64,000 bases of DNA from Daucus carota subsp. sativus (taxonomy: Eukaryota; Streptophyta; Magnoliopsida; Apiales; Apiaceae). Location: NCBI RefSeq assembly GCF_001625215.2, contig NC_030387.2, positions 5,174,501-5,238,500 of the forward strand, read 5' to 3'. Below, piece by piece: positions 1 to 64,000 of this stretch. Position 1 is the stretch's first letter, and each line of letters starts with the position of its first letter. A program made the position numbers and the translations under genes. The notes beneath the pieces are model-generated. The model saw nothing but the letters and a program-made list of their open reading frames with translations. It was not told the origin of the DNA and did no database searches.

Positions 1-298
1 GCTAATATTCCAAAGAAATCTGTCACGAAATGATAAGCTAAGGGTGAAATCTCATCTCGTATTTAGCATCCGAATACCAACGAACTTGTTAGCTGTGTAC
101 AGTTAGAACGAGCCAGATATTTTCCATTGCTCTACATGATTTCACTTTAGTACTACCGAGCGGTTAAATTTAAAAGAAAAATGGAGCTCATTATTACAAA
201 TAACACAACAAATACCGGTGATAACTCTAAATTTTGGCCGGAACCTCCTTCCGCCAGGACATGATCATGAGAAGGCGATCAATTCGGATCGATATATC

Positions 299-556
299 TC
301 AATCCCATCTGAAAATACGATCTTGAAAGAATCCGGTCACACAACAATCAACTGGATCCCGTAACCCGACAGACAGTAGAAGTCCAACACCAATACCTGT
401 TACGCGAGTAACATAGTGAAGCCAAAGGTGATAAGGACACCACACAACAGTCAACTCTAACAAGATGAAGATAAATTCGAGAACATTCCAAAAAACTGTT
501 CCAACATTTGACACTTGGACTCTAGGACAGATACAACTGAGAGTTTTTTCTCCCAT
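299..556 (-). CDS. Small putative membrane protein, unrecognised
   Basis: An 85-residue open frame starts at an ATG at 556 and ends with a stop at 299. I do not recognise the family. Two hydrophobic stretches are visible, roughly residues 20-40 and 52-62, so a small membrane protein is plausible. The composition (Cys, Trp and Gly-rich hydrophobic segments) looks more protein-like than the AT-rich shadows nearby. It could be a single-exon gene or the last exon of a longer gene. The hAT-type insertion at 686-1436 lies just upstream of its start. No function is proposed. Confidence 0.4.
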   Translation of the reverse strand: MGEKTLSCICPRVQVSNVGTVFWNVLEFIFILLELTVVWCPYHLWLHYVTRVTGIGVGLLLSVGLRDPVDCCVTGFFQDRIFRWD

Positions 557-685
557 TTTGTACGCCCCTGGAGGGGCGGACGTATACCCTCCCTATGTCT
601 TGTGAGAATTATCATATCTACTTATTTACACAAACAATTCAAGACAAGCCGAATTCAAAAGTAGCTCACGCCTTTTGCTTTTCAG

Positions 686-1436
686 TATAGGTGTTCGCGG
701 TGCGGTTTTTTCCTAAAATCGTGAACCAACCCTGCATGCGGTTTGAGAGGATTCGTAAACCGCAACCACACCGCGTAATATAAAAACCGTGTAAACTACA
801 CCACAAAATTGTGGTGCGGTTCGTGCGGTTTGTGTGGTTTATATATATATTCAAAAAAAATTATATTATTGAATGACAATATAAATATAATTTTAAACTA
901 TATCTATTTAAATATATTGAGTTACGATGCTCATCAAAAGAAATATAAATAATTTTAAACTATAATTATATTGAGTTACGATACTCATCAAAAGAAATAT
1001 AAACTAAAATAGAAGTATGGTAAATGATGAAGATGAAAAAATTTCAACACTTACAAATTATTTATAAAAAACAAATATAATTATAATATTTATTTTTTCG
1101 TCTTAGAACTAACCTTAATTTATATTGTAAATTTATTAAAATTAAGTAACTTGAACATATACACACACATAGGAGATTAACGTCATAATATATAATTTAT
1201 TTATATAATATAAATATTTTTAATTATATGTGATATTTTTTTAGTATTAGAAAATAGCGGTGCAGTGGGGTTTGAAACTCACTTGTATAATGTCAAATTG
1301 CAACCCGCTCCGCACCGCGCAATTTGTTAAAATTTCAATACACAACCGCATCATTAAAAAAAAAACCCGCATTTTACGGTGTGATGCGTAGCGGTGCGGG
1401 TGGTTTACGCGGTGTGAGCAGTTTGATGAACCCCTG
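686..1436. mobile_element. Non-autonomous hAT-type element (751 bp)
   Basis: The block is flanked by an exact 8-bp direct repeat CTTTTCAG (678-685 and 1437-1444), the target-duplication length of hAT transposons. The ends are weakly inverted: TATAGGTGTTC on the left against CAGGGGTTC read inward from the right. Subterminal GCGGTGCGG and CCGCACCGC motifs occur at both ends around an AT-rich core, as in hAT derivatives. No transposase is encoded; short open frames inside are chance. Confidence 0.75.
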
Positions 1437-1536
1437 CTTTTCAGCGGTAAGCATTTGAGTCTCAAGATGGTAAAAACCAAAATCTTATCGGTAATAAAAC
1501 AGTTACTCCAATCTTGTTAACTTTCCGGCCTTTCAG

Positions 1537-1546
1537 TATATAAAAG
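1537..1546 (+). promoter_or_regulatory. Candidate TATA box of the formin gene
   Basis: TATATAAAAG lies about 390 bases upstream of the formin ATG. The intervening stretch, especially 1745-1929, is rich in CA and pyrimidine-poor runs, like a plant 5' leader. There is no direct evidence for the transcription start. Confidence 0.4.
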
Positions 1547-1929
1547 TAGTTTAAAAAGATGCAAGAAAACTTAGATGAAACATTCTTCCCCTAATTTAAG
1601 AATTTCCCTTAAATTCCTGAGTAAGCTAAGATTGCATGCAATTTAAAATCACAACACTGTAGGTCCCCCTGATTGCTGCAGCTTCCCAGAATTGACAGCT
1701 CCTGTTTGTACATGTGTTTTCTTTCTCTGTATTCTCCCCTTCAACTCAAAAAAAAAACACAACCCAAGAAACAGAAGATTCACACACACAGACACACTAC
1801 TCACTACACACATTCACAAGCAAAACAGTATTAGTAACACTGCTCAGTACACACACACTCAGTCACTCACTACAACCCAAACCAAACCAAACTCAAACTG
1901 AAACCACAACACAATCACCAGATCCAAAC

Positions 1930-4900
1930 ATGTACAAAACCAACACCTTCTTCATCCTCCTCACCCTTGTCACAACCACCACTCCCACACTTGAAACTCA
2001 ACACCCACAACTATCTCATGCTAGAAAACTCCTTCACCAACCATTCTTTCTCCCTCTCTCTCCCCCAATCTCTCCCTCATTCTCTCCCATCTCTCCCTCA
2101 GTCTCTCCCACTTCCCAGCCCCAACCCAAGTACCCCTTCTCTTCTCTCTCCCCACCCACCCCAACCACCTTCTTCCCTTCCTACACAACCCCTCCCCCAC
2201 CCCCTACCCTCACCACCACCCCTACTTTTCCCGCCAATATTTCCTCCCTCATACTAACCAACCCCTCTCACTCCTCAAAGCCCATTTCGAAAAAACTCAT
2301 CGCCATTGCCATCTCCCTCTCTCTCCTCTCTGCTCTCCTTGTTGCCATTGTCGCCACTCTTCTCCTCCACAGGCACACTCGAAAACCGGAAATCATTAAA
2401 TCCGATAGCCTACGGCTCTACCCCTCCCACACCTCGCCGTCCGATGAGCCCGGAACGAGTACTTCCACAACGACGACGACTACCACCACGACGAGTCATG
2501 TTAATTTTTATGCAACTATGTCTTCATCGGGTTATCACAAACTGGGCTCGCCGGAGCTCCGGCCGTTACCGCCGTTACCTAAACAAAACCCCTCCGGAGA
2601 ACAATTATACTACAAAGACTCCGGCAAAGATAAAGAGCTGGAAGATGATGAGTTTTTTTCGCCGGTGGCAAGTCCGAACGGCGACGTTTTGGGGTCCGGT
2701 GGGGTGGATTCAGGTAGCCGGAGTTTCAATTCGAAAACGGCGTCGTACCCCTCTTCACAATCACATTCTCCAATGTCTACGAGTCCTTCAATTGCATTTA
2801 ATTCAAGTCCGCGAAGCTCGATTTTGAAGTCTCCGGACTCTCTTGTTAATTTTCCGATGCCTCCCCCTCCGACACGACAACGGAAGGTTTCGTTGTCGAC
2901 GGAGAGTACGCCAGTGAGGGTTTCGGATGTAAGTGAATGTGGTGATGTTAGTTTGCCTCCAATGCCACCGCCAATGCCAGCACCAAGAGGGTGGGAAGTA
3001 GGTGGAGGTTTCGAAAAGGAGCCTCCGGTTCTTGTAATGCCAAGTAGGCGTGATGTCGAACGACGAGGAGATGTTGGGGAGAAAAATGAGGAAGTTTTGA
3101 AGCTTAAATTGAAGCCTTTGCATTGGGATAAAGTTAAAGCTAGTTCTGATCATGCAATGGTGTGGGATCAGCTCAAGTCCAGCTCATTTCAGTAAGAACT
3201 TTAAAGTTATGTTAATTGTGTTAGTTGGTATTATTCATTAACAATTATTGCTTTGTTGGGTGTTTGGTCTATGTTTATGTGCGCTAACCTTGTAGGATCG
3301 TAATTTGATACAGGTTGAATGAGGAAATGATTGAGACTTTGTTCATGGTGAACACGTCTAAATCGACGCCTAAAGATGCTAACACACCGAGACCACTTTT
3401 TCCTTTAATGAATCAAGATACCCAAGTTCTTGATCCAAAAAAGTCTCAGAACATTGCTATACTGTTAAGGGCACTTAATGTGACTGTTGATGAAGTTTGT
3501 GAAGCTCTTTTGGAAGGTAATGAATTGTCTTTTTATGGCGGTGTTTGAAATTTGAATACATTGTAATTTTTAAGGCACTAAAAGTTTATAGCTAGTCTGG
3601 AGAAGAGTTGTTGTCTTTTAGGATGTCTTCAAAAAGGAGGGTGCGAGTCCTATTCATTCCTCACTAATTAAATTTCAAAATAGTGTCTTAGTGATATACA
3701 TTTTCACATTCCGGTTTACATTTGGTGGATTGATTTGGGAGTTCTGTATCTTGTCTTCAATGTACTAATAAGTTATAACTGCCCCCCTCAGTCCTCTGTA
3801 TTCGAGCAAAGTACTGGTTATTTTTCTATTTGTAAATACTAATAATTGTGAAAGCCTGACTAATTAGAAAAAAAAATAAATGTTACAAGTGATTCTCTTA
3901 ATTTTATGTTAGGTAAGTATGTAGCTGCTTCTTCAATGTTACGGGGTGTAGGTGGGTTGGGTAATCAATGGTATATTCTTCCAGTTCTCTCGTTCAACTG
4001 CAGACACTGTTCTGTTATCTTAATCATCATGTCTGCCAATAGAACTTCCTGCTGACTACCACTACAAATTTTAAACAGGTAATAGTGATACTCTCGGGAC
4101 AGAACTTCTAGAGAGTTTATTAAAGATGGCTCCAACCAAAGAAGAAGAATACAAACTGAAGGAGTTCGAAGAAACACCACCCTTCAAGCTGGGCCCTGCC
4201 GAGAAATTCCTCAAGGCAGTTCTTGATATACCTTTTGCATTTCAGAGGATCAATGCCATGCTTTACATAGCCAATTTTGATTCTGAAGTTGAGTACCTTA
4301 AGAGGTCATTTGAGACAATTGAGGTAAACACATCTTAATGCCTAATATAATATCTTTATCATTACGTATTCAAAACTTGCATATCTGAAGAGGCCAAATA
4401 ATTAATGCCTTCTTTCTTAAATGATTATTCAGCACCTTCATCTGCTTTCATTCATTTTCAATGATGTCATATTTCGCAACTAAGATTTAAATGTAAATAT
4501 GTTACTTTTCTAGTTTAACCTTGCAAGTTATAACTTTCCACATTCAAAGTGGAATAAACTGCAAAAGATTAATTTCTTCTTTTTACATAATATCTTCTTG
4601 GGGATAAGATGATGGAATGTAAAGAATGTCACTTGTCACTTGTCGCGGGACAGGAATAAAAATAATGCTCAACTTGTCTGCTGGTTCGTTGGAGTTTATA
4701 TGTTATTGCAATATATCTGAAAGAGTAACAGGAGTAGAGCCTCAGCTTGCTGAATAGGCCTATCTCTGCCTCTTTATCAGTCAATCAAGGATCCTAAATC
4801 CACTACATACCACACCACCGAGAAGCTTTTCATATTCGCAGAATCACATTGTTGCCAAGCAAGGTTACACTCTATGTTAATAATTTTCCAGGTTACAAGT

Positions 4901-5874
4901 TGTGAATCAGTACTATGGACTCATGCAAAGTTCAACACGATCTCACTTATTTCAGTCGAGTTTTTGCATACCAAGAAAATTATATGATATTGACTCGTAC
5001 ATTTGCATTCATTGTGTAAAGCAACGTTATAGATTATTCTCTTTCTACACAGGGAGCTTGTGAAGAACTTAGAAACAGTAGAATGTTCGCTAAGCTTTTG
5101 GAGGCCGTTCTTAAGACCGGGAACCGTATGAACATTGGAACCAACCGTGGCGAGGCTCGTGCCTTCAAGCTTGACACACTACTCAAGCTTGTAGATGTGA
5201 AAGGCACTGATGGGAAAACCACGCTCTTGCATTTTGTTGTACAGGAAATTATAAGAGCAGAAGGTTCTCGTCTTTCTGATGACCAGTCTTTGAGTGCTGA
5301 ATACCAGCAACATCCTGACCTGAGAGATGACATTGAATTCATGAAACTCGGTCTGCAGGTTGTTTCCAGTTTGAGTGGGGAGCTAACCAGTGTCAAAAGA
5401 TCTGCTTCCATGGATGCGGATGTCCTTGGTAATGAAGTGGAAAAACTATGTACTGGAATTACCAAGGTTCTGGAAGTATTGAAATTAAATGAAGAACTCC
5501 CATTGAGCGAAAATAGTAGAAAACTCTCTGAATCAATGAGCGCCTTCTTTAAGAAGGCCGAGGAACAATTAATCAAGGTTCAATCCCAACAGAGTGCTGC
5601 TCTTTCTATGGTAAAGGAGATAACCGAGTATTTCCATGGTAATTCTGTTAAAGAAGAGGCTCGTCCATTTCGGATTTTCATGGTGGTCAGGGACTTCCTT
5701 TCTAACCTTGATCAAGTATGCAAAGAAGTCGGGAGGATTAACGAGAGAACTAAAGTTAGCTCAGCATGTCAGTTTACAGCGCCAATATACACAAGCCTTC
5801 CACCGCTTTTTCCTGAACTTAGTGGGTCACAGACTTACAGTACATCGGATGATGAAAGCTCATTTTCGTCGTAG
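1930..5874 (+). CDS. Class I formin (FH1/FH2 actin nucleator), FH1-like
   Basis: Four exons (1930-3191, 3314-3516, 4079-4323, 5053-5874) join in frame to 843 residues. Residues 1-20 look like a signal peptide. A Pro/Ser-rich extensin-like extracellular part (about 40-120) follows, then one membrane span (about 123-146). The short cytosolic proline-rich FH1 region includes [10 protein letters not shown]. The FH2 domain runs from the [12 protein letters not shown] motif at the end of exon 1 to near the C-terminus. Conserved FH2 signatures include [37 protein letters not shown] and [14 protein letters not shown]. The closest remembered relative is Arabidopsis FH1. Class I formins nucleate and cap actin filaments at the plasma membrane and anchor to the wall. 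The open frame extends upstream of 1930, but the signal peptide fixes this ATG. All splice junctions are GT-AG. Confidence 0.95.
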
Positions 5875-7275
5875 CATCAAACTTCTCTTTCTTGGTTCAT
5901 GTAATCGTTACCGGAACTCACTGGTGCACCATCAACCTAGTCAGAATGCACTAGAGGTTAACAGGGTTGAGTGGCCATGATTTGTATTATTGAAGATCTT
6001 GACATGTTTTAGTTTCATCTGACATGTAATATGCATGGTCTATTAAGTCAATTGTGTTGCAGTAATAGGTAATTCTGGAGAAATGGTGAGAGCTAGCTTT
6101 GTATATGTTCTTTTTTTTCAACTCCTCTTGCATGTATTTCTTTAATTACAACTTGCTGCAACAAATTTTTAGTTCTAAATGGACAGCCAAAACATCAGCA
6201 TCAGAGTCAATATTAGTTGGCAATCAAGGATAGTCTGTGAATTTCGAATTCTAGTGCTGATGATGTGCTTTCTCACCTTGGGTGAGTTCAAGCTGGATGG
6301 CCGACCTAAAGAAAAAGTTGGGCCCTTGGGTCATTGTTAAATGTTAACATAACTCTGTGTCAGGAGATATTCATAGAAATAATGAGTATGACAACACTTA
6401 TTACATACAACAAAGACTTATTTTCGGAGAAAATAAGTATATATATAGTTTTCTGTTTTTATCGTAAAAAATATTTCTTATTTTGATTAAATAATGATTA
6501 TGAACCTCTTTCTTAACATTTATTTTTTATGAAAAATGAATTTTTATATGAAAATAAGCTCTTACTTTCAGAAGGATTTATTTGCTTAACAGCCTCGGTG
6601 CTTAACATTTTTTATTTGAAGAAATAAGTCACTTACTTTCAGAAAAATATACACATTTATGTACACTATAAAACAATAAATGACTTATTGTGAAATAAAT
6701 CAAACCGAAAAAGAAAGTTTGAAAGATATTAGTTTATTCATGTATTCAAGAAATGTGTGCAAAAATGCAAGTTGAAGACTGAGACAAGCCATAAGGAATT
6801 TAGACCACTAACTCAGAATCCAATCGTTACTATCGTTTTTGGTCTAACAAAGATCGAGACAAGCCGCCAGGAATTATAAGTAGACCATAGAACTAAAAAT
6901 CAATTTGCTATCGTTTTGGTCTGCTAAACAATAAAGAACTGATTCACGCATACTCAAAACTATTCTATTCTACTAAATTATAGTCCTCTGGACATGTTTC
7001 ACAAAACAAGGAATAACTAAACGATGCAACTGAAGATGCCAACATATTACTTTACTGTGAGAATACTGAATACCATGCAGGATTCTAGATATTCCAATCT
7101 AAACCATTGCTAAAAAATACAGCAAGATTTAGGTTACCATGATATTACTCGAACTCATTATCCACTCAGTAAGACGAAATTGATATCATATTAGAAAGCA
7201 TCCATCTTCCGTCTCTGGAGCCTTCACAACTTGCATTCCTTGTAAATACAGCTAGTAATCCAATGCACTGCAGCG
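5875..7275. other. Convergent intergenic region without gene
   Basis: This holds the 3' ends of the formin gene (plus) and the BTB-TAZ gene (minus), which point toward each other. It is AT-rich, with an imperfectly repeated AAATAAG/CTTATTT-rich part at about 6360-6720, perhaps an old MITE. No coding signal was seen. Confidence 0.6.
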
Positions 7276-10200
7276 TCATATGAATATGGATTGCCGAGGG
7301 GAGAAGGGCCCTAACGCGTTCTTTGCTGCTACCACTTTGCTTACCAACAATTTCCACTTTGTTTCATCTTTTTTGCTCTGCCTCGACATTTTCTCCTTGA
7401 TGTTCCTGCAATTGCATAAAAGAGATACCACCACTAGTATAAATAGGCTGACCCAGACTTAGTATTTTTAGTAATGACTGCAAGAGTATGTGGCTCTACA
7501 TACACAATTAAATAAGTGGACACTGGAGCAGGAGAAAGTGAGTACCAGGCACAATTTAACACCGGACGGAGATACTAACAGTAATGCTAAATCACTCAAA
7601 GCTTTATTGCAATAGTGAATTCTAGGCTAGGAGGGGGGCTTAAAGACCGCACTAGCAATTGATCAACTCAATTCCTCCAGAGAGATATGCACAAAATAAA
7701 TGATAGAAACTAAAAATGTTTTCAGCTGGGACTTAACCATGTTATTAATCTCATAATACATTCCTGCCAGACAACCATTAGAATTTGAGGAATGAGCTAG
7801 CCTTGACACTGATAATATATATATTAACACAGCATGAGCATGTCTACATTTGAGAACTATACTTTCTGACGGCTCACTGACAGTTATATGCTTACCTACA
7901 AAGAGGAACCTTGCAATTATCAGGATCACTGCACATGCGGGAATGAAGTTCAAGGAGCTGCCCTGTGCGTTTGCACTGAGCACAACCACCAGGGACTCGT
8001 GTTTTGCATCTTAAAAAATGACGGACTAGAGTCTCAATCCCCTTGCAAGCTGGAAAATTACAAGCAACCTCATATCCTTTAAGAACTTTGTCACGGGGTC
8101 CGATTGTCTTACACCCATCCTGAAAAATGTGCAATACAGCTTCCATTGCTTCGACGAGTTGCAAGTATACCTTCTTCTCTTCAACTTTCTTCAATCTCTC
8201 TTGCTTACTCTAATATAAGTTAAATAAACAACTAAGTCACATATTATGTAAAATTTATTAACTGCTAGTGCAGTTTGCATCTTTTTACATGAAAAAATAT
8301 ATTAAAGTTTCTTAATAAACCATCAACATTTAATGTTTTAGTGAAATCCGTAGATAACAGAATCCTTTTTGCTTGGGAGAATGGACAAGCACAACGGTCT
8401 TTTGAATGATTAAAAATCCAAAAAGCTATTCAACAATAAGATTTCTTGTAACAAATATATAGATAAATACCAGATCAATGACGCTTGAAGGATAACAAAA
8501 AGAAAAGAAAAGATTTTTCTAACATATATTTCAATAGATTATAATGCTTGCCTATAGCCTATATATATACGAGATGAAAGACACTCTGAAGAAAAATAAA
8601 AAGAAATCAAGGCTTGACCGAGGATTTGGGAAACTGCGGAAAACATTCCTTCAGATCAACCATGACTATTAATAGCAAGAGAACTACCAAAACCTAATCG
8701 ACAGATAATACAATTAATACAACTTGTACAATATATACGTAGATAATAACTGTAGCTAACTTACGGAATCAGCTTCAACAACCAGTCCTAAAAGCTCTTG
8801 TTCAAGTGCAGAATTAGCAAGTGTCATAGCCTTCCATCCTTCAGTGGTCGATATGGTCTTAAAGTCTCTTACAACCATACGAGTGCAGATGAAAGAAAGC
8901 CGTGATGAGTCACATTTTCGAGCTAGCTGAAGCACATCTATCACTTTCTCTGGTATGAGATAATCCTGCTCTAGTACCTGCTCACAAACTCTTTTGAGTG
9001 ATGGCACTGCATAGCAATGCGATAAAACAAATAAATGTAGTGTATATTCCTTCATCTCATTCACTTCATAGCTGCATCAGGATAGAAAACAAATATTTGT
9101 TATCAACCCTCCTGGAATAGCTGGGATAAGCAAAGATGACTGGCAAGATATGCAGAAATAGCTAGCACCAATGGGTGTTGGGTTAACAATTTCTGAGTGA
9201 AATTCTGACTACTTGGTTGGTCTATTAATCAGGTTGCTCTGCACAGTATCTAACTATATACTCTGACGGTGTTCAGAATACGAGAAAGGATGGGGCCTAA
9301 CCATGCACATTTATATACAGTGGCGGAGCTAGGATATACACCGAGGGAGTGCCAGAATACAATTGCAGATAATGTTATACATAGAAACATATGAATGGAT
9401 AGGGGATTAAGGATACTGTTTGTACATTTTACTTCAGTATATACGAGATCTGACTAATCTTTTGGGTTCTTTTATCCATGTACCTTATGCTTGTCTACCC
9501 ATTCGTGTCTCCAATAATAATCTATAATTATTTATCAACTAATCCTACTGGCTTATATATCACAGCATACTAGAAACTCAGGGTGAGTGGTGGCACACTC
9601 TGGCCCCAAGAGTGGCTCTGCCCCTGTATATATATATAAAGAAAGAACAAAAACTCAAGCAACTTTGTTTACAGAAGCAGATGAAAATATGTTGCAACAT
9701 CAACCTAGGGGCAAAGCTGATCACAGAATTTTAAAACAGATGAATAAATATATGAAGCTGTGAATGTCTTACATACCAGGACGAGTAGAGAAAGCGTATG
9801 AATGCATAAACAGCGCCATAAGGTACTCCAGGAATTTTTATGTATTTAATACCATTTATGAATTTTGATTTAATTAAGAAATTCCCCAGCACCTGTGATG
9901 CACCATTCTACAAAAGCAAACCAAGGATTCTATTAAAATTAGAACAGGTAAGCGATGTAGTATCTATTAATACTTAATAAAGAGCAACTAGTAACCATGA
10001 TGTATAGTCACGATTGATGAATTGTTTAAGTAGCAAAGGATTCAACTTGAAATATCATGGAAATGCAGATGATCCAATGTCAAAATTTTGGAAAATTCAT
10101 AGATTTGGATAATGCATCAAGAAAATTAGTCTGTGGAGTTGTGTCTTTCGTAATGAGTTCCAAATGCTAGAAATTAAACACAATCAAATTACTCTCAAGA

Positions 10201-10667
10201 CCTGTCTAACATACAAAATATAATAGCCCATATTCAACTTCAAATCTACAGTAATCCATGGTATAAGCAAAAGTTACTGTTAGACTACTTTGGAGTAAAA
10301 GAAAAGCACGATGTCTCACCAAGACAATGAAATGAGCTGGAATGATAGCCTCATTTTCGGCAACAACACATACATCTGCTGCATATCCTTGTTTAAAGAG
10401 GTCGTCCCATGTTTGCTTCGTTTCCTTTGGTACGAAATTCAGACATCTTCCTGGAAGTTTGATAAGATAATTGTTTTTGTTCTGCATTTTACCAGGCAAT
10501 GGAGGTGGCCTCGGTATAGAACAACTCTGGCATAAAGGCGCTGTAACTTTTTCTCTAAAAGTTATACCCATTCCTGTATTCCTTTCTTCACACTCAACAT
10601 CAAGCGATTTGATTAACGATTCAAAGGTTAGGGATGACCAGGGAGAATCAAAGTCCGGTGAATCCAT
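7276..10667 (-). CDS. BT4: BTB/POZ and TAZ zinc-finger protein, BT4-like
   Basis: Five exons on the minus strand (10667-10320, 9907-9777, 9071-8765, 8209-7896, 7405-7276) join in frame to 409 residues. The start is the ATG at 10667. Order: a Pro-rich N-terminus, a BTB/POZ domain (about 80-200, with [13 protein letters not shown] and VLQLARKCD), a BACK-like linker, a TAZ-type zinc finger (about 275-365, with [22 protein letters not shown] and LHSRMC...C), and a basic C-terminal calmodulin-binding-like tail ending [11 protein letters not shown]. Plant BT proteins bind CUL3 as substrate adaptors, bromodomain proteins and calmodulin, and respond to nutrients, light and stress. The tail and exon 4 match Arabidopsis BT4 best among BT1-BT5. 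A hAT-type MITE sits in intron 2. All junctions are GT-AG. Confidence 0.93.
9318..9626. mobile_element. hAT-type MITE in intron 2 of the BTB-TAZ gene
   Basis: Ends are inverted: CAGTGGCGGAGCTAGG on the left and CAGGGGCAGAGCCA read inward from the right. The flanks TTTATATA and TATATATA match at 7 of 8 positions, which fits an 8-bp duplication. No coding sequence. It lies wholly within the intron between 9072 and 9776. Confidence 0.6.
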
Positions 10668-12860
10668 AATTACAATGTTCAGTACGAATTTTGTGGAACA
10701 CTCTGCATAGAAGATAGCTGAATAAGAGTCGTGTAAACTGTAATCCGGATACACTAAAGCTAAGTTGCCGACTAAACTTATAGCATATAGAGCTACTATA
10801 CTCAGCCACAACATCCCCCAAATTTTTGGATTGTATCAAGAAACAAGTTGTCCTCGAACTAGAATCAGCTCTAAGCCGACTTAATTTTTTGGTCCCATAT
10901 GATGCAGCGTATGTACCAACCATGATCTTTACTCTTTCTTTCACTAACCATCACGTCTTCTTTTGCGTAGTAATTGTTTACTTAAAGATAAGTCCATATA
11001 ATAACTTCAATAATTCATATCAATAAGTAGATAATCTAAACTTGACAGATTTTAGTACCTTTCAATTTGATCATCAATCAAGAAGTTCATCACAGAATAC
11101 CTCCTAAATCTTCTTGATCTCGGATCATAAACGTATGAATTACATGATTAGGCTGATCAATGATCATTGAACTAGAGTAGAACGAAGCTCACAATTACTA
11201 CAGTTATACTAGGTACTCTACTTCATACAAACATTAAAGTGCGTTCTCGTCCCCGTCCCCTAATGTATACAACTCAAGGGGACGAAATGTATACAACTCA
11301 GGGGGCGGCGAGAATACAAAAGAAGGAAGTGATGAAAACATATCTATGTACCTTGGTATCAACAATCTGGACAGAATACAACCGTATAGTATTAATCCCA
11401 GGGCAAAGGCAGCAGCAAAAAGCCTGTAAAAGCGAAGTGAATGCATAAGTACATACATGCATTAAAAACATTATTACAGAAGAGTTCATTAAATAAAATA
11501 TAGAAAGTACAGAAAGAAGGAACTCACCAAATGGATGAACATGAAATATAGAGAGATATGTGTGTCCAAGAAAATAAGGGTGGTGATAAATATGAAGTGG
11601 TCAAGTGGACGGAAAGAGGGCGGTGGTGGAGTGTTTGTTGTTATATTAGGGGTAGCTGTGCCACGGATTTTGTATGTTTCTTCCTTTTTCCCTTCCTTTC
11701 ATTTGCTTATCGTTTTCACGACTTTCTATGTATATCTTGTCGCATGCATAGTTTTCCATCTTCACCCTTTTATATTTTTTTTCCCGAGAAAGAAATAAAT
11801 TTCCATCGATAATATATATCCAGAATATAATGCTCAGCGGAACATAGTGTCCTTCATTCATAAAAAAATACTATCTAATCGAAGAGTAAACCCATACGTT
11901 TGGACTTTTAATGTCTTCAAAAGAAAATCCACAAGCTAAGCCTCGTTAAAGCCCGGAAGAGTAAAAACCTTAGGAGAGAAAAACTCAGGGAAAAAGTGGC
12001 TTACAAAACAAAATTACGTCATTTATAAAAGGTTACAATTAAAAACAGTATCTTGTGATAATCATATGAAAACTCCTACCATCAAACCTTGTAATTACAA
12101 TGACTCGTATATGCCCTCTTTCCATTCACTATTTTATCTTCTGCCTCTAAACAACCAAACCTCCATAAAATAAAATATTTAATGCTGAACCTGTAAGATG
12201 ACCGAAAATATTAAGATAATTAAGTGGAAAATATTAACAAACACTAAAATAAATAAATAAAATACAAACAAATTTAAAACCAAAAAAGCAAGCTAGTAAA
12301 TGTCACTTTATTGACTCTCATAGTCAAAATATTCCCACAATAAGGGTCACTCATAAATGGAACAATTAAGCCGTTAATTAAGATACAATTAACGCCCCAC
12401 CCCATAATTAATGCTTTTTTCTTTCTGAAATCGTCCTACAGACCCGCTGATCTTGAAACAACCGTCATCTTTTTTCGCCACTCTTGCAGGATTAGTGTAT
12501 TTGAGGGTTTGGGTCGACGAATTTAGCGTATTTCAAAAAGTTTTGGTTTCAGGGTTTCAGTAAGTGTTCATTTGATTGCAAAAGTGGAAGCCATCACGAT
12601 ATTGGAGATTGAATGTAGAGAAAACATCAAGACGTTTATTATTATCTTCACCCTTAGTTTTATTATACTAAAGCTATCAAACCAACTAAAACTAAAATCA
12701 ATCTTTTATTATAATACCTCGTGCTACCAGAATTTGCAATTAATTAATTAGAAAGAAAAAAAAATATTTTATTCATATTTAACTTCTCTTCAATTAGATT
12801 TTAATCAAGATATTAACTACATATAAATTAAATATGACTTAATCATTAAATCAAATTTCT
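10668..12860. other. Intergenic region upstream of the BTB-TAZ gene
   Basis: The part next to 10667 should hold the leader and promoter of the minus-strand BTB-TAZ gene. At about 11260-11305 a short unit containing ATGTATACAACTCA occurs twice in tandem. The rest is AT-rich and no coding segment was recognised. Short overlapping frames at 11230-11860 have no family resemblance and overlap on both strands. Confidence 0.5.
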
Positions 12861-13735
12861 TCAATAGATCATAAATGTATTTTTTTGATTTATGAAAATA
12901 CCATCCTCCACTTTTTTAACTTGTAAACCAAGAAAGTAGGTAAGCTCTCCCATCATGTTCATTTCATATTGACTTTTCATCAGTTTTTTAAACTTTTTAC
13001 AAACTTTTTCATCTGTAGACCCAACGATTTTGTCATCCGCATAGATTTGAACTAAGATAAAAACTGCATTTACATTTCTATAAAATATAGTTTTATCTAC
13101 AGTCCCTCTAGTGAAATGATTATCTAAAAGAAGCTGAGACGAAGTGTCGTATGAGGCCCTTGGTGCTTGTTTTAGATCATAGAGTGCTTTTAGTAAATAG
13201 TAAACATACTTAGGAAAGTCTAGATCTTCAAAACCAGAATGTTGACTTACATATACCTTTTCTTCCAGTTCACCATTCAAAAAGGCACTCTTGACATCCA
13301 TCTGATACACTTTGAAGTTGGCATCTGCAACATATGCCAAGAATATTATGATGGCTTTCACTTTTACAACTGAAGCAGAAGTTTCATCAAAATATATCTC
13401 TTCAGATTGTGATTATCCCTTTGCGACCAACCCTGATTTGTTTTTCATCCATTTTGTTTTTGAATATCCATTTTGTGCCTATAATACTTCTATTATCAGG
13501 CTTGGGCACCAGCTTCCAAACCTTGTTTCTCTCAAACTGGTTAAGTTATTCTTGCATTGACTGAACCTAGTCAACATCCTTGAGGGCTTCATCTACTATA
13601 TTAGGTTTATGTTGAGATAAAAATGAACTGTACATGAATTTCAGCATTTGCATCACCAATAATCAGCTCAAAGGGGTGATCTCTGATCCATTTTCTTTGA
13701 AGTGGAAGATGTTGCCTTGATGAGGTTGCTTCATT
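12861..13735 (-). pseudogene. Ty1-copia reverse-transcriptase remnant
   Basis: Read on the minus strand, this is the pol region of a Ty1-copia retrotransposon. Near 13735-13450 the translation resembles the stretch before and at the start of RVT_2 (DHPFELIIGD; VWKLVPKPDN; IIGTKWIFKNKMDE). From 13361 to 12861 there is a clean frame with MDVKSAFLNGELEEKVYV, ALYDLKQAPRA, YADD (usually YVDD) and the MGELTYFLGLQ motif. The parts lie in different frames and stops occur near 13400, so it is dead. No LTRs, integrase or gag were seen nearby; it is a fragment. Confidence 0.9.
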
Positions 13736-15376
13736 ATCAGCAGCCGAATGATGATCTTGGAAAGCTCCCCTATATTAGTGAACTCATAACTTCTAGCTGA
13801 TAATTATTCTTTATTTATTATATAAATTTTGAACAAGAATTAATATTTTAAATAAAAAAGAAACAGTAACTTAAAACAAACATATGGTGTATGTTATCTC
13901 AATGTCTCGTTCTATTTTATATATTATTCAATGTGATTATTTACCACAAGTGGGAGCCTGGTTTATAAGTTATAAAATTGATAATTAAGTTTCCTTATAA
14001 GACAAACTACTACCGCGACTTCGCAAGCAGCACAAAATAATTCAACCATTTCCAACTTTTGACTGGTACAGCAAAAAGTTACTGTTTACAATCCACCCAC
14101 ACTCTCTATTCACCCTTTTTCTAGGTTTTTCAATCTCCCTCCCTTGTTCCCATCTCGACTCACCTCATATGACAGAACAACTCCAATACTCCACTGGCGG
14201 CGCAAGTATGACGGGGAATCATCTCCGGCCGCCGCACCACCGGCTTCTCATCTCAATATCCTGACGCCGACAGGTCGGTGGCGCCTGATGGCGAGATCCA
14301 AGCCGCCAAGTAGAAGCTTCCAATTTCCGGCCGCCGCACCACATGCGTCTCATCTCAATCTCCGAATGTATATTTGATTTTTGTTGAATATGTTTGAAAA
14401 AACAGATCCGAAATATCTTACGGATACTGATATTTTTACTCTAAAATTTGTGGATACGGATCCAGATACGATTTTTAGTTGGCCGATACGGATATAGACA
14501 AATCTGTATCCGTTTTATCCATTTGACACTCCTGGTGATTACTACGTGTAGAGAAAAGTAGACAAAAGAGGAGGTTGTCACAAAGGAAGATGAGGAGGGG
14601 GACGGTGAAGATGTTGATGGGGAATGAATGATGGGTGGTGGAGAAAGAAGGTCGATAGTAATTAGACGATGTGGATAAAGAAGGCGGTCTTACGTGATGT
14701 GATGTATCGGCGTGGATGGCAGGATGGTTGTCGATGTGCTGGACGTGGTGGAAAGTGGGGTGGGCGGGTATAAATATAAAGAGTTTCTAGTTTTAATTCA
14801 ATTTTGATTTCTATTTAATCATTTGCCTATATATATAATACATATATTTATTATATTTTCTATTAAATGTTATTACAAGGTTTAAATATTAAATCAAAAA
14901 CAAAATTGCACAATTCTTTTATTTCAAAATTATTGAAAATTATGCAATATTCTAACATGTAACTACAAGTAAGTAATAATTATTCAGAATTATCCTAATG
15001 TAGAAACAACTACGAAAATTAAATTTCGTTGAAAATTTAAGTATAAGTTATTATAATATATATATAAGTATATTTATATATACTTTATAATAAAGTTAAT
15101 GGGGTCGTTTGACGTAACTTAAAAAAGTGTTTATTGTTTATAAATGAGAAATCAATTATAAATGAAACGTAACTTTTTATTTGATATTTTTAGATATACT
15201 TTTTGGTGTTTACAATTTATTGGATATAAAAATTATTAATGTAATAATAAATTATTATAAATTATCTTTGAAAGTGATTCTCTACATATTTGTAAAATTA
15301 GAATAGAAAAAATCAGTAATAATAATTAGAATTTTGAACTACTCAAATTGTGATTTATAAATCATGAACTGATTTA
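13736..15376. other. AT-rich intergenic DNA with a possible old transposon end
   Basis: No gene was recognised. An open frame at 14144-14377 contains a duplicated Pro/Ala/Ser-rich phrase (AAPPASHLN and AAPHASHLN) but has no known domain. At about 14400-14540 GGATACGGAT and its complement recur, ending in a segment that reads CAGGAGTGTCAAATGGATAA from the right, like one end of a hAT-type MITE. The partner end was not found. Confidence 0.4.
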
Positions 15377-15680
15377 CTCCCTCTGTCCCTCTCATTTCTT
15401 TACAGTTACTATTTTGGGATGTCCCTCTCATTTCTTTACGTTACTATAAATAGTAAGTTTTTCCCATCATTACACCCACTATCTTCCCCCACTATCTCAT
15501 ATTTAACAATAAAAACTACTATTACACCCACTACTTTCCTCCACTATCTCAAATCTATTATTAAATATTGATAGGTCCCACCACTTTACCCACTTTTCAT
15601 CTAACTTTACTCATTTTTCATACATTGTCTTGGTCTCCGTGTCCCCCTCCAATGTAAACTATTGAGGGGGACGGAGGGAG
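15377..15680. mobile_element. Stowaway-type MITE
   Basis: The ends read CTCCCTCTGTCCC on the left and CTCCCTCCGTCCC inward from the right, flanked on both sides by TA (15375-15376, 15681-15682). These are the ends and target duplication of Stowaway (Tc1/mariner) MITEs. No coding sequence. Confidence 0.85.
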
Positions 15681-15793
15681 TATAAATTTATTGCACACAT
15701 TGTAGGAAATAAGCTGGTCCAGCCACACATGTCGAATAATTTAATTTGTAATACGTGCTACGCAATTCCATAAAAATACTGACGGTATATGCT

Positions 15794-16530
15794 ACTCCCT
15801 CTGTCCATTTCATTTTTTGACATGCATTTTAATACTTGAATAAAATATGATTTTAATACTTATTTTTGAGATTTTCTTATTCTAAATAAAAATTTAATTC
15901 AAAAAAAAATATTTTAGAAATAAATTATACTCTCTCCGTTCCAACCAATTCTTTACGTTTGGTTTGGGCACGGAGGTTAACAAATATGTATAAAGTAGTT
16001 GAAATGATAAAGAAAAGTGGATGAAGTGGTGGGACCCAATAATTTTTAGGGAATTTATCAAAAATACCTTATTTTCTAAGTTTTTTTTTGCGATTTTACT
16101 ATCTTTTGAAAAAAATTGCAAAAATACTAATTTTTTAAAATATATTTGCAAAAATACGATCTGCAACTAGATGCAACCTTATGCAAATTCAGTTAATTGA
16201 CTACGCAGGGGTTGCAATTATGGTTGCATGTGGTTGCAGGCATGTTTTCATGTGATTGCAACAGGTTGCATACATTATTTTTGCAAAAATTTTAAAATTT
16301 TTGTATTTTTGCAAAATCTTTAAAAAAAATGTAGTATTTTTGCAAAAACAATTTTGAACTTAAGTATTTATGAGAAAACCCCTAATTTTTAATGTATAAA
16401 AGGGAATTAGTGAAGTAAAAGTAGTGTGAAAAATAAGTAAAAGTAGTGTGAAAAGGGAGAAAAAATTGAGAAGTGGTGGGACCCACTTACTATTTATGGT
16501 AAGTTCTAAAATGTTAGGCAAACCTAGCAG
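15794..16530. mobile_element. Nested, decayed Stowaway-type pieces
   Basis: Two further left ends (ACTCCCTCTGTCC at about 15793; ACTCTCTCCGTTCC at about 15929) lack clear right ends. The second has the body of the intact element at 52842-53139 (GTGGTGGGACCCA motifs). It appears split at about 16045-16385 by another insertion, an AT-rich block with many TTGCAAAAAT and GGTTGCA motifs. Confidence 0.55.
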
Positions 16531-16653
16531 TGATCCAAAAATCCAAATTTGAGGCAGATTACTCCAAATTCTTCTCCAGTAATGATCCAAAAAGTGATCC
16601 AAATTTGGATCACCACGGTTCACTGATCCAAATTTGGATCACCTACTTTATTA

Positions 16654-17000
16654 CTTCTTCCATCCCATTTTAAGTGTCCACTTTGCCAAAAAAATATTTC
16701 CCAAAATATGTCTCATACTCTTTAACCCATGCAATTTTTTTATTAGTTCCAATATAGTATTCAATGCAACCAACAAGCCCCTCATAAATTCATTAATGCA
16801 TTAATGCAAGGAATATGAATGTATAGTATAATTTGAAGTGAAGAAAGGTCAAATACAGTTGAAGTAATGCTATGCGTAATAAATATTTATAAAAATCAAG
16901 GTGAATAGGTGTGTGAAGATGATGATAGAAACATTACATTAATTGTTTCTTAATATGTGTGAAATTTGCAAAGTGGACACTTAAAATGGGATGGAGGGAG
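16654..17000. mobile_element. Stowaway-type MITE with long inverted ends
   Basis: The left end CTTCTTCCATCCCATTTTAA is mirrored by the right end (CTCCCTCCATCCCATTTTAA read inward), and the similarity continues through AGTGTCCACTTTGC. TA flanks both sides (16652-16653, 17001-17002). GATCCAAATTTGGATCA-rich sequence outside it at about 16500-16650 and 17310-17400 suggests that it landed in another small element. Confidence 0.85.
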
Positions 17001-17807
17001 TATAAAATAATGATTTCGTTGTTTCTAAATATTTTGTTTATCAGACTTAATTTTAATTAGTGATTATTAATATTTAATTAATAATAGTTTATAATTAATT
17101 TTTAATAAAATTAATGTTTTAGTAAAATTTTTAAAATAATAGGAAAGCAAATTTTATTGAAAATTATAAAATAAGTAGAATACATGCATAAAATATAATT
17201 ACATAAAATACAATTAAATATAATATAAGTAGTTAATAATGATTAAAAAATAAATTTAAGATTATATAGTTTAATATGAAATTTATGTAATATAATATAC
17301 GAAAAGTAATTTGGATCACGCTGCTGGAGTTGGTCAGAAATTTAGATCAGGTGATCCTTGGATTTTTGAATCACAACTGCCGGAGATGACCTAAAGAATT
17401 GAATTCGACATTCCAAAAAGGAAATTGTAAAGAATCTGGTGTACAGAAACAGCGCATGCCCGTTACATTGTGTATACGACTCGTGGACCGAGGGAGTAAT
17501 CAAATTTGTCGGACAACTAACTTTTTTTGACCATCTCTGCAAAATGACTAATTAAGTGGAAACAAGGATGTAGGTGAGAATGCAAGAGGCGCACACAGTT
17601 TGAAATAAATGCGAGATGTTTAGATTTCAACATAATGCAAATGAGTCCCGTCTCATATTTATTGTTAGCTCACTGAGAACCCCAGGTTCAAGCTTATCTT
17701 CTGGTTTTGAAAGGCAAACAGAACTTGAATTCCACAAACAAAAATATCTCAAGAAGTTCTAGCTTATATTCAGGGATTCCTGATTTCTTAGGACACAAGG
17801 GAACGCA

Positions 17808-18467
17808 ATGAGTACGATGGATGATGAAAAAACCTTAGTCTCTAGCAAGCCTCATGTGATGTTCATTTCTTTCCCCTTACAAGGTCACATTAGCCCCATG
17901 GTACAATTCTCAAAGCGCTTGGTTTCCAAAGGCATCAAAGTGACCGTGGTCACTACCACCAGCTTAGATATTACAAATTCCAATTCCATAAACATTGAGC
18001 ACATTTTAGTTGACACTACATCACAAGGAAAAAGTTCTGCTGAAGCCATCGACGAATATCTAGCCGTACTGGAAACTGGAATTACTGAAAGCTTGCCCGA
18101 AGTCATTGAGAAGCAAACGACTGAGGGGTGGCCTGTTAAATTCTTGATATATGATGCACTCATGCCGTATGCTTTGGAAGCGAGCCAGAAGGTTGGTGTA
18201 CAAGGAGTTGCATTCTGTACTCACTCTTCTGCGGTTTTGGCCATATATTACCATGTTTATCAGAGGACATTGGATTTTAAGTCTTTGGAAGAGTCGTCTT
18301 CTGTCACATTGCCTTCGTTACCGCTGCTGGGAGTCGAAGATTTGCCTTCTTATCTTAATGAGATGAACCCTTACACAGGTTTGTTCACACTTTGTATGAA
18401 GCAGTTTCGGGGTCTGGAGAAAGCATATGGTGTCATGTTTAATACATTCGAGGAACTGGAAGGCGAG
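17808..18467 (+). CDS. Orphan UGT74-like first exon, copy 1
   Basis: A 220-codon open exon encodes the N-terminal, acceptor-binding half of a family 1 UDP-glycosyltransferase. The catalytic His is H27 (LQGHISPM) and the activating Asp is D116 (YDALMP). It ends GELEGE-like at GAG/GTTAGT, a good phase-0 donor at the conserved UGT74 intron position. Read through the donor, translation stops at 18533, giving 241 residues. No second exon (PSPG box) follows before the next first exon at 20243. It could be a dead remnant, could make an N-terminal-only protein, or could splice at long range to 32001. The sequence upstream (17591-17745) resembles that upstream of gene B. Confidence 0.85.
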
Positions 18468-18725
18468 GTTAGTAATTTCTTGCCCCCCATGGTTTCATTT
18501 CTGAACATGAGATTCCTGGTAGCAATAACTTAAGATTTGGACAAATTAAAATATGGTAGAGCCCCTCTGAATGTAATACGTAACTACAAGTTTTAACCTC
18601 TTCCATGCCTTTTAGTTTACCAGAGTGAACCAATTTTAGCATCAGAACCGCTAACAAGTTAGGGGTCGTTTGGATCATGGCACGGGGTTGTCCATTCCAA
18701 ATCCATCCACAGTGTTTGGTTGAAA

Positions 18726-19437
18726 AATTGTGTTCGAGCTCGAGCTCATTAACTAACGAGCCGAACAGGAGCTTGTTCGCGAACAAATACGAGACGAGTC
18801 GAGCCGAGCTAGAAAAAAAATAAGGTCAAATCGCTAGTTGACTCTTAAAATAGCTAACCAATTTTTTTTTTGAAACTTTGATTATTTCACTAAAAAATAT
18901 ATACGTTAACATCCATACGGTTGGATCGGTAAAGAATAATTTTTTAAAATATCGAAACACTAAATTAGGATTAAACACTAGTTAGCGGTACTAGTCAAAC
19001 CTATACTTGACTTTTAAAATAACAAACCAAATAAATTATTATTTCCCGAAACTTTGGTTACATCACTAAAATCTATATATATATTATATGTTGAATTCTG
19101 AATTCAATAACACATATATATTATAATAATACCCAAAAAATATTATATTTTTGCGAGTTTTAACGAGCCGAACTCGAGCCAAGCTTGAGCCAAACATACT
19201 AAAAGCTCGGCTCGAGCTCGTTTTCTTAAGAAACAAATTTTTGTATTCGAGCTCGAGCTCTTAACGAGCCGAGCTCGAGCCAAACATACTAAAAGTTCGG
19301 CTCGAGCTCGTTTTCTTAAGGAACAATTTTTTGTATTCGAGCTCGAGCTCTTAAGTCTTAACAAGGCGAGCCGAACAAGCTCTTAACAAGCCGAGTTCGA
19401 GTTTGTTCGCGAGCAGCTCAGTTCGTTAAATAGCCCT
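18726..19437. repeat. GAGCTC-rich hAT-like element with internal tandem duplication
   Basis: TTCGAGCTCGAGCTC and CGAGCCGAGCTCGAGCC recur throughout. Two roughly 100-bp units lie in tandem at about 19160-19355. The right end reads TAGGGCTATTTAACGAAC inward, in the style of the hAT element at 54122-55265. No matching left end or target duplication was found, so the left side is probably truncated. A second MITE-like end, AGGGGTCGTTTGGATCATGG, lies at 18661. Confidence 0.5.
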
Positions 19438-20242
19438 AATCACAAAGTTACAAGGTACACCGCATAACTATATTTTTCATTAGTATTCAAATTGCTACGT
19501 TGTTAGAGTAAAAATAATGATCCGAGTGAGAAATAATATGCAGACCACATTTTAAGGTGAATTTAAGAATCAATTTAAAGTTGATATAAACATAACAAGA
19601 TTTTGTTTTTGTTTTTTAAGGTTTATATACCACAAAATATCCTTAATCTCGTTAAATTCCCACCCAATCAATTTCAATCTTCAAACGAAATGGAATATAG
19701 AAATTGCTAAAGCGACGACAAAAACCAGTCATGGTCGATCTTGAGTTGTTGAGAGTGCTGACAGCATATGAAATGACAGCTAAACCATAAATTCAGGAAA
19801 CATAAGTCAATTTATTTTTGTTGAAAGAAACTAGTACACCGTATGAGAATATAAAAAACAGAGACAGAATACTAGAGACGAGATAAGCCGGCTAATTTTT
19901 TGTCATATATGAATCTCAAGGCTGGCTTGTTGTTTTCTTCACGAGATTGGCTTCTTGTTTTCTTTAGGCATCTTCTGTTATTGCTGCTCTTCCGCGGTCA
20001 GCTTGCACTAAAATTTCTGTTATTATACTCACTCCGTCCCACTTATATTTTTTACGTGTTTTTTTTTATTACCTTCGTATGTATACAGTAAAATACGTGT
20101 CAGTTCCTCTGTCCCGACGTAGCACAAAGTCGCGTAAGATTGTTTATTTAGAGCCCTCATCTACTAGCTTAACTTCAGCTAGCTTTACTACTACACATCT
20201 CCAAATTCTTTCAAGTCCACTTCAATTCGACGAGGGAACAAA

Positions 20243-20911
20243 ATGAGTTCAAGGGATGCAGAAGAAACTCTGATTGCTAACAAGCCTCACATTATGTTCG
20301 TTTCATACCCGCTACAAGGCCATATGAATCCGATGATACAATTCTCAAAACGTCTGGTTTCCAAAGGCATCAAAGTAACCATAGTGACTACAACGGCCAT
20401 AGAAGCCTCCTCGCTTGCCAAAACCAGTTCCATTAATATGGAGCACATTTCAATCGATACACCTCCATCAGACAGCGACACTCCAGACGTTATCAATGAA
20501 TTCCTAGTCCTTTTCAGGATTGGCATGACACGAAGCTTGCCCGGGGTCATTGAGAAGCAGAAGGCCAAGGGGTGCCCTGTGAAGATCTTGGTTTACGATG
20601 CACTCATGCCGTGGGCTGTAGGTATTAGCCAGAAGCTAGGCGTACAAGGAGTTGCGTTTTGTACTCACTCAAGTGCCGTTTTTGCCATATATTGCAATGT
20701 TTATTCCAAGACATTGGATATTGATTCTTTGGGAGAGTTTGAGAGGGTTGAATTGCCTGCCTTGCCGCTATTGGGGATCAGAGAATTGCCTTCTCTGGTG
20801 TATGATGTGGGCACTTATCAAGGATTGTCGAGACTCGTTGTGAGCCAGTTCGTGGAGATAGGAAAAGCAGAGTGTGTGCTGTTCAATACATTTGACAAAC
20901 TGGAACTCGAG
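20243..20911 (+). CDS. Orphan UGT74-like first exon, copy 2
   Basis: An intact 223-codon exon of the same subtype as copy 1 (shared KPHxMF, GVQGVAFCTHSSAV). The catalytic His is H27 and the Asp is D119 (VYDALMPW). It ends LELE at GAG/GTTAGT, phase 0. Read-through stops at 20971 (242 residues). No PSPG-encoding exon lies between it and copy 3. The frame is fully open, which argues against great age if it is a pseudogene. Function, if any, depends on whether it is spliced to a distant second exon. Confidence 0.83.
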
Positions 20912-21208
20912 GTTAGTCACTTCTCACTCACAATCAAAACTTCATTTTTAGATGAGCTAAGGAAGAATTAGAGCATTAAGTAAGAAAACCTTATAAATTA
21001 AGAACAGCTGTATTATTGTAGGATTGAAGAGAAAAAAATAGGAAATGGTTCTGCCTTCTTTGATAGGTCTCGGACCATTGATATTAGCGTGGTTAGAGTT
21101 GCTTCTAGATATACTTTCTGATGTGAAGTGTGAATGTGTGATTACAGTAAACCCAGCTAAAAAACACAAGACCTTAATATTTCTTGAACAGAATTAGGAA
21201 ACGTTAAA

Positions 21209-21456
21209 GTTGTGTTCACTTAGATGAATGAATTGCGGGAAGATGAAATGAAAAATTATAAAGGAGTTTTACAGAAACATGATGAAGAAGTGGAACATTC
21301 CTTCCAAAACATATGGTTAGATTTCTTGTTCAAATAGTTTGGAATGGAGTGATTGAAGGGAATAAAAAATTTAGACATTTTATCTGATCATCCCAAAATT
21401 ATTGTACAAATTTCATTACATTCATCCTCATTCTATCTGATCCAAGTGAACGCAGC
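21209..21456. mobile_element. Probable MITE
   Basis: The left side GTGTTCACTTAGATGAATGAA and the right side read inward (GCGTTCACTTGGATCAGATAG) are imperfect inverted repeats about 250 bp apart. The target duplication is not clear. There is no coding content. Confidence 0.45.
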
Positions 21457-21843
21457 GTGCACGCGGGGATAGGAATACAAAAGAGATCTTTAGGCACCAT
21501 TGGTTGCTCTTCTCGTGCAGATAGGACAAAGTATCAATATAATATTCACCCCTATCAATATCAAGTTAGTTCCATTTGACGTATTGGATGACATAAACAT
21601 GAAGCTGTCCATCGTGAATTGCTTCTGAAAACCACATGTTCTGGCTCTTTTCTGCAAGAATACTTGCGTATCCAGATGGATCTTTGGTTCAGTTTATTTA
21701 GAAAAGGAAACAAATTAGGCACAAATGATAACGAAGAAGCCTAATTGCTAGCAAGCCAAACATTATGTCCTCATGTTCTGTCATCTTCTGCCAGAGTCCT
21801 ATATAAGCAAAATGCATATCACGAAAGATCTTTAATTACAATC

Positions 21844-22522
21844 ATGAGCACACCTGATAACCAAGAAACGTTAGTTGCTGGGAAGTGTCACATTATGTTC
21901 ATTTCTCACCCATTACCATTACAAGGCCACCAGACCCCAATGATACAATTCTCGAAACGCTTTGTTTCTAGAGGCATCAAAGTAACCATAGTTACTACAA
22001 CTAGCCTAAAAACCTCCTCGAATGCCAAAACCGCTTCCATAAACATAGAGCACATTTCAGTTGATGAACCTTCATCACAAGGCGGTACTCCAGACAGTAT
22101 AGATGAATCCTTAGCCCTCCTAAAGGTCAGGGACTCGGGGTCACACGTGGCCTGCCAGAAGTCATTGAGAAGTACAAGACCACGGAGTGTCCTGTTAAAG
22201 TTCTGGTTTATGATCCACTCATGCCTTGGGCTTTAGACATTAGCCAGAAGCTAGGCATCCCAGGAGTTGCAGTTTGTACTCATTCGAGTGCGGTTTTCGC
22301 CATATATTACAATGTTTTTTCAAGAACATTGGATATTTATTCTGTAGGTGAGTTGTTTTCAGTTAAGTTACCTTCATTGCCAGTTTTAGGGATCAAAGAT
22401 TTGCCTTCTCTGGTATATGATCCGGGCGCTTATGAAGGATTAACCAAACTTTTTGAGAGTCAATTCCTGGATATGGACAAAGCAAGGGGTGTGATACTTC
22501 GTTTGAAGAATTGGAACGTGAG
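21844..22522 (+). pseudogene. Broken UGT74-like first exon, copy 3
   Basis: The copy starts at an ATG at 21844 (MSTPDNQETL) and is of the same subtype as copies 1 and 2, with LQGHQTPM and CTHSSAV. The frame breaks near 22122-22140, after LALLKV; the rest continues in another frame (GLPEVIEK, YDPLMPWAL). A second small deletion near 22497 breaks the NTFEELE motif. The donor is now GAG/GTCAGT. No second exon follows. It is a pseudogene of exon 1 only. Confidence 0.88.
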
Positions 22523-23099
22523 GTCAGTAACTTTTACTCCTGCTCATTTCTACTCTCACACATTCGGTCGGGAGTCTGGATTTTAATAATCGATAATTAT
22601 TTTTCATTCAAAAATTAATCGATAATTATTTTATAGCAAAAAAATCTGTACTATGGTGCTGTTTGACTGAGTTTAAAATAAGTGTTTATTGACTTTTTAC
22701 ACAAATGATACGAATAAATGCTTATAATTTATAAATCTAGAAGCCCAGCCTTTAATCCACAAAGAGCCCCTACGATTTTTTATGTATCTATAAGGATAAT
22801 GAGTCGATCCACGAATTTTATTCCTTCCATAATAAAAAATCATATATAAATTGTTGTTAATATCACTGGTCAGGATCATCTCCTTTCTATCGTATAGATG
22901 GAGTTTAGTTTGTACGTATGTGGACGCAAATGACTGTATATCACAACCCATATATATAGAGAACGAAGCCCAGGACAGTTATTTAATTATAAATTATTTT
23001 AAAATTATAATATATAATATACTATAATTAAGAAAATATTAAGAAAAATAAATTAATCAAAACCAACACCGGGAGCATAGACTATGACAGTATACATAG

Positions 23100-23400
23100 G
23101 AATCTACCCTGCATAAAAAAGTTTATGGTGGTGTTTGTTTGGAGCTTAAAAGCTCAGCTGGTTTATAAGTTATAAGCATTTATTCGTACTGTTTGTTATT
23201 CGTACTGTTTGTGTAAAAAGTCAAGAAGCACTTATAAAAAGCTAGGAATGGTAGTTATATAGTTTCAGGACATCTACTTCTCTCCCAAACACTTTAATCA
23301 CTTATAAATCTTAATTTACTTCTAATTTCTACTCTATTTTTTTATTTTAAGCAAGAAGCACTTATTTTAAGTTCACCCAAACCGGCCCCACGTGTCTGCT
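23100..23400. repeat. Possible MITE or old repeat
   Basis: GTGTTTGTTTGGAGCTTAAA on the left and GGGGCCGGTTTGGGTGAACT read inward from the right are similar to common plant MITE ends, with AAGCACTTAT repeats inside. No target duplication could be fixed. The rest of 22523-23809 and 24557-24700 is AT-rich and no gene was seen. Confidence 0.35.
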
Positions 23401-23809
23401 GCTGCATCTTGCTTCCAATAGTTGGCAGGAATAGATAGAAACAAACAAGATGAGCTCAAATGTAAATTACACAAACCATCTTATTAATTCCGCCCAATTC
23501 TTGCTTATTCTTTGATGCTTCCTACTATACAAATTAAAGCATTATAAACAAACACAAGCTTCTAACTTCCTTACAAATGCTTTAAATTTTCGGGCTTATG
23601 CAAGCAAATATTGTAGACCAAGTCCAAAGATATGTGCAGCTATTGTTTAAAAAATTGTAAGAAAAAATAGATTATTGACCGTAACATATTAGTTTTCAAA
23701 GATGTGGGCCTTAAAACAAGAACAATACGCAAAAAAACACAGGAATACGACGAACTTGCCTCTGTGTATACAAAATTTCATGTAAGCGAAAAAGTTAGTA
23801 TAAATTTTA

Positions 23810-24556
23810 TTTCCTCCATCCCACCAGATTCTTTACGGTTTCCTTTTTAAGCCATCTTATTTATTTTTTTACGTTACAATACTTTTCTAAGAGGGGCGTA
23901 TTGGATTAGGATTTTAAAATATTTTTTTGCATTCATGAAATCCGAGGGTATTCGATTAGGATTATTTGAAATTCATTAAAATCTTGAGGTATTCAATTGA
24001 GATTTTAAATTATGCTATAAAATCTGATGGTATTCAATTGAGATTTTAAGTTATGCTTTAAAATCCGATGATATTCAATTTGGATTGTTTAAAATCCATT
24101 AAAATCTGATGTTATTCAAATGCTGATTGATTTTTTTGGATTTTATAAAATGATAGATTTTGTGACATTATTTAGTGTATTTTAAGTTTTTTGAAATCTC
24201 ACTAAAATCAATGAGATTTTGAAGCATTGTGCTTAAATCTGATCAACTCTACGATATTTTATCAAGAATCCGCACAAAATCAAAATCACATGCAATCCAT
24301 TAAAATCTATAGATTAAAAACAATCCACTAAAATCCCAATCGAATACACCCCTCTAAAATAGTTAATGGATCCACCACTTTCCCACTTTTTCTTCGTTTT
24401 CACACTATTTTTACTGCACTATCTCTCTTTTATATATTAAAATTCAATGAGTCCCACCACTTCACCGACTTTTCTTTCTTTTTTCCACTATTTTATACAT
24501 ATTTCTTAATCTCCGTGCCCAAACTGAATGTAAAGAATTGGGTTAGATGGAGGGAG
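23810..24556. mobile_element. Stowaway-type MITE carrying a nested element
   Basis: The left end TTTCCTCCATCCC and the right end CTCCCTCCATCTAACC (read inward) flank a body with GTCCCACCACTT motifs, as in the related element at 52842-53139. TA borders both sides (23808-23809, 24557-24558). It is split by the nested element at 23891-24354. Confidence 0.75.
23891..24354. mobile_element. Harbinger-type MITE nested in a Stowaway-type MITE
   Basis: The ends are inverted: GAGGGGCGTATTGGATTAGG on the left and GAGGGGTGTATTCGATTGGG read inward from the right. A TAA target duplication (23888-23890, 24355-24357) fits PIF/Harbinger. Inside, units containing ATTCAATTGAGATTTTAA repeat several times. Confidence 0.75.
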
Positions 24557-24700
24557 TATTAAGTATATTTTATATTGACGGCCCCACCAAATTGTTTTAT
24601 TCTTTAATATACTCGTATGTTGGATCTATCTTTTGTATCATTACAAAAATTCCAATTCTAGTACTCCTGTACTTTGGTCCCATTGTGAGCCGCTTTTGCA

Positions 24701-24707
24701 TATATAT
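24701..24707 (+). promoter_or_regulatory. Candidate TATA box of UGT copy 4
   Basis: TATATAT lies 42-48 bases upstream of the ATG at 24749. The spacing is plausible for a short plant leader. A core promoter therefore seems to survive in front of this orphan first exon. Confidence 0.4.
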
Positions 24708-24748
24708 TCTCTCTGAATTTCATTGAGCAAATCAAGAGAATTATAGTC

Positions 24749-25411
24749 ATGACTCAAATGGAGAACAACGGAGAATCAAAGGCGAAAAAACCCAACATTT
24801 TGCTCATCTCTTTGCCATACCAAGGCCATATCAGCCCCATGATGCAATTCGCAAAGCGTCTAAGCTCCAAAGGAGCCAGAGTCACAATCATTACACCATT
24901 CTCCGCCAATGTGATCTCTGATAACAACTCCATCAACATCGAATACGTGTCCTATGATCACGAAGAAGGCCAAGTAGTCCTGACTGTCGAGGACTACATG
25001 GCCAACATCGAGAAAAGAGCATCTGATAAGTTGGTGCAAGTTATGGAGAAACAGAGGAGCTCGTGTGGCCGAGCCTTCGATGTCTTGGTGCATGATTCGC
25101 TGTTGCCATGGGGAGTGGACTTTGGACATGAACACGGCTTGAGAGTGGCTGTTTTTTTCACTCAGCCTTGTGCCATTTCCGCGATTCTTTACCTTGTGCA
25201 TCGAGGTGTAATTAAGTGTCCTGTGGAGGAAGGAACGGATTTGTCGTCGTTCCTTCCTGATGAGATACCGATTAGTCATGTTAAGGATCTGCCGTATGAC
25301 CTCTATCATGAACGTTATCCGGGAAGCGTAGATATGATGGGAAATCAATTCTTAAATGTTCATAATGCTGATTGGATCTTCTTCAACACTTTTCTTGGGC
25401 TGGAAGATGAG
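24749..25411 (+). CDS. Orphan UGT74-like first exon, copy 4 (second subtype)
   Basis: An open 221-codon exon with the catalytic His at H27 (YQGHISPM) and the Asp at D116 (VHDSLLPW). It belongs to a different subtype from copies 1-3, marked by VDFGHEHGLRV, EYMAN-like and LYHERYPG motifs, and shared with genes A and B. It ends GLEDE at GAG/GTTAGT, phase 0; read-through stops at 25429 (226 residues). The next downstream sequence is another first exon, so no own second exon is present. The open frame and intact donor suggest recent loss of exon 2 or use of a remote one. Confidence 0.83.
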
Positions 25412-25920
25412 GTTAGTACTCCCTTGTAGTATATTATCTAAAGATTAAATTTTGATTACTTGAGATTTTAGATGATAATAACTTACTATCTAATATAATG
25501 CTACTTTACAGATAAGATATTATCCTCAGATATTGATTTATTCAGAATGAATATCACAAGATTTCAACAGAGAATTTAAGATCATAGTACAATATAAGAT
25601 CCTAAGAAATTATTATTCAAATCCTCCTGAAAGGGAAAATAATCCGAATGATCGGTACTATTATGAAGATGTATGCCATTATTTTTTATGTCAAGTTCTA
25701 ACAACCAGAGGAGTTAGGACTGAAAGTGAGTTGAGAATGATGAGAACACCCCATGTTTTGTTGATTGCACATCCGTTCCAAGGTCACATTAGTCCGATGA
25801 TGCAATTCAGCAAGAGGTTAGCCTCGAAAGGCCTAGAAGTGACAATGGTTTGTCCCTCTTCCGCCATTGTCCTTAACAACTCAATCAAAATTGAGTATTT
25901 TTCCTATGGAAATGACCAAA

Positions 25921-28797
25921 CACTACGCCATATATGGCCTACGACAACATCAAAAAAATGATGCCATAACCCCAAAATATGTTGCCATAGCCCGAAAAAG
26001 GGCTATTGCAACATAAAATTTAAGTTGCACTTTTGCATGCTGCCTTAGGCTTCTATTGCAACATTTAGGTAACCTACTGCAACACGGCTTTTTATGTTAC
26101 AATAGACGTTCTATTGCAACATCTGACTATCCTATAGCAACAAATATATTATGTTACATTACACCTTTTGATTTGAAAAGAAAAAGGGGGACCCACATGT
26201 GGGTCACACTTGTAGGTCCCACTTTTTGAGTCCACGTGGATCCCACATGTGGGTCCCACATGTTAGTCCCATGTTTGGACACCTATTTTGTAGTCCCATG
26301 TTTGCAACAAATTTATAAAAGAAATTTAAAATATGCTCTTTAAATATTAAACATTCCAATAAACTATTCTTTCTTACAAATTTCATAACAAATCCAACCA
26401 AATCAAATTACCTAACAATTCAAAACCAACTAAAAGTAACAACAATTAGCCTGTGCTCTCTAGCCTTTTCTCTAAAATACACCCTTCTCCATACGTAAAT
26501 GAAGTGCAGGATATGTGATTCCAAAGCTGTGACGATAGGAGTCATCTGTTCCACTAGCAAGAAACCCAAGCCTAGTGAAATCCTTGAGCCATTTCCACAT
26601 AATCTTCATTAACAGCATGGACCGCAGCATCAAAAAAAAATTTGTATATTTTGCTGGATGGAGAAACAAAAGCAATTAATATAAATACTTAATTAATATC
26701 ACAATCAATATACTTGGAACAAATATTTTAGAAAGCCCAGGTCGTTTTTACTTGCGCGTAAACACAATCAATGACACAAGTGAAGAGAGTCAGATATTCA
26801 CTATAGAGAGATACTCGAGTAAATCACACTGTAACTTTAACATACTTCACATTAGCAAAGACAGGGGTTTCAAAAATTAAAGTCTCGTATGCTGCATTGC
26901 TTACTGAGTATTATCACATTTAACTATACAAATGAGCTAGACAATCAATTTGTATAAGGACTTCATTTAAAATACTAAACAAAACCTTCTGATTAATCAA
27001 TAATCGCATATTACTCATAGAACAGGAAGGCGGCTAGAAATTCATTCAAAAGACACAAAGGTTAAATGTATACAGAAGAAAACTCGGTATTTTGATGGAT
27101 TTTATTAGGTTTAGGAGTACTTTTTATCAAAAGCACATACTCCAGCTCTGTAGTTATCAAAAATACCCTATAATTCTGTATAAACAAATAAAGTTGTGTT
27201 ACATTGAGCAATATAGGAATTAGAGGGGCATTTTACATGATAAATATAGTATAAGATGATTACCTCAACCCCACGAGAGCAGTAGGCAAACTAATCTGAC
27301 TCCTTCCTGGCTTTAGCTTCACTAGGGTCTCAAAAGCTTAATTATTAACATCATATTTAGCCAGAAAACAACTTCTTACATAGTAAATCTTTACTACTAA
27401 TAATTATCAAGTCAGGGGAAGAACAATAATACAATACAAGTTTACAACATCAGGGGAAGAACGATGCCGGCTCTGTAAACAGAGAGTTCAAATCATATGG
27501 CAGATATATACAACAAAAAAAGAACCAGTGCTTTCTAGAAAAACTACGTGCAACATTATACTGATTCCTGAACAAATCAACTCAACAAGTCAAATGCCTA
27601 TAAAAAATTACAACATTCAAGACAAACTATAAAATCAGAATGTTCCCATTAGAGTTAAGAGAGAGGGAGGGAGAGACAGAGGGGAGACAGAGACACACAC
27701 AGAGAGAGAAGGAGAGAGAGGGAGACAGAGAGATGTGTAACATAACATACGACCACAAATCAAAACAAAGATAGACAATGCATTTACACATAAAATCTAA
27801 AACAAAGCATGTGTATTTAAAGTGAAAAGCAAAGGATGACCACAAATCTAAGCAGATCGAAACCCCAATTAAAGTGAAAAGCTGTTGAAGCCCTAGTTTC
27901 AGAAGCCCCAATTCCCAATTCAATCGAAGCCCTGAGAAAAATAACGACACAAAATTAAAAATATTTTAGTGATAAAAACGAAGAAACTCGTAAACAAATT
28001 TAATGAAACTATAAATCAGAAGCCCTGATTTCGCGGAATAAAGAACCTCTCAATAAAATCCCTAATTGAAGACCTGAAACAAAACTTTATTCGATTGAGA
28101 GGTGAGTATGAGGGGAGAGGTTCCCCGATTTTTTCTAATCGACGGTGCGTTTCAGCAGGGAGGTGAGAGGAGATGAGGATGAGCAGAGAGGTTTAGCAAG
28201 AGAGGTGAGGTGAGGTTAGGTGAGTGTAGAGAGTGAGGTGAGTGTTTGTTGAGTGAAATGTGAATATGTCTGAGTCTCTGACTCAAATGTGAAGCGGGAA
28301 GTTTGCCGCTCATATTTTTAGCACGCCCCCAAAAATATTTTTTGTTTATTTTTTGTTTTAATAATTCATTTTATTTTCAATTTCTTAATTGTTAAATATA
28401 TAAATATTTTATATATTTTATAATTTTAATGATATACTTCAGTTACGGTGTTATTTTTTTATACATAATTAATTAGGTTCATATTTTGTTATTTAATTAT
28501 TTTAAAGAGATGACATAAAAATAATATTGTATTCCAAAATTATGTTTATTCATGTTTAATATATTCTATTTTATTAATTAATCATTTGAATGTATTTTAG
28601 CTTTATTTTGTGCAAATTTTAGTATTACAAATAATTATTTTACTAATACTCTTTGCAACACATAATTTTGGCTATTGCAACATCAAATAGACATGAATGT
28701 TTATCGTTGCGATAGGTGTCGATTAGTGTCTCTAATGCAACATAATTTTGCAACACTCGCGTTCATACCATTGCGGTAGGCCATATATGGCGTAGTG
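25921..28797. mobile_element. CACTA-type transposon (2877 bp), non-autonomous
   Basis: The element begins CACTACGCCATATATGGCCT and ends in the exact reverse complement; the perfect inverted repeat is 22 bp. It is flanked by the 3-bp duplication AAA (25918-25920, 28798-28800), as expected for the CACTA superfamily. Subterminal repeats of the form CTATTGCAACAT recur near the left end (about 26000-26140) and right end (about 28660-28755). No transposase was recognised in the interior, so it is probably non-autonomous. A GA-rich tract lies at 27657-27735. The short minus-strand frames inside have no known domain. Confidence 0.92.
27657..27735. repeat. GA-rich low-complexity tract
   Basis: A purine-rich tract of GAGAGAGGGAGG, GACAGAG and CACACAGAGAGAG units lies inside the CACTA-type element. 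It accounts for the Ser/Leu-rich minus-strand open frame there. Confidence 0.8.
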
Positions 28798-29320
28798 AAA
28801 CATCCAAAACCCCGAAAGAGTACATGGCTAATATCCAAAAACAGGCATCGGACAAGTTGGTTCAAGTCATAGAAGATCAGAAGAGATGTGGGCGCCCCTT
28901 TGATGTCCTTGTGCATGATTCACTGATGCCATGGGCAGTGGATTTCGGACATCAACATGGTTTAAGAGTAGCTTGTTTTTGCACTCAAACTTGTGCAGTT
29001 AACGCGATTTATTATCTTGTGTTTCAGGGGAACTTTAAGTTCCCCCTCGAGGAAGGATCTAATCTATCCTTCCTTCCGCCTTCAATACCTATTAGAGATG
29101 TCAAAGATCTTCCTTCCGACCTTTATGATGAACGTCATCCAGGAGTGTTGGATGTGCTTGCAGGCCAATTTTCTCACGCTCATAAAGATGATTGGATACT
29201 CTGCAACACTTTTCTTGAGCTCGAAAATGAGGTTAGCATTGTTAAATATTCTAACAGTGTCAAGTCCAGCGTCATGTGTGACTTATCGAGTTATCTTGTA
29301 CTCCCTCCGTCCCTATTTAT

Positions 29321-29766
29321 CAGTGTTGAGAAAAGCGCAAATCAGTTCTAAGCGGCAGGAGGACCTTCTGGCGCTTAAGCGGTAAAGCGGACGCTTTAGC
29401 GGAATTTTAAGCGGATCAATAAGCGGATTAATTAAATATAATTAAATATTTAGTTATAATATTAATATATTTAAAAATAATATTATGTTGTGTTAAGAAT
29501 ATGCATTATTAATATTTTTGATAAAATATATTTTTTAATTTTATAATATAATTATAGTTATATTATTAAAAAATTAATATTTCAAAATTATTTTTTTTAA
29601 AAAAAATTAGCAAGTCAACACCATTTTGACCGCTTAATTACTGCTTAATCCGCTTAATTGTCCGCTTAATTTTCAAAAACGCTTAATCTCTCGCTTTGTA
29701 CAAAATCGAAACGCTTTAAGGCTGATTCCGTTTAGACGGCCGCTTAATGCGCTTTTTAGAACACTG
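29321..29766. mobile_element. hAT-type MITE (446 bp)
   Basis: The left end is CAGTGTTGAGAAAAGCGC and the right end read inward is CAGTGTTCTAAAAAGCGC. It is flanked by an exact 8-bp duplication CTATTTAT (29313-29320, 29767-29774). GCTTAAGCGG and GCTTAATCCGC-type motifs fill both ends around an AT-rich core. It sits in sequence that begins CTCCCTCCGTCCC (29301), apparently inside a Stowaway-type end. Confidence 0.88.
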
Positions 29767-30309
29767 CTATTTATTACTGATATTGGACTTATTTTTGGTT
29801 TCCTAGACGTTGCTGTGTACTCCTTGAATGCTTGAAAATTAACAAACTACCCGTAAACAATTATAGTCAAATACATTGCCCCCACCCAAAACATCTGGCC
29901 CCAATATTTTGCCAAAGAGATGCAGTTTTCGCCTCAGGAAAATCTTTTGAGGATAATACTCAGCAGATTTTACCATACTGGAAGGCATTGATTGATAAGA
30001 ATCAGGAGTAAGTAGAATATAAAATTTTGCAGTAGTGATATTAAAATTCTTTTTCTTGAATCTATTTAAAAGAATTTGTTACAGTTTGAATAAAATCTTC
30101 TGAAATTCTTTAGTCCGTCCTTCCTCAAGAGAATTCGTATAGATAAAATTTCTCATTTCAAGATCTTTACGGAATATTACACTATTCTAAAAGATAGTTA
30201 AAATCTTAGATGAATATATAGCAACTTTGAGGGTAAAGTAAAGGATTTTATAAAATTATTACTGAATCGGCCCTTTTTCTCTGAATCTCCAAGTATACCA
30301 CAAAAACCA

Positions 30310-30316
30310 TATATAG
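30310..30316 (+). promoter_or_regulatory. Candidate TATA box of UGT gene A
   Basis: TATATAG lies 57-63 bases upstream of the ATG at 30373. The upstream sequence of gene A does not resemble that of gene B, although the coding parts are near copies. Confidence 0.4.
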
Positions 30317-30372
30317 AGAAGCATTGTTGCTGTTAAGCTGTAGGAATCGAAGGAGTTGGAATTGAGACTGAG

Positions 30373-32735
30373 ATGGAAATGATGAAAATTCCCCATGTTT
30401 TGTTGATTTCGCTTCCGTTCCAAGGTCACGTTAGCCCCATGGTGCAATTCACCAAGAGGTTAGCTTCCAAAGGCCTACAAGTCACATTTCTTTGTCCTTC
30501 TTCCACCATTGTCCTTAACAATTCTGACTCCATCAACATTGAGTACATCTCCTATAAAGATGATCCAACAGTCCGAAACTCGGAAGAATATATGGCTAAT
30601 ATCCAAAAACATGCATCCGACAAGTTGGTTCAAGTCATTGAAAAACAGAAGAGGTGCGGTCACCCCTTCGACGTCCTTGTGCATGATTCACTCATGCCAT
30701 GGGCAGTTGATTTTGGACATCAACATGGTTTGCGAGTAGCTTCTTTTTTCACTCAAGCCTGTGCAGTGAACGCGATTTTTTACCTTGTGTTCCAAGGGAA
30801 ACTTAGGCCCCCCCTCAAAGAAGGATCTTGTTTATCCTCCCTCCCGTCTTCAATACCTGTTAGAGACTTTAGAGATCTTCCTTCTGACCTTTATGATGAG
30901 CGTCGTCCAGGAGCCATAGAACTGCTTGCAAGCCAATTTTCCCATGTTCAGAAAGATGACTGGATACTCTGTAACACTTTTCTTGAGCTCGAAACTCAGG
31001 TTAGCTTTGTTGAATATATTACCAGGTCAAGTACTATAAGATTTTAGTTGCCCCTTAGTTATGAAGTCGTAAATTATGTTTTTCTTCTATATATTATCAA
31101 TAACTTGCATCATATAACTTGCATTCAAGATATTTTACAATCTTGAACATGTATATATTTTTTAGATATAGATATATGTTACTATTACTTATTAGCGTCA
31201 GCCATTTATACTGCCCCATAAACATATATTGGTGGAATCGAAAATATTGTTGAAAGTTTTATATATTATGTTCAAAAATATATTTATCTATGGAGATTTG
31301 ATTATGTATATTTTGTCAAAAGATCAAGACTGAATCATCCCGAAGCTTGACTGAACTTTTGAAAAAGCTTGACAGAACTTACCCTGTTAATCCAATTGTC
31401 AGTCGTGACTCATGCCCTGGATTTTGGATATAAGTAGGAAGGTTGGTTTAACAGTTTTGACAAGCTTGAGAATGAGATAATATCTTGTTACTTGGATGTC
31501 GTTTTAAGGTTTTCTTTCTTTTGTTGAGATGAGGTAGGCTTTGGTATATTATATTGTGGATGAGTCTTGCAAATGAGGTGGGTTGTTTTAGCACTTGATT
31601 AAACTGACCATGCGGCAAAATATTACAGCAAGCGCTGTTGATTTAGGGTTATTTCTTCATAGAACAATATTTGAGGTCGAATATTATGCTGTCTTCGTCT
31701 TTGGCAATGTGCAATATATTGGAAGTTCAGTTGGACTTTAAAAATGATCCATCTCACAGTGCACTTTCTCTTTGCCACCACTGAGGACCAGAACTTAACG
31801 TGCATTTAGGCCAAGATATTGAATATGCATATGCAATAAACTTGCCAGGTTCAAGTCATTATGTTTTCCACATTTCGTACTTCATTACAATTTTCATGTA
31901 TTTACTGGTTCATCTGATCTAATTTTTATGTTCCTGATTTGTACAACAAAATCTCTTAACTTCAGAATGTTTGTAATCAGCACAAGACACTTTCTTTCAG
32001 GTTGTGAATTGGTTGTCAAGCAAATGGAAAATTATGACCATAGGACCATCAGTTCCATCAATGTTCTTGGACAAGCGATTAGCTGATGACAGAGACTATG
32101 GGCTCAGCCTCTTCAAGCCCGAAGGAGAAGCATGCATCAAGTGGCTAGATGAGAAAGATACTGACTCAGTAGTCTATGTGTCATTTGGGAGCTTAGCCAA
32201 CCTGGTGCAAGACCAAATGGATGAAATAGCTTGGGGCTTGTTGAACAGCGAATGCAACTTTTTATGGGTAGTCAGAGATACTGAAAAGAGTAAGCTTTCA
32301 GAAAAGTTCATTGAAGAATCTGCTGACAGAGGCCTGATTGTGAACTGGTGCCCTCAACTCGAAGTCTTGGCCCACGATGCTGTAGGGAGCTTCATGACAC
32401 ATTGTGGTTGGAACTCAACTCTTGAGGCTTTGTCTTTGGGTGTGCCAATGATGGTACTTCCTCAGTGGACGGATCAAACAACTAATGCCAAGTACATTGT
32501 GGATGTATGGAAAACTGGTGTTCGAGTGAAAGCGCATGACAAGGAGAGCATCACAAGGGAGGACATAACTAAGTCTGTGAAAGATGTCATGGAGGGAACA
32601 AAGAGGGAAGAGCTGAAAACCAATGCCCTTAAATTGAAGGAAATGGCTATAGAGGCAATGAGTGAAGGTGGAAGCTCTGATAAGAATATCGACGATTTCA
32701 TTTCAGAAATTGTGAACCCTACCACCTCTACCTGA
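30373..32735 (+). CDS. UDP-glycosyltransferase, UGT74-like, gene A (chimeric)
   Basis: Two exons, 30373-30999 and 32001-32735, join at phase 0 to 453 residues, the usual UGT74 length. Exon 1 holds the catalytic His H19 (FQGHVSPM) and Asp D105 (VHDSLMPW). Exon 2 holds the 44-residue PSPG donor-binding box (about 325-368, WCPQLEVL to QWTDQ, with HCGWNSTLEAL). Family 1 UGTs move a sugar, usually glucose, from UDP-sugar to small acceptors in the cytosol; UGT74 members act on hormones, phenolics and terpenoids. The acceptor cannot be told here. The ATG used by gene B is mutated, so translation starts at 30373. The 1-kb intron contains a dead first exon of the gene C type (31323-31476), showing that exon 1 was replaced. 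Confidence 0.92.
31323..31476 (+). pseudogene. Fossil C-type UGT first exon inside the intron of gene A
   Basis: This stretch aligns with gene C exon 1 from about codon 82 to 120: it keeps TACCCTGTTAAT, CATGCCCTGGATT-like and TGGATATAAGTA. It then jumps by deletion to the last codons of that exon (AGTTTTGACAAGCTTGAGAA). The old donor GAG/GTAA of gene C reads GAG/ATAA here, so it cannot be used. Downstream to 32000 the intron is homologous to the intron of gene C (for example GTCTTGCAAATGAGGTG). Confidence 0.88.
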
Positions 32736-33371
32736 ATGTCGTGTGCTGATTGTTCTGCTCTCGTGTAGGATTTTGTGGGAAGTAGAATATAGGGCTTGGA
32801 GGGAGTTTTTCGTATCTTTGAGTTGGCAAAGCTGGTACAAGAATTTAAATTTTATGGTAGAAGAGGTACTTCATACCAATTATACAGACATAATGTCAAC
32901 TAATACTGGCATCAATTTGAAATTTATTAATGTTCTGGAATACCTGCAATTTGCTCATCAGTATTTATCTTTTTGCTTAGCAGTACTACTTTTCAACATT
33001 ATTATCGGCACCGATTTGAATTGCATAATGTTCTATGAGATATAAAATGGTCATCAGTATTTTATAATATTAGAAGAAAACAATAATAGCTTGAAGCGTA
33101 TTTAATTTTTCTGAACTCATTTGAGAAAAAATTTGTCCCAATTTTTGTTTGGTCTTTCCATTTGCAACATGGATGTTTTTTTATTAAACACTGATGGCGC
33201 TTCTGGCACTGGCAGTAGATGTATAGATAACTGGGAGTTTGAGGCCTTATTTGTAATGCTTATGGAGTGTGGTTTAAAGGTTTTATGGTCGAGTTGTGGG
33301 TTATTGAGCGAGTCCTGGGCATAGCCTTGCGATCTTCATCTTCCTCACCTATGTCTTAAAATGGATTCTCT

Positions 33372-34086
33372 CTCCAAAGAGGTCACATTAGTCTGATAAT
33401 GCAATTCAGCAAGTCCTGGTTCCGCCATTGTCCTTAACAACTCAATCAAAATTGAGTATTTCTCTTATGAAAATGACCAAACATCCCAAACCCCGGAAGA
33501 ATAGATGGCTAATATCCAAAAACAGGCATTGGACAAGTTGGTTCAAGTCATAGAAGAACAGAAGAGATGTGGCCGCCCCCTTGATGTCCATGATTCACTG
33601 ATGCCATGGGCAGTGGATTTCGGACATCAACATGGTTTAAGAGTAGCTTGTTTTTTCACTCAAATTTCTGTGGTTAACGCGATTTGTTATCTTGTAATAC
33701 AAGGGATCTTTAAATTCCCCTCGAGGAAGGATGTAGGGCCGTTGGGACAAGTTTAAAAAAAGTGATTCGCTTAAGGTAAAGAAATGGATTAAAAGTCAGA
33801 AGTTAATAAATTAAGAAAATGTTTGGAAAAAAGTAGAAGCTCTATAAGAAAAGTTAGCATTTTCAGCTCTAAAAAAAACTTCCACTTGTCTACGCAAACG
33901 GATCAGGATGTCAATAGTTGCTTCTGCTGAACAAACAGGGCGTAGTCTATCCTTCCTTCCGCCTTCGATACCTATTAAAGATGTCAGAGATCTATCTTCT
34001 GACCTTTATGATGAACGTTATCCAGGAGTGTTGGATGTGCTTGCAGGCCAATTTTCTCACGCTCATGAGGATGTTTGGATACTCCG
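33372..34086 (+). pseudogene. UGT74-like first-exon fragment, copy 7
   Basis: This is a remnant of the same subtype as copy 5. It begins at AGGTCACATTAGTCTGAT, lacks about 40 bases after AATTCAGCAAG, and has a stop (TAG, 33502-33504) just before MANIQKQA. It lost a few codons before HDSLMPW, carries a 207-bp insertion at 33736-33942, and is cut off at about 34086 in the DxWIL motif by another transposon end. It preserves the empty site for the CACTA element in copy 5 (ATGACCAAACATCC). Confidence 0.9.
33736..33942. mobile_element. Short MITE inside UGT fragment 7
   Basis: Compared with genes A and B, 207 extra bases lie between the codons for EEGS and the LSFLPPS segment. The insert starts GGGCCGTTGGGACAAG, ends AACAAACAGGGC, and is flanked by TA, or GTAG if counted loosely. 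The weak inverted ends (GGCC-TTTG) fit a small Harbinger- or mariner-like MITE. Confidence 0.6.
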
Positions 34087-34543
34087 CGGTGTTCTAAAAG
34101 TCGGCGATTAATCTTGATTAATCATGATTAATCGCCGATTAATCGCTGTTCGGTCGGCCACCGTCTCGATTAAGCGTTAATCGGTGAAAAAATTGTTTTT
34201 TCTGAAAATCGGGTTTAATCGGAAAAAATCGGTGAATTTAAAAAATTTAAAAATAAAAAGTAAAAAAATTTTAAATTTTTAAATTTAATTCTTATTTTAG
34301 TAGGAAAAATTAAAAAGAATGAGTTATACTCTCTCGGTTAGGATATAGTAAACACTTAACTTATTTTCACGCACTTTTAAAAATTTTCACAGTACATTTA
34401 TAAATATTATTTTTAATAATTTCTTTTTGTGAATAAAAAATAGCACTAATATTTTATTCACAAAGAGAATATTTTAAAAATAATATATATAAGTAACCGG
34501 TTAAAATTCTTGAAAGTTGTGAAAAAAAGTCGACTATTATATC
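34087..34543. repeat. Truncated hAT-like end and old mariner-like sequence
   Basis: At 34088 GGTGTTCTAAAAGTCGGCGA resembles the end of the MITE at 29321 and is followed by GATTAATC-rich palindromes, but no partner end was found. From about 34325 a second repeat starts (ACTCTCTCGGTTAGGATATA); its other part seems to resume after the hAT element at 34544-35361. Confidence 0.45.
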
Positions 34544-35361
34544 TAGGGGTGAACATGGGTTGGGTTGGGCGGGTTTTTAGAAAAAAACGACCCAACCCAA
34601 TTAGTGCGGGTTAATAAAAATTTAACCCATTAACTGAAAAAAAATTATGTAACCCAACCCTACCCAACCCAATTAATTCGGGTTGGTTCGGATTGGTTTG
34701 GGTTAAACATGCGAAAATAATAATTAATAAAAATTTAGTCATTCATCGGGATAGGAAAAAAAAATATACTCACTCGCACGTCGATAGCTAGTAATAGTCG
34801 GCATACATATTTATAGTTATTCAGTTTCTATGAATCATTCACTAATATTAGTCGATGCGTAAGTTTTTTAATTAAAGAGGGAAACCTATTACATTAGTGA
34901 AACATTTGAACAATGGTGAAATAATAGAAAATTGTTGTATACACCCTCAGTTATGGACTCTTATTTATAAGTTGTATATCAGTTCAGATCATTAACCATG
35001 TTCAAATTCCAAAAGTCATCATTTACATTTATAGTTATCGAGATACTTAAAATTATTCATATTATTATTGTAAATGTATAGACACACCCCAGATAAATCA
35101 AATTCAGGTTAAAGATTCATGAGGATAAACTCAAAAATGTAAGATAGGTATGTAAATATTATACACACACACATATATAATCGGGTTGGGTTGGGTTAGT
35201 TAGGGTTAAAATCTGTAAAACCTTAACCCAACCCAACTTTATCGGGTTTTTTAAAAACTAACCCATTTATTTTTCGGTTTTAAACGGGTCGGGTTAATCG
35301 GCCTAAAAAAGGGTTGGTTTGAGTTGGGTTAGCGGGTTGAACGGGTTTATGTTCACCCCTA
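34544..35361. mobile_element. hAT-type non-autonomous element (818 bp)
   Basis: The left end is TAGGGGTGAACATGGGTTGG and the right end read inward is TAGGGGTGAACATAAACCCG. An exact 8-bp duplication ATTATATC flanks it (34536-34543, 35362-35369). Subterminal regions repeat GGGTTGGGTTGG-like and AACCCAACCC-like motifs many times. No transposase. Confidence 0.92.
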
Positions 35362-35369
35362 ATTATATC

Positions 35370-36210
35370 CTATGTTAGAGAATAAAACTGAAGCAGCTGT
35401 CCAAATAGTAAAAAATATATAAACCGGATGAGACGGAGAAAGTAAATGAAAGTGAAGTTATTGCAAGCGACAACATGTTAAAATGAAAGAGGAACAACAT
35501 GACATGCTCAAATGAACTATTGATATCATTAAAAGAAAATGTGTCATTTTGAGATCATAATATGTTTTTTGAGAATAATTTTTTTTAAAGATATAATTTA
35601 AGTAGAATTAAATATTAATATATTGATATATAATAAATTCTATATCTCAATAATGATAGTTTAAAAAAATAAATTATAAATATCATATTTTTAATAAATT
35701 AATAAATTTAAAAAGTTTATATACCTGTGCTTGACATGGGTCATAAAAATTTAAAAAGTTTATATAATCTCATGCTTGCACGCTTTATAAACTAGTATAT
35801 AGATATCATGTTTTTTTCGGATTTTAAGAACGGTAAGCACTAAAATCCAATAAAATTTTGGGTCTCAAAGTCAAATCTAAATCCAAGATATCAGATTTGA
35901 TATACTCCCTCAGTCCCACTAGGAAGCTTACATACACTGTTTGCACGTATTTTGAGACTCTCGTAAAATATAGTTCTATAACGTATTTTTGATTTTTTCT
36001 TTTTTTGAATAAAAGTTTAAACTTCAAATTTTTTTCCGGATTTTTTTTAAATATATATATATAATGTAAATATACTTTATAAAAATCTAAAATGTATGCC
36101 AAAAAGTAACGTAAAGAATCTGGTGGTACGGTGGGAGCATTCATTTTCGGATTTGCGATCATGTATCTGTCAGATGGGTGGATAACACGTTAGGTAGAAA
36201 AGAAAGAAGA
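35370..36210. other. AT-rich intergenic DNA upstream of gene B
   Basis: No gene. At about 35904 ACTCCCTCAGTCCCACTAGG looks like a Stowaway-type left end. A direct repeat around AATTTAAAAAGTTTATAT occurs at 35707-35765. Confidence 0.45.
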
Positions 36211-36310
36211 ACACACAGTTTGAAATACTTGCGACGTATTCAGATTTCCACATAATACAACTGACTGACCTGTTTTGAAATGAAAGGTAAACAGAACTTC
36301 CAGTTCTACA
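36211..36310 (+). promoter_or_regulatory. Upstream region of gene B, similar to that of UGT copy 1
   Basis: CACACAGTTTGAAATA, AGATTTCCACATAATACAA and TTTTGAAATGAAAGGTAAAC, followed by AGAACTT, match in order the region 17591-17725 upstream of copy 1, allowing gaps. Gene A, the near copy of gene B, has an unrelated sequence here. The similarity between A and B resumes at TGTAGGAAT, a few bases before the ATG at 36368. Confidence 0.65.
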
Positions 36311-36367
36311 AAAAAAAAATCTTAATTAGAAACAAGGCAAAGTAGGTCTTGCCAATAAGTTGTAGGA

Positions 36368-38592
36368 ATGGAAGGAGTTGGAATTGAGAGTGAGCTGAGA
36401 ATGATGAAAACACCCCACATTTTGTTGATTTCACTTCCTTTCCAAGGACACGTTAGCCCCATGGTGCAATTCACCAAGAGGTTGGCTTCCAAAGGCCTAC
36501 AAGTCACATTTCTTTGTCCCTCTTCCACCATTGTCATTAACCAATCGGACTCCATCAACATTGAGTACATCTCCTATAAAGATGGTCCAACAGTCCAAGA
36601 CTTGGAACTTTATATGGCTAATATCCAAAAACATGCATCCGACAAGTTGGTTCAAGTCATCGAAAAACAGAAGAGATGTGGTCATCCCTTTGACGTCCTT
36701 GTGCATGATTCACTCATGCCATGGGCAGTTGATTTTGGACATCAACATGGTTTAAGAGTAGCTTCTTTTTTCACTCAAGCCTGTGCAGTTAACGCGATTT
36801 ATTACCTTGTGTTCCAAGGGAAACCTAGGCCCCCCCTCGAGGAAGGATCTAGTTTATCCTCCCTCCCACTTTCGATACCTGTTAGAGACTATAGAGATCT
36901 TCCTTCTGACCTTTATGATGAGCGTCATCCAGGATCCATAGAACTGCTTGGAAGCCAATTTTCCCATGTTCAGAAAGATGATTGGATACTCTGTAACACT
37001 TTTCTTGAGCTCGAAACTCAGGTTAGCTTTGTTGAATATATTACCAGGTCAAGTACTATAAGATTTTAGTTGCCCCCTAATTTTGAAGTCGTAAATTATG
37101 TTGCCCCCCCCCCCTCCTTGTGATGTTTCTACAATTCATTATCATACAAGTAAAGGATCTTTGAAAATTCTATTGGAGGATGGAAATGTGGTTTCCTTTG
37201 GCTTCGATTCTGCCTGTGGAGAGATGTGATTTGCCTTCTTTTGTTTCAGATCCCGTGTGTTGGACCTTGTTCTTGATAGGTTCTTTAATTTTTTAATTTG
37301 ATTGTTGTTTGTTTGTTAACAGGTTTGACAAGCTTGAGAATGAGATAATATCTTGTTACTTGGATATCGATTTAAGGTTTTCTTTCTTTTGTTGAGATGA
37401 GTCTTGCAAATGAGGTGGGTTGTTTTAGCACCTCATTAAACTGACCATGCAGCAACATTTTACAGCAAGCGCTGTTGATTTTGCGTTATTTCTATCATAG
37501 ATATTGAGGTCGATATTATGCTGTCTTCGTCCTTGGCAATGTGCAATATATTGGAAGTTCAGTTGGACTTTAAAAATGATCCATCTCACAGTGCACTTTC
37601 TATTTGCCACCACTGAGGACCAGAACTTAAGGTGCATTTAGGATAAGATATTGAATATGCATATGCAATAAACTTGCCAGGGATAAAAAAAAATCCCAAG
37701 CCAAGTTTAAGTCATTAATGTTGTCCACATTTTGTACTTTATTACAATTTTCATGTCTTTATTGGTTCATCTGATCTAATTTTTATGTTCCTGATTTGTT
37801 CAACCAAATCCCTTAACTTCAGTATGTTTGAAATCAGCGCAAGACACTTTTTTTCAGGTTGTGAATTGGTTGTCAAGCAAATGGAAAATTATGACCATAG
37901 GACCATCAGTTCCATCAATGTTCTTAGACAAGCGATTAGCTGATGACAGAGACTATGGTCTCAGCCTCTTCAAGCCCGAAGGAGAAGCATGCATTAAATG
38001 GCTAGATGAAAAAGATACCGACTCAGTAGTCTATGTGTCATTTGGGAGCTTAGCCAACCTGGTGCAAGACCAAATGGATGAAATAGCTTGGGGCTTATTG
38101 AACAGTGATTGCAACTTTTTATGGGTAGTCAGAGATACTAAAAAGAGTAAGCTTTCAGAGAAGTTTATTGAAGAATTTGCTGACAGAGGCCTAATTGTGA
38201 ACTGGTGCCCTCAACTGAAAGTCTTGGCTCACAATGCTGTAGGGAGCTTCATGACTCATTGTGGCTGGAACTCAACTCTTGAGGCACTGTCTTTGGGTGT
38301 GCCAATGACGGTATTGCCTCAGTGGATGGATCAAACAACTAATGCCAAGTACATTGTGGATGTATGGAAAACTGGTGTTCGAGTGAAAGCGCGTGACAAG
38401 GAGAGCATCACAAGGGAGGACATAACTAAGTCTGTGAAAGATGTCATGGAGGGAACAAAGAGGGAAGAGCTTAAAACCAATGCCCTTAAATTGAAGGAAA
38501 TGGCTTTAGAGGCAATGAGTAAAGGTGGAAGCTCTGATAAGAATATCGACGATTTCATTTCAGAAATTGTGAACCCTACCACCTCTACCTGA
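36368..38592 (+). CDS. UDP-glycosyltransferase, UGT74-like, gene B (chimeric)
   Basis: Exons 36368-37021 and 37858-38592 join at phase 0 to 462 residues. The catalytic His is H28 and the Asp D114. The PSPG box spans about 334-377 and reads QWMDQ at its end where genes A and C have QWTDQ; it also has HNAV in place of HDAV or HKAV. Exon 1 and exon 2 are near copies of gene A; a tandem duplication explains both, including the 3' flank to about 38880. Its upstream region instead resembles copy 1. The 836-bp intron holds a dead C-type first exon (37115-37344). The enzyme should use a UDP-sugar in the cytosol; the acceptor is unknown. Confidence 0.92.
37115..37344 (+). pseudogene. Fossil C-type UGT first exon inside the intron of gene B
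   Basis: This aligns with the last third of gene C exon 1 (codons about 125-211): TATTATCATAC-like, AGTAAAGGATCTTTGAA, GATTTGCCTTCTTTTGTTTC and CTTGTTCTTGATAGGTTCT are kept, with frame breaks. It ends AAGCTTGAGAATGAG/ATAA, with the same GT-to-AT donor change as in gene A. It retains a different portion than the fossil in gene A, so each copy lost different pieces after the duplication. Confidence 0.92.
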
Positions 38593-38910
38593 ATGTCGTG
38601 TGCTGATGGTTCTGCTCTCGTGGAGGATTTTGTGGGAAGTTGTATGTAGGGCTTGGAGGGAGATTTTCGTATCTTTGAGGTGGCAAAGCTGGTACAAGAA
38701 TTGCAATTTTATGGAAGAAATAGTACTTCATACCAATTATACAGACATAATGTCAACTAAAACTGGCATCAATTTGAATTTATTAATGTTCTGGCATATC
38801 TGCAATTGCTCTTCAGTATTTAACTTTTACTTAGTAGTGCTACTTTTCAACATTATTATTGGCCCCAATTTGAATTGCTAATGTTCATCAGTATTTTTAT
38901 TATGGATTTT

Positions 38911-39069
38911 CTAGTGTGTGTCTATGGACGCACACTAACAACCATTTTTGAGTTAGGTGGTGGATTTCTATGGGCTCCCATCTCATTAATAATGATGGCC
39001 CTCGTGCAGGTACAAAAATCTTCACCAATGAAAAATATTTTGTTAGTTGTGCCCATAGGCACACAGTAG
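38911..39069. mobile_element. Small MITE downstream of gene B
   Basis: CTAGTGTGTGTCTATGGACG on the left and CTACTGTGTGCCTATGGGCA read inward from the right form inverted ends about 160 bp apart. A related end (TAATGTGTGCCTAAGGGCAC) lies at 39830. The rest of 39070-40150 shows no gene; GTTTTGTTA-GATTAAAAGAAC-AACG units recur at 39600-39750. Confidence 0.6.
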
Positions 39070-40187
39070 AAAGACCCATACAACTATTATTTTAGAGAGA
39101 AAGATAATACCAGGGCCCAGGGCCCCGGGCAAAATCTTAAGTATACCTTAAATATAAAGCTTATAGTCAGTGTCTGGAAAATAGAAAGCTAAGGTAAAAA
39201 AAAGGGTAAGCTAGCTCTTGGTCAGTAGTTTTATAGAGCATATAGATAGTTTTTGACTGATCATCAGGCATCTAAAATTTTTATGCCTTTTTATTGAAAT
39301 TCATCTTCTTGTTTTCAATAGCTGCAAAAATTTGGAGTTTTAATCGTTGTCTAATCTTTTAGGATTTATTTTTCATTTTTCATAAATATATAACTGTGTA
39401 ATAAATAAATAATGACTAATCCATCACTCATTTCATACTGAATAAACATAATTGAGTCTAACATTACAAATTACTATTTTCTTATAACATTTTCTGAATG
39501 TCTCTTATTTTTCTATATATTACAATTTTTCAATACTAATACATTTTTGTAATATAAAATTACTTTGGTTCACTTTTTTTTCAATTATCAAGTTGGCGTT
39601 TGTTAGGATTAAAAGAACAAAACGTCATTTCATGCAGTGTTTTGTTATGATTAAAAGAACAGAACGCTACATTGTCCAGCGTTGTTAAAGTTAGGAATAT
39701 AAAATCCTATTTCATATAATGTTTTGTTAAGGTTAAATAAAAAACGACTTAGCGTTAGCGTTATTCAGATAAATTAGTGTATTTGGGATCATTTTATCTA
39801 ACTTTGTTATTTTGAATATCGGTTTTTCTAATGTGTGCCTAAGGGCACACAATAAACAGAATCATAAAAGTGGCTTATTTTGATTGATTGGTAGAATTTA
39901 TGTAAAGTAAACATTTATTATCCATCCACCATAAAAAAGAGTTAGTTATTATTGTGTACTCATAATCACACCATAGAAAATTCGTTTGAATATTATGGTG
40001 TGTTTTGTGAAATCCGGGACCTTTTTTAAGCTGCGTACGGGGGCGATGCGAATGACCAATTTCCTCTTTTCCTCTTTTCCTCTGCTCTGACAACAAAGTC
40101 AAAGATTAGTTGGGTGGCCTGAAATTAAAGAGATAGTACTAATGTGTGTTTTTATAATAATTTCCACAACACGATCATTTTCAAATC

Positions 40188-42022
40188 ATGGCTGCCAAAA
40201 TTCATGTATTTGTAGTGGTATACCCAGTTCAAGGCCATATAAATCCGATGCTACAGTTCTCCAAACGATTAGCATCAAAAAACGTCAGAGTTACATTGAT
40301 CACCACCTCTTCCTACAAGAATCTCAATGATAATCAACCCTCTAACCCCACCGTCTTCTTTGATTACATTTCCGATGGATTCTCCGGTGAAAAGCCACCG
40401 GGGATTGCTGATTTCGTCGAAACATTCAAGGCCGAATCGTCCCGGAGCTTGCCGGAACTTATTGAAAAACAGAGCAAAACAGAGTACCCTGTTAATGCCA
40501 TTGTGTATGATTCGTTCATGCCTTGGGTTCTGGATATAAGTAAGGAGTTTGGGTTATATGGGGTGTCGTTTTTCACGCATTCTTGTGCTGTTTCTACGAT
40601 TTATTATCATACGAGTAAAGGGTCTTTGAAGATTCCGGTGGAGAAGGGGAATGTGGTTTCTTTGCCTTCGATCCCGCCTTTGGAGGTGTGTGATTTGCCT
40701 TCTTTTGTTTCGGATTTGGATTCGTATCCGGGCGTGCTGAAGCTTGTTCTTGATAGGTTCTCTAATTTTGAAGGGGCTGATTGTTTGTTTTTCAACAGTT
40801 TTGACAAGCTCGAAATTGAGGTAAATTGGGATTTCAATTTAAGTTTTTTTGTTTTTTTGTCATGTGAGAAATTAGGATTTTGATTCTGATAAGTCTTGCA
40901 AATGAGGTGTTGATTAGGCTTCCGAAAACTTGATACTGAATGATGTTTTGTTGGGAAATATAGTCGAATATCATGCTGTCTTTATCTACGTTCATGTGTA
41001 ATACGTTGGAAGTTCAATTAGACTTGAAAAATGATCTCTGTCTTTCTCACAATGCACTTTCTATCTGTCGCATCCAAAGCAGAGCTGAAAATAACTGTCC
41101 AGAAACATGTGGTGGATTCAAAAAATCGCTAGCCAAGTTCCAGTCTTTATGCTCTCCATGTTTAAACTTCTATGCAAATTTCATGTCTTTAGCGGTTCAT
41201 TTAATCTAATTTTATTTTGCCCTCACCGTGAACATGGAAATTTTGAATTGTAGTATGCTTTTAATCAGGCAAGTCAATTTTTTTCAGGTTGTGAATTGGT
41301 TGTCGAGCAAATGGAAAATTATGACCATAGGACCATCAGTTCCATCAATGTTCCTAGACAAGCGATTAGCTGATGACAGAGACTATGGCCTCAGCCTCTT
41401 CAAGTCCGATGGAGAAGCATGCATCAAGTGGCTGGACGGGAAAGATACAGAATCAGTAGTGTATGTGTCATTTGGGAGCTTAGCCAACCTTGTGCAGGAC
41501 TACATGGATGAAATAGCTTGGGGCTTGTTGAACAGCAAATGCAGCTTTTTATGGATAGTTAGAGATACTGAAAAGAGTAAGCTTTCAGAGAAATTTTTAG
41601 AAGAAGCTGCTGACAGAGGCCTGATTGTGAATTGGTGCCCTCAGCTTGAAGTTTTGGCTCACAAGGCTGTAGGGAGCTTCATGACACATTGTGGCTGGAA
41701 CTCAACTCTTGAAGCATTGTGTTTGGGTGTGCCAATGATGGTAATGCCTCAGTGGACGGATCAAACAACTAATGCCAAGTATATTGTGGACGTATGGCAA
41801 ACTGGTGTACGAGTAAAAGCCCATGACAAGGAGAGCATTACAAGGGAGGACATAACTAAGTCTGTCAAAGATGTCATGGAGGGAACAAAGAGGGGAGATC
41901 TTAAAGCCAATGCTCTTAAATTGAAGGAAATGGCCTTAGAGGCAATGAGTGAAGGTGGAAGCTCAGATAAATATATGGATGATTTCATATCTCAAATTGT
42001 GACCCGGACCACCTCGACCTGA
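40188..42022 (+). CDS. UDP-glycosyltransferase, UGT74-like, gene C
   Basis: Exons 40188-40820 and 41288-42022 join at phase 0 to 455 residues. The catalytic His is H17 (VQGHINPM) and the Asp D108 (VYDSFMPW). The PSPG box spans about 327-370. Exon 1 is the classic UGT74 type (FDYISDGF, FFTHSCAVSTIYYH, FFNSFDKLE) and differs greatly from exon 1 of genes A and B, while exon 2 is nearly the same as theirs. The 467-bp intron is the parent form of the 3' parts of the A and B introns. Gene C is thus the best candidate for the original, unrearranged gene. A weak TATA-like TTATAATAA lies about 35 bases upstream of the ATG. Substrate unknown. Confidence 0.94.
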
Positions 42023-43503
42023 ATATCTCAGAAGGGGGAACAAGCACACTTGAAGAGAGCAGTACAATGGAGAGTTGTATGCCAAGTGCTGATCGGTCTG
42101 CTCTCATATAAAATATTGTGAAAAGGGGTAGGTAAGGCTTGGACGGAGATCTTTCATATATTTGGCGTAAGTGTTTAAATTTTATGATAGACGAGGCACT
42201 TCATTTTCTTTATTTTAGTTACACAGACAGATAAATGTCATTAAAGATGGGTCAGTTTGGAATTTATTAATGCTCTGTTATAGTATATACAACTGCTCAT
42301 CAGTGTTTAACTTCTTTGATTTAGTAACACTAGTAAACATTATTGCTGCCACCAGTTTTGATTGGCTCTTTCAGGCCACCCAATTGTCCAGTTCACCAAT
42401 ATAGCATTGCAGTTGCACTTTCATTTTTCTGGACACCCTAATTGACACCCTAATTGACAAACAAAGACGAACACGACCTAATTCACAAACAAGGTCACAG
42501 CTGCAAGCTAATTCACAAACAAGACGAACACAGCTTCAAGTAAGTCTAGGTTATCTAACTACGATCTAAAATACTTCGTCTTGTAATTAATTTGGTTGGT
42601 TGCCCTCGTGTGATCATGTCTCCAACGGAAGGATATTAGAAAATTGAGAGATTATTCGACAATGACCTACAACCCTCTATACTTTATTCTAACTAATTGT
42701 CCTCCCTCGAGAGGGGTAAGAGGCGATCATGTCTCCAGATCGGCTGTCTGATAAGTTAAAATCATTGGGGACACGAGCATACTCTCAAATCGTGTCTCAA
42801 ACAGGTTCCTCAAGACATGAGCCTTCATTATGGACTTCTACTCATAACTCAAGACAGAATTACATGAATTTGATAATTTTTGAAGGGTTATGTGTATAAA
42901 AAATTATCAAGTTCTGTGTCTTGTCAAAAATTGTCAGCTTCTCAAATTGGCAACTTTCATCTTACTATATATTTTCTTAATTTACATGGCGGAGTTTCCT
43001 GCAACTTCCTCTGTTGCCAACTATTCAAATATATTTTGAACAAAAACTGCCCTAATAATTGGCAACTCACGACCTCAGTTGAAAGATGCTTCAAGGCCTC
43101 TACATTTCAATCTTGTTCACTACTGCTAACTACAGACTACAAGGAAAGAATCATAAAATTTTTCAGTTTGTTATTTCCTTGAAGAAAATGTTGTACACAT
43201 TCTACACATACAAAACCTGTTCCAAATCCTGAGAAAATTGTCAATAAAGGACCGACTCGATATTATATTTGGAATAAGATATTTGGTCTGGTCTTTAGAT
43301 CCTGAAGCACTACTAAGAGCCTCCAAGTTGCACTCAGGAATGGAACATGTAGCATGAAGCTTCAAGACAAAGCCACTATTCTTCTCCCATTCTTGGTGTG
43401 ATTCCTTTTTATAACCTACAACAAGATATCATTTTGCTGTAGAAAGTCAAGTCGATATTTGAATCATAAAGAACAATCAATGGCTTTGCGTGATAACCAG
43501 AGC
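42023..43503. other. Convergent intergenic region
   Basis: This holds the 3' flank of gene C (homologous to those of A and B up to about 42350) and the 3' end of the minus-strand kinase-like gene. AATTCACAAACAAG-type units are repeated at 42440-42535. No other gene was seen. Confidence 0.55.
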
Positions 43504-45570
43504 TTACCAGGGGAGTTTGAAAGTGTCCTTCCACCCTTGTTTGTTGCAGTTCAAGATTATTTTGTCCAACCTTACAATGACTTCCGCAAAGCTTGGCCTT
43601 GAATCGTACTTCGGACTCCAGCATTGCTCAATTAATCTACACGTACCACCAACAAGAAGCTATCAAGTTCCGTTTCTTGTATATACGGAAATTTAAATCA
43701 TCATAGTTAAAAAATAAGACACGTTACTACTCAATCATCACGGTATTACTCTTACTCTATTAGATCCGAGGGATAAGACTTTGATTTATGCTTAGGCCTT
43801 TTGCCTTCTACACACATCAGTCTTACAGCTTCTTCTGGAGATTTGGGCTGAAATGGTTGAACTCCCTCCACCATCTGAAGTATGTAAGAAGCAAATTGAA
43901 TTTGAATTTATTATTTCAATTGAATAAGATTTTATAAGATCAGTTATTTCAAATGATACTCGTTAACGTAAGTTTGTGTCATATATAACAATTTCTAATG
44001 ATAGAAAATTTTGGTGACAACCAAGGATCCAGCAAGAACTGAAGCTGTACCTCATAAGCGATTAGACCAAAAGAGTAAACGTCTGCTCGTTTCTCAAATA
44101 TCTCATCGTTGTAGATCTCAGGTGCCATATATAAATCTACAAGCAACAAGAGAACTAGTGAGTTAGGCTTGGACAGAAATTACACAACTTTTGTTTTTTT
44201 TGGATTATACGTATACATTATATGGTGCTTTCCTATAGCCACTAAAACTTATTCCTGCAAAATCAATAGGTTATTTAATTTTTCAATATCAAATCTCAAT
44301 AGAAACTGCTTCGAGAACTTACTGCAGTGATCAATGACCTCAGGCTGCAATAGTTTTGCTTTGTCTGGAGATATTGTTGACATTCTGAATACACCAAATC
44401 CTGAAACCTTCAAATGACCGGCACTATCCAGCAAAATATTTCTGGCACCTTACCGAAAGTTCAGATATTTAAAACACTTCATCTTAAAATGGCTACTGAG
44501 TTTAAATAATTGTACATCAAATTCAACTAATGTATTAATCATTACTTTGGCTTTAAGTCGCAGTGAATAACTGGGTCTGGTTTACATTCATGAAGATAAC
44601 TCATGCCCCTGATAAACACAAATAACCAGGGACAAGTCAGAAACGATAATCAATTAATAATAAGTCAATGGTGAAACCTTAAGTTGACTTGCCTAGCTAT
44701 ATCAAGAGCAAACTTGAGAGCTTTTGATAGAGAAAGCCTCCCTTTTCTTTTAAGGTATGTTTCCAAGTCACCCTGAAAATCGCCATTTGTGTGAAAATTA
44801 ATATTCATGATGAAAGGCTTAATGGTAATACATTCTTAAGAAGTATAAGTTCAAATAATATACAAAAAACTGTAAATTATGTACAAGCAATTATTGTATA
44901 ACTGTATAAAATATAGTCTCCGCATAACTCTCTTAAGTCCCTTCCGTAAATAATCATATTCCCTGTGGGGTTATACTATACATATACACCCCTGTTCTTG
45001 ACATAACATCAAGTAGTGAACACTCTCTCGTACTCTCTTTTCTCTGAAGCTTTCTAATTAGCTTCATCAAGCTCAAGCTTTTATAATAATTTTTTTATTG
45101 TTATTTGTCACAGAGTTGAAACTACATCATTGGCCCTTCTATTTATAAATACATTAAGTAATTGCTCACAATACTTTGTTTGAAAAACTTTCTGAACACT
45201 CTAATCTCACAAAAGATCTGACTGCAAATTTGTTAATTTAACTTCAGTGAAATAGTTTCATCTTTAACAGCGTGTCTTAGTTGCAAAAGACAACACTTAA
45301 AAACATAGGCCATTTTCAAAACTTGCGTACTCACTTAGAATTCATAACAGTTCCTCGCTTGTGAACAAATGTGTACATCGCTCTCATATTTTATACTCTA
45401 GGATCTGTACTTGTGTCTTATCTTCGGTGAATAAAAACATTACATCTTGAATTAAGCATTCACAACGAAACTAGCTTGAAAGTCACTTTTACAGTTCAGC
45501 TTGTGTGTCCTTGCCTGTGATTTCTAGTTATTTCAATACATGTTCCCTTCCATATTATAGCTTCTATTGG

Positions 45571-45606
<36 letters not shown>

Positions 45607-47586
45607 CTCTGGTGTGATACTCTGTAACAATCATCATGGGAATATTTTGGGTGACGGCTCCAACAAATTGTATCACATTCGGATGCCTCACCTTTTCCAA
45701 AATGGTTAACTCATTTTTGAAAGCATTTCTGCACAAAGGAGAAGTAAAGTTGATTACTTGAAAACAAAGCGCAAACTCCAATTACAGATTTACAAGCTCA
45801 ATAAGGACATTCTGTGGCAATTGGCATAGACATAATCTACAAAGCCATAGACTTTCACTGAATGATAAACATATATTCAGATTTCAGATATTGAGTTACA
45901 AGTTCAGCAAATAAAGACATGTATCTAATATTATTAACGATCACGGATGAGAAAAGATGAGCTACTAACATGTATTCAGGGTCTGTATAGCCATCTTTAT
46001 CGAGTATCTTTACAGATACTTTTGTTCCGTTCCATTTAGCAACCTGATACGTTCCCTGCAGATTGATAAAAATCTAATGAGGTTTTATGGTCTGATAAGT
46101 CCATGCAATATACAACAAAACAACTGAATTTTAATAAGATGAACATAGCAAAAAAGTGGAAACAGAAAACAACTATTACATGTATCAACAGAGTATTATT
46201 GTACTATCTTTCATCATATTTCTCTAGCACAAATGTCTAAAGCCTTGAAATCGGTTATAAATTTAGTGAGGCTAAATAATCTTACTTCTCCTACTACAAA
46301 ATTACAACATGCAAGCTGTTTTTCAACACAGTTTTTTTGTATGAAGTGGAAGGACAAGTATCATGCCTTTGTGATACCATCGCTTTTGCGAACATGAAGC
46401 TCCAGGGGATTGAGCTCATACTCCGGGACCTCACGAGGATTTGCAACTGTCATAGGAGTTTTTCTGATTTTCTAGGAACAATACAAATAATTCAACATTA
46501 ACTTTAAAGAAAACACACAATTGAGTGCTATAGACGAACTGCTAGTGTACCGGAGTTTTAGCTCCTCGTGCCCTCAAAATATTGTAAACTTCAAAATTGC
46601 CGTAGTATTTGGCATCAGCTGCTGCCTGTCATGGACGAGCAAAAGTAAGTACACGACGGATGAAAAATAGATATGTCAAAGAATCACCAGGACACCATGT
46701 GATTTATTATAATATAGCAGTTGCTCAAAATTCATATCCATGATAGATTTCTTCGTTTTTACATGCAAAGTGTTGGGAATTAGCGGTTCAGTTAGCTGTT
46801 AGCGGATTGAATTAGATGTTTTGACTAGCTGATTGAAATAGAATTTCTAACTAGCGGATTGAATTAGCGGTTTCTTGCAAAACACTTTGGTAAATAGATG
46901 TTTGATTAGTTGTTTATAACACATATCAAAACCTCTGATCCAAAAAACTCCTCAAAAGTAGCTTTTGGAAAATTAGCTTTTTGAGCTCAAACCTCTATTC
47001 CAATCCGCTAACTATAAAACACTCCCATTAGCGGATTGAAATGGTGAAACTCTAGAACACCCAAACCTCTAATTTTACCCCAAATCTCTAACTTCCAAAC
47101 TAGAGCTCTATTAAAATTTTCATGATATCAGAGCTCGATCTGGGATAAGACTATGAAGTAACATACCGTACTACCCCAACGATCACGGGCATCAATATTC
47201 GCCTTCCGACTCAACAAGAGCTCGACAACATCCGTATGTCCTTCACAAGCCGCAATATGCAAAGCCGTCCGTCCATCCAGATCAATACTATTCACATCCA
47301 CATCATCATCAAGCAACTCCGCCACTCCATCCACATCTCCCTGACTCGCCATAAACAACAGCTGCATGGTCGAATCGAGATTCTCAGGCACACTCATCAA
47401 CTCATCGTCTCCCGCACTACTTCTCCTGATAGGATCCAGCGATGATTGACGGCCGAAGCTAAACCTCAAGGTCTTAGCACGAGGATCCAGAGAATTTTGT
47501 CGCTTCAAACTGAATTTCACGTTTTTCATCGAGCCTGTCGAGAATTGACGTGAGATTCCGCGCTTTAGTTGCGACGGTATCGTCAT
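43504..47586 (-). CDS. Ankyrin-repeat integrin-linked-kinase-like protein (ILK, Raf-like MAPKKK group)
   Basis: Eleven exons on the minus strand (47586-47167, 46625-46551, 46471-46367, 46055-45970, 45728-45608, 44772-44693, 44608-44546, 44441-44323, 44136-44051, 43874-43756, 43636-43504) join in frame to 468 residues. The N-terminus is basic and Ser-rich with two RQ(N/S)SLDP motifs. Ankyrin repeats follow (about 75-165), then a kinase-like domain. It keeps the VSVKIL lysine and APEIY, but has HCDLKPKN without the HRD arginine and SGFG in place of DFG. It also lacks a clear glycine loop, so it is probably a pseudokinase or atypical kinase. It resembles Arabidopsis ILK1, which is linked to immunity and ion transport. 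Introns 3 and 6 need GC donors. The stop comes directly after KLPW. Confidence 0.92.
45573..45602. repeat. GA microsatellite
   Basis: About 15 GA units lie in intron 5 of the kinase-like gene, starting only a few bases past the donor at 45607 on the minus strand. Confidence 0.95.
46769..47023. mobile_element. Probable MITE in intron 1 of the kinase-like gene
   Basis: AGTGTTGGGAATTAGCGG on the left and AGTGTTTTATAGTTAGCGG read inward from the right form inverted ends. TAGCGGATTGAA(T/A)TAG repeats several times inside. The target duplication is unclear. Confidence 0.5.
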
Positions 47587-49078
47587 TTTAAGCCTGTGTT
47601 AAATTTTATCTTCTTTGCGAGTACAAATCGTTAAGAAATATCGATTTGTACGTCAATGTGTAATTTTTTAGCTCGAGATCGAGAGCTTCGCGAAGCTCTC
47701 GAAGATCGAGGAATGGAAGAAACGGAAAATTGAAAGAGGAAAAGAAAAAATGGAGGGAAGAAGGGTGTGTGGTTGTATATATATAGTGTGTGTGTTTTTT
47801 GTGGAATTCTTTTTGCGGTTTAGTTTACAATACAATTTTGTGCCGTTCGTTTACCGCCAATTGCTGCATCCCTTATGAACATTGTCTTTCTAATTTTACA
47901 TATCTAAAATATTACTCCCTCCGTCCTTTTTTACATATCCATTTTGCTTTTCGAGAAGTCAAATTGACCAATTTTTGACTAAACATTACAAATTATCTAC
48001 TCATTATTTCTAAAATCTGAAAGTTGTATATAAAAATAGACTAAATATATTTTTTAATGGTATAATTTTTATTATTTTATTCAATTATCTGATACATATA
48101 AAGTTCAGCCAAAATATAATCAATTTGACTGGTCAAAAGTCAAAATGGACATGTAAAAAAGGGAGTAGTAGTATACAGTTTCATCTTCCACTTTTTAAAA
48201 TTGTAATTATAATTATAATTTTGTTTTTCTTGACGAACGAGACCCACACAACGACACGTTCCAAAATGAATATGTTTAATTAGATGCATGAATATTAAAC
48301 TGTGTTGTATATGAGTTTTACTTTCAAATACACGAACACGAAATACGAAAATATGACATGAAAATAAAGGATATTGAACATATGACATGAAAATAAAGGA
48401 TATTGAACAATTTGCGAGCTCTACTCGCAATCCTTGCAATCTGCTTGCTACTAATCATAATATTTGGCATTATAATGACTTATGTTTTTGAAAAATTCAC
48501 ATTTTTGCATAATTTTTCTCAGATATCTTTTTGATTCTCTTTTATTCATTATTTAGTAAAATAATAACACTAAATAATTATTGAGTTTGAAAAATATTAC
48601 ATATTCACAAACGAAAAATCATGAATAATTTCTTATTTCATGAATAATAAGTTAATCTAAACTACTAGTTTGTTTAAAGCGATTATACAGGATTATCTTC
48701 CCAGTATTGCAAATAAATGGGATAACTCTTACAATTTCTATAACCATTTCATGAAAAATGAACTAATAAAATGATTGAGATATGAAATGATGAGATTATA
48801 ATTTTTCTGATTGAAATAAATAATATAATAATCTGGGAAAATCCATTCAAAGACGCAGGACCCTCTCTTCTAGAATGATATACTTCCCAAATGAAAGAAG
48901 TTATTATATAAAAAATCCGCTTATTACACAAACTTTAGCATATACATTATTCTGGTGTCATAAAATTGCATACAAATTCGAAAACTAAGCAAGCGCCACA
49001 TTAACATCTTCCTTGCAGAAAAGTAGAACTGACAGTTACTAATTCTATGATCCCGAATCCAGATGTAGATTAACAGAT
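47587..49078. other. Intergenic: kinase-gene promoter and reductase 3' flank
   Basis: A minus-strand TATA-like CTATATATATA lies at about 47776-47786, about 190 bases upstream of the kinase-like start. A Stowaway-type MITE occupies 47915-48165. GATATTGAACATATGACATGAAAATAAA-type sequence is repeated directly at about 48340-48410. No gene was seen. Confidence 0.5.
47915..48165. mobile_element. Stowaway-type MITE (251 bp)
   Basis: CTCCCTCCGTCCTTTTTTAC on the left and CTCCCTTTTTTACATGTCC read inward from the right, with TA on both sides (47913-47914, 48166-48167). The element also carries GTCAAAATGGACATGT near one end and ATCCATTTTGC near the other. Confidence 0.85.
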
Positions 49079-52156
<3,078 letters not shown>

Positions 52157-52841
52157 TTCTACACGATTAAACCGGGTCGATATTTCAGTATATGGGTTTT
52201 GTTTGCTTTTGGTTTTGGTTGATTGGGGAAGAATCGCTTGGGATATATAGTAGAGATTGTGGGCGAGTCTGGAGAATTGTGATGGCGTCAGCTGTGACTT
52301 GTTTGCAATGTGTACAATTGTGGGCGTTCAGGAGTTATCCATGTGACTCTGGAATCATCGCTCGCTTTTGATTTTCTTCACACTGTTCACACTATTTTTT
52401 GGCCTGCAATGTGAAAAATGAATGAAAAGTTAGAATTTTGTTTTTCTTAAATAGTTGGGAAAATTCTACAAAGACTACATTTACAAATTAATTGTTATCA
52501 ATTATATATTCAACTTGCAACTTTGATAAAATATATTCCCTAACTCTTTTAGGATATAATAGTCTCTTGACTTTTGTTTCACGTACTTTTAAAAATTTTG
52601 ACCGCACACTTAAAAATACATGAAAAAACTCTTAAAAATACATGAAAAAAAATCAAACGATTGTTATATCCCAACAGAGGGATTATTAAAAATTACGTTT
52701 AATTGCATAATAAATTACAAATGATTGTAAAAGTCGAAAAATGAGCTTTCGTGTGATGTTGGTACTAATATCATACCAGCAATAATAAAATCAACTAAAG
52801 CCAAACACAATGTTAACTAAAATCAAAGCTGAAAATTAATA

Positions 52842-53139
52842 TTCCCTCTGTCCCGGTGAGTTCTTTACATTGGACTTGGGTACGGAGGTTAAAAAATTTG
52901 TATAAAGTAGTGAAAAAGAGAAAGAAAAGTGGGTGAAGTGGTGGGACCCATCAATTTTTAATGTATAAAAGAGAGATAGTGGAGTAAAAGTAGTGTGAAA
53001 AGAGAGTAAAAGTAGTGTGAAAAGGGAGGAAAAGTTGGGAAGTGGTGGGACCCATCAACTATTTTTGGTAAGTTTTGGAATGTAAAGAATTAGATAAGAC
53101 ATCCAAAAAAAACTGTAAAAAATGATGGGACAGAAGAAG
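52842..53139. mobile_element. Stowaway-type MITE (298 bp)
   Basis: The left end TTCCCTCTGTCCC and the right end CTTCTTCTGTCCCATC (read inward) are flanked by TA (52840-52841, 53140-53141). The body has two GTGGTGGGACCCATCAA units and related GTAAAAGTAGTGTGAAAA repeats. It is the intact relative of pieces at 15929 and 23810. Confidence 0.8.
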
Positions 53140-53588
53140 TACATGTCAAGAATATCACGAAATACTCTGTAAACTTGATTCGTAGCAAGATGCCAACTGC
53201 TCTGTGCATCTTCAAATTCATCTCAAACCAATAAGAGCAAGAACCCACATTTTCTCATCTGGTTTTTTAACTTTCAGACTCGAGCATGGAAAATACTTGG
53301 TGCACATAATTGTGTACAAAATTTTGTACATAATGACATGTGTTGGATTTTAATCGGAATAGGCTCCTGTATTTACATCAACCACCCAATTAAAACCCAT
53401 CACATTCATTGTCACATCATAAGCAATCAAAAATTACAAATTTCAAATCATCCACCTACGCCGCCACTACAAGGAGTAGCTCATGAAAAAACCAATAATG
53501 TGTACGATTATGCATGTATACATAGGGACGAACGCACACCGGGGCGGTGGGGTACTTGCCCCCAATAGCCCGTGAGTATATTATTATA

Positions 53589-53839
53589 CTTCTTCCGTCC
53601 ATTTTTAGTTGTTACATTTTTATTTTGGTTGATCAAATTGACTAAATTTTAAACAAAAATTATAAGTCACTCTTCTCATTATTTTAAAAAATTGAAAATT
53701 ACATTTTAAAGTAGATTTATTTTTAGTGACATATTTTTTAATTTTTTCAATTGATAAAATATTAATAAATTTCAGTCAAACTTTGGTCAATTTGACCGGC
53801 ACAAAACCAAAAGTGACAACTAAAAAAGGACGGAGGGAG
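53589..53839. mobile_element. Stowaway-type MITE (251 bp)
   Basis: CTTCTTCCGTCCATTTTTAG on the left and CTCCCTCCGTCCTTTTTTAG read inward from the right, with TA on both sides (53587-53588, 53840-53841). The interior contains TTGGTTGATCAAATTGAC and its inverted partner. Confidence 0.88.
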
Positions 53840-54716
53840 TATTTGTTTTATGAGTTACATGAAGTGTGGCTTTGCCCCATGATTGACACGCATCGTCTCT
53901 ACCAGAAAATGCATGGGTCTGATATCTCTATCTAATTAAGTTGAAATATTTAACAGATCATACCACTTCAATAGTGAACTGCAGTGATTTGGGAAGCGAA
54001 CAAACACATCACATATATAACTTCGGCCTTTGAGACTGAAATATGTGATATTGAATATGTGGATTTGGTGTCTTCCTGAATTTTTTTGCCTGTTTTAGAG
54101 CGGTTTTTTGGATGTTGTTTGTAGAGCTGTAAACGAACCGAACAGTTCGTTAAGTTCGCTCGGGTTCGCTCGGTTTCGAGTTCGTTAAGCTCGGTTCGGT
54201 GTATTAACGAACTCGAGTTCGGACGCATTTTTGTGTCCGATAATATTAACGAACCGAATCGAACTTTACACGTGTCCGACTCGTGTTCGCTCGATTAGTG
54301 TTCGAGTTCGTTTCGAGTTCGTTAAGCTCGGTTCGTTCGTCAACAAACAAATATTTACATAATTACTAGACTGCTAATTTATATCCATAAGTTTAAAATA
54401 TATACAACTTGAACATTTAAGCTGGTTACAAAAGCCATAATTAACCAGAATATCCATACTACATCATTGTTCAGCTACAAAATGAAAAGTCAAAAGAGTT
54501 AAAGACTACAAGTCTGTTTCAGAATTCTGATGCAAAATATATTGAGATCTTGCCATCTTGGACTTCATAGCTGACTACATATGGCATACAAATACCTGGC
54601 TATCTGCATTACAAAAAATAAAGAGAAACAATTATTATGTACAATAAAAAAAAGAAGAAGAATGGACTAAATTTGAAGCTAGACTCAATCGATGATTTTA
54701 ATTGCAGTCACTTACA

Positions 54717-54718
<2 letters not shown>

Positions 54719-54796
<78 letters not shown>
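54719..54796. repeat. AT microsatellite
   Basis: About 39 AT units in a row lie inside the hAT element. It produces Tyr-Ile repeat open frames that are not genes. Confidence 0.97.
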
Positions 54797-54798
<2 letters not shown>

Positions 54799-54931
54799 TA
54801 AGTCAGCTAGTAGTAAACCTTTTTGTCATGAAGTCAAATACTCAAATCAATCTCGATATCCTCAAGCATTTCCTGCAGATATATTGTAATAAAATATTGT
54901 AATAAGTTAGACATTTTAATCAGGAAGATTG

Positions 54932-55198
54932 CTAATAGCAACAGAAATGAATATAGAGTGTTAGTAATAGTAGATAAACCTGATTTCCTTGCATTGTTCT
55001 TTTCAGACCATATAGCTCACGTGCCCAATCATCCCCACACAACAACATTTCCACTGTCTCAGGCTTTAAACAAGAACGATGTGGCTCTATAACTCTACTA
55101 CTAGCACTGAAAGTAGATTCAGAGGCTACTGTACTCATTGAAATACTCAGAATATCTCGTGCCATATGAGATAAAACAGGATATATGCCTTCCACCAT
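54932..55198 (-). pseudogene. hAT transposase C-terminal (hATC) fragment
   Basis: The minus-strand translation contains the hAT dimerisation-region signature: ARDILSISMSTVASESTFSA followed by SSRVIEPHRSCLKPETVEML and CGDDW. Only this last part of the transposase survives inside the element, with no BED finger or catalytic core, so it cannot be functional alone. Confidence 0.9.
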
Positions 55199-55273
55199 GT
55201 CAACACATCAAAATTTGTTCGTGTTCGTTAAATTTTCGTCCGAGTTCGGTTCGTTTACAACTCTAGTTGTTTG

Positions 55274-57169
55274 TCTCCACTTAACTAAATTCCGAGATAT
55301 GTTCCTGTATATATGTCTATACAAGTCGTGATCCAGATGTAAAAGAGTTTTTGATTGTAATTTGAGAAAGAGTGGATGCTAGGAGAGAAATTTAAAAAAA
55401 GAAACATGAAGATGAAGATGATATTGTTAGAAAGAAGAATGATCTGAAAAGACATAAATGAAGATAAATGACACTGTATTCTTCAAAATATTTGTACAAA
55501 TATGAAAACTGAATTTGGTTGCATTTAGTTGAACAGTTGAACAATATATTTTCATATCTTTTTGAAAGGTATTAAAATTATAAAATTACTTTAAAAAATT
55601 GATTTTTTTGATAAATAAAACTAGTACAAAAAGGGTCTATAGCGTCGGTCAAAACATATTTTTAACGTGGATCAAGTGTCGTAATATATGCAGGTTATAT
55701 TAAAAGTATGCATCCGTTGCGTCGGTTATTCAAACGACGCTTAAAAATAATCTGTGTTGATTTTCTAGAAACGCCGACACTAAATAGAAATAAACATCGG
55801 TTACCTAAATTTTATTATTTAAGATTTTAAGTATTTGTGCATGTATTCTATTGAACCGGTTTGATTTACTTTTACTTCATATGTATCAAATTTTATTTTG
55901 AATTTTATTAGAGGTAAGATAGTATTTTATCTAAATATAAATATAATAAACTAATTTTTTTAACTTTACAGAAGAAAGTACAAAAACAAAAATCAATTAT
56001 CATAAAAGTCAATATGTAATTAAATATGTTTTTTGATTATCTGATAAATTTTCATCTAAAACTATATTCTTGTGTACTCGTAGTACCCTTACAAAAAAAA
56101 AAAAGCATACCGGTATCACTATAAGAAAATCCGGAATTTTCAAGAAAATTTCCGAACGAAAATGATTCCATTGCAATTTCCCAACAAAATGCCGACCATT
56201 TTTTTATGAGACAAGGTCAAACAGTTATATCTGGAGTTACTTTCTCCAAAATAAATTAATTAACAGTATATTGATAAAAATTTCAAACATAGGCATTATT
56301 AGCCAAAACAAGCCATGCTTTTTCATTTGTTAAATGGTATTGCTATTTGTACGCAGCCAGTTTTGGGTACTCGATCCGTACGCATCCCTTGAAACATGCA
56401 TGCATTCACAGAACTTGATCTGTACTTGTTCATTAAAACATGCATGCACCTCTAAGATAAACGAGTAGTGATTAGTGATCAATGATTATTCTATTGTTCA
56501 TATTAGGATAAGCTTTCTTGTGGAGTAAACAATGGAGAAAAAAAGCTGGGTTTGCTTAAATTATGGCTGCATAAACCTCCTTAGCTTTTCTAAAGATGGT
56601 TTATCTTTAATTTTGGTGGCTGTGATCCATTGAGTAACATGGTAACATGTAGTCTCCACAGATATAAACACTATTTAATATCAGAATTTATTCAATTTAT
56701 TCTCATAAAAGAATTGTGTTTGATCTGGTTCCTTCTTTTTTCTTTTCTCCAACTAGCTAGGATCAGTTGCTTTTGGTCAACATATATGTTTATTCTTTAA
56801 TTATAATATAGACTCAAATTATGATAAATAGGAATATCTTTTCATTTATAATTTTAATTGTACATGTGACTCCAAAAAAAAAATCTAATAAAATTAGAAA
56901 CAAGCAATTAATCATAAATTACAGTTCATAACTTAGCTTCAGGGACATGATATTTTAATTATTTAGAAAGCAAAATCAATTTTCGGATATAATTGTGAAA
57001 TCGATACAAGTAAATGTCCCATTTATTTGTACTATACAGGCTATACGAAGATTTAATAGTAGCCGAAGCCGAAAATTAGCGTGACTAGTAATCTGAGTGC
57101 AAGAACAAAAAAGCAACGATTCATTTCGGCGCTACTTGCTTTTTCTTGAATCTATTCATTTACACTCCT
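55274..57169. other. Intergenic region with CACTA-like end sequences
   Basis: At 55621 ACTAGTACAAAAAGGGTCTA followed by TAGCGTCGGTC, and at 56117 CACTATAAGAAAATCCGG, look like single ends of CACTA-type elements. The first is followed by CGTCGGT/ACGACGC-like motifs at 55640-55800. Partner ends and target duplications were not found. The rest is AT-rich without a gene; the last part should contain the upstream region of the polygalacturonase gene. Confidence 0.4.
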
Positions 57170-57191
57170 TATAAACATGCACCAAATTTAT

Positions 57192-57200
57192 TATAAATAT
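57192..57200 (+). promoter_or_regulatory. Candidate TATA box of polygalacturonase 1
   Basis: TATAAATAT lies 70-78 bases upstream of the ATG at 57270. Another TATAAA at 57170-57175 is an alternative. Confidence 0.5.
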
Positions 57201-57269
57201 CACTTCAAATTTTAATCTTCTGAATAGACAACTCTCAATCTACTAGTTTTATCAGCTCAAACAAAGATC

Positions 57270-59143
57270 ATGAGTTCTAATACTTGTACAATGTTACTCG
57301 TTGCTTTTCTTTTGATCTTACTCAAAAACACCATTGCAAAACCAGTGACGTTCGATCTGATAGAACTAGGGGCAAAACCTGATGGCGAAACTGACTCGAC
57401 AGAGTCTTTTCTTAGTGCATGGACCGGGGCTTGTGATTCGGTAAAATCAGCCGTGATTTACGTGCCGCGGGGGAGGTTCTTGGTTCAAAGAGTCTACTTG
57501 GGTGGCAAATGCAGGAACAATAAGATCTTGATTAGGATAGATGGAGTGCTTGTGGCTCCAGCTGATTTTCGGGTTGCTGGGAATGCCTCGAATTGGTTAG
57601 ACTTTCATGGAGTTGATGGTGTTACCATCAGTGGCGGGATCCTAGACGGGCAAGGCACTGGTTTGTGGGATTGCAAGTTGGCCGGAGAGAATTGTCCTGT
57701 CGGAGCAGCGGTAAGTTTCCTTCCAAATTCAGACGACAAATTTTTTACTAATGACCTGTCTGGGAATTTGGATTTCATTTTAAATTTTGGATTTGATCAA
57801 ATGACATGTTTGGATACAAAGAAAAACCGGAACTGAATTTTATTTGAAATCAAGAATATCAAATACTAGTATAAAACTGAGAATTTGAAATGACATCTCA
57901 AATCGTCATTTGAAATCCAAAATTTAAAATGAAATACATATTCTCAAACACAATCTAAGATCATTCTCGGATTATTATTTTTTATGTTAGTTTCGTGAGA
58001 TTCAAGATGCGTCATGCGCACTTAAATAGTGATGAAGTAAAAACTACTAGATGGTGAAGAAGACCGTAATGTGAGCTGATCGGTTGACACCGAAAATGTC
58101 AACTTCTAGTTAGATGTAGCATATTACAGTACAAATGTTACGTCAAAAACGAAACCATGCTTCGTCCTAGTTAAATTTACTCATCCTGAACAACTATATG
58201 TTTTGCAGACACTAACTTTTACGAATTCGAAGAACATTGTTGTAAGCGGCTTAACATCATTGAACAGCCAACTGTTCCACATTGTTGTCAATGGTTGCCA
58301 AAACGTGAAGATGAAAGGAATCAAGATCCTAGCATCCGGCAAAAGCCCAAATACAGACGGCATTCATGTTCAGTTTTCGTCCAATGTCACCATCTTAAAC
58401 TCCAAGATTAGTACCGGAGACGACTGCATTTCAATTAGTGCAGGCACTACAGATTTGTGGATCGAAAAGGTGGTGTGCGGCCCTGGCCACGGCATTAGGT
58501 AACAGCTAAACCAAACTCTCAACTATTTTTAAACAGTATGAACTCATTTTTTGATGAATTATTGATGATATTTTTGTTGTTTTACAGCATTGGGAGTTTA
58601 GGCAGAGATTTAACTGAAGCAGGTGTGCAGAATGTGACAGTTAAAACGGTGACATTCAAAGGTACAACAAATGGTGCACGGATTAAAACATGGGGAAGGC
58701 CGAGTTCTGGTTTCGTAAGGAATGTTCTGTTTCAGCATATAACTATGATCAATGTCCAGAATCCTTTGATAATAGACCAAAATTACTGTCCATATAACAA
58801 AGATTGTCCAGGCCAGGTACCCGAAATGTTTATAATATCGAAAAGTCTAATTAGTACACAATATGAGTAATGCTGTGAACGAGCTCACAAACATTTCCTC
58901 TGTTTTTTTTTGTTGAATTTATAGTTCTCGGGAGTTAAAATTAGGGACGTGACGTACGAGGATATTCATGGAACATCAGCAACCGCAGTGGCAGTGAAAT
59001 TCGACTGCAGCAAGATGAATCCATGCGACGATATAAGATTGGAGAAAGTAAACCTGACATATAAAAATGAAGCGGCTGCAGCCTATTGTGTTAATGCAGC
59101 AGGTACTGCATCTGGCATGGTTGTGCCAACAAGCTGTTTGTAG
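57270..59143 (+). CDS. Exopolygalacturonase-like pectinase (GH28), gene 1
   Basis: Four exons (57270-57710, 58209-58498, 58588-58816, 58925-59143) join in frame to 392 residues. A signal peptide covers about residues 1-23, so the enzyme should be secreted to the wall. The GH28 signatures are present: [20 protein letters not shown] and RIKTW, which carry the catalytic Asp residues, the His and the substrate-binding Arg-Lys. GH28 enzymes hydrolyse alpha-1,4-galacturonan. The sequence is like pollen-type exopolygalacturonases (NNILIxIxG-like, [10 protein letters not shown]). The second gene at 62941 has the same exon lengths for exons 2 and 3 (290 and 229) and points toward this one. Confidence 0.95.
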
Positions 59144-59765
59144 GAGACACACTTACGAGCAAAGAAGTGCGCATTCACTCGCTAAGCAGCAGAGGCCAAT
59201 TAAAGAACGAGCACTTTCTTTGATGAAGCTAGCATTTTAATCTGAAAACAGTGTTTTAAAGTTGTAAAAAGTAGAGGATTTCTTCTGCTGGTGCCTGTGG
59301 TGTTGTTAGCACATTGCGCTCGCCTGGCCGTGCAGAAAATAAATATAATCCCGTCATACTAACATAGTACCATATTTCTTAATTATTTGTAAGCAATCAG
59401 CTGTAAATATACTCGTCGATATCATATAATTAATTGGTAGAAATGTACTGGTTCCCATATTCATAATTTAATATAAAAATTTGTTAAGAAACTTGCATAA
59501 TAAAAGATTTTTGATTTGGATTTTTGATCAACTTGATATGACATCGTGGAAAGAGATGCTTCTAGCTCTGATCCCTGTTGAGGTTTGACGAAAATATGAT
59601 ATAGCTATGGTATTATCCCTGAACAACTTAAAAGAAAAGCATCACAAGAGGAACAAGGCTTGACATGATCTTAAACTAAAACACTGGATCATCTCAACAG
59701 TTGTGATAGTTTTTTGATGGTATCTGTTGAAACCAGTTTTCTGCTTGAGCAAACGATCAACAATA
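59144..59765. other. 3' flank of polygalacturonase 1, no gene seen
   Basis: This is AT-rich sequence downstream of the stop codon, presumably including the 3' UTR. No coding signal or clear repeat was seen. Confidence 0.5.
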
Positions 59766-60227
59766 GGGTCCTCTTCCCGAACATGCAAGTGATTGTCAAG
59801 GAGATCCAACGGCTAGGATAAAAAAAATATATTTTATCGTTCCGCGCATATTATACGCGGATACCGTAGCTTCCGCGGGTTTTTTACGCGGATACACCGC
59901 GGATATTAACTGCGGATACATTATACACGCACACATCAATCCGCATTAACAGAGCTGCAGCAAAACCCTAATTTCTGCGTCGTGGATTCACATTACATCA
60001 TATAAGGGGGTTTCAGAGTTTTAAAACTATTGTGGTATGTCCGCGTAAAATAACAGCGGATATCCGCGTAACAAAGCGCGGAAGCCCTAGTATCCGCGGA
60101 AAAAAAAGAAGCACGGATAGTTAAAAAAATATCTTTTGTCCCAGCCGTTGGATCGTTGATCCAACGGCTGGGAAACAGTTTGTCGGATAAATGCTCCCTG
60201 ACAAGTGATTGTTAGGGAATAGGACCC
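59766..60227. mobile_element. Mutator-type MITE (462 bp)
   Basis: The left end GGGTCCTCTTCCCGAACA and the right end GGGTCCTATTCCCTAACA (read inward) lie between exact 9-bp copies of TCAACAATA (59757-59765, 60228-60236), the target-duplication length of Mutator-like elements. AAGTGATTGTCA and GATCCAACGGCT occur near both ends in inverted order. The core is unusually rich in CGCGGATA-type motifs. Confidence 0.9.
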
Positions 60228-60714
60228 TCAACAATAACCTGTAAAGAGAAGAATGTGATGGATGTGTCCCCGATTCAGCTTTTTTCTTGAGCTTCTGGAC
60301 GTTGAATTAAGCGCTTCTAAAACGTAGCCAAACGGACAATATTAAGTAGAAGTGGACTTCCAGAGCTTTTAAGCCCGTAAGTGGATCCGCCAAACACCCC
60401 GTAAGTTAATTGATCTTTTGTGAGTAAACTAGATAGTACGAGCTCTTGTTTGCCTAGAATCGAGTGCTCTTGTGTGCTCAGAATTGTGTATGAATGAGAA
60501 CGAACCTGACCAGTTACTATATTTAAAATATTTCCGTCCCCTTCGATTGTAGCCGAGGAGAACGGAAGTTGGGAGGTGGTTTCACAAAGAGAGACGTTTA
60601 AGTCATAACATCTTTATCACATCCATGAAAAGAAGACGTTTTAGTCATAACATCTTTATCAGGTCATTCTTTGTGGACATATACAGAAACATGCACAGAA
60701 TGACATGCAACCAA

Positions 60715-61505
60715 GTCTTCCTCTTTCTTGTAATTAAAAGCCTCGTCAAACCCAAATTTATTCTTCAGAAGATCAACGTAAAGAAAAAACAGAACACAGA
60801 AAACATGAGAGGTCAGTACATGTCATATTAATGTGATTAACTGTCATTAATGGTATAAGAAAATATAGGCATCAAGATATGCTTAGTAACTTTGCTTGAA
60901 ATTTGAAGACGAGGGCGTTTTCTTTGCTTCCAGCACTCCCAACAACATAGCAGCCAAAAAGTTTTGCAAACTGTCCAACATGCAAGTTGACCAACTGCTC
61001 CAGATGCTGCTGAAATAAAAACATACTCTCCTTTCTTGCGGGGCCGGTTTTGAAAGAGTGCAACAAGTGCAACGGCACATGGCCATGAAAATTTAAGGCC
61101 CCAATTTATGACTACTTCTTTCTATCTTTTGGTATACTCATGATAAATATAATATAATATTAATATCTCTTTAATTTTTATCATTATTTTATTTAAACAC
61201 TAATCAATTCTCAACTTTCAAGACTCAGCCATGCACGTCTCTTCTTATTCCTTCTCTCTCCCCACAAACTAGTACACTGAGCAGTAAATCTCAAACGCCA
61301 CACACATATTACAATTTTTCAGTTGTAGTAGTCTAATTTCATTTATGATATCTTGTTATTTTAAATATATTAAAATTTTGTTTTGTCATTTGGAAGGGCC
61401 TCATTATTAAAGTCAGCACAGGGCCTCAAAAAATCCCAGACGGCCCTGCTTTCTTGGGTGTAGCCACTTCAAAGAAACCAGCATAAGCAGTCACGCCGAG
61501 CATGC
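60715..61505 (-). pseudogene. Broken copy of the 2-alkenal reductase gene
   Basis: The minus-strand segment 60777-60715 matches exon 4 of the reductase at 49079 ([10 protein letters not shown] region). The segments 61505-61449 and 61038-60915 match exon 3 ([38 protein letters not shown]). The exon 3 match contains a 4-base insertion at about 60975-60985 and is split by a hAT-type MITE. Exons 1, 2 and 5 were not found. Confidence 0.9.
61039..61448. mobile_element. hAT-type MITE in the reductase pseudogene (410 bp)
   Basis: The left end CGGGGCCGGTTTTGA and the right end read inward CAGGGCCGTCTGGGATTT are flanked by an exact 8-bp duplication CTTTCTTG (61031-61038, 61449-61456). The duplication is part of the interrupted exon, so the insertion point is fixed to the base. 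No coding sequence. Confidence 0.92.
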
Positions 61506-62940
61506 CTATAAGTATGAGTGTAAAAAGTTATCTACAGACTTGATCCAGACTAATATAACAGATTAATATCGTAGGCTATATACATGAATTACAAATAGTA
61601 AGAAGCAAGCTATTGTTCATCCACTCTTGGGTTCGTCTGGCTTATCTTATTTTTTAAAAATAACTTATTCCTGATAAAGCATGTAAAGGTGTACATTTTC
61701 ATGGATATAATACTTTTTTCTTGTGAAATAGGGAATGCAAAACCCTTCCTAAATACTTATTTTCAAAGACTAGTGCATAATATATATGAAATTTTTTCTA
61801 TAAATAAATTCTTTTTTTACAAAATTAAGAGGCAAACGCAACCAATATTAATAGCATTACCATCTGATCCTACTTTGTGGCCTATGTGTAAACTCTGAAA
61901 AAAAATATATGATGATACATTTGTATGAAATGATAAGTCCACACCAAATGCTAGGAGAAGGATCATAGCCTCCCATTCAGCCATTTCTGAGCAATTATAG
62001 TGTTTGGAAGTACGAGGGTTTGTTTATTTTTTGTTGATGGAGCAGAGTAGCTTGGTGGGCTATATATAGAGGACTGCGAGAGGAGAGGGTTTGTATTAGT
62101 TTTATTTGGCGTGGAGAAATCAGAAAGCGATACATGCATTGAGAGGTTTGGTATTAGTTGTGATGACGTGAGGCATGACTTGTTTGCGGTGTGCAACATA
62201 TAAGCGCTTTCTCCAGTCATTTATCCATAATCAAGTCATCTGTCAACTCGGGCCGAGCTGAGGATATCTTCCATGAAATTGAGAATCAAGAATTTCATGA
62301 CAGGAGGCACTAATATCAAACCTTGGAGTGTCACTTAAATTATGTCTGCTTAAACCTCTGCTTCAAATTATTAAGATTCAAATTATTAAGATGAGCATTT
62401 TCGTGGAATATAAATTGGAGGAGTAACGCTGGAAATTACTTAAATTATGGGCTGCATAAACCTCTGCTCAAGTACCTCTCTGGGGATGGTATTCTGGTAT
62501 AGTTTAATTTTTCAGTTACCATCTTGAGTAATATGCCAATTGCCAGTTAGCATCTTGTCTTGAGTAATATGTCAATTTGCCATCCAACTATTTTTTATTT
62601 TTTTTTGAAACTAATTTGCCATCCAACTATTTAATTCTATTTTAAAATATAGGCCATTTAACTTTGACACATAATTTTAGGTACTTTAATCGCATAATTA
62701 AAATAGTAATTAAGTATTCTTTGATAAATATTAGTTAGATGTATTAACTTTTAATTAATAGCTTTGTCTTTATAGTGTTAAATCTTCTAACAATATAAAT
62801 ATTTCTGATGAAAGTTTAGTAGAGCAAAAACCAATGTAATTCCAACCATTATATATACATTTTCATGCCATTTAAGATTCAGACATGCATGTCCAAATCA
62901 ACTGACATACATTGATATTCACTAGTGTTTTGCAGTTCAT
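61506..62940. other. Intergenic, with a trace of reductase upstream sequence
   Basis: At about 62150-62230 AGTTGTGATGACGTGAGGCATG and TGACTTGTTTGCGGTGTGCAA parts resemble the region just upstream of the intact reductase (52270-52340: AATTGTGATGGCGTCAGC, TGACTTGTTTGCAATGTG). This suggests the duplicated block once reached past its promoter. The rest is AT-rich; no gene was seen. Confidence 0.45.
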
Positions 62941-63859
62941 TTATCTGTACAAACAACTTGGAGGCTTCATGACACCAGAAGCAGTTCCTCTGGCATAGGC
63001 ACAAGACGCATTTGCTGCTCGATTTTTGTAAGTGAGTGCAACATCTTTTAGTCTTATTCCAGTGCAAGGATATTTCTTACTACATTCGAACTGCACTGCA
63101 ACAGGTGTTGCTGATGATCCCCGGATGTCTTCATACCTTACATTGCTGATCTGAACACCAGAGACCTGTATAAAATATAAGTTGAAAGATCAGACATTCA
63201 GATTGTGCGTGATTTAATAGAACAATTATTGAAGCAATTATAATTAATTTACTTTTCCCGGGCAATTCTTGACGTCGGGACAGTAGTTTTGGTCTATGAT
63301 GATAGGATTCGCGACATTATTCATAAAAATGTGCTGAAACAGAACATTTCTGACAAATCCTTTGCTAGGCCTCGCCCATGTTTTTATTCTGACACCGTTG
63401 TCAGTGTTTCGGAATGTAACGGATTTCACTGTCAGGTTTTGGACACCAGGTTCTTGCAAATCCCAGCCGAGGCTTCCAATGCTGTAACCAAAATTAAAAA
63501 TCCCCTCATCAACAATAAATTTAGATTGCGGTGCAAAATTTGATTAACTGATTTATGTATACTACGTACCTGATGCCGTGACCAGGACCGCATGAAACAT
63601 TCTCTATCCATGTGTTATTTGTGCCAGGTCCAATGGAGACACAGTCATCCCCGGTGCTAATTCGAGAGCGAAGAATGCTCACCCCTGAGGAGTATTGGAT
63701 GTGAATACCGTCGGTGTTGGGGCTTCTACCGAGTGCAGAGATTTTGATTCCCCGAAAAACGAGATTTTTGCATTTATACACGATCATGTGGAACATCTGA
63801 CTGTTTATTGATGTCAATCTACTCACCACAACGTTGGTGGAGCTGTAGAACCCTATGCT
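62941..63859 (-). CDS. Polygalacturonase-like pectinase (GH28), gene 2, 5' part outside
   Basis: Three exons are visible on the minus strand (63859-63570, 63481-63253, 63165-62941); the stop is at 62941-62943. They encode the catalytic half: [41 protein letters not shown] and the C-terminal Cys-rich end. The first visible exon starts at phase 0, as exon 2 of gene 1 does, so one upstream exon with the signal peptide should lie beyond the window end. It is a divergent paralog of gene 1 in tail-to-tail orientation. All active-site motifs are intact. Confidence 0.93.
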
Positions 63860-64000
63860 CTGCATGATCATATATAAGTAACGTTAAGGCATCTATAACG
63901 GGGTTGGCTAAAATCAGTTGGCTAAATTGAACTTGTAGAACAACATGTGAAATTTGTTGAACTTGTAAGATATTGTGTTTCAATAGTATTAGCTATATTG

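Follow-up and report, generated by a model that had tools for sequence, protein, structure and literature searches.

According to one account (PMC1885805), the vertebrate UGT1A (Ugt1) locus consists of tandem variable first exons, which encode the acceptor-binding part of the enzyme, followed by four constant exons for the donor-binding part, with dead first exons within the array. The same account treats this variable/constant arrangement, seen in Ugt1, Gcnt2 and Ugt2a, as vertebrate-specific, and it describes clustered protocadherins in which variable first exons are spliced to constant exons (PMC1885805). The array of UGT74-type first exons studied here in carrot resembles UGT1A, as described there, in its tandem variable first exons ahead of a constant part, dead first exons included. 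It differs in that the constant region is made of four exons in vertebrates and of one exon, present in three copies, in carrot. The clustered protocadherins share this exon layout but belong to an unrelated protein family. Ordinary plant UGT74 genes with two exons contain the same two halves with the same junction, but they have one exon 1 per exon 2. There was no sign of descent of the array from vertebrate UGT1 among the named relatives listed, which are all plant proteins. We consider it probable that this is an Apiaceae UGT74 locus with variable first exons and a constant second exon, built like UGT1A and of separate plant origin. A literature search covering mostly journals outside subscription found no description of plant UGT first exons that have a second exon in common.

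The window (the whole stretch of DNA analysed, 64 kb of carrot chromosome 7) carries the array entirely on the + strand. Six intact first exons stand against three second exons. Each of the six is open from its ATG to a phase-0 donor: A1 (17808–18467, 220 aa), A2 (20243–20911, 223 aa), B1 (24749–25411, 221 aa), B2a (30373–30999), B2b (36368–37021; it was also taken from a later ATG, 36395, and the reading frame is open from 36368) and C (40188–40820). The second exons are copy 1 (32001–32735, 244 aa), copy 2 (37858–38592, 95.9% identical to copy 1) and copy 3 (41288–42022, 90.6% identical to copy 1), and all begin in phase 0 directly after TTTCAG. B2a is annotated as joined to 32001 (DCAR_0727277; P0018, 100% identical) and B2b as joined to 37858 (DCAR_0727278; P0019, 100% identical), while C adjoins copy 3. 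A1, A2 and B1 are orphans without a second exon of their own.

The stretches derived from first exons total 11, and those that are not intact are broken, split or reduced to remnants. A3 (21844–22522, +) is broken by a frameshift. B2x is split by a 2.9-kb transposon into a 5′ part (25737–25920, +) and a 3′ part (28798–29231, +); the inserted element (25921–28797) is of CACTA type, 2,877 bp long, with inverted ends of at least 19 bp (CACTACGCCATATATGGCC) and AAA on either side. An uninterrupted relative exists (P0134). A broken remnant of a B2x-type first exon, previously placed at 33372, occupies 33366–34087 (+), and two remnants of C type are embedded in introns, one in that of B2a (31310–31476, +) and the other in that of B2b (37117–37344, +), both having lost their donor by the same GT to AT change. 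The genes at 30373 and 36368 splice over these dead C-type first exons, which favours the variable-first-exon reading. The first-pass annotation had reported nine first exons and three second exons on one strand. Its positions and strand were all confirmed, and its count was incomplete by the two C-type remnants; 25737, which it had listed as a first exon, holds as a 5′ part only and not as a whole exon.

The donors of the six intact first exons and of broken A3 match the consensus at 7 of 9 positions, sites as good as this occurring by chance at 1.4 per kb, and the donor of the split B2x exon matches at 6 of 9. The earlier claim that the three open orphans end at phase-0 donors fitting the second exons in frame proved correct, with GAG/GTTAGT at 18467, 20911 and 25411 and a phase-0 start of exon 2. 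The first exons may have separate promoters; TATA-like motifs are found upstream of three of the eight first exons (A3, B1 and B2a) and upstream of neither A1 nor A2, which is near background, as 28% of 200-bp stretches contain such a motif.

By sequence, the first and second exons of the array belong to the plant family-1 UGTs, UGT74 group. Exon 2 (32001–32732) matches the C-terminal UDPGT domain PF00201 (E 9.7e-29), and residues 13–456 of the 463 of carrot protein P0002 match the solved structure of UGT74F2 (E 3.5e-114). Pfam gave nothing at E ≤ 0.001 in the first exons A1 and B1, and only a sub-threshold match in A2. A UGT74 exon-1 profile matched A1 (E 1e-78) and B1 (E 5.4e-71), close relatives of both being included in that profile. 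Among 48 aligned proteins, the QGH motif is nearly invariant and an Asp is invariant, and both are present in A1, A2 and B1. We take the His of QGH to be the catalytic residue and the invariant Asp to be its partner. Beyond carrot, celery and hogweed, the closest named relative of exon 2 among the matches listed is Centella UGT74AH1 (73%).

The number of second exons was examined at three scales. A second-exon profile, from whose alignment hogweed P0001 with its two tandem first exons was left out (1 of 103 rows), gave three matches at E < 1e-127 in the 64-kb window, the rest being at E ≥ 3.3. No match at E ≤ 1 was obtained in the 10 kb beyond the window on either side. In the 441-Mb genome assembly, where 150 of the 272 first-look candidates were scored, second exons of this kind were represented by the three copies of the array (100, 96 and 91%), the next one being at 59%. 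Each of the best 7 UGT74-like first exons outside the array is followed on the same strand by an exon 2, at gaps of 104–2,629 bp. The excess of first over second exons in the array is therefore larger than expected by chance. Loss of second exons through an assembly error is unlikely, since joinings of orphan-type first exons to second exons occur in four further assemblies (two of celery, one of hogweed and a second one of carrot), and no other genomic copy of the second exon was found.

The plainest alternative, already raised in the first-pass annotation, is that the orphans stem from ordinary tandem two-exon duplicates whose second exons have disappeared, the first exons being in decay. 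Decay does take place in this array, as seen in the frameshift at 21844, the transposon-split exon at 25737, and the remnants at 33372 and in the two stretches of 40188 type, and for 21844, 33372 and these two stretches the description is apt. It fits 17808, 20243 and 24749 poorly. These three are open, their donors are intact, and they have open celery orthologues (for 24749 also a hogweed one) at 70–80% identity: celery isoform X1 (70%) for A1, celery P0004 (73%) for A2, and celery isoform X2 (77%) and hogweed P0020 (80%) for B1. Carrot P0002 (94.5%) is a further orthologue of A1. Neither tblastn nor the second-exon profile found any remnant of exon 2 between the orphan first exons, and the space from 25411 to 25737 is only about 0.3 kb. 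A simulation of neutral drift to these identities (2000 runs each) left no stop in a fraction of 0.0175 of the runs for A1, 0.0315 for A2 and 0.064 (celery) or 0.094 (hogweed) for B1. As the carrot exon served as stand-in for the ancestor, without indels and with frameshifts uncounted, these odds are moderate for each exon, small and not tiny, which leaves the decay reading some room. It is also favoured by the fact that no carrot reference (DCAR) protein was found for A1 or B1 in a database clustered at 90% identity, which could hide one. First-exon dN/dS was 0.20–0.39 in seven full-length pairs and 0.19–0.29 in three pairs with the partial B2x; judging from these ratios, the first exons are evolving under constraint, although values between paralogues are compatible with a recent death of one exon. 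Also, the celery gene models attach the orthologues to an exon that they share. Taken as an account of the orphans, decay is in our opinion unlikely.

It is in these gene models that sharing, posed earlier as a hypothesis, finds its support. RefSeq isoforms generally rest on RNA-seq. A single "74AE2-like" celery gene in RefSeq has four named isoforms, X1–X4, all assigned to a contig of the same length, whose first halves are only 35–57% identical to one another and whose second halves of 244 aa are 100% identical. Their first halves match carrot 17808 (X1), 24749 (X2), 40188 (X3, 89% identical to C) and 30373/36368 (X4), the pairing of B2a and B2b with X4 being made by identity only (73%, against 57% for 24749). 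In the second celery assembly, the A2 type (20243) is joined to the celery shared exon with 1 aa difference. In hogweed P0020, the B1 type (24749) is joined to a second exon of the same family. In the second carrot assembly, P0002 joins the A1 type to an exon 99.2% identical to the one at 32001 (96.3% and 90.6% to the other copies). The search for a like array in related genomes, suggested together with the hypothesis, led to celery and hogweed models that join carrot-type first exons to a common family of second exons.

Such isoforms could be software artefacts on a decaying array, gene predictors being capable of bridging an orphan first exon to the next second exon. Models at such loci can indeed err: in hogweed P0001 one A-type first exon is joined to another, after which the model runs into the intron without exon 2, and the first half of celery P0021 is mostly garbled. 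However, the joining is repeated in four models of celery RefSeq, one clean model of the other celery annotation, one of hogweed and one of the second carrot assembly, always with an identical phase-0 junction. Bridging also fails to explain why two genera have kept these classes of first exons open although they lack second exons of their own. We regard it as improbable, the least credible of the explanations weighed here.

In the variable-first-exon reading, the N-terminal, acceptor-binding half of each enzyme would be encoded by its first exon. Transcription from the distal exons 17808, 20243 and 24749 would continue across the nearer ones, which, being first exons themselves, require no acceptor site; the distal donors would then be spliced at the first real acceptor, that of the second exon at 32001. 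The corresponding introns would span 6.6–13.5 kb, which is long for a plant. The expected products are full and presumably active enzymes with varying acceptor halves and one common sugar-donor half.

The first-exon tree (quick search, SH-aLRT) united carrot and celery sequences within A1 (98), A2 (96), B1 (99) and C (100), four orthologous classes. Between first exons, dS was 0.81 for A1–A2, 1.25–1.36 for B1–B2 and 1.48–2.85 between classes, and it was 0.14–0.33 between the copies of the second exon. The first exons are thus old paralogues and the second exons young copies, so the former predate the parting of the present second exons. Copying of units is visible in the carrot array. In the history that we propose, the array would originally have had A1, A2, B1, B2 and C ahead of one second exon, a layout that the celery models retain, and the 3′ part (B2x–B2–C–exon 2) would then have been copied to give the three second exons of carrot. 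The first two units would have lost a working C, and the third has no B2. The shared set would in this way have been partly resolved into ordinary two-exon genes, A1, A2 and B1 remaining dependent on a shared exon. The constant region is accordingly not strictly single in carrot, which has three copies, while in celery all 4 of the RefSeq isoforms are modelled with a single second half. In the second-exon tree, the five celery rows group together (99), and carrot copy 3 (41288) is separated from copies 1 and 2, being placed with the celery and hogweed sequences at weak support (81). The copying may therefore predate the carrot–celery split, with a possible later loss of copies in celery.

The same units might have a simpler past, in which rearrangement brought second exons of C type behind 30373 and 36368 and made ordinary two-exon genes of them, with no present sharing in carrot. 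In its favour, each carrot second exon does have a near first exon of its own, and the introns of both genes contain C-type remnants with an identical destroyed donor. Yet this history does not explain the open A1, A2 and B1, and carrot P0002 joins A1 to an exon of the 32001 type. We judge it about as doubtful as the decay of the orphans.

Sharing may also reach further in time and in taxa. In hazel (Corylus avellana), isoforms X1 and X2 of a mogroside IE synthase-like gene have first halves 59% identical and second halves 100% identical, and in walnut F2P56_016083 and F2P56_016084 have first halves 61% identical and second halves 100% identical, two first halves being seen in each case. From the protein models, these pairs perhaps represent the same sharing in a smaller form; recent duplication or gene conversion could also account for the walnut pair, which carries two locus tags. 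The broader proposal is a tentative one, its prospects slightly short of even: that an Apiaceae array of about five UGT74 first exons has shared exon 2 since before the carrot–celery split, that the distal exons can use more than one constant exon in carrot, and that Fagales (hazel, walnut) came to the same design independently.

If sharing at this locus is true, it would be a clear case of convergent gene architecture within one enzyme superfamily, between plants and vertebrates. It would also offer plants a cheap route to diversify acceptor specificity, and inventories of plant UGTs that count two-exon genes could overlook enzymes with orphan-looking first exons. Carrot seems to be one step further, its constant exon having been multiplied and its array dissolving into ordinary genes.

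The array lies on carrot chromosome 7, the window being positions 5174501-5238500 of contig 7 in an assembly that comprises 441 Mb in 11 contigs. UGT74-like first exons of three classes (A, B and C) stood in a tandem row on the + strand. Class A consisted of A1 (17808), A2 (20243) and the frameshifted A3 (21844), and class B of B1 (24749), B2x (25737/28798, split by a CACTA-type element), B2a (30373), a B2x remnant (33366-34087) and B2b (36368). Class C was represented by the first exon C (40188) and by two remnants at 31310-31476 and 37117-37344. The three second exons, at 32001, 37858 and 41288 on the + strand (copies 1, 2 and 3), showed 88-96% mutual protein identity. The first-pass annotation had counted nine first exons for three second exons. 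The second exons were all recovered, and six first exons proved intact, A3, B2x and the one at 33366 being damaged. A profile search (102 aligned rows, i.e., 100 database proteins and two window constructs) detected no fourth exon 2, whole or broken, in the window or the 10-kb flanks on each side. The proteins DCAR_0727277 and DCAR_0727278 were 100% identical to exons 30373+32001 and 36368+37858, respectively.

The element interrupting B2x measured 2,877 bp (25921-28797), with inverted ends of at least 19 bp and AAA flanks; P0134, a relative on a public contig, was uninterrupted and lacked this insertion. Also, 74 bp upstream of A1 (17571-17644) and of B2b (36191-36264) shared 77% identity, although the exon proteins were only about 39% alike; this similarity may reflect either a common upstream element or a repeat. 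On the - strand, an open frame at 12861-13412 resembled, by eye, part of a copia-type retrotransposon polymerase.

The layout of the array is unusual within the carrot genome. Outside the array, the seven sequences most similar to the C first exon were each followed on their own strand by a second exon, at gaps of 104-2,629 bp as measured from the match ends. The exon 2 of the array was found genome-wide in three copies only, the next match having 59% identity (150 of the 272 first-look candidates scored). For A1, the best outside match covering most of the exon reached 44% identity, and short ones (39-50 residues) up to 58%.

The orphans, i.e., the intact first exons A1, A2 and B1 with no second exon of their own, presented open frames and retained QGH and the partner Asp. 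Their donors, previously described as good, indeed matched 7 of 9 consensus positions, on par with those of annotated genes. First-exon dN/dS ranged between 0.20 and 0.39 (seven full-length comparisons). In a neutral-drift simulation that ignored indels, 1.75% (A1), 3.15% (A2) and 6.4% (B1) of pairs were stop-free at celery identity, and 9.4% for B1 at hogweed identity. These values argue for constraint on the orphans during most of the time since the carrot-celery split, not for present activity.

The proposal to look for the same array in related genomes proved fruitful, as gene models in celery, hogweed and a second carrot assembly join these classes to exon 2. A protein search with the exon-2 half gave 2,277 matches above the cut, with celery accounting for 6 among the 120 matches listed. 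Four, on a contig of one length, bore the name "UDP-glucosyltransferase 74AE2-like" with isoform numbers X1 to X4. Their second halves (244 aa) were identical and their first halves showed 35-57% mutual identity; these first halves corresponded to carrot A1 (70%), B1 (77%), C (89%) and B2 (73%, to 30373). The other two, P0004 and P0021, came from a second celery assembly, both under the name AgCh_018833. P0004 carried an A2-type first half (73%) and P0021 just the end of a B2-type one, preceded by garbled sequence; the two shared the same second half, which differed from the RefSeq celery one by a single residue. Hogweed (Heracleum sosnowskyi) P0020 joined a B1-type first half (80%) to an exon 2 of the array kind, and carrot P0002, from the other assembly, an A1-type half (94.5%) to an exon sharing 99.2% identity with 32001. 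Counter-evidence came from hogweed P0001, two consecutive A-type first exons with translation running into the intron. In a database clustered at 90%, where one could hide, no DCAR protein was found for A1 (lengths about 256-812 aa) or B1 (about 149-470 aa). Five more exon-1 proteins came from short contigs. Four (P0131, P0132, P0134, P0135) retained the donor codons (E-V-S) and continued into the intron at the same point, as expected of genomic DNA; P0133 stopped before it.

Trees of the two halves were obtained by quick search with SH-aLRT support. The first-half tree (47 rows: nine database array relatives, six window exons, Centella, Panax and every third other row) united carrot and celery within A1 (98), A2 (96), B1 (99, including hogweed) and C (100); carrot B2 and celery X4 fell within the B class (99) but could not be told apart from B1 there. 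In the second-half tree (44 rows), all 12 array rows formed a single group (99), and five celery rows clustered (99). Such deep first-half splits against one shallow second-half group are the hallmark of constant-exon sharing.

The array falls into units 1, 2 and 3, each holding the exon-2 copy of that number. All three share copied intron and exon-2 sequence: DNA identity was 91% between 31448-33033 and 37316-38886, and 84% between 31676-32740 and 40963-42027. In units 1 and 2, broken C first exons sit within the B2 introns. Since both remnants carry the same GT to AT donor change (31477 and 37345), this loss probably predates the parting of these units. Given these remnants and the B2x-type exon preceding both units, the order in the copied part was B2x, B2, C and exon 2, with several first exons ahead of a single second exon. 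The first exons diverged from one another long ago (dS 0.81 between A1 and A2, 1.25-1.36 between B1 and B2, 1.48-2.85 between classes), the exon-2 copies recently (0.14-0.33). Gene conversion among second exons could imitate this pattern, but not the celery finding of identical second halves. The copying of exon 2 may itself be older than the carrot-celery split, as copy 3 fell weakly (81) with hogweed and celery in the second-half tree, and copies 1 and 2 with carrot P0002 (92).

A first exon requires a promoter and a donor and can do without an acceptor. A transcript begun at A1 would therefore carry A2, A3 and the B exons within its intron and splice to the first acceptor, at 32001. The resulting introns would measure 13.5 kb (A1), 11.1 kb (A2) and 6.6 kb (B1). 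UGT1A runs on the same logic of promoter and donor with no acceptor. The UGT1A-like sharing suggested by the first-pass annotation holds for the layout and for the shared second halves in celery gene models; the long-range splicing of the orphans to 32001 is what we infer. The likeness lies in the variable-first-exon/constant organisation, which PMC1885805 terms vertebrate-specific for Ugt1, Gcnt2 and Ugt2a, whereas carrot has three constant exons, with B2 beside copies 1 and 2 and C beside copy 3. Our literature search found no plant description of a UGT locus with a shared second exon; the component parts are already known, and the isoforms already present in celery gene models.

We also screened all pairs among 103 aligned rows for exon-2 identity of at least 97% with exon-1 identity below 70%. 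The first threshold was reached by 34 pairs, 14 of which passed the second; 12 of these belonged to the celery and carrot set, two being one carrot pair repeated via a window construct. The other two were hazel (Corylus avellana) isoforms X1/X2 (P0043/P0046) and walnut (Juglans regia) F2P56_016083/016084 (P0051/P0055), with first halves 59% and 61% identical, respectively, and second halves 100% identical. Exon sharing may therefore recur in UGT74, with hazel and walnut as candidates outside Apiaceae.
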